From Planoprotostelium fungivorum (Eukaryota > Evosea > Variosea > Cavosteliida > Cavosteliaceae): a stretch of DNA of 64,000 nt. This document shows positions 1 through 64,000 of this stretch, in pieces. The stretch covers positions 1-64,000 of the forward strand of contig MDYQ01000017.1 of assembly GCA_003024175.1 (NCBI GenBank). Reading direction: 5' to 3'. A program made the position numbers and the translations under genes. The notes under the pieces are model-generated. The model saw nothing but the letters and a program-made list of their open reading frames with translations. It did not search any database and had not been told where the DNA came from. Positions within the stretch are counted from its first letter, which is position 1. The number at the start of each line of letters is the position of its first letter.

Positions 1-126
1 GAAATAAAAGTTCATCACGTGAGTGTTCATTTGGGGATGTTACTGGGCAATTGGTACTCTTCTACCTTGACATACCATTTGACCTATACAAGAATTACGC
101 TTCTTTTCAATTCGTTTCAGGATGAC
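1..126 (+). CDS. Possible 3' end of a gene entering from the left
   Basis: The first bases read as a few codons, then a GTGAGT donor at about 19 and a pyrimidine-rich TTTCAG acceptor at about 120. Joining them gives a stop codon at 124-126 (residues EIKVHH-DD then stop). An intron of about 100 nt is long for this window but otherwise normal. Too little sequence remains to name a product; only the splice-like signals support it. Confidence 0.22.
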
Positions 127-189
127 TGATATGATCCAACCAGTAGAATGTTCACCTTATCAACATATCCTCTGAAGCAAGAGTTATTC

Positions 190-572
190 TTATGTATTTG
201 TGTAGAATTGATCTTCCATAACCCTAAACACTTGATGGTCTTCTGGGATTCCTCCCTCAAATGACGAGGGGAGCGAGTGAGAGTGACACGGAAGAGGGAG
301 GCCTGCGGCTCTATTCTTCGCATGTACTGGGACAGCTTGCTGATCGGTTGAGCGCTCATCTCTAATGTGACCTGATGTGATGAAAAAAAGATGGAAAATC
401 GGTTTGTAGTGCCGATCAGATCATCAGGGACGTCTTCTTCTGCTCTCCACAATGATTGGCTCCACCCACTTTCTGAAGTTGGTGAGAGCACCAATCGCGG
501 GTCAGAAGGCTTGCCCCTTTTCATCACACTGGAATGCATTACGCTCGCAGAAGAAGGTTCAAGCGTGGACAC
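190..572 (-). CDS. Short hypothetical protein
   Basis: On the minus strand an open frame begins at 572. Splicing out a GTGTCAC...TTTGAG intron of about 34 nt (near 250-285) gives a clean end with the residues RGIPEDHQVFRVMEDQF before a TAA at 190-192. The part after about 360 (MSAQPISKLSQYMRRIEPQ) looks more protein-like than the Ser-rich start, so the true start may be at 356. No domain is recognised. The overlapping plus-strand frame 391-576 looks like a shadow but cannot be fully excluded. Confidence 0.3.
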
Positions 573-602
573 GTGAGATTGATCATCTATAATCTGAACA
601 CG

Positions 603-3201
603 CTGATTCCATTCAGAGTCTCAGCAACCCTACCGATCGTTCTGGGTTTCACCCATCCTGAAGATCAGCCGAGAGGAGGAAGAATTGAGAGCTAAGATCA
701 GGCAAGAACTGCAACAGATCGTCCCCTCCGTAGTTGCAAAGGTAAATGCATTATCATTTACATCGTTAGCGAATGATTAAATGTTTCAATCTATCAGCGA
801 TACTCAATTCTTATACAGGAGAAGCCCAAAGACCCTTATTTTATGAGACATGCTCTCATCGAGCAGTACATCGCAGACATAGAGGAGCAGACTGTCAGAG
901 ATATCCGAGTTCGAAACAAAGAAGACGAAAAGGCCGTCGCCGAACACAAAGTGAAACCTACCCATCTGACTTCCATCCATTATTGAACCATCCGTGAGGT
1001 TATCTTGGAGAAATGGAAAGAGGACAACCCAGATCGAGTGGCCATGTTGCAGGCCATTCATAAGAAGAAGATGGCCGTGAGTGTCTCTCCATCATCCGTC
1101 ATTAAATGAAAAACAAGGAATTAGACGAAGAGAAGGACCCTTTCTTCGTCACGAGAGCCTCCCTTCTAAAGAAAGTCCCCGCCATGACCGAAGAACTCAC
1201 TGCAGCTCATCAGAAGGACATCGACAAAGTGGTGAGTTCCGCAACCAAAGACGATGATGTTGGTGATCATCACACAGCTCGATGAGATCGTAGAACTCGG
1301 CACCGGTAAGAAGCCAGTTCGCGACCCGAAAGACAAGCCCGAATACATGTACCAGCTCCCGGAAGAACTGTGCGTCTCTCATCTCGTGTCAAGGCGTCCT
1401 AATTCACCACAGTCGAACCGTCCCCAACCGATACGAGCTCGAGCTGGCCAGCGTCATGCAGCAAGAGGTCATTCGAGAGGGTCAGGAGAACTCGAAGCCC
1501 AAGTTGGACGAGAACGGCGAGGAGATTCCGCCGGAAATTCCGAAAGCGAAGCCGGTGGAGAAGAAGGAAGACAAGGTGGAGAACCCGGAGGCGAGGGTGG
1601 ACGAGGTGGGGCGAAGAGATGACGTCATCTGACGTCACCAGTCCAAGTTGTACGCTCAGTTCGAGCCCCTCATGCCCGCGGAAGATCTACCTCCCAACGC
1701 TCCCCTCACTCAGAATGTTGAGTTTAATATGAAGGTATGTTTCTTTTTTACTTCTCTTTTCTCCATGATGGATTGACGCATCATCAGGCCATGAGTCGAA
1801 GCAACATCCGACCCACCCACAAGTTGATCATCAAGCATCTGCAAGACAACATCTTTGAATCCATGAAGAACGACGTCGGCGGCATCCGCCCCCGCTCCGA
1901 AATGGAAGACAAATTAGAGGAGATGCTCAAGTATTCCAAAACCGGCTCTGGAAGGTGAGACCCGTCACCCTCACGAGTCGGTGACGTCATTCAGGTACGG
2001 AGCCACCATGCTGGTGTGTCTGGCCTTGATATTCGGTTCGGCCATCCTTTGCTTCGGTTCGTGGGTGTCCCTTCCCACGAAATTATTCGGTTGGGTGTCA
2101 GAGAGAGACGAGGAGGACCGCGAATTCGAGCCTCCGTCTGGTACATGGATCCACAGCATCCTGCCGCACAACCGACCTCACGTGATGATACAGACATGAT
2201 GTAGAAGACTGAAGGGAGTAGGTCGATTTTCTCATCCCGAACGTGCAGAGGAAACCGAGAACGCTCGTGTTGGATCCCCAAATCTTCTGCAAGATCGTGT
2301 ACAACGTGAGTGTTTTATTCTGTTTTATTTTCGAGTTTTGAGACGAGACAGCAAACCATGGGTATCCGTGTCGTCATGAGACCTGGTTGGGACTACTTCC
2401 TTCAGATGGTATTCCCATACTTTTCCCATCTTTTTCTGATATATTTCAGGTCTCACCTCATTACGAGATTGTCCTCTTCACTGACGGACAGTGGGGAGTG
2501 AGTCACCTCATTTTATTCTATTTTACTCCTCTTCGTTTGGGACTCACCCCCTCAGGCTTTCGACAACCTCTACGGCCGCATCGACCCCGACAGAAAGTAC
2601 ATCAACTACAGAATTTACTCCGAAGGTACCTACACCTTGAACGGCAGATCTCTCAAGGTAAATCCATCTACAATGTTGTAGACCGACGTACCCCAGAACT
2701 TCCGCGGCCTGAATCGACCCACCGAGAGAATGATCATCTTGGAGCCCGATCCGATGAACTGTGATCTGTTTCCCAGGAACAGTTTGAACATTCCACCCTG
2801 GGACGGCAAAGACGATCGTGTCATGATGGACCTCGCCGAACTTCTCCAGGACGCCGCTTACTCTGGTGAGTAGAAAGACACCGATGCGTCATCTCACGCG
2901 TTGTGAACAGGAAACTGTGAGGCTTTCGTCTGCGCACTCAAGGACTTACCTTTCGAGAGCACAAACACGAAATGGGTGAAGACTCTCCATCTCATCATCA
3001 TGTGATCTGATGGACGTCCAGATGTACGATCTATCACCCGCCATCGTCAACCGAACGCAGAACACGAACGAGCTGATCAAGACGAAGAACAGACAAGTCC
3101 TGAGGGGTGTTGACTTTCCATATCCCCCCGGCTACGACGAGATGTCCGATCTACCACCGGGCTACACCGGACAGGAGCAGCCGGTCGAGAAGATCATCTA
3201 A
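603..3201 (+). CDS. TIM50: TIM50-like mitochondrial inner-membrane import subunit (FCP1/NIF phosphatase fold)
   Basis: The C-terminal half, from about 2236, carries the TIM50/FCP1-like domain: TLVLDPQIF, RPGWDYFLQ, YEIVLFTDGQW, SLKNFRGLNRPTERMIILEPD and IPPWDGKDDRVMMDL, in the order of yeast and human TIM50. TIM50 receives presequence proteins at the TIM23 channel. The phosphatase DxDx(T/V) motif is DPQIF, so phosphatase activity is unlikely, as in other TIM50s. A membrane segment at about 2002-2076 precedes the domain, as expected. Upstream lie about 350 charged, Lys/Glu-rich residues in several exons (640-1950), far longer than the normal TIM50 N-terminus; this could be an extension or a separate gene. 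The start is not resolved and no in-frame ATG is obvious before about 843. Introns include 2658-2696. Confidence 0.78.
2667..2682. repeat. Intronic inverted repeat TCTACAA-TG-TTGTAGA
   Basis: Seven-base arms TCTACAA/TTGTAGA around two bases, inside the 39-nt intron 2658-2696 of the TIM50-like gene. The intron boundary is supported because splicing at CCCCAG (2696) restores the TIM50 alignment LK-NFRGLNR. The same element recurs in introns of unrelated genes in this window. Confidence 0.85.
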
Positions 3202-3335
3202 AGAACATTCACAACTCGTTTCATTCTCTCTTCTTCCTCCTCTATACACGAAGAATGGTCTCGCGATGTGATGCGATGCTGCCGCCGAACGGGTTCTGGT
3301 GACGATCTGATCAGGGTGACGTTCGACTTGCGTCA

Positions 3336-6283
3336 TCATGTGATCTTGGGAAGGTGCAGGGGTTCAGAATATCTTGTCTTCCTCTGTGCGGTACCTTCTG
3401 TTCTCAGAGCTGCCGGTCCAGATTGACTCCTCGTGATTTCTGCGTTCTGTGATATGCTCTTGCCCAGCTTGGCCTTGTCCATCTGTCTTACCATGGTCCC
3501 CAGGTCTTTTCCTCTCCGTCTACCGGTGCCGAGATTCGTAGGCGTTGCGGCCACAGCTCGCACTTCGGGGTTCGAAGACAGACTGGCCCAGTAGGCTCGA
3601 TTCTCCATTGTGTACTGGAGGGTCACCGAGAGGGAGGGTAGAAATTTGACGAGGGCGCTGTACAGTGGCTGAACGAGAAAATCGATGAAGTTGAGGGACA
3701 CTTTGACTTCGTCGGTGTTGTTTCGATCGAAGTAGGGGGAGATGGGGAGTCCCATTTCTCTCTCTTTGTCTCCCTGCGATAATGATTAATGGGAAATGTT
3801 TACGAAACTCATATGGTATCTCACTTGATTCATGAATTCCTGGAAGACGCAGTCTGACCACGCCCTCGAGTTGACCGGTTTCGAATTGTTGGAGATATCG
3901 GCCGAGTGAAGTAAGACCGAGAACAGTAGCTGTCTGTGTGCCAGATTCTCCTTCGAGAATTGGTCGACCTTCAGATGGTCGTTTAATTTGGCCACCAGCT
4001 CAAAATGGTGGGCCATGTCCGTGAAGAGAATACCGTTGATGACAGACTTCCTCATCTCTGCAAACTGCTGGGGGTTGAGCCCGGCAAAGATGTCATGCCT
4101 CGTCCTCTCAAAAGTCTTGAAAGCGTACGATGCGTGGTAGTTCTCCAAGACGGAAATGTCGTTGTACGTGATGGCCAACTTAGACTTGGATGCGATTTGG
4201 AAGGAATTTGTGGTTGCGGGGTGATCCAGATCGTGACACACGGCGGCGACCATGAGCGAGAGGATGTCCAGGGATGTTAGCATGGACACCGCATTTCCCA
4301 TCTTGAGGAACATGAAGCAAGTGTGGGTGACATCGAAGGCGTGACGAAAATTGTGGTAAGGATTTGGTCGGTAGTGCTGTCGTATCGTCTCCAGCCATTT
4401 CATCAGGGTGGACTCTCTAATGTCGAACTTCTTGAGGAGTTGCAGATCTTTGAACATGGCCACCAGCAGTGGTATGAGGTTCTCTTCTTCTTGAGCAAAG
4501 ACGTCGAACTCCCACGAGAGGAGCTCGGATACGTCGGCGTCAGGGTATACGATGTAATCGTCGTCAGGAAAATCTTGAAACTCTTCCTTGTCTGCTGTGT
4601 CCCCCGCGTTGCCGGCAAACTGGGTGCGAATCCACTGCTGCGTCATCTTATCCAGAGATTCAGTGTTAACTACGGTCTCGATGTTACTGCTGGCTCGGAG
4701 TAGCTCCCTCCCTCCGTTACCCTTGATCGTCTTCAGAACGTTCTGCAGCCCCTGCTGGATCCTCTCCATCGAGGCTTCTTTGTTGATGACGATCTTTCCT
4801 AGGGTGGAGCTCATTGATGTGATGCGCATACCGTTGTCTACCGGTCTCGCCTTCACTAAAGACTTCATCATCTGCTTCTCTTCTTCCGTCTCCTCAGAGT
4901 TCAAGAGGTCGCCAGTGTTGTTCTGACGGTTTGAATTGGTACGAACGTAAACCAGGGTCAGCCGCCTCGTCAGCGCGTCGATCTCTGTGGTATCTCTCTG
5001 CGCCTGGTCTCTCAATTTGTTAATCTCCTGGTCCATCTTGATCAGGTCCGATTCCAGATGCATCCGTGTGTTCTTCTCCTCCAGCCACTGTTTCTCCAGG
5101 TATTCGTTCTGCTTGATCTTGTCCTCCATTTTCTTACCCAGGCCCTTCAGCTCGTTCTTCAGCTCTTCAATCTCGAATTCGAGGGCAGAAGTATCGTTGG
5201 GCATGCTAGTGGCCGGTCGTCTCTGCTCTTGGAGTTGCGTGAGGGCCAGTTGCGTCGTTTCCAGCTGCTGCCGTACGGTGATGGTCGATTTTTCCATCTG
5301 TAGTTCGAGATTGACATAGTCCACCTCCATGTCTAAGATCTTCTGGTCCCTCTTGGCCAGTTCCTCTCTCAGTCGATCGATCTCTTGATTCAAGATGGGA
5401 ATGTTGGATTTGTAGACTTCGGCTTCATCGTCTTCAGGGACCCGCCTGTTTTGCTCCCTCGAGTCTAATTCCACCTTTGAGAGGTCAAACTTGAGTTGGG
5501 TGTTCTGGGCGATGAGAAACGTCTTGGCTGCCTGTGCCTCTCCTTCTTGTTGCTTGAGCGTTTCCGTACTCTCACGAAGGATCCTCATCTCCTTCTGATA
5601 GTCGGCCAAAGTGTTTTTCAGGTAGAAGGCCTCGACGATGTTGCCCAACCGGTGGTAAAACGTCTCGACGCTGAAAGGGGCTGAAAAACAGTCGGCGGCT
5701 CCAGCTTTGACGCACAGGATGGCGGCGGCGTTTAATTCTTTCAGTGACAACACTGAGTGAATCAGCACACGATGTCGGTGAAAGAGACCAGAGTGAGATT
5801 TCAAGCGTCTGGTGCACAACGATAGCAGACTGAATTTACTCACTGACTACGGGGATCCGTTTGTTCAGCATCTTGATCTTCTCCAAAATCGATAAACCAT
5901 TATCTTTTCCAGCTTGAGCGATCGTGCATAATACAGCACAATATTTGTTTCTGTCTTCTCGGATGTCTCTGATGGCGTCCATCGATTCCTCTGCCATATG
6001 GACTATATCTGTATCACTACATGTCTCACATCATTCAATCACCTTGATAGCCAAGCTGTTGGACCACTTTACAGGCGGAACTGGGAATGGACGTGAACGT
6101 GCTGGTACCAATGATGAGAATGCGTGTCAGCTCTGGGACATGCTCCCAGTTCGACGGCGGTCGATTCAGACCGAAGGTCAAGCTGGACGTCTCCAGTTCG
6201 TGGTGCAACGTCTCTCTGCTCCTCTTTCCGATCCGATTGGCCTCGAGTGGAAGGACTGGACCGGAGTCCCCTCTTGACCGCAT
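3336..6283 (-). CDS. 3',5'-cyclic-nucleotide phosphodiesterase with N-terminal receiver-like domain
   Basis: The catalytic domain is a class I PDE: HNFRHAFDVTH, the metal motif HDLDHP and HSADISNNSKP, followed by PYFDRNNTDEV, so the metal-binding His and Asp are intact and cAMP or cGMP hydrolysis is expected. Before it lie about 300 residues of heptad-rich coiled coil. The N-terminus is a response-regulator fold: a beta strand ILIIGTS, a central strand YCAVLCTI where the phospho-Asp would be, and a last strand ending AGAADCFSAPFS. Asp is absent and the usual Lys-Pro is Ala-Pro, so it is a pseudo-receiver. The architecture recalls Dictyostelium RegA and animal PDE8, but PDE8 has a PAS domain where this has coiled coil. 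Introns 3774-3824, 5753-5843 and about 6010-6043 join cleanly. ATG is at 6281-6283. Confidence 0.95.
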
Positions 6284-6866
6284 CTCAAAGTCTTATAGAT
6301 TATCGTCAAGACGCATGTGTGTTAACCAGAGGACGACGGCCCTCCTGGTGCTTGAACCGAAAGGAATACCTGCCGGGAATAACTGGTTGATTTCTCGACA
6401 AAGGGCTAAAAAGGGGCCTCGTCACCCAGGAGATATCAAGGCTAAGGGGTTTATGTGCGTGGTCAATCACAACTTCTACGGACCTTCTATATTTAGGTGT
6501 CTTACTCATTCTGCTCTCACCGTTCCATCTGGTTCACTCTTACATTCTGACTTCGGACTCGGTCCACGTTGGGACCATCTCGCCCCTGCCATATTGTGTA
6601 GATTGATACCAAATCGTGTGAAGCTGTTTGCCTTCCAGGCAAATCACCTCTCAATTTGTCCTCGTTTCTGGGAGCATGACAGGATAAGGATAATAGCTCC
6701 CCATTGAATGACAAGGAGGAACGAGGGTTTCCAACAAACAGATCATGCCTCAGACAGAGAGGCTACAGCCAGGTGTCTGTTCATTCAAATTGATATTAAA
6801 TCATCATTTAATTGCAACAAGACTTAGTGCCGCGCGATTCAATTATTTGAACAGCATCATCAAAAG
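6284..6866. promoter_or_regulatory. Divergent intergenic region between the PDE and ORC5
   Basis: About 580 bp separate the PDE start (minus) from the next plus-strand start. Short frames exist on both strands (such as 6306-6509 and 6517-6714, minus) but they have no splice logic or recognisable motif. The last 100 bp are AT-rich. It presumably holds both promoters; no specific element could be identified. Confidence 0.4.
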
Positions 6867-8765
6867 ATGGAATACTCCAAACATCAGAGGAAGATCGACC
6901 TGGAGCTGATTTACAATGAGATGGACACGGGTGAATTGATCACTCCAGATGAACCGATATACGTAGAATCATCTGAGGAAGATGATATGGACGAAGAAGA
7001 CGACATGGAGCTCGGCGACTATTGTCCGGTGATACGAAACAAGATCTACTCTTCGATCTGATCGAATATAGCCCACTCCATCAGCAATTGACTCACAACA
7101 AAAAATGAAGAGCCTAGTCAAGACAGATTACCTCAAGAGGTGTTTTCCATGTCTCGTCTATCTCTGAATGACGAAAGATCAGTCTACAAGATCAGTGGAT
7201 AGGCAGAGGGGAAACCATTCGAAAGATCATCTTCTCTCTGACGCACATCAATCATCCCATCTTGATATCAGGAATCCCAGGCACCGGAAAGACACAGATC
7301 ACACGGTGCGAAGATCGTGCATCACCATCTCAATCGTCACCAGCTCCATCGTGAACGCCTTAAATCCGGTTCGAAAATCCTGGGTACAACACTCTCACGA
7401 TGACTCACCCAGGACGTTGTTCGAAGAGACCATCAATCAGCTCTACGGTCAACTGCCCTCCCACGCCAACAACTACCGGTACTCTATCAAATGCAAGAGC
7501 TCCGCTCAGTTCGTGGGCACGTTAGACGACTTGTTAGACGCAGACTCTTCTGATGCTCATGATCCCATCATCATGGTGATCGTCCGACCATGTTCATCGC
7601 ATGTGACCTCCGTGACTGATGCGAGTATAGGTCTTCGACGTGATGAACAGATTCTCCAACAGCTCCATCTTCTGGACGTTGACCGAACTTCCCACGAGAT
7701 TTCCACGAATTCGCGTGGTGTTCATCACTCGATCTAGTTGGATCGATCTCCTCTCCCAGGGATCCGGTGGAGTCACTCCTCTCCTCTTCGATTTTCGCAA
7801 CTACACCGAAGGTGGTCACATCATCGCATTGCGAATACTGATGAGAGAAACAGAGGAGGCCATTCAGATCCTCTTGACGAAAACACCGAGAGAGGACCCG
7901 CAGTTGTGGCCCGCCTTCATTCAACTGTTCTATTCCATCATCTGTGGCATCACCAGCAGCATCAGTGAACTCCTGTATCTGTCTGAAGTCGTGTTCGCAA
8001 GGTACAGACAACCCGAGACGAGGGATGCGAACGAACTGAGAGGCCTCCTCACACCTCACATCAAGATACCAACACTGTACGATCTCTTCTCCAGGAGACT
8101 GACACCACAAGATTATCTGTCACAGAACGTCAGGCCCACACAGAGGACCAGTGGGTCGCATTCGAATGAGACCGTGTTGACTTTTCCATAGTGGACGTGA
8201 GCGGTGGATTATCACTCGTCAGTCGTTACCTTCTCGTGGCTTCTTATTTGGCCTCGCACATTCCATCAAAATTCGATCAACAGGTGAGGCTCGTTGTAGT
8301 GTGTCGATGACCTCTTCAGATCTTCAGCGCCCAATCGGTGAAGGGAAAGAAGAGAACCGCATCGAAGAAGGTGAGTTGGAGATGGAAAGCGTACAGAATG
8401 AACGTGAAACAGATCGCCGATCAATTCAAAGCGCCGAGACAGTTCTCTCTGGAGAGGCTGTTGGTTATCTACACTTGTGTAGTGAAGAACAGTGGGGAGA
8501 CAGATCCACTCTTGACGATGGGAAGGAATCGAAACAATCAAGTCTATCAAGAGGTGACCACCATCTTCATTATCTTAATCGCATGATCAAGCGTCGTTGA
8601 TTCGTTCAGATTGCAACTCTCGTGACGAACAAAATGATCCTCTCCGTCTCTGCTTACGGCCAGAAGATCGAGCCCATGTTCAAGTGTGCCATCAGCCATC
8701 AGATGCTAGAAATTCTGGCCACGTCACTCAGTATAGACGTCTCGCACTATCTGCAAGTCTCATGA
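6867..8765 (+). CDS. ORC5: Origin recognition complex subunit 5
   Basis: An AAA+ module begins near 7197: WIGRGETIRKI, then a Walker A ILISGIPGTGKTQI and, after introns, TLFEETINQLYGQL, DPIIMVFDVMNRF in the Walker B position and FPRIRVVFITR. The second half has ORC5 landmarks: YLLVASYLASHIPSKFD, a basic KGKKRTASKK stretch, FSLERLLVIYTCV and a final winged-helix segment ending SIDVSHYLQVS before TGA at 8763-8765. ORC5 is part of the complex that marks replication origins. The 5' end is uncertain: the acidic 64-residue frame 6867-7061 may be the first exon or a small upstream gene, and the join to the Walker A exon is not settled. At least six short introns are present. Confidence 0.83.
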
Positions 8766-8869
8766 GAGGAAGAGAATTGTCGTTCGTTAGTAAAACGGAA
8801 AAATGATATGTGTTTTTGTTGGACTACAACCGGACGTTGTTCCTTCCGCTTTCTATTTTCTCTCCGATC

Positions 8870-9380
8870 ATGAGCGGCAAACCGGTGATCACCGTCGCAG
8901 ACGTTGCAAAGCACAATACCAAGCACGACTGCTGGGTCATCTACAAGGGAAAGGCTTATGACATCTCAAAATTTGTAGAAGATCACCCCGGAGGCGAGGA
9001 CGTTCTCCTCGATCTGGCTGGTGAGATTCTATCGTTTGAATCATCCTGAATCTATCAGGACGTGACATCTCTCGTGATTTCGAGGATGTTGGTCACTCCG
9101 ATTCGGCCATCGAAATGATGGCCGACTTCTTACAAGGAGAGATGGTGAGTGCGTCCATCTGTCCTCCTTCTGAAAAGTGAAGGAACCCGTTGCCAAAGTG
9201 GTCGATGCCCCCAGCAGCAAACCGACAAACAATGCGACGCCAGCTGCTCAACCCCCAAAGAAGCAAGCACCTGTACCCAAAGCCAGAGCCGAGCCCGCTG
9301 GTACCAACATCTTGAATCTCGTAGCCCCCGCCCTTCTCGGTCTCGTCTCCGTTGCCTACTTCTTCTACTTTAGAAAATGA
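8870..9380 (+). CDS. Tail-anchored cytochrome b5
   Basis: The first exon carries the cytochrome b5 heme core: WVIYKGKAYDISKFVEDHPGG with the axial His of HPGG, then, after an intron ending near 9058, the second axial His in GHSDSA. A Pro/Ala/Lys linker follows (AAQPPKKQAPVPKARAEPAG). The C-terminal hydrophobic stretch NLVAPALLGLVSVAYFFYF ends in RK, typical of an ER tail anchor. About 135 residues, the normal size. It donates electrons to desaturases and P450s at the ER face. Start MSGKP at 8870 fits the domain spacing; stop at 9378-9380. Confidence 0.93.
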
Positions 9381-10021
9381 ACAGATAAAGAGAGGACATG
9401 TTGAATGCCTTCACATTGCATATCACACGTTGAGCGTCTGCGGTGATGTAAGGGACCGTCTGGCGATTAGATGCCGTATCACGGACGGACATGATGTGTG
9501 GCGGGATATAGAATACGAGATGAAGAGAATGGCCCTCAGTGCGGGTACACATGGACATTATATACGAGGAAACATATGTGGTGATAGACACTCGCGAGGA
9601 TCACACGATCCGACATCTCCGCATTTGATTTAATGCTAATTCTGTTCAACACTGTGTCCTCTTCTATTTGTTACCCATAATGTAGATAAAATCATTTTTT
9701 ACGAGGTCGACCCTATCAATTCTTGAACCAGATTCAGACCGTACTTTCAGGATCACTAATACTGAGGTCAGTCTATAAAGTTCAACTATGAACAAACGAA
9801 TTCAAACAGAGTTGACGACAAATGCCAACGTTCTCTGAGCGTGAGAGTGTGTCACTGAGCTTCGGTTCGATGACAATCGATGATCGTCCGATTCATTCGT
9901 CTCATTGTGAATCGGAGGGGGATGTTGGTGTCTGATCTGTTCTTTTGTCCCTGCTGGCATCACGTACATCTCTTTGCTACCCTGCTTCTTCATGTTGATC
10001 AATCGACACGGAGATTGAAGA
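9381..10021. other. Intergenic stretch, no gene seen
   Basis: Only short frames without protein-like composition occur. The sequence is AT-rich around 9640-9720. It probably contains the cytochrome b5 3' UTR and the promoter of the small gene at 10022. Confidence 0.4.
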
Positions 10022-10466
10022 ATGGGGGAATACACTATCAGCGCCGGTAAGTTCAACACGTACGACAGCATGACCATAATCGTTCATGAAAAGTGGGATA
10101 GTGTGAGTGCCTTGAAGTTACCACGTGACGCTCACGCATACGACAGATCTCCGACGAAGACTTGAAAGAGAGCAAGGGTTTCCCTCTACTACTGAACCAT
10201 AAGACTATTGATCTCACATACTTGGTGGTGGTACCAAGAAATACGGGGCGGCTCATCCCAAGAAACAACGTCAAGTGGCCATTCGTTTCGTCGAAGAGAA
10301 CGGAAGCACCCTTGGCTTCCACGCCGCATTCTTCGCTGGAGATTGGAATGATTCTCCGTCTAACGTGGTCCAGCAGTTCGATCAAGTCATCATCGAACAG
10401 GACGCGGTCCTCACCACCTTTGATGATGAGGACGACGAACGAGCCACCAATGCATGTACAGAATAG
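10022..10466 (+). CDS. Small acidic protein of unknown function
   Basis: Three exons join in frame: MGEYTISAGKFNTYDSMTII...HEKWDS, then ISDEDLKESKGFPLLLNHK...TYL, then KQRQVAIRFVEENGSTLGFHAAF...ending DDEDDERATNACTE and TAG at 10464-10466. The introns are about 46 nt (ending 10146) and 38 nt (about 10231-10268), the standard size here. The product is about 120 residues with an acidic C-terminus and no signal peptide or membrane segment. No family is recognised. An internal Met at 10070 is an alternative start. Confidence 0.6.
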
Positions 10467-10641
10467 ATAGATTTTATGAACGAAATGATGGATTTGCTAG
10501 TGTATTCGAACGTGTGCGTCATCCAAATTCTTGAATGACAACCTTTCCTTCCAGACTATAGCGAAACTGTTCCATCATCAGTCTATCATCACATCGGTGT
10601 GATCGCATTGCACGAAAGACAACAAGCGATGCAAAGTGCTC

Positions 10642-10969
10642 TCACAATCCAGAGGCGAAGTGATTGGCGAGAGCGAGGAAGCAATATCTGGTCTTGAGAG
10701 CATCGTAATGTTCGGTGGCGAAGTCCTCGGTGGGGTGGACTAACTTGAGACCGATGTCGCTCTGTTGTGTGCCCACGGTAACCTTGACGATGAGGATGGA
10801 AATGTAGTCGTCTATAGGCCTGCCAATTCCGCCGTCCAATGGCCGGAGGGGAGGGGAGGATTCTATTGAAAGTGAACCTTTGCTGCTGATACTTCTCAAT
10901 CAGGCCTCGACAGCTCGAGAAGGAATGCATCAGGATGTCACATTGACGTTCAGATATCGTCAATCGCAT
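10642..10969 (-). CDS. Small hypothetical protein
   Basis: From ATG at 10967-10969 the minus strand reads MRLTISERQCDILMHSFSS then RGLIEKYQQQ. A short intron ending GGCAG leads to RPIDDYISILIVK, and the frame ends SDIGLKLVHPTEDFATEH, ALKTRYCFLALANHFASGL and a stop at 10642-10644. A second small intron may lie near LIVK. About 85-90 residues, mostly helical. The upstream in-frame stretch MTTTGAPFYFVS could extend the start. No family is recognised. Confidence 0.48.
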
Positions 10970-11476
10970 GGAGACGAAATAAAATGGAGCTCCTGTTGTG
11001 GTCATCAGTGTAAATAAAATACGTAGGAAGGAAGATTCTGACGTCAGGTTGTGCACCACGTCACTTAATGCGCATTTCGTAGCTTAAGGATGTGACTACG
11101 ATTGCGTCACCATTTCCTTACGTCGGGCACCTTGAGTACTCTTGGTATGTCACAATGGATGCACTTTTTACTTCCACTTTCCGTCTGCGACTCTTCACAG
11201 CTCTGAGGACACATCGTTTTGCCTTCCCTAGTGATGCTCCTGACGTCGGACTTGTGTTATATCTCGTAAGCTTTGAAACATATTCGTTCCCTGGATGCCA
11301 GGTGGGGTGATTCTGGGGGTAAACAACTGAGGAGCTGGTGAGATTCCCTGCTCCAGTTGACACCTAAGGCGTCCTTATCGTCAAGCTTCGGGGGGTTCCC
11401 GGAAAACATGTGGTACACACGAGGTTGCGACAGATTGATTCTGACACAGTAGACTTCAGAAATCACAAAAAGAAGC
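10970..11476. other. Divergent intergenic region upstream of homeobox gene 1
   Basis: Between the small minus-strand gene and the homeobox start. A 72-codon plus-strand frame (11092-11310) and minus-strand frames 11118-11363 and 11257-11559 are open but carry no recognisable motif or splice logic. Taken as regulatory or UTR sequence. Confidence 0.35.
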
Positions 11477-11810
11477 ATGAACATCACGCAGCTGATCACA
11501 AGCACCGAATCGCCTTCAGAACTGTGCCGCACCGACGGGAAGCGGTGCATGGGACGCATCTTCTTCTACGGATCCAGCCATCATGGTGATGAGACTGTCT
11601 TCAATATGTCCGGACCTGACCCAACGTTCAGCGAAGAAGATCTTCTCATGCGAACAGAGAGACAAACTACTCCAGGAATACAAGCGTCAGCCGTATCCCC
11701 CGATGCAGAAGAGGAGAGAATTGGCAGACGAGATGGGGACTACAGTTCGATCGATTCAGATATGGTTTCAAAACAAAAGACAACGCACGGACCGAAAGCG
11801 AAGAACATGA
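11477..11810 (+). CDS. Homeobox protein 1
   Basis: Exon 1 (11477-11585) encodes MNITQLITSTESP...CMGRIFFYGSSHH. An intron of 46 nt (11586-11631) leads to exon 2, an almost complete homeodomain: KKIFSCEQRDKLLQEYKRQP, RRELADEMGTTVRSIQ and the recognition helix IWFQNKRQRTDRKRRT at the C-terminus. Trp48, Phe49, Gln50 and Asn51 are present. The protein is only about 95 residues, essentially a homeodomain with a 37-residue leader. It is presumably a nuclear DNA-binding regulator. A paralogue with the same leader and intron position lies at 50873-51222. Confidence 0.92.
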
Positions 11811-11928
11811 CCAGGCCTAAACCCTGAGATCCTTGTGTTGTGAATAATAAAAGAGCGTGGGGCCATCGGCTGTGAACCTTTCATACATTCAGCGAAATGA
11901 GTTACGAGAAACAACATTATCCTAATCA

Positions 11929-11946
11929 CCGGGCCGATCGGCCCGG
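11929..11946. repeat. Perfect 18-bp GC palindrome
   Basis: CCGGGCCGATCGGCCCGG is a perfect palindrome in the intergenic space between the homeobox gene and the thioredoxin-fold gene, far more GC-rich than its surroundings. It lies about 50 bp upstream of the next ATG (11998). It could be a dimeric protein-binding site or a hairpin. Confidence 0.9.
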
Positions 11947-11997
11947 CGTGCTTGCTGCTCCACAGTCATAGATCACAGCTTCTGCGAACAAACCAAT

Positions 11998-12809
11998 ATG
12001 GATGTCATTAAGATACAGATCATTTCAGACATCAACTGGTGAAGACCATCTAATACACACAAATGACACTGGCAGTCCATGGTGCTATGTTGGTAGTAAC
12101 AATCTCAAGTCAATTCTCATGAGATTTCCTCAGAGGTATCATTTCGACATCGAATGGAAGGCCTACATGTGCAATCCCAACCTCCCATTCGAAGGTGTCG
12201 ACAAAGTGGAATATCTAAAGATCCGAAGAGGCAAGGACACCGCCGATGCTTACATCAAGACATTGAATCGATCCGGTGGGTGCTTTGCACCTCTTCTCGT
12301 TCTGATCATTGCCAGGCCCCAGAAGCGGAATTCGTTTCAATTGGAACGGTGTCATCTCCAATTCTCTCACAGCGCACCGTCTGCTCGATTATTCTCGCGC
12401 ATTTGGTGTCCAAGACGAACTCGCAGGAAGGATCTTCTTTGAATGTTGGGAGAGGGAGAAGAACATCGCTGATGTAGGCACCCTGGGAGACATTTCAGCA
12501 ACAATCGGTCTCGATCGCGATGAGGTAGTGAAGTATCTGAACAGCGACGAAGGAAGAGACAAGATCTTTCAAGAGGTGAGTCGTTGGTGATAGACGATCA
12601 GTTGACGACCCGTGAAGGATCAACATGCGAGAACCTTGGGCCTTTCTGGTGTTCCCACTTTTTTCATTGGGGAGAGGAAAGCAGAGAACGTGGAGGAACT
12701 GGGAGACATTTTGGAAAAGATGATCTACGGTGGGCACCCAGAAGATACTACCTCATCATCTACATCCACATCATCTCAGATGTGTTCCATGGATGGCACG
12801 TGCTCTTGA
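11998..12809 (+). CDS. DsbA/FrnE-family thioredoxin-fold oxidoreductase
   Basis: Exon 1 reads MDVIKIQIISDIN. Splicing across 37 nt gives the active-site CPWC followed by YVGSNNLK. The helical insert follows (RIFFECWEREKNIADVGTLG, IGLDRDEVVKYLNSDEGRDK), then the cis-proline strand GLSGVPTFFIGERK. This is the DSBA-like (2-hydroxychromene-2-carboxylate isomerase/FrnE) fold; FrnE members are often cytosolic dithiol oxidoreductases or isomerases. No signal peptide is visible. The C-terminus is an unusual Ser/Thr tail with two cysteines (SSQMCSMDGTCS). Four exons; introns near 12038, 12276 and 12575 all give the frame needed. Confidence 0.92.
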
Positions 12810-12880
12810 AAGCATCCACATTCAGCGCTAAACGGATGAATCCACACAAAAATTCTTCTCTTTTATCTCGATCGTCTCCC

Positions 12881-15257
12881 TCATGCGATGTTGTATTCAT
12901 AGACGTGTCGTCTCGTGAGAACGACATATCTCTCCTTATCCATGAAGAATCCAACGATCTCTTCGTCGCTCATCTCGATGAGCTGATGGACCGACTTGTG
13001 GTCCGTCTCCTTCTTCTTCCTCTGATATAACCAGATGTACTTCTGATGTTCTACGATGCCACAGAACCTGCAACCACTCAACTCTGTCTCATCCTATTTC
13101 GAACTCACGAGAAGTCCTTGGACAACTTGACGTAGCGTCTCTGCTTCTTACCGGATAGAATGTAAGACATCGCGTCGAACGTTTTGACGTGGGATAACGT
13201 CAGGTCTCCCGATCGACTCATGATCATGTCCACCATGATCAGATCCACATCGAAGCCGCACACTGAGTCGATCAGCTCATCTTCCATATTTCAAAAATGA
13301 CGATGTGATAGATCATGTGTGATGATGTGTGATGAAGTGATGTGTGATGATGTGATCACGTGATGAAAACACGTGAACGTTCCATGGTATCTTCGCTCAC
13401 CCATCACTCCAGCGCTGGTTTCACTCTCTGATGGAATCAACGAAACAAAGTGTGTCGTACTGAGGGATCTCTTATCGACCGGCTCATATCTCGATCCCTT
13501 CCATCGATACACAAAGACGTAAGATGTTGGCTGCACATTCTCAATCTCCTTCTACAAGGCAGGCTCACCTCTTCGGCCCCTTCGGTCTCCTCGTAATCTT
13601 CGTGTGCTTCCATCTTGAGGTGTTGGTACGGATTGACTTCAGTCTCTGTCGTCAGCGGAGCTAATCTCTCGTTGATGGCGTCGATCATCGCCTGATCTGT
13701 CATGCGGATGAGCGATCGACGTGATGTGATCGCATCGCAGTCGATCATATGGGAAATGAGATGATATCAGCGGGAGATGTCTCACCGAGATCGGGTCTAG
13801 GTGGAAACCTTTCCCCTTCAGTCTCTTCCTCTATTCCCTGTACGGTCCGTAAATTTCATCGAGATTTACGTTCGAACTCACGGGTATGGGAAGGTTGGGA
13901 CCCCCGAGAGGGTAGTAAGGAGTGTGTGACGTCATCAGGAGACAATCGGATGACGTGTGATAGCTCATACATTGTACTGCGTCTTCACCAACTGAAACAG
14001 CGTGGTAGAGCTTCTTCAGTTTACCCTGATCTAATAAATTCTCGTTGTAGATGAAATTTCACTGATTGAGATCCAGTACATCGTCGATGTGTTTTATGAT
14101 GTCGTATGTGATGTCACATCATCAGACTCACCTCTGGTTGCATTGAAAAGTGAACGAAGGCCAAGAAATACTGAGGCTTATTCTTGTTCATAGATGGAAC
14201 GTCCGGGTTTATCTACAATGCGTCATTTTCACTTGAATGAAACCCCACCTCCAGCTTATGACTCGAATCTCCTTCCTTCGTTCCCCTTTCGACAAAAGTG
14301 ATCTCTTTGTCTATCTCTGAATCACGCTGCTCTGCATCCAGAATACTCTGAAGTACGCACACGTACGTATCGTCTGTTCGTCTATATGAGAGATGTGATA
14401 GAAGAATAAAATGAAATAAATTACAATGTCGATTGAAGATAAATGTCTAAATAAATCGTGGAGGTACCCGCTCTTTTGTACACGAGAGAGAGGATGGCAG
14501 GGTGATTGTTTTCCGGGAAAATTCCACTGATGTCCTCGCGGTAGATCTCCTGAAGGAACGTCACGAACGATGAGTCGGTGATGGTCACCTCATGTTGCTT
14601 GTCGCTGTCAAAGATGGCCAACTGTCCTGTTCATGATGAGCTTGATTAGAAAAGCTTCGTGAAAGGAGACGAATGCAAATGGACGGTGACAACGACAGAA
14701 GAGGGGGGACGTGTTACGGTGGAAGTTGATGAAGAAAGGTGGTGCTGATGATGCCGATGATGGAAGAATGGATAGATGGAGGAGAGGATGTGAAAAACGG
14801 CACCTTTTCCGTCCGAGATGAAAATGAGATGATCGGTGCCAGACACGGTGACCTCTTCTGGACTTCTTTTGTAGGCCGCTGGAGAAACCTGTGCCACCTC
14901 ATCGAACGATACCTTCATACGTCAGTTGACCTTCCTGATGGTATCAATCATTTCCAATCACCTCTGATCCCGTGAAGACGATCTTTGTCAAACGATATGC
15001 GGCGTTCATAAAGTAGAACTGTCCATCTGTGTGTCTGTATAATCGGTTGATCTTGTTGCGTTGTTGGTGTCTGATGATCAGATCAATCCACCATTCGTGT
15101 ATAGACAAGTTCACCTGGCGTAAGATATCTGTATATCGTCGAGCATCAGAACGGGGGAAGGAAGAGTGGCATCATGCTTCTGTTGTAAAAGGTTACGGCT
15201 TAGGCCGTATGAGTCAAAGCCCTCGTCCAATAGTGCATCGTCTATCCGTAGCGTCAT
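12881..15257 (-). CDS. NUDCD1: NudC domain-containing protein 1 (NUDCD1/CML66) orthologue
   Basis: The C-terminal half matches human NUDCD1 in order: a Glu-rich linker (HEDYEETEGAEE), a strand YVFVYRWKGSRYEP, VKTFDAMSYILSGKKQRRY, SFCGIVEHQKYIWLYQR and GFFMDKERYVVLTRRHVYEYN before the stop at 12881. The N-terminal part has MTLRIDDALLDEGFDSYGLS, DGQFYFMNAAYRLTKIV and VSGTDHLIFISDGKG, matching the beta-propeller-like N-terminus. The CS (p23-like) domain should lie between about 13750 and 14400, but I could not trace it confidently. NUDCD1 is an HSP90 co-chaperone-like protein linked to dynein and exosome factors. Many introns; one (13300-13380) holds GTGATGAT-type simple repeats. ATG at 15255-15257. 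Confidence 0.8.
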
Positions 15258-15357
15258 CTGTCTGTAGGGCTGATGTGTAGTCGTCCAGGAGCTGATTAAT
15301 CAAGTTGTAAACGTGGCAATGTGATCATCTTACACAAGATACTCAGCTGATTCAAGC
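15258..15357. promoter_or_regulatory. 100-bp divergent promoter, NUDCD1/PSMG4
   Basis: The two ATGs face away from each other with only 100 bp between them, so both promoters and 5' UTRs must overlap here. No element was identified by eye. Confidence 0.5.
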
Positions 15358-15894
15358 ATGAACACCTACGAGACCAACACGAACGATGATGTTCTAAACA
15401 AATTATTTGCTTCAGTTGACTTCAGCGATGTGGAGATTATTGAGGACACGACAAATAGCCCACTGAAAGTCCACCGGTTCAGCGACCAACTTTTAGACAA
15501 GACAGTCCAATATCAAGTCTTGGTGATGAAAGACAGTCTGTTCGTATGGTTTGGTGATAATCCATCGTTTGGTGGACTCAGCTTGTCAATGTCCACTCCA
15601 TATGTGAGAGAATGTTTCAATCGTTCAGTGATCCTTCTGCACTCGAGGTGACTGAAAGAAACAGAGTGTGATGCCATCGACAACGACCGTCATCAGTGGA
15701 CGAGCAGGAGACGATTACGAATCACAGGTCGCATCTCATATCAGTGAGAACCTCTTCTTTAATCCATTCTGATCTCTGCAGGTAAACGGTACAAACGACC
15801 TGCTTGGGTCTCATGTTCTTTATCTACAAAAGATGAGATCCTCCGCAGCAAGATCGAACAACGACTATTCCAAGAGCTCAAATCGATCCTCTAA
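15358..15894 (+). CDS. PSMG4: Proteasome assembly chaperone 4
   Basis: Three exons. The first ends KTVQYQVLVMKDSLFVWFGD, SFGGLSLSMSTPY, which matches the PSMG4 core strand pair (VMRLTDSLFLWVG in human). The second reads SVMPSTTTVISGR then ESQVASHIS. The third is KRYKRPAWVSCSLSTKDEIL and IEQRLFQELKSIL before TAA at 15892-15894. PSMG4 pairs with PSMG3 to guide assembly of the 20S proteasome alpha ring. Residues 1-45 are an acidic extension (NTNDDVLNKLFASVDFSD). About 140 residues, close to the family's 120-150. Confidence 0.87.
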
Positions 15895-16255
15895 AATGCA
15901 TCATTCCACATCATCTTTATTCTCGTCAATCCTTCAGCATCACTCTCTTCGTTCCTCCCTCTCTCCTCCGTCTATCCTCCTCTACATCACCTCGCCCTCG
16001 TGTTCCCGCCATCACCAATTGAGATCCTTCCATTGTAGGTGTTCTTTTCGTTCCAGGAAATTTCTCTTTTTTCACGCACCTTTGGAATTTCGAGCGCATT
16101 TAACTCATCTATGTAGACATTCAAATTGTCCCTCAAACACACAAGAGTAGTTGTCGACATTAGCTTCAGTAAAACTGTAGGACAGAGAGCGCGAATACGC
16201 AACCGTTTCGAATCATTTTCAACGGACAGAACAAGAAGCAGGCCACAAGAGAAAC
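15895..16255. promoter_or_regulatory. Upstream region of histone H3
   Basis: About 360 bp, CT-rich and without a convincing gene (the frame 15833-16150 is a Ser/Arg/His shadow). It should hold the H3 promoter; no TATA box or histone-specific element was certain. Confidence 0.4.
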
Positions 16256-16739
<484 letters not shown>

Positions 16740-17270
16740 GTGTATATAAAGACGATGAAGATAACAATGAGTCGTGATGACGTCGGATATCTCGTGAGAA
16801 GGTCGTGGAAAGAGTATCAGGTGTGATGCTTATAGAGGATGGACGCGATGTGTCGTTGTGACCGGTCAGTGAATTGGAACAAAATATTGAAATATGTTTC
16901 CGACGCATGCGTCTTTCCTAAACCCTGGTGCCTCCACACCGAAGCACCTTCACACAATCGATTAAGAAGAGCACGAAACCCGCACACCCAACATCGCTGC
17001 CGCAACGCCGCTTCCAACATGCTGAGACAAACCAAAAAATATCCCAACTTCGACGATACGATACAGAAGACAAAGATCGAATCCATCTCAATCGATAGAG
17101 GAGCCACCATGAGAGGAAGAAGAACAATAGAGTGATGCGTGTCTCCGTCGGACCATCCCGAGACACGTCAGCGTTAGCAAACGTAAGATATTTGCGTTAA
17201 GAAAGCAAATTCGGCTGAAGCATCAGAAGACCATTTACCTCAAGAGAAGCAAGGAAAGAGAGGAACCATC
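16740..17270. other. Intergenic region between H3 and CAPZB
   Basis: Contains a 98-codon plus-strand frame (16839-17135, Arg/Asn/His-rich) and overlapping minus-strand frames, none with recognisable motifs or introns. It probably holds the H3 3' UTR and CAPZB promoter. A small gene cannot be excluded. Confidence 0.35.
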
Positions 17271-18313
17271 ATGACCGACCAACAATTAGATTGTGCTCTC
17301 GACCTCATGCGGCGTCTTCCACCCGCTCAGATCGAGAACAACCTCGCGGGTCTGATTGACCTTGTTCCCGATCTGACCGAACAGCTGCTCTCTGCTGTAG
17401 ACCAACCTCTGAAGGTGGCCCACGACCCTTCCTCCAAGAGAGACTACCTCCTCTGCGACTACAACCGAGATGGTGACTCATACAGGTGAGAGATAAAAGG
17501 ATGGAAGAAGAAAGAAGGTGAACGAGTTCAGGTCACCCTGGACCAACAAATACGACCCCCCTCTCGATGATGGAGCTGTCCCTTCCGCTGACTTGAGAAA
17601 GCTGGAGCTCACGGCCAATGAGACCTTTGACATCTACAGAGACTTGTGAGTCTTCCATTCGTCATACATTTTACAATTGTGAACCGAAATGTAGCTACTA
17701 CGAGGGTGGTGTCTCTTCTGTATACTGCTGGGATCTCGATAACGGATTTGCCGCCTGTGTTCTCATCAAGAAGAGTGAGTCTTTACATCCGATTGATTCT
17801 ATCGTTCCGTACCAACATGGTCTTTGACATGTTCTGCAGCCCAAGATCAATCAAAGAAGGGACAACCCATGAAGGGAAGCTGGGACTCCATTCACGTCGT
17901 TGAGGTTGCCAACACCAACGCCAAGAATGCACACTACAAGTTGACTTCCACCGTCATGCTCACGATCGAGACCGAGACATCCGCCTCTGGACAAGTTAAC
18001 CTCTCTGGATCTCTCACCAGACAGGTACACCATCTCCATATCACCCCATATCTTGACATCACTCTCCATCACCGTCTCATCCTCTTTCCAGGCCGAATCT
18101 GACTATCCCACTGCCGATCAGAACGCTCACGTGTCTAACCTGGGTCGCATGATCGAAGACATGGAGTCCAAGTTGAGAACCACCCTCGAGCAGATCTACT
18201 TTGGAAAGACAAAGGACATCGCCAACGAACTGAGAACTGTCCGTGCCTCCAGCGAGAACAGTGCAAGAGATGCTCTTCAGAGACAGATTGGAGCTCAGCT
18301 CAACAGAGGTTAA
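17271..18313 (+). CDS. CAPZB: F-actin-capping protein subunit beta
   Basis: Five or six exons: [35 protein letters not shown](T)[72 protein letters not shown] and finally [17 protein letters not shown] ending QLNRG. These are near-identical to capping protein beta from animals and Dictyostelium, at the usual length of about 270 residues. With the alpha subunit it caps barbed ends of actin filaments. Introns are 38-75 nt. Stop at 18311-18313. Confidence 0.98.
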
Positions 18314-18645
18314 GACGTTTACAGGACGTATGTACGATTTAAGAATCATGGCAGATATAAAATCTGAAGGAAATGCAATTTTGTGATGAAACATTGGCTT
18401 CAATGATGCACATGCTTCTTGTGAATGAGTTGAAAGGAGAGTCTTCGATATCGTGTCATATTCATCGACGTATATGAGGGCTGGTTTGTGATGTGGTATA
18501 GATATAGACAAAAGGACTCTCGGTAAAAGTGAAGATTCCTCTCATGTTGCACGTTCGAAAATAAGCGAAAAGACGAGAGTTTCACGATAAACAACGAGTT
18601 TCAGCCGCACGGAAGCGAAAGCTTCTTCATCGAGGGCGACCAAGT
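18314..18645. other. Intergenic, promoter of UVRAG-like gene
   Basis: About 330 bp without a coding signal; moderately AT-rich. Confidence 0.4.
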
Positions 18646-21331
18646 ATGAGCGGACCTCCCCCTATCCTCTTTCCCTCACAGGTGTGTATCTTTCTGTGTC
18701 ATTCGAGATCTCTGTTTATGAGCATATCATCATCGTCTCTCTGTTACAAATGGATAGACTGACGACGAATCAGAGGAGATTGAGGCACTTGTGCAGTGTT
18801 GGTGCGCGAAAATTGAACGCCATATCTGACCTCAATCTCCTGCATACCTTCTATACATTACACGCCGGTGAGTATAATCCGGACATAGACACAGTCGTTC
18901 GATGAATGAAAGAATCAACGTCTTCCGTGTCGGTATGTTATCGATCTGATTCGCTTCACAGGGGCAATGCACACTCTCGACGATCTAATCCAACCGTTTT
19001 ACGTGAGCGAGCTCATTCCAAATAGCCTGGTGAGCCTTCACTCGCATGTTGTCTCCGCGAATGTCTTCTACTCGTCAACAATGCATCGTCTCCCTCTTCG
19101 CCTCGATTCGATCACATTTCTCACATGTTCATCTATTCCCTTCTATCATCTCCACATTACAAAGATTGACGAATTCATCCACAGAATCCTTGGTGGAATC
19201 ACATCAACAACATCGTCGTACCAGATGAGAGCGGGGAGCTGATCACGGCCGAGATCTCGATGACATCTCTTCAGAAGGTGAGAAGCCTCACGATATTTCA
19301 TCGTCTACAACGTTGTAGGACGTCGTATTCACCGTCGCATTGTGGAGTTGCCACAATCCTAGGTCACCGGTGAGGACTTTTATTCGATTTTATTCTCAAT
19401 GATTGGGACAGGTCCCAAAGATAAACAGCTTCGCTTCGATGTCACCCAACATCACTCACGAGACGCATCGATTGCTGGGGTCAGCCGTGGTCAATCTAGA
19501 ATATCTACAATACCTCGGTAGAGATCACAGACATTTTTCCAATCTACAACCCAACAGTATCATCATCGAATTGGTGAGTGACACAGCATATCAAATGGAA
19601 TCAGATCACATCATACCACAAACATATCATCATCCAGATGATCGTCATCATCCATCACGATCGATGATCATAATCATGAAGTCAAAATGATGATGATCAG
19701 GTGGATGGCTTCTATCGAGTCCTGAGTGGTCCCGCCTCCGACATCGACACGGAAGAATACACGAACGGTCACTCTTACTCGTCCACCCCACATTCGGCGC
19801 CCAACAATTTGAATTTGAGCGTGCACACACCCAACAGCCCTTCTATCGGCACATTCGTCACACCGATGAGCATACCCAAGAGACAAGGGAGTCACACGAA
19901 CCTCGTCAAGGTCTGTAGAGGACTATTTCATCATCGTCGATGATGATGATGCACGATGATGATGGATGTCTTCTCATCGTGACGTAGATGGAATCTACTT
20001 CTGCGGGGATCAACGGAGCGATACAGATCAATCAATCAGGTCGTCATACGAAACAAGTGAGACGCACATCAAATCATCCATATTGAAATCATCCATATTG
20101 AAATCATCCATATTGAAATCGTCGATGGTAACTGATTCGAACAGACGATGTCCTACTCCATATCGGAATTCGTTGGGTAGATTGCAATGAGATCTCATAA
20201 AGGAGACTGACGAGAGACAGATTGGTGACAGCTGGTAAGAAATTGATGGAACTGAAGGAGGAACAAAGAATGATATCGAAGAGGATAATATCGCAGAATA
20301 ACACGACGAAGAGACAACAAGAGAAGGTGGATGTTCGTCTACAATGATGTAGATTGACCCCGGCAGGCCAAGTACAGAGAAAAGTTAGCCTTGAGGGTCT
20401 CAGAATTAAGAAAAACGGTCCAAGCTGAAACGGAGAGGTTACAGAGAGGTGAATTGGTGGATTTTCATCGTCTACAACTCTGTAGATCGTGAACTCGCCG
20501 CCAATTATCGTAGCCATTTTCTACCCAGGGCCAGACGATTGAGTAAATCACAAGTTATACTCCTTGCATCGAAGAGAATATTGGAAGACGACAGACAATT
20601 GTACAGCTCCGACCTGTGAGATCTTTGTCTCGTTGTAGATGAACTGATCGGGGTAGAAAATTGTGTAACAGTCTGTGTCACTCTGCACAGTCGAGGACAT
20701 ATCAACTCATCGCCCAACTCCGCCACATATTTATCATCAATTCGAATCAAGACGTGAGATCTACAACGATGTAGATGTAGAGTGACTCCATGCAGAGCAA
20801 TCTTAAATCGTACAGCATCTGCAGTTTCCCTCTGCCAAACTCAGATTTCATCGGCTGTGACGAAGAAGTGAGATCCATGTCGACACACATAGAACGTCGA
20901 CCGTACGAGCGAGTGAGAACTAAACAACGTCGACAGGCCATCGCTACGGCTCTGGGATCAGTATCCCACGTTCTGTGCATGATCTCAAAATACCTCCGAA
21001 TTCCGCTGAGATATCCCATCAATCCAATGTGCTCTAGATCTGTCATTCGAGACGATATATCGTCCCATTTTTTGTCCCAAAAGTGACACTCCATCAGATC
21101 TTGCGGTAGAACTGATGGAAAGCTCGCAGGTTCCCTCTATTCTCCAGGGGTGGACGTAGGTTCGAATACGGAGTCTTTCTGTTGAACAAGAACATCGAGC
21201 AGCTGCTCAACAGCCAAGGTTTAGAGGTCTTGGACCTGAGAAACACCCTGCCGAATCTGAAGGTGAAGAGAAGACTTGAAATACATGAAGAGGCTGACGA
21301 CAACGTAGGTCCTTCTGTCCTTCCTGGCTGA
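18646..21331 (+). CDS. UVRAG: UVRAG/Vps38-like subunit of PI3-kinase complex II
   Basis: The start [12 protein letters not shown] joins to [18 protein letters not shown], as in UVRAG. A C2-like segment follows ([32 protein letters not shown]). Next come a Ser-rich linker and a coiled coil ([55 protein letters not shown]). The C-terminal BARA2-like part has [90 protein letters not shown] and [15 protein letters not shown], aligning closely with human UVRAG. It should bind Beclin-1/Vps30 with Vps34 on endosomes. About 14 introns, many 37-42 nt, four containing the TCTACAAC inverted repeat (near 19304, 20338, 20471 and 20760). Confidence 0.9.
19304..19319. repeat. Intronic palindrome TCTACAACGTTGTAG at a 3' splice site
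   Basis: The last 15 bases of the 41-nt intron 19278-19318 in the UVRAG-like gene form TCTACAACGTTGTAG, so the final GTAG of the palindrome is the acceptor itself. Splicing gives [13 protein letters not shown]. Confidence 0.85.
20071..20115 (+). repeat. Three exact 15-bp tandem copies coding SSILK
   Basis: Three identical copies of aaatcatccatattg inside the UVRAG-like linker encode repeated Ser-Ser-Ile-Leu-Lys. Exact identity suggests recent slippage in a disordered, phosphorylatable linker. Confidence 0.9.
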
Positions 21332-21460
21332 TGAAAGGAATCGATTGATCGGTCAGCCCAGGTCGAGATCTTCATCCGATAATAACGGTGACAACAGGGC
21401 ACCACGAAATGAAAAGATAAAAAAATAAGTTGTGTCTTGTTGAATGAAAATGAAAAACTT

Positions 21461-23550
21461 TCATCTCGTTCTTTTCATGTCTTTCAGTTTCGCTTCGGTG
21501 TTGGCCAACATGGATCGAATGTTTTGAATCTCGGCGCTGCGAGTGCCGAATGTTTCGGATGTCTTTGTCAGTAGCTGATCCAGTCTCTGTCCTTTTCCTT
21601 GGTTTCCCTTGTCACGATCAGATGATGATGAGGTACCCTCAATGCGATGATGTGTCTGAGGACGACTCACGAGTGTCTGCGCCTTTCGATTCTCTTGTTT
21701 TTGGACGGGTGAATGTTCTGGTTCTCGTCAGATCGAAACACGAACATCACACACCCTTCGTGGGTGATGCCACTAGATCTTGCCACGTCGTGTGCGGTTT
21801 CTATTTCTCGTGAGTACATCTACGGTCCCGTGTGACTCACTTGATTCTTAGTGGACTTGTAGTCTGGTGTCAACATGGATACTTTATACTCTGCCGATGC
21901 TGATTGAGGTCGCCGTTCTCCCTGTCCAGTTCAGATGCTACAGATGTATCCATGTCAGCACCTTTGACGGGCTGCGATGTTGAATCTCCGCCGCGGTGGA
22001 CTTTTTGAAATATGTCGACGGTTGCGTCTTACTGGCGTGATCTTGATCGTAAGAAGAGTCGACTGGGGGTTCTGTGTGAATCATGCTCTGGAGAAATCTG
22101 CACCGTGATGAGGAGTGATTCCAATGACACTTCACCGACTTGATCTTCTGATCGTTCGTGGTGTTGTGCGTCTCCAGATATCTCAGTCTGGCAGTCAGAT
22201 GTTGTACGTATTGATTACATTCGCTGATGATACTCATGGCTTTTGTGAAGGGTGCGATGTTTTCGTTGACCTTCCCATGCTATTTTGTTTCAACAAGATG
22301 GTAACGAGTCCACTCCACCTGCAACGTAGACAATGGAGAGATGACTTCCAATCGATCTTCTGGTACGAGAGAGAGGAGAGCCTCGAACAACAAGCCCATC
22401 TGATCACTCAGCCTCAGAGCCTGCGCCTCAGCCACCGTGGAGCTCTTCGTCAAGGTGGCTATCCTTTCCTCGGATGCCCTTTGCAAGGCCTCCACATCGG
22501 ACATCTTACGGATCAAAGTGGCCTTCTCGTCGTGGGAGGCTTTCAATTCGAGTTCCATGGATTTCAATTTTGTGTTGCACTTTCTGATCTTGTTCTTCAA
22601 CTTCTCTCTGGGAACCGTCAGCGGCCGACGAAAAATATGGATGCTTTTTCATCCACCTCTTCGACTTATCCTCTTGTCGGTCATTTTGCAATTCAGCTAG
22701 TCTAGCGCTCAAGACTTCGATCTTTGAATCAGATTCGTGTTGGTGTGTGTCTCTCTTTTCTACGATCTGTGAATTGAGATATTCCACGATCTTCTCCTTC
22801 TTCTGGAGGTCTTTCGAGAGCTCGTGATTGTGTTCCCGCAATTGGTTGGCGACATCCTCTTGTGATTTGAGCTGGACCTAAAGTGGATGACGATCTGTGA
22901 TGATATGCTATCTGAGGAACACTCACCAGGACATTTTCTAATTCAACTAGAATGTTTCTCTTCTCTTTCAACAGTGAGTGATTGGACGATGTCTCCGCCT
23001 GAAGATTCTCTTTCAGGGACAATATTTCGTTGTCCCTGCAGAATGTCACAATGGAAAGAGGAACAAAACTAGACTGAAGAGGTCCCACCGCGAGGTGATG
23101 ATCGTATGAGCCACCTTGATCTGTCCATCTTTTTCAGACAGCGCAGATTTCAACTGATTCAATTCCGCTTCTTTCAACGTCAGGGCTTGCTTGTACTGCT
23201 CCACTACCATCCTCTGAGAATCAGCATATTCTCTCTGAACTTCCAACTGTGATTCGAGATTCTGTTTCTCTTCCATCTGGTTCGCCAGCTCTTGTTTCAA
23301 TTTGTCGTTCACACTGGCGCTTACATTCGGGTGGAATGGGCTGAACGAATCATCAGAATCGCGTCCGAATGATTTCACGTGCACATCACCTGGGTCGATG
23401 AACTGGATACCTCTCACGAGACGTCGTCCCATCGTCGCTGGGTCCCAAATGGATCAGGCTGTCTGTCGATGTCCTAAGAGAACTCATGGATTTTCTGAAG
23501 CTGGCATCCACCTCCGAGTCATCGTGATAGAACTCATCGTCTGAGCTCAT
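21461..23550 (-). CDS. Long coiled-coil protein
   Basis: Begins MSSDDEFYHDDSEVDASF with an acidic, Ser-rich head. Continuous heptads follow over most of the length: LKQELANQMEEKQNLESQLE, ALTLKEAELNQLKSALSEKD, LREHNHELSKDLQKKEKIVE, ELELKASHDEKATLIRKMSD and IISECNQYVQHLTARLRYLE, closing with TRSAEIQNIRSMLANTEAKL. About 600 residues in roughly eight exons. No membrane segment or catalytic domain is seen. It could be a centrosomal, Golgi or trafficking tether; composition alone cannot decide. It is divergent from the next gene with 58 bp between starts. Confidence 0.78.
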
Positions 23551-23608
23551 CTTGCGGCCGCAACCTAAATTTGAATCGGCCGTTACAGCCCCTTAAATGC
23601 GATAAACA
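23551..23608. promoter_or_regulatory. 58-bp divergent promoter
   Basis: The starts of the coiled-coil gene (minus) and the Pro/Tyr-rich gene (plus) are only 58 bp apart. A NotI-like GCGGCCGC at about 23554-23561 and a CGGCCG at about 23577 are the only conspicuous motifs. Confidence 0.5.
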
Positions 23609-25449
23609 ATGTCGACTGCTGTTTCATCTGACACCGTTCCCCTCTCACATTTGACAGAACGTCAACGTCTACGAGGGTCTAATTGTCGACTGGGCCACAT
23701 CAGATCCGCCACGATTCAGAGAATGCAGCCGCGACCCTCTTCTCAATCGAAGAAACCTTCGAAAGATGATTTGGTTGATCCACCCAGAGCCAGTCGTGCC
23801 TTTTACACGGGAGGTGTTCCAATGGGTTATGCGTATCCTCCACCCCATCCAAAGGTGTGATATTGTCAGATTAATTGATTCCACAACAACAACCGAAGAA
23901 AAAGAAGATGAATCACCAGACAGATTAGATCTTTGTTTTTTCGCTGACGTGGTTTCATTAGGACAGAGGTTATCCCAGCTACGCAGGCGCATACGCCTAT
24001 CCCTATCCACCACCAAGTGCGGGCCCTCCCAGTGGTATGTTTCACATCACATTTGGATGATGTGATGTGATGTGATGCATCTCACCCTCCCAGCCGATGG
24101 AGTGCAGTATTACTTCTCTTACGGATATCCACCTCCCTACGGTTTAGAGGCCTATCCACACCATCCTCCATCGGCGGTTCACCCAGGTTACCGTGCCGTC
24201 CATCCATCTGAGAGAGAGGTAAGTGTTCGATTCTGCGAGAAGATATCGACGTTTTCCAGCACAGAGAAACACGTGAAGCGAGAGAAGAGAAGGAACGGGC
24301 AGCCGAGGTGAGACAAAAGCCACACGAATCTTCCACCAACTCTTCCAGACGTCTCGTAGAGCCGAACCGCCACCGGCCAAGAAGAGCAAGAGGAACGAAC
24401 GTAATTTATTTCATTTTATTCTCTCGTAGTGGAACGCTGATTCGTGCAGAAAATTATCTCTTACGTTCAGAATCATTCACTGGTACATTCAACCCTAGTC
24501 GCACACCTTTCGAGGGCGTTTTCGAAGGAGCTCCTGAATTGGGGTGAGTCTTGATCGCAGATGCTACCTTCAAATCGCAGATGCTCCTCGCAGATGCTGA
24601 ATGTCACAGGTTCGTCGTGGATCTCACGATACAAGGACAGAGCTACCGAGGTTTCATCCTCAACACGATGGAGCAGAATGAATCTCGCAAAGATCACAAA
24701 GCCCCCAATTTCCCACACATGTTCACCGGTGCCGATGTTGAGAATATGGATGAGGTGATCTTGTGCTGATGAGAAAAAAGTAAGACGAGGGTAGGTCGTA
24801 GAATCCGGCCGAAAGCTCATATTAGAAGCATCTAAGCCGCCGCCTTATTACGTATCGATGCCGTATCCACCCCCGAACGGCAGCAGTGCCGCGCCGCCCA
24901 GTTACGCTCCACCCGCTCCTCCCCACAGTGTGCCCATGTATCATCTACCACCGCTCCCTCCCAACGCTTCACCTTCTTCTTCTTATCCACCTTTGGACAC
25001 GAGAAAGAGAGTGAGTTGACATTCGATCTTTTGAATGTGTCTGCCGACGAGAATCACAAGTGTAAAAATTTCTGCTTTTGAAGAGGGATTTTACCTGCGA
25101 GTAGACACTACGTGAATCGAATCGAAAGAATATCACATACAAAAAAATTCATTTGGGACGTGAAACGGTAGGATTGACCTTGGCTGTAGAGTAATTCTGG
25201 AAACAAGAGAGAATTGGGAGAAGTCAGGATCTCACCGATGGGATCTAGACACCCTGAAGCCTTGACCACCCCAGCCAAGGTGAACGTCAACAGAAATTCA
25301 CTCTCTGAACGGTACAGAAACCTGCATTCGCGGCGCCACCTGATGCGATGACCGGAAAGTGGAGCTGTTACTTTGAGGGCTGCAAGATGTCTTTCGATTC
25401 GAGCGAGGGGCTGACGAGCCACATCGAGAGGGAGCATCCCATGTCTTGA
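23609..25449 (+). CDS. Pro/Tyr-rich protein with C-terminal C2H2 zinc finger
   Basis: The N-terminus is Ser/Arg-rich (MSTAVSSDTVPLSHLTERQR). Low-complexity Pro/Tyr/Gly exons follow: GGVPMGYAYPPPHPK, YPSYAGAYAYPYPPPS, YYFSYGYPPPYGLEAYPHHP. Then come a basic patch (RRAEPPPAKKSKRNE) and a compact block YLLRSESFTGTFNPSRTPFE and DLTIQGQSYRGFILNTMEQN. More Pro/Tyr repeats follow, then the final WSCYFEGCKMSFDSSEGLTSH-IEREHPMS, a C2H2 finger with Cys-x4-Cys and His-x4-His. It looks like a nuclear, condensate-prone regulator. The middle block may be an unrecognised domain. Exon joins between 24300 and 25350 are provisional and two genes cannot be excluded. Confidence 0.65.
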
Positions 25450-25951
25450 TGTAGAATAAAGGAAAGAAGGAGTCGTTTTTTCAAAGCAGATCGATCGGGT
25501 GACAAGCTGATGAGGCATCTCATTCCCGCCATGTGTAGTACGATCGACTTGATGATCGTGGCTGTGGTATGTCGATCTATCGCGAGGAGCGATCTCGGGT
25601 CGCCAACACTTGACCATCGATGTAAGAGGTTGCGTCATAGGTAGCCAAGCTGAGGGACGCATCCTCACAACCATAAATAAGAGACAGAGATGCTCCATCG
25701 AATGTGGAAGTGAAAGAACATCTCGACCCAAACAGAGAGAGGGTCCTGGAATTTTGTCTACCGGAACGTACAAATGAGCGGAATTTTAAGCTGCTACAAC
25801 ACCAACGCCTGCCACCGATAGGACTTTCATCCGGGAGAGCATTTTCAATCATACAAACTGCCCGCAAAGAGTTGACCGATTCTCATTTTGTATTTCAGTT
25901 CTGCGAATATATTGCCTCCAGACGGTGGAGGAATAAGGATCAATTGTCAAA
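25450..25951. other. Poorly resolved stretch
   Basis: Several overlapping short frames occur on both strands. A plus-strand piece near 25774 (MSGILSCYNTNACH) could be a first exon of the next frame, but its 3' join does not work cleanly. No firm feature. Confidence 0.3.
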
Positions 25952-26287
25952 ATGTATTCACAGACCGAGCGAGTGTACGAGTACGAACGCCGGAACAATC
26001 AAACGATGAACATCACCTCGGAGGGATCACTTTTCAATCAGACGAGAGAGATGCAACCCACACACGGAAACTCACAGAAGACCAAATTGGCGATGATGCA
26101 ACACATGACAAAGTTCAATGCAAGGTTCTTCAGTCCGCCGACAGAATGCAACGGTGGACAGTATGGGAGAGACGATACAAATCGTGAGAGACAGAGTTTA
26201 CCCACCATATTGGAGGTCTCGAATGAGAGGACGGAGGACTGGGTGGCTGTAGTGGAGAGAATGATCTATCGGTGTGATTGCAGATGA
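25952..26287 (+). CDS. Hypothetical protein, Asn/Gln/Thr-rich
   Basis: Open frame MYSQTERVYEYERRNNQTMN ... GSLFNQTREMQPTHGNSQK ... FFSPPTECNGGQYGRDDTN ... VEVSNERTEDWVAVVERMIY-like end, stop at 26285-26287. A competing frame (25888-26187) overlaps it. Upstream residues read CEYIASR or ILPPDGGGIRINCQ depending on frame, so a spliced upstream exon is likely. No domain recognised. Confidence 0.33.
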   Translation: MYSQTERVYEYERRNNQTMNITSEGSLFNQTREMQPTHGNSQKTKLAMMQHMTKFNARFFSPPTECNGGQYGRDDTNRERQSLPTILEVSNERTEDWVAVVERMIYRCDCR

Positions 26288-26444
26288 AAGCATTCACTTT
26301 GGAATACGCTGTGCGTGAAGCACATTCGAGGATGTTATATAAACCGAGAGAGTCTTTTGAGATAGTGATGATACTCTTCAAGATGAAATTACGCAATTTC
26401 AAAAAAAGAAGACCACGACACGCAAGCAGCAGGACATCAGCAAC

Positions 26445-27339
26445 ATGAGCTATAAGCTATACTACTGGCCAGGATTACCAGGACGTGGAGAGTTTGTTCG
26501 ACTCCCTTTCATCTTCGCTGGAAAACCTTTTGAGGAAGATCTAGATCCAAAGAACATGATGTCCATCCTTCAAGGGCCCCCACAGAGAGGTATGTTCTTT
26601 CAGACGGTTTCCGTCGACGTACACAGTGATAACATGGTGTAGGGTTTCTTCCACTAGCGCCACCATTCCTTCGATTGCCAGACGGTCAGCTCATTTCACA
26701 GACACCCAACATAGTGGCTTATCTCGGTTCCATTTTTGGACTGGCAGGGTCCAACACCGTCGAATCTCTGCAGGTGTCTTTACGTACCATCATGGTCATC
26801 CTCTAAACGTTTTGAAGATCAATGCGGTCGTATTGACTGCTTTGGACTTCAACAACGAGATACACAACACCCATCATCCCATTGCAGTCGGCAAGACGTA
26901 TGAGGAGCAGAAGACAGAGGCACTTACCTACACGAAAGACTTCAAATCCTCCAGGATTCCAAAGTTCTTGGGTTACTTTGAAAAGGTGGATCACGTTCAC
27001 GTTCTAACCGCTCAACATGGACAGATCATCGCTGGTAATGAGACCAGCTCCGGCTATCTCATCGGTAGCTCTGTATCGACTGCAGATTTGACGTTGTTTC
27101 ACATCATCGAAGGTACATCTTTAGAATCAAAGACTCAACTGAGACGACCAACAGGTCTCCTCTTCGCTTTTCCAAAGACAATGAAGAAAGAGAGGGAGAG
27201 CAAGTGTTACGACAGAGTCTTCGATCTGCACGAGAACATGAGGAGACATGAGAGGATCGCTGCTTATCTAGAGAGTGGAAAGAGGGCACCATTCAAAGAT
27301 GGAATCTTCCGTTACTACCAAGAGCTAGATGAAGCATGA
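26445..27339 (+). CDS. Glutathione S-transferase-like protein
   Basis: The N-terminal thioredoxin-like half has MSYKLYYWPGLPGRGEFVRL, the cis-Pro region PPFLRLPDGQLISQTPNIVAYL and the SQT/SNA-type glutathione-binding turn. The C-terminal half is all-alpha (GYLIGSSVSTADLTLFHIIEG, then HERIAAYLESGKRAPFKDG), matching the GST C-domain with its conserved Asp. About 230 residues in five exons. The family conjugates glutathione to electrophiles; some sigma-like members are prostaglandin isomerases. The catalytic Tyr is probably in the YKLYYWP strand. Start ATG 26445 follows an A-rich leader. Confidence 0.92.
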
Positions 27340-27439
27340 TGGAATATACTCCATCGAGCATGAAACAAATAAAAGACGCTGTAGGATGCAATCGTGAGGA
27401 TGATGATAGTGTGCGCACCTTGACGTGAATTCTCTTTAT

Positions 27440-27973
27440 CTACCAGTCTTCGTCTGACTTGGCGGGGGGTCTGTATTTGAAGTTGTCTCCGTAGTTTTTA
27501 AGAGTTTGGATGCGGTCGTCGGGGCGGTCCTTCACTTCAATCTTGAATCCTGTTCGCCATTAGACGTGAAAATGCAACGTCGGTATCTTTTCTTCACCTT
27601 CTTTCGTGGCGTACTCGATGGCCTCCTCCTTAGAAGCGAACGACAAAATGGTGCTGTTGACCGGGTCGTTGTTACCTTGCCAGCCCATCAGAGGGGTGTC
27701 ATAACCACGGGTGTTGTTGAATCTTCCCTTCCATCCTTGAGTTTTAGCTAATCCAGATTGGTCAGGAGATGCAAGAGGTCTGTAGATCTGAAAGACCCTT
27801 TCTCCCAACACCGACTCGGGGCATCCAGTCGCTTTGCTGATGGCATATGTATCGAACTCCTTGTTATCCTTCTTGAAAACGATTCGGTCGGAATGCTTAT
27901 CTCCCAACGTGATGTTTCTGACGGGATATCTGGGTCTAAAGAGAGGACGGGTGGACGTTGCAATGCGCTGCAT
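27440..27973 (-). CDS. NDUFS4: NADH dehydrogenase iron-sulfur protein 4 (complex I, 18 kDa AQDQ subunit)
   Basis: Begins MQRIATSTRPLFRPRYPVRN, an Arg/Ser-rich mitochondrial presequence. The NDUFS4 core follows: VFQIYRPLASPDQSGLAKTQ, W-x3-F, YDTPLMGWQGNNDPVNST, LSFASKEEAIEYATKEG. Splicing out 48 nt (GTGAAG...AACAG) then gives FKIEVKDRPDDRIQTLKNYG and NFKYRPPAKSDEDW before TAG at 27440-27442. NDUFS4 stabilises the peripheral arm of respiratory complex I and is nuclear-encoded. About 160 residues. Convergent with the GST gene and divergent from the gene starting near 28040. Confidence 0.94.
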
Positions 27974-28039
27974 GTCTGGGCGGTGATATGAAGATGGGTG
28001 ATGTTCTGATTTCTCGCACTACAAGGGGTCAGTTGCATC

Positions 28040-30497
28040 ATGGTCCCACCGGCGCTTCCGGCAGTCTGGGGTGCCCCAGTGAGATTCTATCTCAGACCCA
28101 GCTGTAGAATCCATCACCAACGATTAGGTCACTGGAGGATGTTGTCGGATTTCTCATCGGCGTCCAATGCACTTCATGCAGCTCGTTCTGCAGAGGATAA
28201 GGCGTCCAGATTCTACTTGCCTTATCACGCATCACCTGATACGTTGACATCGAAAGAGGATGAGCTGCGACGACACGGAAAGTTGTTCTATTACGGCTGG
28301 AGCAGCCATTCTGAGGCTCTAAGACAGTGGTGCACCAAGGTGTGTGCATTGCATCTCAACATCATTCTGTGACGGTTGTGGAGCTGTCATGTGACTTGAC
28401 ACAGCCACATGAGAACGGACACATCGACTCTTCACGCTTCTGTACGAGAAATTTAGTCTTGAGCCTATTGAGAGAAGAGAAGAAGGTGAAGATGAAGCAT
28501 TATCTCATGATAATAATGATCAGGTCAAATTGGTGCTCGCTGAGGATTCCTCTTCTACTTTTGGGAAATCCCAGAGAGAAGTGATCATCAACTTGACATT
28601 GCACATCGTCCTCTGATCGACCGTCAAGGTGTTCGAGATATTGTCACGTCTACTGCCCGAAAAGATCGAAGGCATCTACTCATTCGAAGATGCCATGCGA
28701 TCATCTTCTCCTCTCACGTCTCCCACCTCTTCTCCAAAGTGGTATCGTCTCCTTCAACTTCCATTCTTTCTTCACTTGAATGTCTGAACGAATGACAGGA
28801 ACGGTCGGGACGTCATCGCAAAGATGTCGGATGAGCTGATGCATTGGCTGATGACGAGCAAGAGAGAAGAGAGGGAAGAGAGAGAGAAGGCCATCGGTAT
28901 CAACGAGAGCATATCGAATCGTGGAGATGATCACATCATGTCATCACGCGGAACCTCTCTCGGGTGAAATTCTCGTTCTCATCGCATTCATCTCTGTGAT
29001 CCGATTTCGTCTGTATCTAAACTTGATTCACACGAAACGCTATGTGATGATGTTCGCCGATGTTGATGATCGATCAGGTACGAAGATGAAGTGGGGGGGA
29101 GAGAGAACATCAGAGTCATGTCTATGAATCTATGGCACGGAGCTGAGACGACTGGATCTAAACCGAGTGACGTGGCAAAATTGATAGAGACCACGCGAGC
29201 GGGTGAGAAAATTCTTCGCTGAGAAAACTCACGGAGAATTCAGAGATCGTGGGACTGCAGGAGACGTACAGCCTCCCACTGTCTTACGCACATGCTGATC
29301 TACAACGAAGAACGGATAACACGCCGTTCATTCTATCTGCTCTACCTGGTGAGTGTGATTTATTCGGAGGGTGTGATGATATGACGACGTCGCGCTGATC
29401 TACAACGTTGTAGAGGGGTGGAACATGTTACAGCAGGGATATCCACACCCACATCGATCTTGTTATCATCCTTCGGCCATATTGACTCGGCTCCCTATCC
29501 TGGAGGTATCATCATCACATCATCACATCATCGTGTCGTCACACTCTCTGTATCTTCGAGACGTGTACTCATCTACAACGTTGTAGATCCTTCCCAAGAA
29601 TTGGGGTGTCGTTTTAGAATCAAAAGGCGGTCGTCCCCTTCTCTTCTTCAACGTTCACTTACCCTCCGTACCGTACGAGCCGTTTCACCTCTTAGACATC
29701 CCTTACGAAGGTCTTCCATCCATCAAAGGAGAAGCTGATGCCATAGCATCTGCAGAATCGACGCGCGAGGCATACGTAAGAGACGTGATATCTTGCATGA
29801 AGGAGACGAAAGACAAGTATCTTGCGAGGTGAGAATAGATTTTCATCTCACACGAATTAATTTGGATTTATTCTTATTTTGGAAGGAAACCACTGGTGAT
29901 CGTGACTGGAGATTTCAATGAACCTTCTCACTTGGATTGGAATGTCATGCATTCCATAGCAGGGTACTGTCCCCACCCTGTCAGATGGCCAGTGTCTGAC
30001 GCTCTACAACGAGCCGATCTGGTCGATACGTACCGTACTCACAACGGTCCCTCTTATCGTGACCCAGGTGAGTGAGGAATGGGCTTTGTAGATTGAGATT
30101 TCACAGGATTTTCTTGGTGCACTCAGACGGACGAGGTAAGAGCGTTGTAGATGGAATTTCCTCTGAAATATTCCGAGTTATCAGAGGCAGACCATCATGA
30201 TCGCATCGACATGATTTATGTGGGTGGAGAAAGTTCTTGGAAGATTCTGGACAGTCAGCTGATCCAAGAGTGAGACGAACATCACACACTCCACGATAGA
30301 CCCACCACACTTGAGAATATGTGACAGACGCATTACACTATAGACAAGATAATATGTACAACGGGAGCACTAAACGACATATTATATAGACACTGTCGAT
30401 TCATACTGTCGATGTCCCTCTGAATTGTACCAGAGAGAAGGCCATCAGTGACCACAGAGGAGTCCTCAGTACCCTAGAGATTCTCCGTGTACAATAA
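28040..30497 (+). CDS. Endonuclease/exonuclease/phosphatase-fold enzyme with unknown N-terminal region
   Basis: From about 29090 the EEP fold is clear: IRVMSMNLWHGAETTG, EIVGLQETYSLPLSYAHADL (catalytic Glu), GGRPLLFFNVHLPS, VIVTGDFNEPSHLDWN, DRIDMIYV and the final SDHRGVLSTLEIL (SDH motif), so metal and active-site residues are present. Substrates of this fold include DNA, RNA, phosphoinositides and sphingomyelin; which applies here is unclear. Upstream exons encode KFSLEPIERREEGEDEALSH, VKLVLAEDSSSTFGKSQREV, VFEILSRLLPEKIEGIYSFE and IAKMSDELMHWLMTSKREER with no recognised domain. The first piece (28040-28372, with GKLFYYGWSSHSEALRQWC) may be a separate small gene. Introns at 29340-29413 and 29516-29586 end in TCTACAACGTTGTAG. 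Confidence 0.72.
29399..29414. repeat. Intronic palindrome TCTACAACGTTGTAGA
   Basis: Perfect 16-bp palindrome at the 3' end of an intron in the EEP-fold gene; its internal TAG supplies the acceptor. Confidence 0.85.
29571..29588. repeat. Intronic palindrome ATCTACAACGTTGTAGAT
   Basis: Perfect 18-bp palindrome spanning the 3' splice site at 29586 in the EEP-fold gene. The last two bases are the first exon bases of ILPKNWG. It is the second such element in this gene, 170 bp after the first. Confidence 0.88.
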
Positions 30498-30761
30498 ATA
30501 CCTCCTTGTATGTAGTACAATACCTCCTTCAGTCGACATGCACTCTATCTCTCGTTTGTCCCCTCGTAAATGGTTAGGCGAATATACGGAAAGAATAAAA
30601 TATTGAGTGCCTGATCAATGGTGGACGAGGCTGATGAAACATGTGCAAAGGAACATGTCATTCGACTTCTAATTGTACGCGATTTATTCATACGAGAGTG
30701 CAGTCTCTCCTTTTCTTCTCGTCGTGAAGAATAGCAGTTGAAACAATCTCCCTCGTTCGGT

Positions 30762-32353
30762 TCAATAATTGAGAGAATTCGGTGAAGGCAAAAAGTGGGC
30801 CAGCTCGATGACTTCCAATCCCATGATGTCTTGCTTGTGCGTGATACACATGGTGCCTGTACATCCATTCAACTCGGATGGATGTGATTTATCTGCAGAA
30901 ATGACGCCTCACAATCGACGTAAAATTCTTCGCGGTCACCCCTACGCTTGACCAACACCATCTTATTCTTCTTCCACACATTCAACTACCTCCGTCAGAT
31001 CTTCCATCTACAACCTACCACCACCTCCACCGGCACCATGAGCGTATTCGCCATGGTGTCCCTGAACAACTTGTACGAGTGAGTTTTCTCTCAAATTTCT
31101 CTCGAGTTTCCGCACCTTATCACGGTTGGTCACGGCGCTCGACGGCTTCATGACTTGGAGCATGAGAAGTTCCTCTGGTGTCTTTTGAGGGAGTGGATAG
31201 GGGAAGCCAGTGAGATCCAGGTAAGCTCGATTGGCGTAGTAGATGGTTCCTACGGAATCCCACACCATGGCGGGGACGTCTAAAAAATCACAGACGGAAA
31301 TGCAGTTCTGAGATGATGGTCATCATCGTGATCGTGATCACGTTGATGATGCGTGATGTTCACCTCGATCTGATGATGAAAGTCGTGGATCATCTGTGTC
31401 ATCTGTGGCGGTGTGACGAATTTTAGAATGTCATCTCTCTTCCTGGTCGTTGTAGATATAGAGTTGAAAACGATGTACGACTGTGAGGCATCACCGCTCC
31501 AAGCGCTGGTGAGATGTCAATCTACAACGATGTAGATGGATGGAGTTACGTCATAACTTTCTTCGAGATTTGATCTAATTGTTCGTCGGTAATGATGGTT
31601 TTGTACAGGGCAGGTGTTTGCATGCGGGTGTTCTCTTCTGATGCGTCAGTGATGTTTGACATGAGAAGGAACGAAAGGTAAACACAAGATGATGGACACC
31701 TGATGGAGAAGTCAAGAGGGATAAGACACTGAAAGCAGGTGAAGTGCATGAATATGGACTCTGGGAACTACTCGGCGTAAATGGGTGGACATGCTGTGAA
31801 GTAAGAATCTGCATTACCGTGATGTGTCTTCTGAATGGTGTATTGGAGGAAGGGATCGAGGTTCTGCTGCGATATACTACCGAGTCATCAATGGTTGCAT
31901 TTTGGATGGATGACACGCATCAAGGCTGGGAGATGCTGAACATTCACCTCCGATACCAGTTGAGCAAAAGACGTTCGATTGTGTGGCTGTAATGGAGACA
32001 CAACCGTATCTTCCATCATCCTCGGTTGCATCAGTGTGGTGCGCAGATCTTCACTTCTTTGCGTGACTAAATCATCGTCGAGACTTCCACCTGCCTTCTT
32101 CGCCACTTTTGATGAAATCACCGTTGTTAATGTTGAATCGTCCGTTGAATACTTCTTTTTCGGTTTCTCATCCGTACAAAACAGATTCCTGCTGCTGCAT
32201 CGCTTACAGGGACGTCCTGTGTGATGCATTGGCATCGCAATCATAATGCAGTGATCGATTCCGATTACCTTCATCACAGGTTAATTTCTTCGCTCTACAG
32301 GTAGAACATGCTCTGACCAATCTTTTTTTCTTGTTCGCCTCGCTGTCGTCCAT
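30762..32353 (-). CDS. Zn2Cys6 binuclear-cluster and PAS-domain transcription regulator (ERT1/AcuK-like)
   Basis: Starts MDDSEANKKKRLVRACSTC. After a 51-nt intron the zinc cluster is complete with spacing C-x2-C-x6-C-x5-C-x2-C-x6-C (CSTCRAKKLTC, CKRCSSRNLFC). A basic-to-acidic linker follows, then a PAS domain: MVWDSVGTIYYANRAYLDLT, EELLMLQVMKPSSAVTNRDK, LFRDTMANTLM, KRRGDREEFYVDCEASF and GTMCITHKQDIMGLEVIELA. Zn cluster followed by PAS is the layout of fungal gluconeogenesis activators (Ert1/AcuK/Rds2). Orthology is unproven; amoebozoa do have some Zn2Cys6 proteins. Splices between 31080 and 30960 are provisional. It lies 62 bp downstream of the aquaporin gene on the same strand. Confidence 0.85.
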
Positions 32354-32415
32354 CCATTGACAACGAGGGGTTGCAATCTTATCCGTTGTAATACACCATG
32401 TAAATAAGTACGTTT

Positions 32416-33446
32416 TTATTTATAAATCTGTGACTTCTCTCCTTCCATGTTGATGTAAGAACCTCTCACGAAGCCATACCAACCGAAAAATCCTAAGAGA
32501 GCACCTATTGTGGGGCCTACCCTGTCATCTCGTCAGATCATGTTGCGATCGATCGCGAGCGTCTCACCAGAAGACCCAGTGGCCGCTCCAATAATTTGCC
32601 ACTAGGGCAGGCCCGAAGCTTCGAGCAGGATTCAGACTCGCTCCCGTGATAGGACCCCCGATCAATGTCATGGCCATGACAGTGCCACCTGTAGGTGTCA
32701 CGAAGTGCGATCGTGTGTACGCATTCACCGATGGCCATCGCTACGATCAGGTGCTGTGGATGCTCTAATTCATCGTCCGGGCTGCGGTGAGTGAGAGATA
32801 AGAGAAGAAAGACTAAGACGAAGGAGGTGACGAGCTGACGGAAGGATGAGTTGATGTGGCGTGCATTAGCAGGTTACCTCACTGATTAGACCTCGCTTGA
32901 TGTCTCCACCGACAAAATTACAACCCAAGTAATATGGATTTCTCTCTTCTGCAGTGGTTGAGACAGAATCCTCTCGAAGATGAAAATCACCGAGAGGCCA
33001 CAATACGAGATGAAGAGATGCAGCTGTCACTGAGCCCAATAATTGTGCGATGACAGACAGAAGCGCTTGAAACAGAGTGATGTCTTTCAACAACCAGAAG
33101 ACCATCGTGATCTGTTGGCGTCATCAACATAAGTCGCTGGTGAGGTTCTCACGATGGGATTAAATAGAGCCATGCTGATCTTGCCAAAGACAGAGATGAG
33201 AACGGAGATGGTGAGTGACCATGATATTGCGACGTATAGAATCTCTTGTCCGGCCAGGATCGATCCCAAACCTGCGTAGACCAGGATGAACGTTCCCACA
33301 AATTCGCCGACGATAGCTCTCCACAAGAAGACCCACGACTGCACGTCTTCATTAGACATCGATCGCGTGTCGTAATGTATGAGGGGACAGTTCACCTTCA
33401 GATCCGCCGGACGGCATCCGAAACGTGTGATCTTGCGTTCAAACAT
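32416..33446 (-). CDS. Aquaporin (MIP family)
   Basis: Helix 1 reads [20 protein letters not shown], the MIP start with its conserved Glu. The first pore loop is [14 protein letters not shown], where NPA is NPI. Helices [20 protein letters not shown] and [14 protein letters not shown] follow. The second loop has [20 protein letters not shown] with an intact NPAR, then [20 protein letters not shown]. The C-terminus ends [10 protein letters not shown]. Six membrane spans over about 290 residues fit a water or small-solute channel. The hydrophilic N-terminus ([17 protein letters not shown]) could instead start at the Met of MSNEDVQSW (33359). The stop TAA overlaps an AATAAA. Confidence 0.93.
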
Positions 33447-33769
33447 GCGTCCCTCCCGGCTTGCGGTTTATCAGTTGCGTCTGTCTGCATCCAAAAGTTG
33501 GGATTTGATAGAGGAGGAGTGTATCGGGTGGAAGCGACCTCCAATGGTGTGGAGGTGATGTCAGATGATCCTCCCAGCAAGTGGTGATCGGATATGTCAT
33601 GTGTGTTATTCACATCTGCTTTGGCAGTTGCAGTGCCTCCATATAGAAGATCCGATGGCTCTGTACAATATAGTTCACGTCTTCATTACATGCATCATTT
33701 GTTTGATACATCCTATCTTCATTTTATTTGATACATTCAGTTACAATCGATACAAAAAGCAAGAGCGTT
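33447..33769. other. Intergenic between aquaporin and polo-like kinase gene
   Basis: About 320 bp. A 124-codon plus-strand frame overlaps (33565-33939) but runs into the kinase 3' end on the other strand and has no motif. No polo-box sequence is found here. Confidence 0.4.
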
Positions 33770-35159
33770 TCATCTCTGGCAGTCCAACCTCTCCAAGTCC
33801 ATCTGTCGTCACCATCAGCTCGGCTCATCGTGTCGATCATCATCTCACCTCTAAAGAGGCCAGCGAGGAAATAAATTCTGATCTGCAAGTGTTCTTCCTC
33901 CTCGAAATTTCTCCCGAGTTTTCTCGGAAGAATTCGTGAGAAGAGATGGCCTCCAGCGATGGTCTCTTGCCTGTCCTCGTTAGTCTCCCGCGCGATTCAA
34001 ATTTCAAACTCACCGGGGTCGGTCGTCAGAATGGAGCTCACGAGGTTACGAGCCGCCTGGGAGATGTGATGAGTGTCTTTTGGAAAAGACCAATCATTCG
34101 ACTGGATCTTCTGATAGGTCGTCTCTAGTTTGTCTGTCTGGAACGGAGGTGTGCCCACCAGCATGGTGTACCTGTCATCATGTGAGGAAGATGCGAGGAA
34201 ACATTTCAACGCACATGATGACACCTATGCTCCAGATATCGGCCTGAGAAGAGTCAGATGGTTGTCGATCTACAACGAGATAGATACCTTGAAGGAGTGA
34301 CCTCTCTCTTTGTCCAAAACTTCTGGTGCCATGTAGTTGGGGGTCCCGCACTTTTCGCTGTTTGAAAATTAAATCGGGCGAGAAACGATCACCTCACCGT
34401 CTCAATTCGTCGGCGTGTCTTAATTTCGTCGACAACCCGAAATCTGCGATTTTGATCTGCGAACCCTGCAGCAGCAGGTTTCCCGGTCTACGTGAAGCGA
34501 TCAGCTACACAATGAGAGAGGAAGAGCCTCACTTCAGATCACGATGCAAGATGAATCGATCGTGCATGTACCCCACGGCTTCGATGATCTGCTTGGTGTA
34601 GAACTTGACTTCACTCTCCGCCATCCTCTTCTTCTCTTGTAAGAGGTGACTGACGGTCTGGGATGGTGTCAGTACTTTCTTGAGAGGTGTGGATGATCAC
34701 CTGACGTTCACACTTCTCCAAGAGGATGTAATGAAAGTTTTCATCCTCGAAATAGTCGTGGAAACCGACAATGTTAGGATGTTCTAGAGACTTGTGGATG
34801 CGAATCTCTCGTCTCAGTCGCTGATTGTACTACATCTTTGTCAGCCATGTCAAGAGCCATTTCAATGTGTTCACCAATTGTTCGATCACGGGCTGTCTCT
34901 GTTCCTTCTGAACCAGTTTACAAGCGTGAGACTTTCCAGTCTTCAGGTCCTGCATTTCAATGCAGCTCCCAAATCGACCCTATCCTCTTCAGATGACAGT
35001 CACTCCCCGTGATCCTCTCACCTTCCCGAGCTGTTCTCCTCGAACGTATGAGGTTGTCACGGGTTGATTCTGAAGCTTCTCAACCTGGTGACCATTCACG
35101 GGAGCATCCCTCGAACACGTCTTGATGGTGAGTGAATTGAAGATGCTCTGGCAGTCCAT
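33770..35159 (-). CDS. Polo-type protein kinase without visible polo boxes
   Basis: A kinase of the PLK type: [142 protein letters not shown] and RPSLEAISSHEFF. Catalytic Lys, HRD and DFG are all present. The last exons after HEFF are short (RRKNTCRSEFISSLASLE) and the next 300 bp encode no polo box, so it may be a kinase-only form. The paralogue at 51297-54017 keeps polo boxes and shares the [15 protein letters not shown] segment. Start at 35157-35159 is tentative. Introns at the N-lobe are 38-46 nt. Confidence 0.87.
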
Positions 35160-35499
35160 CGATGTGATCGATTAAGATGACTTCGCCGGCAGCGGAGGTC
35201 GTCACTGCTCCGGCAGGCGTTCAATTGATTGAGCCATTTATCGGAGAATTGTTTTCCGCGCAAGGTTTTGAGAAGGCCTCCGATCATCGGGATCCGGAAA
35301 AAAACCATCCCGATCTATGAAATCTGTTGAATCTCGGCCAGAGTGTTTCGTCATCATGCGGCTGTGTTTGTTCGATACAGGTGCACTTTCCTCGCCGCCT
35401 CTGGAGGATAATGGCTTACACGATCATCATAACACATCCCATGATCGTCCCTTCGCCGAATAGTAGTGTGACGGATGCATCCGCCGATTGTACTGGTGG

Positions 35500-36260
35500 G
35501 TGGAAGGAGTGAGTCAACGATGGTCAACAGATTCACAGCGAGCCAGCACAAGAAGTCAAGATGTAGAGCCAGAGTGAGTCTCTCATCAACTGAGCATCGA
35601 CTTACGAAATGTCCAGGAAATATGTTGGACAATTTGTCGACATTCATATCCATGCGGACAGGTGAAGTGACTGAAATTTCAGAATATTTGTCTGAGGGAG
35701 AACAGTGAGTACGGATCCCAATTTAAAGTCAGAATGCTGGAAAGGAGCAAAATATCTCTACGCCATCCTACAAAAAATCGGTGCAGAAGTCAAGCTCGTA
35801 CAAGGTGAGTCACACGATCGTATCCCACCGTTGAAATCATCCACAGCGAAGGACAAGGAAAGTAAGAGCCCATCGTCATCGGTCGATTGGGTAGCAATCC
35901 GGACAATCAACGGTTACGATCTACGGACACTACGATGTCGTCCCCGCGAATCAGAAAGAAGCCTGGGATATAGATCCCTTCGTTTTGACTGGGTGAGTTG
36001 AGAGAATGTCGTCATGAAAGTAAGAGTTGATGATGGATCAGGAAAGATGGATATTACTACGGTGTCACGGATGATAAGGGACCGGACCGATTGTGGCGAT
36101 GTACAGAAGTTGACTCTTTCAGGTTTCATGGATGATGTCCTGCAGATCGATACGGAGGAGGAAAAGTTGTTCTATTTCGACATGAACGCGTACAAGACGT
36201 CGAAGGGGGTCAGAGATCTCAAGGCCAATAACGGTTCAGATTTCTGCCGCAAGAGGTGAG
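35500..36260 (+). pseudogene. Decayed M20-family dipeptidase (Dug2/CNDP-like) piece
   Basis: Exons starting at 35622 read MLDNLSTFISMRTVSTDPNL then ECWKGAKYLYAILQKIGAEV, the N-terminus of cytosolic M20 peptidases. PIVIGRLGSNPDN follows in one frame, and TVTIYGHYDVVPANQKEAWD in another, with no splice site between: one base appears lost at about 35910. A stop lies just before PIVIGR unless an unusual intron is used. KDGYYYGVTDDKGP follows, lacking the usual Arg-Gly after YYYG. The remaining two thirds of an M20 enzyme, including the EGEEE metal motif, is absent. An unrelated frame (GFMDDVLQIDTEEEKLFYF) comes next. A recent loss of function is the simplest reading; a sequencing error could explain the frameshift but not the missing half. 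Confidence 0.6.
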
Positions 36261-36558
36261 CTGATCATCGCACCGTGAAGACACCATCACGCCATCGGTC
36301 ATCTTCATCATCTATAATACATCCAAGACAAATTCGTGGCTCTCAACTCATACAACCAAGTAGAAGTGAGAGGTAAAGATGCAGAGTCAAGCTCACAACG
36401 AAACAGATCGAAGTGTTGCACACGACAACTGAGGGTTTCAAAACACGTAGACGGGCTTCGCGGCAACCGAGACACTCTTCGGAAGGAACAAATCCTCTGA
36501 ATAAATCAGAGTCTCGCCGAGTTTTAAATTCGTCCCATCGACTGCTGCTGCTATAGAG
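36261..36558. other. Intergenic, nothing recognised
   Basis: About 300 bp with no open frame of note. Confidence 0.4.
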
Positions 36559-37392
36559 ATGACCGTTGACCTTTACTTAGCGACGAGATATTTCTTCCTT
36601 AGCAACAACAGCACCCCACTACACTCTACCGACAGAGGTGAAGACTCACTGTTTAAATCATCTCATGCGTCATCAGACCGCCGACTCTGTCGACTTCGTC
36701 ACGAACATGGTGAGTTTCCCGTTATCGCACACGATCCACCTAGAGAAGAAAAGAAACAATCACAACAGCCCGGCGTCACCCCCGCTCTCCTCTTCACCTA
36801 CAACAGTGAGCACCCTCCCCACACCTTGCGTAACCTACGTACAATTCCCCTGGGACAATTGATTCAACCCCTGGCGACACAAGCTATATTTGGAGCGTTG
36901 AGGCGGAGCTTCTCACCTGGTGATCTGAACCTGTTCCAGTACATCTACGGTGTCTTCTTGCATCCAATAGATTGGATCGTGGGAAGAAATTCGCCCTCCA
37001 CGGTGAGCGTCTACACCCTTGTAGATGGATGAGACTGACGTGAGGTCGCAGTGCAGGCAGAAGGCTGACGACTGTATCGAGCCTTCTCTCGATGTGAGAT
37101 GGCGCGTTGTAGATGAAAAATAACAGAAATAGGTACAATACAGTGGCTCAACTGAGGACTGAATATATCAAACGTAGCCAATCTGTCTCCCAACCTGGTG
37201 CACATTGAACTCTGACACTGTATCACCTCCACTCCCTCCAAGGAGTCTGCCAGGTGAGCCGCGTTGTAGACGATCAATAACATCACTAATGTAACCACAG
37301 GTACAAGGAGTTAGTGCAGCTTATAGAAGGAGCAACAACACTGGTGACGTGACGGAACCAGGTCGCAGGTTGGAGACGTTAGAGGGAGAAGG
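36559..37392 (+). other. Coding-like but unresolved exons
   Basis: Several stretches look like exons between GTGAG and AG signals: LNHLMRHQTADSVDFVTNM, NNHNSPASPPLSSSPTT, then SFSPGDLNLFQYIYGVFLHP followed by a GTGAGCG donor at 37003. No ATG-to-stop model is convincing and no domain is recognised. They may be the 5' exons of the kinase-like piece that follows, or remains of one. Confidence 0.35.
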
Positions 37393-37843
37393 TTGACATG
37401 GGAGATTGTGGCCTCCATACAGTGAGTTTCTGATGTGACCGATCTCAAAGTGATGTTGAATGTCGTAGGCACCTGAGATGGTGAATGGATGTTACCACCA
37501 GAGAGGACACTCGTGGAGTTTGGGCATCGTACTGTGGAGCATGCTACAGAGCGACCTCACACAGTACGATCGAATGGTAATCCTCAAAGGTATGGACCGA
37601 TCGCACAGCGTAGGAACCGCTGACCAACGACATCAGAAAGAAGGAGAGGTCCCGGAGATGAAGTTAGAGAACATGCCCGAGAGGGCCTCCTCCATCATCG
37701 GGCAATGCCTCCGAAGAGAAGATGACATCAGGATCAGCATCAAAGAGCTCACGAAGCGACTGCAGAAGGCCCATCTCGATGGTTCCATACGGGAAGAGCA
37801 CCACGCTACCCCGTCTTTGCAGGACCAAAATGTCTACTCTTGA
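37393..37843 (+). CDS. Degenerate protein-kinase C-lobe
   Basis: VDMGDCGLHT, then a 47-nt intron, then APEMVNGCYHQRGHSWSLGI-VLWSML, resembles the activation segment and APE/DxWSxG region of a kinase, but DFG is GDCG. After it come REDDIRISIKELTKRL-like helix and a stop at 37841-37843. No HRD loop or glycine-rich lobe was found upstream. It may be a pseudokinase with divergent N-lobe or a kinase gene in decay. A second open frame (37722-38126, ending HPPLNEDDPTIVEVTP) overlaps the end and could be a 3' exon in another frame. Confidence 0.45.
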
Positions 37844-38126
37844 GCGGAACATGAAGATATCCTCCATTCGTGTTTTAAATTCCACTCCTCCCCTCCATCC
37901 ACATGAAAGAGCTTCGTGTGCGGTGACCCCCTCGTTGATAGCACGGAATGGATGGAAAGATCCGTCTTTAGACATGAAGAGGGTGGAAGACGAGGAGTTC
38001 TCTCTCGTGCACGAAATTTCCAGATCGCCGCTGCCGGAGCAAAGATACCCGCGGCCCGGATATTGGCTTCACCGACACCCCCCACTGAATGAAGATGATC
38101 CTACCATCGTAGAGGTGACCCCGTGA

Positions 38127-38501
38127 ACTGGAGTCAAAGTGCGAGAGACACCTTGCTGATGAGATCACTTTTCGTACAGGTAGGTACAGTTGTGGCATCT
38201 TCATATGTCAGCTGGACCATTGGGGTTTCGCATCCGTAGTGCGTTCTAGGCTGGTTTGAAAAAGCGTTCGTCTGGAGCCTTGTAACTACTTAAGGCAAAA
38301 AGCATTTTTGGAAGAGATTCCACTCCAATCTTTAACAGTAGATAAAACGTAACAAGATAATCGTGTGTATTTCTATGCAACGAGAGCTGGACCTACAAGG
38401 CTTGATATGAAGATCATGTATGGGTCTTTACAGTTTCATGACAAAGCTATCGTGCCTAGTGGATGATGGAGGTTGACACGTCCACGGCTCGTGCGTTGCT
38501 C
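38127..38501. other. Intergenic, nothing recognised
   Basis: About 375 bp, AT-rich at 38280-38350, with no supported gene. Confidence 0.4.
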
Positions 38502-39128
38502 TCATTTCGTAGAATGGACCACACGTGGATCAGACAAGAGCAGCCGTACAGTCTCACTGTGAATCTTGTAGGCTGCAAACCTGATAGCTGCATTGGCTTG
38601 TGCTGATGGGTCCACACGAGAATCGGACAAGAGCAACCTTACAGTCTCAGCGCGACCCTTGATGGCTGAGCATCTGATGGCTTCATTGGCTTGTGCTGAT
38701 GGGTCCACACGAGAATCGGACAATAGCAGCCACACAGTCTCACTGTGACCCTTCTTGGCTGCATATCTGATGGCTTCATTGGCTCGTGCCGATGGGTCCA
38801 CACGAGAATCGGACAAGAGTAGTCCTACAGTCTCACTGTGACCCCTCCTGGCTGCCCATATGATGGCATAGTTGTCTTGTGCTGATGGGTGCGCACGAGG
38901 ATCATTACGAGCCAACAGGAAGCGTAAAGACTCGGCTTTGCCTTCTTGAACTTCAAAAAGCAGATCATCGTAGGTGAGCCAGTCAGTGAGGCTGTCCACT
39001 GAGAACGTCAGAGGGGCTTGTCTACCTTTGAGTGTCTCACCGATATCTTTCCACAACTTGCAGGTCTGGCGAAGAACACTAAACTGTCTCCTCTTTGTGT
39101 GGTGGTGTGATTTCATCGCCGTCTGCAA
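38502..39128 (-). CDS. Ankyrin-repeat protein with F-box-like N-terminus
   Basis: The N-terminal part (RRQFSVLRQTCKLWKDIGET) resembles the second half of an F-box. Four to five ankyrin-like units follow, each with HSETVGLLLSDSRVDPSA or a close variant. Units are about 102 bp (34 residues) and nearly identical at DNA level. An in-frame ATG is at about 39116; the first codon at 39128 is not ATG, and the acceptor CTCACAG at about 39157 suggests an upstream exon carrying the F-box start. The family often supplies substrate receptors for SCF ligases. Stop at 38502-38504. Confidence 0.83.
   Translation of the reverse strand: MQTAMKSHHHTKRRQFSVLRQTCKLWKDIGETLKGRQAPLTFSVDSLTDWLTYDDLLFEVQEGKAESLRFLLARNDPRAHPSAQDNYAIIWAARRGHSETVGLLLSDSRVDPSARANEAIRYAAKKGHSETVWLLLSDSRVDPSAQANEAIRCSAIKGRAETVRLLLSDSRVDPSAQANAAIRFAAYKIHSETVRLLLSDPRVVHSTK
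38570..38880 (-). repeat. Near-identical 102-bp tandem ankyrin units
   Basis: Three to four tandem units share blocks such as gatgggtccacacgagaatc (plus strand), at about 38608, 38698 and 38788-38800. Differences are only a few bases per unit, which suggests recent expansion or gene conversion. Confidence 0.85.
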
Positions 39129-39442
39129 GATGGCTCTTGTAACGTCTGTGAGAGAATACCGTTAGACATCACTTGTCTCCTCTGTTGTGCAGAAAGAAGA
39201 TCAGATCTTGTAGGTCTCAGAATAAAGCCCGCTCATTCAGAATAAAATACATTTTATTCACGATTGAGCCAAGAGAGTGGTTTTGTTGAGAAGAAGACCC
39301 ACTCTATTCATCTCGTGGCTTGATAATCCAGATAGAAGTGCAACATCAGACAACCAACACACTATCCAAAAGATCGACCTACGAGAAGATCGATCTCAAT
39401 AATATCAATGGAAGAAGAGTGATGATGAAGAGATGAGCATCA

Positions 39443-40195
39443 TTAACGACCGGTCTTGAATTTATCCGTGAGATCCCAAGCTACCTCGTAATTATCTTTG
39501 AGACAGTAAAAGTCTGCGAGACTCTGTTTGAAAGAAGGAGAAGATGATAGACCGTACGTCTCTCCCTGCTCTCTGATGTAGTCCAACCACCAGCTCTGAT
39601 CACCAGACAGTTTCATCATGTGAACTAAGATGGTTTCGGATGGTGTGAAGCCCATCTGTATGAGCTCCTTGTAATATTTCTCTGCGTCTTGAGCGCGCTG
39701 GAGGTTAACACTGGCCTCTATGATGGTCTCTAATGATCGTGCGGTGGGTGTGATGTTGTTTTCCTTTAGAGCTTCGAAGAGTGCGACCATCTGTCCCAGC
39801 TCATCGATCTTGTTGAGGTTGTGGAAGAGGTACTGGAACGCCATTGGATCCGATTCTTCGAGGTGTTCTTCGATGTAGGCAAACATTCCATCGATGTTTC
39901 CCGTGTCTCCAATGCAATCCAAGATCTCAAAGTGGCATTGTTTCCTCGTCTCATCATCCAGTTTGGCCTCCACGGACGATAGTAACCTCTTTGCCTCTTC
40001 CAATTGATCGCCTTGACATAATTCTTTGATACGGTCTGGGATAGATGTCCCTACTTGCTCCGTCGTGGAGAATGGTCTAAATTGAAATGGTCTTCGTGCT
40101 GGGATTGAGGCGTTGAAAGATCTTCGTAGAGACTGAGGTTTGATACAGATGATCCCTCTTCTGATGATCGTGGTCTGTCTCAGTATGGGCCACAT
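39443..40195 (-). CDS. PPR/TPR-like mitochondrial protein
   Basis: Single exon of 250 residues from ATG 40193-40195. The N-terminus MWPILRQTTIIRRGIICIKP, SLRRSFNASIPARRPFQFRP is a strong mitochondrial presequence. The rest is helical hairpins of PPR type: DQLEEAKRLLSSVEAKLDDE, QYLFHNLNKIDELGQMVALF, TPTARSLETIIEASVNLQRA and AEKYYKELIQMGFTPSETIL. PPR proteins bind organellar RNA for processing or translation. A single exon is unusual in this window. It is divergent from the MAPR gene, 85 bp away. Confidence 0.8.
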   Translation of the reverse strand: MWPILRQTTIIRRGIICIKPQSLRRSFNASIPARRPFQFRPFSTTEQVGTSIPDRIKELCQGDQLEEAKRLLSSVEAKLDDETRKQCHFEILDCIGDTGNIDGMFAYIEEHLEESDPMAFQYLFHNLNKIDELGQMVALFEALKENNITPTARSLETIIEASVNLQRAQDAEKYYKELIQMGFTPSETILVHMMKLSGDQSWWLDYIREQGETYGLSSSPSFKQSLADFYCLKDNYEVAWDLTDKFKTGR

Positions 40196-40280
40196 GTCGA
40201 GGGTGATGTGATGTGATGGTGATATCACAATTTCATTTTTTTCCGTTTTACATCGTCATTCGAAACCAACGACAGCCACC
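40196..40280. promoter_or_regulatory. 85-bp divergent promoter, PPR/MAPR genes
   Basis: Contains a GTGATGTGATGTGATGGTGAT simple repeat followed by a T-rich run (CATTTTTTTCCGTTTTAC) and then the MAPR start. It must serve both genes. Confidence 0.5.
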
Positions 40281-40795
40281 ATGACTTCTGTCTTCGAGTA
40301 TGCCATCTTGGGCAGCGCCACAGCGTTTCTCATCTATTCCATCTATCAGCGATTCTTCCATACAGAACCTCTTCCACCTCCACCTCCTCCCACCGCAGAA
40401 CACAGAGATTATACTCTCTTTGAGTTGAGTCAATACACAGGAGCCGACCCAACGAAACCCATCCTGATGTCGGTGAAGGTGTGGCAGACTCTCACGATCG
40501 ACACCTGAGTCATCGAACAGGGAAACATCTACGACGTGACTCCCAAGGCATCCATGTATGGACCCGGCGGTCCATATCACAACTTCACAGGAACCGATGC
40601 CAGCCGCGCTCTCGGTAAGGGTGTCACCGATCGATCCGAAGCCAACAACACGAACGTGAGGAGTCATGGCAATGTATGAGATGTCTGAAACGAGATCAGT
40701 GGACCGATCTGACGAGCGATGAGATGCAACAGCTGGATGAATGGGCCGGCTTCTACTCCGCCAGATACCAGAAGATCGGTAACCTCATCGAATAA
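40281..40795 (+). CDS. Membrane-associated progesterone-receptor (MAPR) family cytochrome b5-like protein
   Basis: An N-terminal membrane anchor (FEYAILGSATAFLIYSIYQRFF) is followed by a Pro-rich linker and the MAPR domain: YTLFELSQYTGADPTKPILM, then after a 43-nt intron GNIYDVTPKASMYGPGGPYH and TGTDASRALGKG, and finally the MAPR tail LTSDEMQQLDEWAGFYSARY before TAA at 40793-40795. The Tyr residues of IYDVT and MYGPGGPY are the heme ligands of PGRMC1-type proteins. These bind heme and support P450 and sterol metabolism at the ER. The stop codon is part of an AATAAA signal (40791-40796). Confidence 0.92.
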
Positions 40796-40822
40796 ACACA
40801 AGTCCTCGTTGTAGATCGAATT

Positions 40823-42480
40823 TTACTGGAACTTTTTGGCGGGAGGAGCGGCGACGAATTGCTTCTGCAAGTACTCGGGCACGAAGGCGACGGCGTTGCC
40901 TGACAGAATTCAATCATCTACAACGTTGTAGACAATCGACTCACAGACCAAGAGACACAGGAGAGAATTGTTGACAAAGTGTCCGACGATAGCCGTGGCG
41001 GCGAGGGTGCCCAATAGAAGGGGACGGTTGTGAATGAAAGAGGCTACCTTCTTAGATGTATCGTGATACTTGTCTTCCACGAAAGCCATATACTCGAACG
41101 TGTCGCGCGTGTTGACTTCTTTACCCTGGAAATATTGAGCCGATCTACAACGAAGAAATTTCTTACGAAGATTCTCTCCCAGGGGACGTTGAGCTGGACG
41201 ATCTCGTTGAACCAAGCGAGGACGACTGCCCACAAGGCGGCGAGAACAAAGAGGGAGAGGATGGTGAAGTTGAAGTAGAGGTAGATCCTGATGATGACAT
41301 GAGTCGATGGTGGCGGTGATGAGACGGACTCACATGACGGCCACGTTGTAGACGGCGAGTAAACCGTAGAATTCTTTCGCTCTCTTTCGGGTGAGGACTT
41401 GGTGGAGGAAAGTGATCTCGTTCTCGAATTTGAGGAATCTACACGAGCGTTAATGTCACGCTCATCGTCCATGTACAGATGATGATGACGGTGATGATGG
41501 AGGATGGGAGATGATGTCAGATGGTGATGATGCAGATGACAAGTGTACCTCTCATGCAGGCTGTGACCTCTCACGGCAATGTGAGTGTTCGAGGTGGGAG
41601 GTGCCAAGACTCTCTCCTTCTGAGCAAGAACCTTCTCTTGCTGGGCCTCGACCGGTGTGGGCTCTTCAAAATGAGTCGGAACAGCACCCGTCTCTGCGAT
41701 GTGAGAAGATGATGTAGTCGGTGTCGGCTTCGAATTGGAAGGTGTGTAAGAAGAAGAGGGGGTGACACCTTGAGGGGTGTCTGATCTCTCTCGGTTCTTC
41801 TTGCTGGGCTGTGTGATTTTGAATCAGATGGATGTGGATGTTCGATCGATTCGAAATGAGGGGAGTGATGTTGAAGAGATAGTGTGTGATGGAGGAAGAT
41901 GTGGATGGACGATCTTCTGATCGAATGATTTCGATCTGTTTACCTTATCGACAAGAGGGAACCAGTTGGAGATGACAGTTGTAGGTTGGAGGAGGGTCTG
42001 AAGGGAACCAACGGTGGCCTGTCCTTCGAAACTGTGTGCACCAATTGCATCCCAATCCCACACGACAAATTTGACCTCGTCCTGTTTTCGTTTAGATAAC
42101 ACATCTAAGACCAAGGCGCAGGGTTTCTTCTGCAATCGTCACGAAAATGTAAAGTATATCACCTCTTCCGTGAGAGGTTGTGTCTTTCCCTCTACAGTTC
42201 TGACTTTGAATTGGAACTTCTCGTTGAAGGTAGGATCGAGCGTCTTCTTGACGATCTTCGTCTTCTTTTCATACTTTCTAAAGTGAGCGATGATGTAAGG
42301 ATCTGATAGTCCGTTACGATCACGGCTGCTGAGAGATCGAGCGGCGACGATCTCCACGTCCAGAAGACCAAAATCGGCACCAGCAATTGGAGGGATGTAT
42401 TGAAGATTGACCTTCACGTCTCCCGTGATGGCGTGCTTGTCTTCTTTCTTGGTGGGAAGAGGTTGTGGTGCGGACTCCAT
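40823..42480 (-). CDS. C2-domain protein with reticulon-like C-terminal membrane hairpins
   Basis: The N-terminal C2 domain (about residues 20-180) reads GLLDVEIVAARSLSSRDRNG, SDPYIIAHFRKYEKKTKIVK, DPTFNEKFQFKV, VVWDWDAIGAHSFEG with several Ca2+-loop Asp residues. A Ser/Thr/Pro linker follows (SSSYTPSNSKPTPTTSSSHI). The C-terminal part has FLHQVLTRKRAKEFYGLLAV, then a membrane hairpin IYLYFNFTILSLFVLAALWA, VVLAWFNEIVQLNVPWERIF, and a second hydrophobic pair NRPLLLGTLAATAIVGHFVN, NSLLCLL. This layout recalls reticulon/ARL6IP1 ER-shaping proteins tethered by a C2 domain, but family membership is inferred from topology only. Start 42478-42480; stop 40823-40825. The last intron carries a perfect TCTACAACGTTGTAGA. 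Confidence 0.8.
40917..40932. repeat. Intronic palindrome TCTACAACGTTGTAGA
   Basis: Perfect 16-bp palindrome in the middle of the 45-nt last intron of the C2/reticulon-like gene (minus strand). This one is internal rather than at the acceptor. Confidence 0.88.
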
Positions 42481-42589
42481 GATATGATGAATGACGCCCA
42501 GAGAAAGTAAAATTGAGTGCCCGGCCCGAATATTTGAACCCACCCGCATCTTGCATCTCAACCTTTTCCATCATCAACATCACACAGAG
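42481..42589. promoter_or_regulatory. 109-bp divergent promoter
   Basis: Separates the C2/reticulon-like start (minus) from the CxxC protein start (plus); both promoters must lie here. Confidence 0.5.
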
Positions 42590-43503
42590 ATGGCAACGGA
42601 AGAGGATGTATCGAAAGCCGAGAGACTATTAGAGGCTCTGAATAAGAAGGCATCGGTGCTGGCTCCCCGAATCGTTCCGAAAGGGCACGATGATAGATCG
42701 TTAGAGGTGTTCTGTAAGACTCCTGAGAGACAGAAAGAGTTGAAGGAGCTGATCCAAGATTTCCAATCCACACGGACTCGATGTGTGTCGTGCAATGATA
42801 TCAATCGTGAGGCCACACATTTTACAACCTTCTGGACGCTTCACTTCGAGGAGAAGACCTACACTTTGAGCAATTTCAAGGTGAGATAATTTGATGGTCC
42901 CATTCGAATCATCATCTGATGATTGTGTCAGCTCTTGTGCGATGAGTGTGATACTTTATCTCGTTTGGACCGCGTTCTGTCCATATTGAGTGAGAGTCCT
43001 CAAGATCTGGACCGAATCATCCAACTGTGGAGACACGTCAATCCCAAACAAGATGAAGAAGGTGATCAACTTCTTTGTTTCTCTTCTGACTTCGTATCTT
43101 TTAGAAGATGAAGACAAAATCGAAGAGAAAGTGAGAGTGAGAGATCAGTTTAGACAGGTGTACTCCATCGCCTACACTCTACAGATGATGGCTGGGTGTG
43201 TCTTCTCACTGTTTCCTTCACGCCATTCTGATTCTTTCTTCATAGACAAATGAAAGGATGGAAGGTTCTGGACAAGTCTGGAGATGAGATCAACCAGAAG
43301 ACATCTCTCACCAAACTGTTTGAATCGTACAAAGACAAGAAGACAGGAAAAAAACGGAAGGAGGTGAATTTCTCTTGAATCGAATCAGATTTGAAGATGG
43401 CTCATCGTCTTCACAGGAGAGCGTGGTGATGGAAGAGAAGAAGGATGAGAAGTCGAATGGAGCGAAAGGGAAAGCAAAGAAACCACGGAACAAATCGAAA
43501 TAG
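42590..43503 (+). CDS. Hypothetical protein with two CxxC motifs
   Basis: Start MATEEDVSKAERLLEALNKK. A helical segment ends RQKELKELIQDFQ. A CVSCNDINREATHF motif and, after an intron, LLCDECDTLSRLD give two CxxC pairs about 35 residues apart, likely one zinc site. Helices RVLSILSESPQDLDRIIQLW and DQFRQVYSIAYTLQMMAG follow. The C-terminus is Lys-rich (DKKTGKKRKE, KGKAKKPRNKSK), suggesting a nuclear or nucleic-acid-binding role. About 230 residues in six exons. I do not recognise the family. Confidence 0.8.
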
Positions 43504-43711
43504 AAGAGAATCTTTTGATGTGTTGTGATGTGCCGTCCATTCAACAACATGGGATCTGACGCACGATCACAGACACGATGGATGTTGAAGAGTTTACCTC
43601 TCTATATCGAAGATTGTGGGATGAGGTGTGCTTCGTGAGCCACTTACCGTCACCGCTTCCAAGGCGACATATGACATGACAAGAGCTTGACTTGTGGACA
43701 GCTCTCAGAAG

Positions 43712-46700
43712 ATGCTCATTTCGAAACAGATGTGGGGCCCGTCGACCCTCCTTCTTCTATCGATTCTTTTCTTAGTCAGCGGTGATGTCTCAACTATCGA
43801 TGTCGGGCCGAATGACAGCATCCAATCAGGTGATGAGCTTCTTTTCTATAGAGGTGTGCTGATGGAGGATTACAGTGATAGAAAATACAATAGGCGATTT
43901 GAAAATCCATCTAGCCTCAAATTATACGTTTGGAAATGTGACACTGAACGTCAATCGATCGAATGCACACATCCTCTTTGTTGGAAATCAAACAGTGCTC
44001 GATTCAGCTGTCATGAGATTCCAGGGTTTTGCTTCCGTTGAATTTAGAGGTAATACCATACAATGAGCACCGACGGTGGATGTCTGACAAAACCGCAGAC
44101 ATACTGTTTCAAAGGTCAAGGGACACAATTCTATCTTTCGAAAATGTAAATCGTGTCACCTTGTCTCAATGCAATATCAACCACACAGACCATGCCTTTC
44201 TGTCCATCAACGGCGGTTTTATTCTCTCCGTCCATCACTGCACCTTCGCCGACATCACTACCTCGACAGGTGATCATACCCCCGACATTTACGAGCGATC
44301 TCACCCACCTAGGTCCTCTCATCCATACGACAGGAGTCATCACCAACATCGACTTTCGTTCATCTTCTTTTTCCAACATCAACAGCAAGGTTGAAGGAGG
44401 CATTATCAGTCTAGAATCCGACACCATCAACGTCACCTTCCACGACATCATCTTCGATGGCCTCAAGAACTACGACTATCCCAACGATGTCTTCATTGCG
44501 GGAGGTCTTCAATTCAATCTCCCAGCCATCGACACGCTCCTCTTTGATGGATGTTCTTTCGTGAACTGCGAAGGTGAGGCAGCGTCCTCTGTGTTCGTGT
44601 CTGATGAGATCGAGCAGGTACTTATGGTGCACCCATCAAATTGAGTGGTGGTAGCTATGAGAAAGTCATCATCAGAGACAGCCAGTTCGTTTCCAATGTC
44701 GGTTTGAGTGAGTGTGTCACATCATCCGTATTTCGATATTCATTTTATTTCCATTTATTTTCTCAGGCCACATCTACTTCGACTGGTACACGACCATCGG
44801 TGCAGTTCACATGGACAACACGACGTTCACTGGCCTCCAATCGGTCAGCGAGATCTATCTCGGTCTACAACTCTCATCGGGGGTCATCATCTCGGCCGGC
44901 GTCATCGGCAGCTTCAACATGAACACGATCACCGTCTTGAGTTGTCTCATGGGGCCAGAATCTGCCTTCTTAGCTCTCATGCCCACTTATAACAGCCCAG
45001 AGAGGCCCATGGTAGTCGGTTCCGTTCACATCTACAATTTAGAGGTAAATTCAGCATCTACAATGTTGTAGATTGACGGAGAAAGGTCTCTGGAAATCAA
45101 TTGTCTTCGATTTTCTTGGACGGTGGTACGATCGAGAACGTCACCGTTGTAGACAGCACATTCGAATACAACGATGCTTTATCTCAGAAGAACTGGGTGG
45201 CGGGTGAAATGTCGTAGAAATTTCCGCGTCGACTGAATCAAGGCAGGCGTCATGTCTTCGACTCAAACCATGATCATTCGAAACGTCCGCGTTGTAGATT
45301 GTGAATTCTCCTTCAATACGGGATTGTCGGGTGCCGTGTCCATCATGGGTGTCATAGATGATATCTCTTTTGATCACGTGACCGTCACTGTCAACCGAGC
45401 CAATAGCGATGTGGGGGGTATGCGAAATTTCATCGAATTTCACGTGAAGTTTCAAAGGTGGTATGATGATCTACACAAAGTATCCCACTCGATTGGTCAT
45501 GAGAGACATGATCTTCCGTGGAAATTCCGCGGCGAGCAGTGGAGGGGCGTTGTACTTGCTCAACGTGGCCACCGCGTCAATCTACAACTCGACATTCTTT
45601 CAGAATTCTCTGACGAATTATCAAGTCAATCTACAACGAGGCGGTGCCATCTTCGTCGATCAATCTCCCGCCGTGAGTTGTCATTTGAATTTTGAATCTC
45701 ACGTACCACACAGACGGCCTCCCTTCTATTCACCGATTGCACCTTTTCTTTCAATAGCGGGAACATGGGTGCGGCGATCTACACCAGTGTAGATACAACC
45801 TTTACCGGTGGCTCCATTGGTAACCACCCTGTGGTACAGAGCAGCATCTATGACGTCAGCTCTGGTCTGACCTTCACCGGCACGAGTTTTTCTGATCGAA
45901 AATTCGCGGCTGGGAGCATCATCAAGAGTCAGAGAAATCTCGCGGGTACGACACGTTACGTATTCAAAAAGTGTACGATGACCTTCGGGTTCTCTCATTC
46001 GCTGAACGTTCCCGGAATAGTCGGTGAACATTCACACAAAATTCTCGGAAATTGTGACGGAGTGCAGGTGAATACGTATTCCATCACAATCGAGTGTCTC
46101 AGGTGTTGAGTCTCAATATTCCCTCCTCTGTCGTTGTAGATCGATTTTCCTACGATAATAATGTGGTCGAGAAAGACAACATCCAAGAGGTGGTCCGTAG
46201 CTTAGCAGTCAATCTACAACGCCTCTCGTTGTCAGGCAACCACTTGAATGACGTACAGTTAGATGGAATCAGTTTGGAGAAATTGATCGGGCTCGATCTG
46301 AGTCACAATAAGGTGTGACGTCATCTGATGACATCTGACGTTTTCAAGTTGAAAAGGATCGGTACATTGGATGCTCCAAATCTGAGGGAACTGAGGGCCA
46401 GCCGAAATGAACTATTGGACATGAATTTTCTGGAAAATCTGCGGGAGATTTCACATCTCAACCTGTCAGACAATGACATCAAACAATCGTTGGACCTCAT
46501 CTACAACTTACCAAATCTGCAGGTGAATTTGATTTGATTTCGTTTTATTCTCTGAGCCTGACTTCGTATGATAGACACTCGATCTACAACGCAATCGTAT
46601 ACACGGAAACCTGACTGCTATTCATTCACTGAAGAACCTCACCACCCTCCTTCTATCCCAAAATGTGATTTCCGGCGAAATTTCATCTTACGTATCAGAC

Positions 46701-49700
46701 CTGACGAATCTGATCGTAATCGATTTGAGTTCAAATCAAATGACGGGAGGTGTTCCTCTACTGAAAATGCCTCATCTACAACTCTTGAACTTTTCGAGAA
46801 ATTTTATCTCGGCCACCAGCCTCGTCGGGCTATCTAGGTCGTACGGTCTGACGGTCTTGGATGTCAGTCATAATTCGGTGAGCTCTCATCGAAATTTCAG
46901 ATTGTGACGCGTTGTAGATCAATGCCAGCCTGGCAGATTTGAACGATCTATCCAACCTGACCGAAATCCGAGCGAATCATAATCAGATCGGTCAATTCGA
47001 TTTATCTTTTTCGAAATTGAAGAAATTACGATTCATCGATCTACAACACAATGAGATGAATGACACCATCCCACAGGTGAGAAGACGTGCCATTTAATTT
47101 GTTTTAAAGTTTCACCGTGGAGAAAAAGCTCTGATCGTGCATAGAACTTCTGGTCATCAGAGTCTCTCGCGTTCGCAGATTTCAGCCACAACCGACTGCA
47201 GAGCGTCGACCGAATTGATGAAGTCAACGCGTCATCGTTGACAGAATTCTATCTCTCCCGAAATCGATTGAACGAAAATATCTTATCTACAATCAGCCAA
47301 ATTTCCTCCCTGACGGTGACTGGCTTTCGTTCGGTCAGATAGCTGACGAGAGAGTGACAGGTGTTGGACTTGGCGTATAACGATATCGTGGGAGATATCT
47401 CACCCATCTGCTCTTTATCACAGATGCGATTTTTAGATCTATCACACAATTCAATACGAGGTCAATTGTCTTGTATCAACCAATTAGCTCATCTATGCGT
47501 AAGTACAGTGCTTACTTCTCGTCTGATGGTAACAGAGTGTGAACGTGTCATTCAATGACTTGAGCGGAAATCTGCCCGAAATTTCAAACATGAGCCACCT
47601 GAACATCTTCTCGGCCAGTCACAATCATTTGACCGGAAATTTGACCGAAATGCCATCGCAGATGGAGATCTACAACGTGTCCTACAACTCCATCACAGGT
47701 GAATTCATGCGTAACGTACGTACGTAAATATCTTCAGGTGGTACGTTGACATCGAAGGACATGAGAGAATGTGACGTGTCACACAATTCCATGGAGTGCC
47801 CAATCCATTGGAACGTCTCAATCCACTGCGCCACGTCTTGCATCATTACCGATCTGAACAACGCATCAGGTATCGTCATGATGATGATGATCACGATCAC
47901 GATGCTGATCAACATCATAGTACGACTTCACATGAGTGGAGATATTTCCACCTTCAACGAGACTTCCTTCCTTCACATCATCAGTCAAGTGGCCAACGTA
48001 AGTCAGACGCGCCTCCACATCTTCTCCATCACATCCGGAAGTGTCATTGTAGATCTCATCGTTCTCCCACCATTACCCTCCACCCTCGACGAAGGTGAAG
48101 AGATTCCGAAGAAAACTCGCCGACACATCAGGTTCCTCTTCCCACGTGGTGGAAGCCATTCGATCGATTGCGTACGGCGTGTGGACCGACCACGGTATAG
48201 ACATGATCGACATCATCAGCCCAGCACCTTCCTCCGACACCCACTCCTACTCCTTCCATTCTTCAGTGTCTTCTTCATCTACAAAAGTCATCCACGTCGA
48301 GGTGCGTGACGTCACGATTCATCATGATGACGTCACGCAGACTGGGGGAGGTAGATCGATGGAGTGGACTCCTTGGATGATCGCAGCTGTGGCCATCGGT
48401 GGAGTCTTCGTCATCACCATGTTCGTCTTCATCTTTCTATTCGTAGCGTACAAGAGGAGACAGAGGTGAGAGACGTTTATGGTGGTAGCATCGCTCATCT
48501 TGTAGTAGAAAGAGAAATGAAGAGGAACACAATCTGTTGGATAGGGAGGCTACGGATGGTTCAGTGTATTCCATCGTGGACGTGACTCAGGTCATGACGT
48601 CATCGGCTGTGGAAATTGACTCGTTGTAGTTGGACAAGAATACGCAATTGAGAACTGCGAGCTCGTCGGAGAAGAACATGGTCACCTTGTTACAACAATT
48701 GGGGGAGGGTGGGAAATTTCTCTTAAAATTCGGAGAAAGATCTGAGAAGAGTAGGAGCGTACGGTGTAGTATGGAAGGCCAATTACAAGGGCACCATCGT
48801 GGCGAGTGAGTCTCGTTGTAGATAGAATCACGTGACTGATTTCAATTCCAGTGAAACAGATACGAACAAAGGGAGCGACGATCGAGGCGGTCGAAAATTT
48901 CATGGAAGAAGTTGAACTGATGAAACTGATGAGTCCTCACCAGAATGTGAGGAAGTTTCCCGCCAAAACTGTACGCTGATTCCGAGTAGGTGATACAGTT
49001 CCTAGGATTCTGTCACAAACCACTGTCCATCATCACGGGTGAGATGATCCCAATGGAGCGATCGTGGAGCGATTGTGTAGATCCGTGGGGAGATCTGACA
49101 TGCGTCAGAATTCTGTGGAGGTGGAGACTTGAAGACTTTTTTGGATGATGACACGGAGATTTCATATGAAATTCGCCTAGATATCATTAGGGGTATCACT
49201 GCTGGAATGGAGCATCTGGCCAGCGAGAGGGTGAAAACGGAGAAAATCATTTCGATTGACTCGTTGTAGATCATTCATCGAGACTTGGCGGCCAGGAACG
49301 TCTTACTCACGATCGATCTCGTACCCAAAGTCAGCGGTAAACCTTAAATACTATTCTAGGCTGTACGATGACGTCGTAATAGATTTCGGCCTGTCCAGAC
49401 TCCTTCACGAAGAAAACACTCATCAGTCCAGATTAGACGTGGGTCCCATCAAATGGATGGTGAGTACAATGGGATTTAGGGTTTAAGATGACCCTCCCCA
49501 GTCTCCCGAGTCTCTCAAGCTCTCCCATTTCTCGGAGAAGTCCGACGTGTGGTCCTGGGCCGTATTGTGTATAGAGGTTTTAACTCGGTAAGACATCACA
49601 CGAACATCCCTCGCATCCGTCTGATGATCATCAGGCGAGAGCCTCTACCCAACGTCTCCCCTTCTGAATACGTCGTCAAATTCTTCTCGGAGGGTCTGAA

Positions 49701-49926
49701 CGAACGCATGATCGATCTGGTGATGTGCATCGTCGAACGCGATGTGTACGCCACCTCATCATCTGACACGTCACAGGTCTCCGACGACCAAGCACACGAC
49801 GCTCTCTACGATGCCATCGGTAGAGCCTTCACAGTGGACCCGGACAATCGTCCAACCTTCAAAGACCTCCGCTCTCTGCTTCGAAAACCAGTTACGTGGA
49901 AGGGGCACAGCTTACGAATAAATTGA
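43712..49926 (+). CDS. Giant receptor tyrosine-type kinase: signal peptide, beta-helix, leucine-rich repeats, TM, kinase
   Basis: Starts MLISKQMWGPSTLLLLSILF, a signal peptide. From about 44110 to 46030 come beta-helix repeats with Pmp-like GGA and FxxN motifs (GGALYLLNVATASIYNSTFF, GGAIFVDQSPA, LFTDCTFSFNSGN). From 46120 to 47830 there are about 15 leucine-rich repeats (LQRLSLSGNHLNDV, LIGLDLSHNK, LIVIDLSSNQMTG, FLDLSHNSIRGQL). A membrane span WMIAAVAIGGVFVITMFVFI is at about 48380-48450, followed by a Lys/Arg stop-transfer. The kinase has VGAYGVVWKA, IVAVKQIRTKG, IIHRDLAARNVLL, KVSDFGLSRLL, GPIKWMSPESL and SEKSDVWSWAV. HRDLAARN is the tyrosine-kinase signature. The frame needs more than 25 introns, many 38-50 nt. 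An acidic, disordered part links LRR to TM. The ligand is unknown; expression at the cell surface is expected. Confidence 0.95.
45057..45072. repeat. Intronic inverted repeat TCTACAATGTTGTAGA
   Basis: Centre of the 41-nt intron 45045-45085 in the receptor-kinase gene; arms TCTACAA/TTGTAGA. The intron boundary is supported because splicing gives the continuous beta-helix strand VSGNQLSSIFLDGGTIENVT. Confidence 0.85.
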
Positions 49927-50872
49927 AGTCAGACGGTGAAGCACCTTGTTATCCAGAGGACCACCACGCTGTGAACACGTCTGCGTTTCCACTTATTTTC
50001 CGTCTAGCGTGTCAAGATGGCACTCAACTCCTATTCGTTGAGATGGAAAGTGCAGGCACCATAGAGAGAGGAGACGCCTCGGCGGTCACATCAGATCGAC
50101 CCACCCGAAGAGCTGTGGTGAGTACGAGAAGCGTAAAGAGTGGTTGACGTCATCACAAATTCGTGGAACATAGTGACACATTTGAGATGTGGTTCCACGC
50201 TCTGCGTTCGTGTACGTACAAGACCGCGGAATTCTGTGGCACAGACGCTGGAATGTCCACAGAGATTCGATGTGTTGGCCTGGGGAGAAGCATCTGGGTG
50301 TGATTTGGGTCTTCAACTTCTCGTGTGTCTGATGATATAGCATCAATCAGCCGCAGCCGTTCAGAATACAATCTATGATAGGCGAGCGATGGCTTAATAG
50401 GGAAGCGCTCTTTAAGAGGAAGCTAGAGTCGCACCAGCGCTCATTTGTCAGCTGACGATAAAGACACCCACGACGATAATCTTATGACATAAGCATTCTT
50501 CAGACCGCGTAACCTCTTGTTCCTCCCAGTGAAAACTGAATTCCTATTAAAAGACGCATCCATGGTAATATCCTATCACCTGACTCTTTCAGGAGGATCA
50601 AACATTCTTGAGGACCTCTGAACATCCATAAGCCTCCGGAGCAGCTCCTCTTTGAATGTGCTCGTCTCAGGAATTTCTGTCTTCCCACGAACCACACTGA
50701 CGTGGTGTGTCACGCGCAATCTGCGAACATGTCCGCGGGCGGCTGGATAAGAAAAGCCAGTCCAGACCGAGAGCAGAGAGATTCGCAAGAAAGGAGGAAC
50801 TCAGGAGTACTCCTGGTGTTGTCCGTCACATTATATACAATTCCGCACACACGCAAGACACCAGCCGCAAAC
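49927..50872. other. Intergenic region between the receptor kinase and homeobox gene 2
   Basis: About 950 bp, the largest gap in the window. Several frames on both strands are open for 60-98 codons (for example 49896-50147 plus and 50576-50788 minus) but none has a recognisable domain or splice pattern. It may hold receptor 3' sequence and the homeobox promoter, or a short gene I cannot define. Confidence 0.35.
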
Positions 50873-51222
50873 ATGGACGTCGTACACCTCATCACCAGCA
50901 CAGAGTCACCACACAACTCGTACAGAGTGGAGGGCCTTCAGAGATGCATGGGAAGGATATATTTCTTCGCCCCCCCGAAGACGCGTCAAGGTGAATGACG
51001 ACAGCATCCGATGATGATCTCTGATGCATTACAGATCGAAAGATCTTCACGTACGAACAGAGGGAAGAACTCTTGAGAGAATACAAGTGCCAACCTTATC
51101 CGACCATCCACAGAAGGAGGGAGCTGGCAGACAAGATGAACACGAGCGTCCGGTCCATCCAGATATGGTTCCAGAACAGAAGACAACGAACCGATAGGAT
51201 GGACAAGAAGAGGTCGCTTTAG
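50873..51222 (+). CDS. Homeobox protein 2, paralogue of homeobox protein 1
   Basis: Exon 1 (50873-50988) reads MDVVHLITSTESPHNSYRVE, CMGRIYFFAPPKTRQ. A 46-nt intron (50989-51034) leads to DRKIFTYEQREELLREYKCQ, RRELADKMNTSVRSIQIWFQ and NRRQRTDRMDKKRSL, a full homeodomain with Trp48, Phe49, Gln50 and Asn51. Leader peptide, intron position and intron length match the gene at 11477, so the two arose by duplication. About 100 residues; the leader motif LITSTESP...CMGRI is conserved as strongly as the homeodomain. Confidence 0.95.
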
Positions 51223-51296
51223 ACTTTGCATCGTCGCACCATGTAAATGTAGATGTCATTAAATGAAATGTAAACGTTTCTCTTTTACAAATCTCA

Positions 51297-54017
51297 TCAT
51301 GGCTCTTGTGTCTCCCCGTTGTTCTTAGACAAGAGGTATAAGAGGATGTCTCTGACGTATCTCAGTCTGTGCAGCAGCTCTGGATTCGATTCAAAGTCGA
51401 TGGAGCCCAGCCTGCGCGTCGTCTTGATCTGATGATGGCATGAGCGGAGACTCTTTAGAACCTCTCGTGTTGGACTCACCTTCTTCTTGTCTACAAAGGT
51501 GACGACTTGTCCGTCATGAGAGAGCATGAGCTTCGTGTGGTCTAAAAAGTTGAGCTGTATGGATCTGTCGCTCATCCGGAAGATGATGGCCGACTTTGTT
51601 CTGAACCATCTCGTCAGGTGATACTGCTGTCCCGCCTTGGCCTCGCACTGTACAACGGCTTAGGGTTTAAAGTCGTACCACGATGAAACGTACCGGTCCT
51701 GCGTGGTCCGTGAAGTGGTTCTTAAACATGTTGAGCAGCGTGACCTTCTTCTTAATCTGATGCTCCAAGTGTGCCTGCTCCGCTTGCGTCTGCGTCAGAA
51801 TCATCCTCTCTCCCTGGTGACTCCTGTATTCGATGATGCTGCGAACAACGTTCAGAATTTGAAATTCGAATTTCGCGCCAAATACCTCTCCTGGTTCTTG
51901 CCGAAAGCGAAAGACGAGCGGGGTCGGCTGTATAATGCGATGCGGCTGTGATCATTAAAGACAGCTCCATAAGTACCGTCCACGAGCTGATAACCTAGGC
52001 CATACTTGGCAGACAAGTCCACCCAACGTTCCACCCAGCATGTGGGGTCCTCTAGAACTGATGACGTCATCCTATGTCGTGCCACGTCATCGCACCTTCT
52101 TCGCTTCGTGTTTCTTTTGGGCGATCAGAAGTGAGTGTGGCTGCCAGGCTCTTGTGCATCAGCTCGAGCGTGGCCCTGCCTTGTTCGTTCTCGTCCGAAT
52201 TTTCCTGGAAGAATGTGAGACATTTCTGAGAAGATTCTCGGTACCTGATGGTGAGAAGCTTTCGTCTCTTTCGTTGTGTCCGTGAGGGCGGCACGTGTCA
52301 TCTGGCTCCTCAAGCTGCGGATCCTCTCATCATCTTCGCTGCCTTCCTTCTGTCCTCGTTTCAATCCCCACACGTCAAGTTTTTTTCACCCTGAAGACAC
52401 GCAAGATCTTGTGATGTTGAGGGGATCTCAAGCTGGTGTCCATGGGCTTGACTTCTCTCGCGGTGTTGCGTTTTCCGTGAATATTCTTCTCTGGAAAGTT
52501 CGTGCAGCCATTGATCAGGTGCGGGTTGTTCTCGTTGTTCTGCAGAGGATGAGATTTCATCCGTCTACAACGAGCCGAACCTGGAAGAGAGCGCGCTTGG
52601 GGGAAGGTGCGGCCTCCAATTTTGCCGCCAGAACTTTGGCGGGAGAAGTTTTGGCGGGAGAAGTTCTGGCGGGAGACATCCTGACGGGTAGCCCACTCCT
52701 CTTGGCGGGAGTGATCGGGAAATTTGGGACCGAGCTGAGCGCCATTTCGGGTAATTGAGACGGTGTATATTTTCCATCGAAAAAGTGGTGAGACAAGATC
52801 GTGTCTAGAGAGGGTCTCGCATCTGTCAGAGTTAGCCTCTCATCATGAAGACATCTCATCATCACCGGGGCTGATGGTCAATATGGACGATACGAGGTTG
52901 CGTGCCTCTTGGGAGAGGTCTAAATGGTCTGGGAAGGACCAAGTGTTGGTCTTGATGCGGTGATACGTCGTCTCTAACTTGTCCGTCTCGAACGGCGGTG
53001 TTCCAACCAAGAGTGTGTACCTGCAGGCGTCAGACGCGAAATTTCGAGGAATTGTACATGATGACACCGATGCTCCATATGTCGACCTGTGTGGGTGAGG
53101 TGACGTTCGTCTACAACGAGCCCACCTCGAACGAGTGACCCGTCTTGCCCATGAGAATCTCTGGCGCGATGTAGTTGGGGGTACCGCAGATGGTCCTGTT
53201 TGAATGTCAGAATTGGCTGGAAGATGAGAGGGTTACCATTTTCTCTCCTTCTCTTCGGTCAGTTGGGTGGCCAGGCCAAAATCGCCGATCTTGACTCTCA
53301 TCTCTCGAATGAAGAGGTTTCCCAATCTGATGGGAGATGATTAGAGGGAGGTGGATGATCGGACATGGAGACCCACTTGAGATCTCTGTGGATGATGCGG
53401 CGATCGTGCATGTACTTGACGGCGAGGACGATCTGCTTCATGTAGTATCGGACTTCGCACTCCGCGAGGCTCTTTCTCTTCCTCAAGAGTTCCATCATGC
53501 TCTGTGTTTCGTCAGATGTGGAATAGGTGGCAAGATGGAGGTCACCTTGTGATTACACAACTCCAAGAGGATGTAATAATACTTGTCGTCCTCAAAGTAC
53601 CGGTTGAACTTGACAACGTTGGGATGTTCCATGGCTCGGTGGATTCTGATCTCCGTTTTGAGCTGTGGGGGTTCAGAAGAGGTTCAGAAGAGGAATGAGG
53701 TCTGTCACCTTGTTGAGCGCTCTGGGCTTGGCCAGTGAAGACTTTTCAACCATCTTACAGGCGTGGATCTTACCAGTGGTGAGGTCACGAAGCTCATAAC
53801 ATCTGGCGAAACCTCCCTGGACACATTAAGAGGTGAATGAGACGGTCTATCTACTGACCTTGCCCAAGAATCTCCCTTTGGCATACGAAGCGACACATTG
53901 TTGCACTCCGGTTGAGTCGATTTCATACTCGTTGATAATCTCTATGGGTTGTGGTTGTATGAGTGTATCTGAGGGAATCCCCTGCGTTTTGAATGCAGGA
54001 CGTGGGATGGCTTTCAT
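51297..54017 (-). CDS. PLK: Polo-like kinase
   Basis: Starts [20 protein letters not shown]. The kinase: [119 protein letters not shown] Ser/Thr-Pro-rich linker with [14 protein letters not shown] repeats follows. Two polo boxes: [34 protein letters not shown] and [29 protein letters not shown]. Polo boxes direct PLK to phosphorylated partners at centrosomes and kinetochores. Gly-rich loop, Lys, HRD and DFG regions are intact. Start 54015-54017, stop at 51297. Convergent with homeobox gene 2, with 74 bp between stops. Confidence 0.96.
52635..52680 (-). repeat. Three imperfect 15-bp tandem copies in PLK linker
   Basis: Units tttggcgggagaagt, tttggcgggagaagt and tctggcgggagacat (plus strand) encode repeated Ser-Pro-Ala-(K/R)-(T/V) on the minus strand. 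The first two are identical, so slippage is recent. The unit supplies repeated Ser-Pro sites. Confidence 0.85.
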
Positions 54018-54310
54018 GTTTGTCCTCTCGACACAATATGACTGTAGAGGATCTCAATACCGCCCTTCGTCTTCCATTGAGACTCTCAGGAATCAATGCT
54101 CACCTCTATAGATACAAATCGATATAGAGAACTCGTCTCTTGTCTGATCGGGGATGTGTTGCCTTTGAATCAAGACAGCGCGGCAAAATTTGAAAAATTC
54201 AAATCTTGTTTTGCCGCCAAAATATGAGGCACAAATAATCTGGCCGTTTCCGTGGGTTTTCAAAACCGACTTGTTACAAAACTACATCGTCACCTCATCA
54301 TCACACGAAC
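54018..54310. promoter_or_regulatory. Divergent promoter of PLK and pyruvate kinase with nested inverted repeat
   Basis: About 290 bp between two divergent starts. At 54180-54217 the arms GCGGCAAAA and TTTTGCCGC flank a second pair (ATTTGAA/TTCAAAT). The outer arms resemble E2F-type TTTSSCGC sites, which would suit a cell-cycle kinase, but this is only a resemblance. Confidence 0.5.
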
Positions 54311-56514
54311 ATGTCTAAACCATCTGAATTCGATTGTGAGTAAGAAGCTTACGATGTGACATCTCAACACGTTCAGCCGTCTTTCATGCACGTGAAGGTC
54401 TTCGACGTACGAAGATCGTCTGTTCAGTCGGTCCGTCCTGTGAAAAAGCAGAGGTGATGGTATCCATCGATTCGTGTGACTGACTCTCACAGGTGCTGTC
54501 TGAGATGTTGAAGGCGGGATGCAACGTCTTTCGCATCAACTGCTCGTTCGGCGACTACGACCTCTTACGCAGCTACTTTCAAGAGGTGATCCACTCATCT
54601 CAATGATATTGACTACAACCTAGATCAGAAAGGCATCGGCCCAAACAGGACTGCCCTGTGCCATCCTCGGTGACCTCCAAGGACCCAAATTTCGCACGGG
54701 AGAATTCACAACGGACACCATCCAACTCAATGTGACGATCATCGTCTATGTGAGACGACGTCACACGACTCACACGTTCAGGTGGGCGATGAGCTCGACT
54801 TTGTCGCCACGAAAGACAAAGGAAACGAGAAGAAGATCACCACCCCCAACACCAAGTTGGTCGCCGCTCTGAAGGAGAACGACAAGGTTCGGCTCGTTGT
54901 AGACGAACCCACCTGACTCCATCAGGTTCTCATCAACGATGGCATCATGGAGATCCAAGTCATCAAGAAGAAGTCCGACACGGAGGTGAAGAATCCTCCC
55001 AGATTTTTCTGAGAATCTTCAGGCAGTCGTCAAGGTCGTCCGTGGTGGAGAATTGAGTAAGAGAAAGGGACTTAATGTTCCCACGACCGAGATCACGTTC
55101 GACGATTTAGAAGAGAAGGACAAGAGAGACTCCATCTTTCTCATGGAGAATGGCGTAGACTTCATCGGGCAATCTTTCGTTCAGAACGCGGGAGACGTAC
55201 AGAGGTGAAAATGAAATCTCGGCGGAATTTCGGGTAAACATCGTGCGTTGTAGATTGAAGAAACACTTGGAAGAGAACAAGAAGGAGGGACAGAGTTTGC
55301 CCAAGATCATCGTGAAGATTGAGAAACCAAAGGCGCTGGAAAATTACGATGCCATTTTGGCGGAGACAGACGGCGTCATGGTGGCCAGGGGAGATCTGGT
55401 GAGAGTAAAGTGATGACGTGGCGTGACGTGTATGATTCAGGGTGTCGAATTACCTTACATTGTGGTTCCCGTCGTCCAAAAGGTGATTTCATCATCACGA
55501 TCATCATCATGATGATCACAATGATGATGATGAACAGGTTCTCATCAGAAAGGCAAACGAAGCGGAGAAACCAGTCATCCTTGCTACTCAACTCCTCCAA
55601 TCCATGATGAAAGAGACCGTTCCTCTCCGAGCCGAGGTGAACCCCACACATCGATCCTTGCCCCCGCCATTTTTTTTCTCACCCCATCAGGTGTCAGACG
55701 TGGCCAACGGAGTCTTCGATCACACAGATGCAGTGATGACTTCAGGAGAGACAACGATGTCTCCTCACCCTGCACTTGTCGTACAGACCATGAACGACAT
55801 CGTGTCCTCTACGGAGAAGAGAGCGCCAGTCAAGCAAGTGTCTCTGTCTCATCTGACGGACGTCGATGAAGCGAGGTGATATCGATCTACAACGAGCCAG
55901 ATATATATCTTCTTTTCTCATGATGTGATGAGACGGAGGATGTTGAATGGTTCTGCAGAGAAGCTATCGCGTTTGCTGGTTTAGAGGCAGCTTACAAGTC
56001 TTCTGCCAAAGCCATCGTAGTCTTCTCCGCTGAAGGCACGACCGCCCTGCGTCTATCGAAGGGAAGGCCAGACTGCCCCATCTTAGCCGTGACACCTCAT
56101 GAGAGTGTGGCGAGAGCGTTGAGATTGTCTTTCGCAGTGTATCCCATCGTGCTTCAGTTCAGATCCTCTCACATCGAAGTGAGATATCTTTTGAAAACAA
56201 TTTATCTCATCTACAACGGAGAATTTTCGAAGAATTTCGATCTGCATCACGAGGAGACGAAATGAGATGATGATGACACGATCTGATGTGAAGAGCAGGA
56301 ACAGATTGCAGAAGTGGAGAAGAAGGTGATAGAAGACGGGCTCGTTAAGAGGGGAGACAAGGTTGTGATCTGCGGTGGTCGATCTGCACCCGTCGCCATC
56401 CGCGATGCTCTGAAGATCTACCGTGTGGGAGAATTCTTGGAATTGGAAGAAGAGAAGAGAAAGGGCGTCGAAGGAGTGAAGAAGCAAGAGAGGATCGTCA
56501 TGCTGAGCCAATAA
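54311..56514 (+). CDS. PK: Pyruvate kinase
   Basis: [169 protein letters not shown] and the C-domain [20 protein letters not shown]. Catalytic Lys and Glu of KIE, the Mg-binding Asp of ARGDLG and the TQ loop are present. The NFSHG loop is NCSFG, losing the His. Converts PEP and ADP to pyruvate and ATP in the last step of glycolysis. Eleven or more exons. The stop overlaps AATAAA (56510-56515). Confidence 0.96.
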
Positions 56515-57279
56515 AGTAACACGTCTCCTTATCTCATTCGTTTCAACAGCTTGACATCATCAGATCGTGATGATGTTGCGCGTGAGTGTCAGCGTCAGCC
56601 GCACTCTGATCGTCATCCTTGTGGCAGACATCCAAATCACATAAGAAACGTAAAGGTATATTGCTTTCTCCCTCGATAGAATTCAACCTACGGACGACTT
56701 TCAACTCAGTCACGTTATCGAAAAGATCTCATCGTAAACGCCACGGGGGCTTGCACAACGAAGGTCTTCACCCCTCTTCGATTCTCATGGATTTCTACTC
56801 CATCTGCATCGAATCTCTTTCGACGGTGAAGGTATCTCGTCGCTTTTAACATTCTCTGAGGCGTGATTGGACATCAAGCATGGGCTTGACCGGGTAGATT
56901 GAAGAGGTTTGATGAACAAGATAGATGTCGTGCTATAGAAGTGACGTGCAGGTGGGATGGTATTGAGTCTCAGCCGTGTGGATTACAATCTAATAGATAG
57001 ATGACGACAGTTTTCACCGGCATTTTGCTCCCGCGATTTCGCAGGGATTTCAGTTGTTGGACGCGGACTGGATCACACAACGTACGCACAGACACATGAA
57101 GCACGGTAAGAGGATGTTGTTGTCATTGTGAATATACGCTACCTTGAATGATGGTAATGGAATGATAATTGAATGATGGATTAGGCACGAAACACTCTAC
57201 GAACGGAAAGAAACAAGGTCCAGCATAGTGATTTTCTCTGTCGTTTTCTTTCTGTACTAGTTTGGCCGTAATTGACAAC
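56515..57279. other. Intergenic or unresolved small gene
   Basis: About 765 bp. Some splice-like pieces (KKRKGILLSPSIEFNLRTTF near 56640; GFQLLDADWITQRTHRHMK near 57050) could be exons, but no complete model forms. Basic composition in the first piece. No domain. Confidence 0.3.
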
Positions 57280-59343
57280 ATGATAGGGACAGAATCACTA
57301 CCACCGATAGTATTGGTCCCTGGCGTCCAAGGAACACAATTATACACGAAAGAAGGCAAGAAGATATGGGCTTCCACCCGGCAGGTGATTGGCTCATCAC
57401 CACCATCGCTTCATACCGACGCCCATCGCACAGGTGCTCAATTTAGAATCGACACGATTGGATTTACCACTCGAGTGGGACACTGTGGATGATGATCCAG
57501 AGGACCCATATCAACACCGGCAGTTTAGACAGAAGAGCGACGGCATCGTCGCTGGAGACATCCTCATGCATGTGGCCAGGGTGAATTTGATTCATCCTCA
57601 CATCCACATTGATACTGATTTGGAATCTCACAGGTTCCCATATACAAACGTTTCATCAAGAGATGTAAAAAAGAAGGCAGAAAGTTTTATCCATTCCTCT
57701 ACGATTGGAGACGAGATCTAAACGAAGGTGACGAACTCCATCGTAAATCCATCTCACCCATCACCAGCGGCTCACAATCTCATCTTACTTCTAAAAAGAG
57801 TCTACAGTGAGTGTGGGAGACCCGCACAAGTCGTAGGACACAGTAATGGAGGTCTCATCGTCTATGCCGCTCTCAACGATCCGGAGAACACGTATCTGTT
57901 CGATTCGACATTATTCGTGGGGACTCCGTTCAGTCCAATGATTGATTTCCTGGAATTCATGCACGTCGGTGTCCCAACAGGTGACACATCATCATCATCA
58001 TCATCATCATCATAAAAGACTACGATGACATTCGTCTCAAGAATTAATTCATCTCAACCTGATGACGATCATCATCTCACCATCACCATCAGCGATCGTC
58101 ATCTCACCATGCTGAACTCCTTCAGGTCTAAACAAAGAGATGCTCGACCAATACGTCATCGCTTCCTTCTGCTCCGCCGCAGTTTTCTATCCCTTTCCAG
58201 AAGAACGAAACGTCTACACGTACAAACCTCTCGGCGAAGAACAAGATCCAGCCAAGCACGTGGTACCACAGCACGACGGGTGACGCCGACACCATCCTCT
58301 TAAGATGACATAGAACAGGGAACAGAAGTGTATCTCTGAAGAGAAATTCAAGCAGGACTGGTGGTTTTTAGAGCCTTACCCTGTCAACTTCTACGACCCG
58401 TCTCAATGGGAGAAATTAAAAATCGGGATTTATTCTTTGGAGTGGGAGAAATTTCCGTGGAAAGTTCCACCCGGTACCGTCGACATACAGGCCGCACTTC
58501 GCACACACCAGAGGTGAATCGAAAATGGCGCGTTGTAGATTGACCCGATCAGCTGTACGATGTACCAAGCGGCACACTTTTGGATGCGATTGACTTACAA
58601 CCCTGAAGTCAAATATCCACCCATGGCTCTCGTGTACACCCAGGGCATCCCCACCCTCTCTCGAGGTGAAATTTGGCGGGAAATTCGATGAAACGTGACG
58701 TCATCAGTTCTCTACAACGGACCACACGCCGTGAGAGGTTTCGATTTGAAGTCTCTACCAAAGGGAGACGGTGACGGCAGAGTTCCCGTAGTCAACGCCA
58801 AGAACATCCCCAGTGGTGGGTTCATCCACACAGATGACGTGGAACACTTGTTAAGAGGTTCGAACAGGTACGCCACATCTCATCTACCAATCACACATCG
58901 AGCACATCTTCATGATGAACGATCCGAACCTGTGGGGAGTCATGGATAAATTGGCGGCCTTTCAGGGAGATCGAAATTGGCATCAGAGGGTCGACAATCT
59001 ACAACGACTGCAACCCACCGAGAAGCACATGGGGGTGAGTGCAGTTTCGATTTTATTTGATTTTATTCTTTCGTCGAGATTGTATCGTATTCACGACGGG
59101 CAGGCTCTATTGCGCATCCGAGCGGCACACAACAGCATCAAGGTGAAGACTCTTTGCATGATGTGAAGATGACACGGACAGTTGCTGCTACACAGCAAGA
59201 TCGAAGCTCCTCTACGTCTCAAACATCAAGAGAGCCATCTGAAAGAGCAACATCCCGACGCAAGATCAGAACACCATCACCATCATCACATCTTCCACCG
59301 CCATCACTCCACCGAACAGCCCACGACGTCCACACCTCTATAA
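57280..59343 (+). CDS. LCAT/PDAT-like lipase or acyltransferase
   Basis: MIGTESLPPIVLVPGVQGTQ is the oxyanion-loop start of the LCAT/PDAT alpha/beta-hydrolase family. Later exons give IYKRFIKRCKKEGRKFYPFL-YDWRRDLNE (the YDWR motif), AQVVGHSNGGLIVYAAL with catalytic Ser in GHSNGG, STLFVGTPFSPMIDFL, MALVYTQGIPTLSR, LPKGDGDGRVPVVNAKNIPS with catalytic Asp and FIHTDDVEHLLRG; a candidate catalytic His lies in AHIFMMNDPN or nearby. No signal peptide is visible. It would cleave or transfer acyl chains of phospholipids. The C-terminus is ambiguous: one reading ends at 59343 with a His-rich tail; another frame runs to 59555 with Ser/Arg/Pro-rich sequence. Confidence 0.88.
57987..58013. repeat. (CAT)9 microsatellite in an intron
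   Basis: Nine CAT triplets in the intron after GVPT of the lipase gene. Confidence 0.9.
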
Positions 59344-59694
59344 ATCCATACATCCGCCCTCTCGTCTCATCTGCCCTCTCATCTCATCTGCCCTCTCTTC
59401 TCTTCTGCATCGTATTAATCGTCTCATGCTGCGAGCCTTTGTCTTTGATCTCGCGAAGCCCTTTCGCTGGAGAAAAAAGATCTGTTGCGTTCGTTACCGC
59501 AGATCCTCCCGTTACGTCAAAAAAAGCTGAAACCAGGAAAATCTCTTTTCCTTGAAACTTACCGTTGGAAACGCGCCACACGAACGCAAGCTAAAGAGAG
59601 CAGAACGCTAGAATCGTAGAGAAGACAAGGTAACGTCAGACAGAGAGGTAATATTCGTCAAGACGCATGATTGTGAGAGGCTGACACAGCCCAG
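59344..59694. other. Intergenic or extended 3' region
   Basis: About 350 bp. If the alternative lipase C-terminus is used the coding frame reaches 59555; otherwise this is 3' UTR and the promoter of the small membrane-protein gene. Confidence 0.35.
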
Positions 59695-60038
59695 ATGATT
59701 GATTCAATGGTATTGCTGTTCATATGCCTCTTCGTAGTGGATGCCGTAGTCCTTGCCGCCATGATTATGTCTGAATCTGGCGCGCAGTCGAACGGCCAAC
59801 CGGTAGCGTCGGTGAGCCACCTTCTTTCTCATGTTCACCTTGTTTACGTCACTACAAATGAGCTGACTCTGATCAGGAGACAATATCGTCACCCAAAGAA
59901 TCATTGATATCAGCCACATCACCCACAACGGTGCAGAGGACACCCATTATGACCCAACAACAGACAAACACCGCCGCTGCTTCGGCACCATCACCGTTTG
60001 GGTGGTCAACAAATGACCAGACAATGTATCGTCTATAA
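59695..60038 (+). CDS. Small single-span membrane protein
   Basis: Exon 1 encodes MIDSMVLLFICLFVVDAVVL-AAMIMS, a hydrophobic segment that could be a signal anchor, then ESGAQSNGQPVAS. A 66-nt intron leads to SETISSPKESLISATSPTTV, MTQQQTNTAAASAPSPFGWS and TNDQTMYRL before TAA at 60036-60038. About 92 residues: one membrane helix and a Ser/Thr/Pro-rich tail. No family is recognised. Confidence 0.6.
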
Positions 60039-60479
60039 AGAATGTAGAGAGATGTAATCATACATCATAACAGACATCACATGCATCAAACGATATATAC
60101 CCCTCGACCTAAACTGACTTTCAACTCTACACACGTCTCACCGTCGCATGTGACACTGATCTTTGACGTTGTCTGCTGCCAAGACAAGAGAGGGAGAGCT
60201 CTGGGCTGTTTTCCATCCCAGTAGCTTCTGCAAACCTCTGAGCCATGATCAGGCCAGCCTCCAGGTAATTGGGCCGTTGAGCCTGACACTCACCTGACAC
60301 CGTCTAAAAATTTCGAGCTGGCCTGAACTTTTGTGTCGTTCACCTTCTTCTTCAGTCTTCATGTTTGGTTGAGCGTAGAATCCTGGGGAATATCCTCAAA
60401 TGAATCATCAACCCAAAAGTTTTGGTACAGTAGCTCAGCCAGAGTCCTCATCACTTTTCACCATACCGAACATCGACAC
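60039..60479. other. Intergenic, promoter of the type II membrane protein
   Basis: About 440 bp; no supported gene. Confidence 0.4.
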
Positions 60480-61346
60480 ATGACCATGTCTGAAGACTCC
60501 ACCACCTTGAAGGTATTCGACAAATTGTCCTCCAAGCTCTTCCGCTTTTGCCTCTACGCGATGATCATCGCCCTCGCTGTGTCCATCGCCGTCCTCTCTC
60601 AACGCATCATCGTCCGCGGTGACGAACACAGAGCTCTGCTCTCCGAGAGGGTCAACCAACGAGAGCCCATTCATGCCCAACCTCTCGACCCCGCCGTGGT
60701 TGCACCTGCTCTGGCTGGCTCCTACTTCAATCTGTCCCCCCAAGGTGCCAGCGGCACTTGCTTATACCTGCGCGCCGCCAACAAGAGATCAGAAGGTAAC
60801 CCTCCTATCGGTGATCTCGCCATCCAGAGCTGCACTTTTCCTCTGGGATACAACAAGTGGACGCTGGGCTACGATTATAGCGCCGGCACGACCGCCATGG
60901 TCTTGGCTTACGGTATCGAAGAAAAGAGACTCGCTTACACTCGTGAGCGTCCATGATCTACGTCTTCCTTCACCTTGCATCATCGATCTGATCTTCCATC
61001 AGCTACGGGCGATCTGAAGAGCACCAATCACGGTTCCTGTCTGGCCATGATAAATCCTCCCGCTTACTGTGGATGGGTCATCCAATCGAACGCACAGAAC
61101 ACCGTCTGGACTTTCATGACAACTCCCTTCACCACCCCGCAGTACCTCGTCTGGCCCATGACCACCTCTACCTCTTGTATTCCGGCCACCTCTGGAACAC
61201 CCAACATCGCCGCAGGAACATACAACCAACCTCCATGCAATGCGTATTGGGTCTTCGCCAATACTTCCTACACTGGAACTCCCAGCGGTCTTGTCGATTC
61301 TCTTCCTGACGTCAGCAACTTGATTCCTCAAGCCACGAAGAACTGA
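60480..61346 (+). CDS. Type II membrane protein with Cys-containing ectodomain
   Basis: A short cytosolic head MTMSEDSTTLKVFDKLSSK precedes a membrane helix FRFCLYAMIIALAVSIAVLS. The ectodomain has LAGSYFNLSPQGASGTCLYL, IGDLAIQSCTFPLGYNKWTL, then, after one 61-nt intron (about 60940-61000), GDLKSTNHGSCLAMINPPAY, CGWVIQSNAQNTVWTFMTTP and PQYLVWPMTTSTSCIPATSG. Trp and paired Cys with repeated CL/W patterns suggest a small beta-rich, disulfide-bonded fold, possibly carbohydrate-binding. That is a guess from composition. About 265 residues; stop at 61344-61346. Confidence 0.85.
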
Positions 61347-61439
61347 TTCTTCTGAATACATCATCTCATACGTTTCAACTTCTTCATCCTTCCCCACGTC
61401 ATCGGTGTCGTTCGCGAAACAAATGGTGCTGTGATTGAG

Positions 61440-61762
61440 GGGATCTAACCGTTCGTTTTCTGTCGTCAGCAACGATGCTACACTCCAAGGTATGGTTACC
61501 TCTCTTCCATATATTGGCAAACATCCACACGTGATGATCTCCTCCATCCGAAATCGCATGTGTTCACCCGATACCCTCGGTCTGGTTCCAATATGCGACA
61601 AAGAACTCTTTCAAATGTACCGCGCCGATTGTCCACCACTTCCAAAGAAATAGCCTGCATCTCAGCAACAACACGTACGAAATTCGTGGTAATATTCTCT
61701 CCGTAGATCTAACGAACGGAAGCATCTCGTGTATGGTGAACACCCTCGCTGAGGAAGCTTAA
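61440..61762 (+). CDS. Possible gene remnant related to the membrane-protein ectodomain
   Basis: Pieces read SNDATLQ, then MCSPDTLGLVPICDKELFQM, then LHLSNNTYEIRGNILSVDLT, NGSISCMVNTLAEEA and TAA at 61760-61762, with an acceptor AAATAG at about 61652. The tone (Cys, Asn, beta strands) resembles the preceding ectodomain, but no start exon is found. It may be an unspliced 3' module or a remnant. Confidence 0.28.
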
Positions 61763-61895
61763 GGTATAATGTTATGAGAAGGAAGCCTTTTTACGCTATC
61801 CTTTCCATCGAAAATATGTTCTTGCAGAGTGGATGGAAAGGTCAGTCTGACAGGCTTGACTTGGAGAAAACTGCGAACACAAGCAGAGCGACAGC

Positions 61896-63690
61896 ATGGC
61901 AGAGGAAGTACTCGTGGTGAGTCTGTTGGACGATGAGATGGTCGAGACTGATCGTGACGGAGGCGATCAAAAGAGGCGATTTCTCTGTGATTGAGAAGAT
62001 CCTGGAAGATCTCGACCAGAAGCATTGGCCGCCGCTCTCAGATCATCTGTTCGAATACTGCGATGAGGTAGATCCGTGGCCACTGGTCAAATGGGCCGTG
62101 ACAAGCGCGGGCTTACGATGCCTCATAACAGAACGCTTGTTCTGCAGCGATAGGAATGTGAACTACATCACGAGATTTCTTAAGCCGTTCCACATTCAAG
62201 TGGACCTACTCACACCGACATACAATACATGCACCGATGAGAGACAGAGAGAAGAGATCGTCAACGCACTCTTAGACCATCTCTTGAAGAGTTGGGTCGA
62301 CAACATCGAATACTGTCCCGTGTGAGTCCATAACAAAATGGAACGTCCGGTTAATCGTTGTTCAGTTCAGTGAGACAGCTACTCAGTCACTCTTATGCTA
62401 CGAATCGCATGAGGATGAACTCGGCAGTCGCAGATACCATATACAACTTCCTTCCATTCATGAGGGACCCATCTGCCACCAACTCCCGAAGCTCATTCCA
62501 TCTTGGAAATAACCCACAGACTTCCCTCTTATCTTGCTGTTGCACGACCTTAGAGAAGATGTTCCAGCCCAGGAGGTCTGCATCCGGAAACTCAACCGAA
62601 GAGCCGCAGCACCCATTGATTCAGAAATGGAGGGAGGCACTCTATGAAGCCATGGCAGAGATACTTCATCCAAATACAGTCAAGATCGCTCACAACATCT
62701 TCACCGCTCAGGTGATGCTATGCATTCTCAATCATCATGTTGAATCATCTCAGGTCAAGTCGGATGAGAAGAGAATCAAGAAGAAGGGGAGAGAGTTTGT
62801 CTTGTGGCTGAACGAAGTTTATTTCATGAAAGGCATCCAATCGACCATCAATGTGAGACGTCCATCATCACCCACCTTTTCATCCTCTTCAGTTGAATCA
62901 AAGACAAGCTTTATTAGAGAAGCTGAATCACAAGAAGTGGAGAGTCTTTAAGAAGACAAAGGACGTCACCCTCTATCATGCAAACTTTCCCGTGCGTCTC
63001 TCATCTCTCATCATCAACTCACTCGTCTCAGGGTATATCTGCCCGAATCGATACGGACGTGCGTTCGAACGATATAGACAACGTCATCTCTCTCTTATTT
63101 CATTCCATTCTCAGAGCCTTCAAAGACATGGTGCTGCATCTCACCTCTCCATCTCATCATCTCTCCATCTCATCTCATCTTCTTACATCGAAGCTAAACT
63201 TCTTCCAGGAGACTGAAATCGATCTCATCGAAGAGAAACACTATCACATTCGAGTCAAACAGACACTTCCGTATCCAATGTCTCCACGATGTTCATCTTT
63301 CCATCTGTGGACGGAAACATTGAAAGACGAAGGAATGATCTATATTTTGGACGATCCTGCACCTCTTCAAACAGACAAGTGCATCCGCACCTCTTTCTAT
63401 CGTGAGAGAAAAAAAAGGGAGAAAATGAATTTATTCTTTTTACAGTGGGAGGCTATCACGTCAGCCGCGCCGATCCAGAGAAGCTGCACATTAGAGGATG
63501 CAATCATGTGAATATGGGGGGAAGCATGCCGCAGTGGGTGAGACGAGATGAGATGGAGTCGGCATGTCTGATGGAACATCAGTTGATGGGCAAGCAGACA
63601 TCGGGCATCATTGCAGCCATGATGAACACGAAAAAGATGTTGAGACAAGAGATCGAAGGAGAATCGTCGCCAGAATTGGAAAGATATTAA
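61896..63690 (+). CDS. START-domain protein with long helical N-terminus
   Basis: MAEEVLV joins across a 46-nt intron to AIKRGDFSVIEKILEDLDQK. Helical exons follow (FLKPFHIQVDLLTPTYNTC, VADTIYNFLPFMRD, FVLWLNEVYFMKGIQSTIN). The START-like part begins LNHKKWRVFKKTKDVTLYHA, continues SARIDTDVRSNDIDNVISLL and HYHIRVKQTLPYPMSPRCSS-FHLW, and ends VGGYHVSRADPEKLHIRGCN, MPQWVRRDEMESACLMEHQL before TAA at 63688-63690. START domains form a lipid-binding cup; the ligand is unknown. The N-terminal region resembles no family I recognise. About nine exons. One exon near 63120-63210 is uncertain because of T/C-rich intron sequence. Confidence 0.82.
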
Positions 63691-63762
63691 AATGTATAGA
63701 GTTCGTCTTTTTAGTTCATCATCATCATCGTCTTCGAAAGAAACTGCACGACTACAACGTTT

Positions 63763-64000
63763 TCACATTTTATTCGACCTGTCCCGAAAGACATAACCCA
63801 ACTCGACTTGCTTCATGTCCGGTCGATTCATGAGGATTCCAATGCGGTCGCCGTCCTCTAAGAGGACCTTCTTCCCCCTTCCAACCAATTTTCCATTCAC
63901 AAACGTCCCGTTACCTGTCATCATCAACATGATGATCGTGCGTAGATGATGATGAGTTGAGACGATGATGATCGCAGAGACGATGAAGGTGAGAGACTCA
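63763..64000 (-). CDS. FHA-domain protein, partial (continues beyond the window)
   Basis: The last exon on the minus strand reads GNGTFVNGKLVGRGKKVLLE, DGDRIGILMNRPDMKQVELG and YVFRDRSNKM before TGA at 63763-63765. GTFVNG...L.DGD.I and the closing FxF-like YVF are the C-terminal half of an FHA phosphothreonine-binding domain. An acceptor precedes GNGT at about 63917; the remaining exons lie beyond base 64000. The stop is 72 bp from that of the START gene. In such proteins FHA is often joined to a kinase, RING or nuclease domain, not visible here. Confidence 0.87.
   Translation of the reverse strand, partial: ESLTFIVSAIIIVSTHHHLRTIIMLMMTGNGTFVNGKLVGRGKKVLLEDGDRIGILMNRPDMKQVELGYVFRDRSNKM

Follow-up and report, generated by a model that had tools for sequence, protein, structure and literature searches.

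An intron-enriched, highly iterated palindromic motif in Planoprotostelium fungivorum as a putative dimeric protein-binding site

A palindrome, TCTACAACGTTGTAGA, and its half-site, CGTTGTAGAT, are abundant in the genome of Planoprotostelium fungivorum: they are enriched in predicted introns, lie on both strands, pull synonymous exon positions towards themselves, show a preferred spacing between half-sites, and carry a left arm that is split between TGGC and TGAC according to whether the copy serves as a predicted 3′ splice site. Our best reading, held with roughly even confidence, is that this is an intron-enriched, highly iterated putative binding motif in a eukaryote, which we did not find described in the literature searched. 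The motif came to light in the window, a 64,000-nt stretch of contig MDYQ01000017.1, where an initial annotation proposed that it could be a splicing hairpin, a bound site or the ends of an introner-like element. The bound site is the best supported of the three because the motif occurs on both intron strands, has one preferred dimer spacing and attracts synonymous exon sites; the hairpin failed at the one stem position tested, and the introner is disfavoured as a general account.

Searching the window for TCTACAACGTTGTAGA with up to three mismatches gave 13 matches, compared with an expectation of 0.24, and this count was attained in 0 of 100 shuffles. The initial annotation had listed 11 copies, all of which are among the 13: three are perfect (29399, 29572 and 40917), five have one mismatch and three have two. 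It described the copies as perfect or with one or two central changes; at 19304-19319 it is the last base, not a central one, that differs. The exonic look-alike is present, but at 45778-45793 rather than 45779-45794, and an additional three-mismatch copy lies at 34269-34284. All copies had been called intronic, and ten of the 11 indeed lie within predicted introns of our gene models; the eleventh, a near-palindrome at 31521-31536, is intronic by hand reading, in a 44-nt minus-strand intron (31506..31549) joining PAS-like coding frames of a gene that is absent from the models.

In a gene that we take to be TIM50-like, the near-palindrome at 2667-2682 lies in a predicted 39-nt intron (2658..2696, plus strand), the splicing of which joins RSLK to NFRGLNRP. 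The gene previously named UVRAG-like has a 41-nt intron (19278..19318, plus strand) with the palindrome TAG as its acceptor. Further plus-strand introns of 40 nt (20327..20366), 37 nt (20449..20485) and 42 nt (20754..20795) hold the near-palindrome mid-intron, followed by TTGAC and CAG, at the end, where it supplies the acceptor TAG, and close to the donor, respectively. Exact palindromes provide the TAG acceptor of a 65-nt intron (29349..29413, plus strand) in the gene previously named EEP-fold and of an 81-nt intron (29506..29586, plus strand); another is in a 45-nt minus-strand intron (40900..40944), and near-palindromes are found in plus-strand introns of 49 nt (37003..37051) and 41 nt (45045..45085). 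The three half-sites earlier singled out as acceptors do end predicted plus-strand introns, of 40 nt (46878..46917, TGACGCGTTGTAG), 39 nt (49231..49269, ATTGACTCGTTGTAG) and 49 nt (55205..55253). ATTGACTCGTTGTAG is also the acceptor of a 48-nt plus-strand intron (48582..48629), which aligns over 46 columns, at 89% identity, with an intron in a different receptor kinase (L033:1306-1342). A kinase intron of 44 nt (34244..34287, minus strand) contains a half-site, and in a paralogous kinase, 53% identical at the protein level, an intron with a half-site (53087-53125) precedes the same D-I-W-S motif. In exons, a half-site at 45290..45299 (plus strand) is read as the codons GTT GTA GAT (Val-Val-Asp), and the antisense half-site ATCTACAACG at 29298..29307 (plus strand) is in a Leu-Gln-Arg frame.

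Across the 36.9-Mb genome, TCTACAACGTTGTAGA occurs at 681 places and its reversed control at 0, an excess even larger than the frequency far above chance first claimed, while CGTTGTAGAT occurs at 7,984 places against 62 for its control. Gene models were built for 305 kb and contain about 1,185 predicted introns with a median of 45 nt. This DNA has 21 exact palindromes, all of them in predicted introns and 0 exonic; its exons hold half-sites plus a single near-palindrome, and about 98 of 140 motif introns have a half-site only, without the palindrome. In predicted introns the half-site is enriched about 450-fold over letter-shuffled words, compared with about 80-fold in exons and about 75-fold in intergenic DNA. 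Half-site density is 0.79 per kb in introns versus 0.18 per kb in intergenic DNA, and 44 of 73 half-sites in a less biased sample are intronic; the motif is thus enriched in introns, yet also present outside them. Motif introns are similar to other introns in length and phase. They are not clustered by gene in the less biased set (p = 0.74), although a gene from a stretch selected for palindromes has the motif in 11 of its 20 introns. Strand domains on contig C1, suggested by the sites listed beyond about 185 kb, which were plus-strand only, were rejected, as both strands are present in the sequence there.

The arrangement of the half-sites suggests that the motif is the double-stranded recognition site of a putative sequence-specific DNA-binding protein, a proposal as likely to be right as wrong. 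Intronic half-sites, with palindromes and acceptors excluded, are 47 sense and 33 antisense in predicted introns, and within 30 nt of GGTGAG, genome-wide, there are 1,366 sense and 881 antisense half-sites against 27 and 18 for controls. By eye, TGAC directly precedes the half-site in 25 of the 100 sense matches listed, one place being entered twice and two being too close to the donor for an acceptor. Flanking positions of the consensus are graded as in a binding matrix, with information falling to about zero beyond about 20 bp in the whole class. Facing half-sites 3-30 bp apart number 193 against a control of 30, and diverging ones 55 against 44; such an excess of facing over diverging pairs is in any case expected from acceptor copies, which lie at the intron end. 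A single spacing of 13 bp is preferred (41 facing pairs against 3). Thus the two orientations, graded consensus and preferred spacing of a dimeric site are all found, with a strand balance that is imperfect in short introns. Sites of dimeric transcription factors, such as those of the E2F, bZIP and bHLH kind, have palindromic and half-site forms, a graded consensus and copies on both strands. The motif resembles them in forms, grading and strands, but it resides in introns and synonymous exon sites and not between genes. Only nine of 72 motif introns are in the first quarter of their genes, compared with 165 of 706 for all introns, and this, together with the intergenic scarcity, is unlike promoter or enhancer sites. 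Both features, and the strand imbalance in short introns, count against a binding site, as does similarity beyond the motif between some introns.

In the proposed mechanism, the protein would recognize a half-site of approximately TGGC(T/G)CGTTGTAGATGGA; two half-sites placed back to back would form the palindrome, and facing half-sites with 13 bp between their GTTGTAG cores would be a second dimer form. The site may be seeded across gene bodies, being densest in introns, which lack coding constraint, and reaching exons at synonymous positions. A sense copy at an intron end would lend its TAG as acceptor, and with TGAC instead of TGGC as its left arm would supply a branch-point-like word. We infer both the binding and selection on it, in chromatin or transcription within gene bodies. 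It is conceivable, though rather doubtful, that the motif is a genome-wide iterated DNA address in eukaryotic gene bodies, serving a single dedicated protein as its dimeric site and present in about 1 in 11 introns and in synonymous codons, where a copy becomes a branch point plus 3′ splice site through a single base change, coupling chromatin binding to intron definition.

Exon copies support the binding site and also bear on an alternative in which no regulator binds, and biased repair, conversion or DNA modification draws near-matches towards the motif, much as suggested for cyanobacterial HIP1. Among 26 Val-Val-Asp sites, ten spell the half-site against 0.25 expected, synonymous codons being used; the four most over-used codon triplets among 39,771 are pieces of the motif, and motif 8-mers are the top three of 9,729 after synonymous shuffling. 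The exonic motif, being spelled by synonymous codons, therefore arises by substitution and not by insertion. We know of no eukaryotic match for such pressure, with one 10-mer in about 8,000 copies, mostly intronic, bending exon codon choice. Such an attractor would be visible in synonymous codon choice, would accommodate the palindromic form, and is consistent with the similar enrichment over shuffled words in exons (about 81-fold) and intergenic DNA. However, its effect would be expected to be equal in introns and intergenic DNA, whereas introns have about four times more half-sites per kb, and it does not predict the 13-bp spacing; we consider it unlikely.

The acceptor copies argue for an RNA splicing element, with the palindrome folding as a hairpin or the word being recognized in RNA by a splicing factor. 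Of 98 sense copies in predicted introns, 31 also serve as the 3′ splice site. Their left arm is TGAC in 16 and TGGC in one, compared with two and 20, respectively, at the 132 other intronic sites, and this upstream TGAC is a branch-point-like word. The confinement of exact palindromes to introns, the variation of copies with both outer arms intact at the centre, or would-be loop (ACGT is kept in 21 of 42), and the excess of sense over antisense among non-acceptor half-sites in introns of up to 60 nt (41 vs 23) also fit. In contrast, half-sites occur in both orientations in introns, as do exonic copies, and most motif introns lack an exact partner arm. Furthermore, at the one stem position tested there is no compensation (wild type, 681; one-sided, 6; two-sided and non-complementary, 1), and the U2 copies examined have the canonical GUGUAGUAUC for branch-point recognition, on which grounds a changed branch-point code through U2 complementarity was also rejected. 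We consider an RNA element improbable. General intron hairpins were rejected, because perfect palindromes of 12 bp with other sequences exceed shuffles about twofold everywhere (introns, 38 vs 17.1; exons, 41 vs 24.4; intergenic DNA, 17 vs 7.6). In introns, inverted repeats with 6-10 bp spacers also show a modest excess (24 vs 8.2 in shuffles for the 9-bp spacer).

Introner-like remnants of mobile elements that create introns, with the palindrome as fused terminal repeats, are a decidedly unlikely source. Facing pairs resemble 13-bp terminal repeats, and at E ≤ 1e-5 a set of 1,179 introns gave six pairs from different genes with near end-to-end similarity, in two of which both introns carry the motif; these few pairs keep the option alive in part. 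As a general account it is disfavoured because the letters conserved class-wide end at about 20 bp and the exonic copies are codon choices, one of them, in GMP synthase, lying in an alignment without insertion. The ordinary length, phase and gene spread of motif introns count against it too. In a GMP synthase search, the matches were a EukProt transcriptome at 69%, a partial metagenome protein at 83% and others, dictyostelids included, at 50-59%, which makes an amoebozoan source likely. Viral spread was rejected, the viral collection containing no exact match to the 18-mer, and a bacterial source likewise, since the bacterial and archaeal collection gave 15 stretches, each with one place, against about four expected at even base use, and no iterated case.

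Among known systems, HIP1 of cyanobacteria is a short palindrome at very high genome frequency for which a link to repair or methylation is proposed (PMC4390886). The likeness is a very frequent short palindrome in one genome; the motif here differs in being eukaryotic and intron-concentrated, with half-sites about 12 times as numerous as palindromes. A HIP element would be over-represented in coding DNA as well, and the palindrome here is over-represented but has 0 exact exonic copies. The DNA uptake sequences found in Neisseria and Pasteurellaceae are likewise short words with copies numbering from hundreds to thousands, reading frames included (PMC2346458); the motif here differs in its intron enrichment and preferred dimer spacing. 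Introners likewise place a repeated sequence within introns of unrelated genes, but theirs is similar to near both splice boundaries, compared with about 20 bp class-wide here and exon copies by codon choice (PMC9860276). None of the literature matches listed for four motif words contained the 14-bp palindrome core. DNA-level selection acting by way of introns and synonymous positions could be tested on this motif, which also provides a route from binding site to 3′ splice site and cautions against taking every recurrent intron word for an introner or an RNA element. Finally, TGGCGGGAA and TGACGTCA, presumably E2F-like and CRE-like, respectively, are enriched in introns here too.

The palindrome TCTACAACGTTGTAGA is far more frequent than chance predicts, as the initial annotation had claimed for these 64 kb: allowing up to three mismatches, it has 13 matches in the window compared to 0.24 expected. 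The excess extends to the genome (36,859,091 bases in 471 contigs), where the exact 16-mer occurs at 681 places and its reversed-letter control at none, while the half-site CGTTGTAGAT occurs at 7,984 places (control 62). Half-sites that are not part of a palindrome follow the consensus TGGC(T/G)CGTTGTAGATGGA on either strand.

Introns were predicted using a purpose-written, self-training gene finder in 25 sequences (305,415 bases), giving 1,185 introns (1,186 including those at sequence ends) with a median of 45 nt, mostly of the form AG|GTGA...CAG. Five of the stretches fetched from this genome (L031-L035) were picked for holding palindromes. A set of 21 sequences (255,415 bases), comprising the window and 20 stretches from base 10,001 of their contigs, is termed less biased, since 17 of the 20 contigs had been met in earlier motif or U2 searches and the window had already been flagged. 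A homology check showed that a GMP synthase gene, minus its 11 predicted introns, encodes a protein collinear with six relatives, with the first junction wrongly set; of its four motif introns, three fall where the alignment has no gaps and one falls in a variable region. One or more genes, including one near 31.4 kb of the window, were overlooked by the gene finder.

The motif had been described as intronic, which holds for the exact palindrome (21 of 21 in predicted introns of the 25 sequences, and likewise all 6 of those in the less biased sequences) but only in part for the half-site, with 44 copies in introns, 22 in exons, and 7 between genes over 55.6, 161.3, and 38.5 kb of the less biased set; two of these seven (31448 and 31520) belong, as read by hand, to the overlooked gene. 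The corresponding means for 300 letter-shuffled words were 0.097, 0.27, and 0.093. In this set, 84 of 972 introns (8.6%), a few of the 972 being tandem-repeat artefacts, carry the motif, with no between-gene excess variation (p = 0.74), and extrapolation to the genome would give about 140,000 introns, some 12,000 of them motif-bearing. The repeat, at 7197-7448 of fetched stretch L016, consists of GTGAGATRCAATAGAAG-like units, which the gene finder read as successive 48-nt introns. In L034, picked for its palindromes, 11 of the 20 introns in the gene at 1660-5332 are motif-bearing.

Exonic copies are evident in codon choice. In complete genes of all 25 sequences, GTT GTA GAT encodes 10 of 26 Val-Val-Asp sites, with 0.25 expected, and CTA CAA CGA encodes 7 of 28 Leu-Gln-Arg sites, where 0.14 would be expected. 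Among 39,771 codon triplets, the four with the strongest over-use all spell motif parts. When 136 genes are shuffled synonymously, motif 8-mers take the first three places among 9,729, each at roughly four to five times the expected count. The GMP synthase Val-Val-Asp site aligns with its relatives without insertion, which, together with the over-used synonymous codons, indicates that copies in exons originate by substitution.

Half-sites that face each other across 3-30 bp were found at 193 places (control 30), some being a palindrome plus a third half-site, and diverging ones at 55 (control 44). A 13-bp spacing accounts for 41 of the 193 (control 3), compared to about 7 for an even spread over 28 spacings. 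Among 26 of these 41 pairs listed, the interiors differ from one another beyond the half-site letters, so the pairs do not resemble copies of a single element. An offset of 20 bp would be compatible with two proteins bound along the same face of the helix. Of the options first raised, a bound site is the best account, as a putative dimeric DNA-level motif, and we give roughly even chances to the fuller reading that this putative binding site is spread across gene bodies, is densest in introns, and is secondarily used in splicing.

Excluding palindromes and acceptors, 47 intronic half-sites are sense to the host gene and 33 antisense (41 and 23 in introns of up to 60 nt); genome-wide, the 30 nt after GGTGAG contain 1,366 copies in sense (control 27) and 881 in antisense orientation (control 18). 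A word acting only in RNA should not be this frequent on the antisense strand. Acceptor use accounts for part of this genome-wide sense surplus: TGAC was seen by eye directly upstream in 25 of the 100 sense matches listed, with one place entered twice and two lying too close to the donor to act as acceptors. In the predicted introns, 31 of 98 sense sites supply the acceptor TAG. At these acceptor sites, TGAC is the upstream tetramer in 16 cases and TGGC in 1, compared to 2 and 20 at 132 other intronic sites (Fisher p = 6e-8); a single base change thus yields TGAC, a branch-point-like word, about ten bases before the AG. Acceptor use would then be co-option of a pre-existing site, a direction that we infer. 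The U2 snRNA copies inspected are canonical, and the genome has 15 U2 matches, 14 above the family cut-off. In contrast to the motif, TTTTATTC has an RNA-like strand bias within introns (18 sense, 0 antisense; window and L011-L035).

Introners, as described in PMC9860276, are introns alike up to near both splice boundaries. In 83 sense sites, counting those in palindromes, conservation around GTTGTAG extends no further than about 9 bases on the upstream side and 5 on the downstream side. BLAST (low-complexity filter, E<=1e-5) found 96 similar pairs among 1,179 introns, same-gene pairs counted, of which 25 have the motif on both sides; six pairs match near end to end between different genes, two with the motif on both sides. 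The introns at 48582-48629 of the window and 1306-1342 of L033 show 89% identity across an alignment of 46 columns, although the proteins of their host kinase genes are only 28% identical. Judging from such near end-to-end pairs, introner-like turnover of some introns is possible. By hand, both introns seemingly lie shortly upstream of the kinase domain of receptor kinases. In the genome, some kinase matches form equal-scoring pairs, as though duplicated within or between contigs.

The proposed splicing hairpin was tested genome-wide at the fourth stem position, which has six one-sided variants and one two-sided non-pairing variant against 681 wild types, with no compensation. Among 42 sampled copies whose outer arms are intact, 21 keep the central ACGT, a variability compatible with a loop or a dimer centre alike. 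Ordinary promoter or enhancer sites are disfavoured by the low intergenic density and by how seldom motif introns fall within the first quarter of a gene (9 of 72 vs 165 of 706 for all introns; KS p = 0.05).

Further palindromic or two-strand words are enriched in introns of the window and L011-L035, namely TGACGTCA (often TGATGACGTCATCA), GAAATTTC, TGGCGGGAA, and TCACGTGA. In exons, GAAATTTC occurs 17 times vs 3.0 under synonymous shuffling, and CATTCGAA 29 times vs 6.2. Positions 38516-38887 of the window contain a direct repeat whose copies are spaced by 93 bp.
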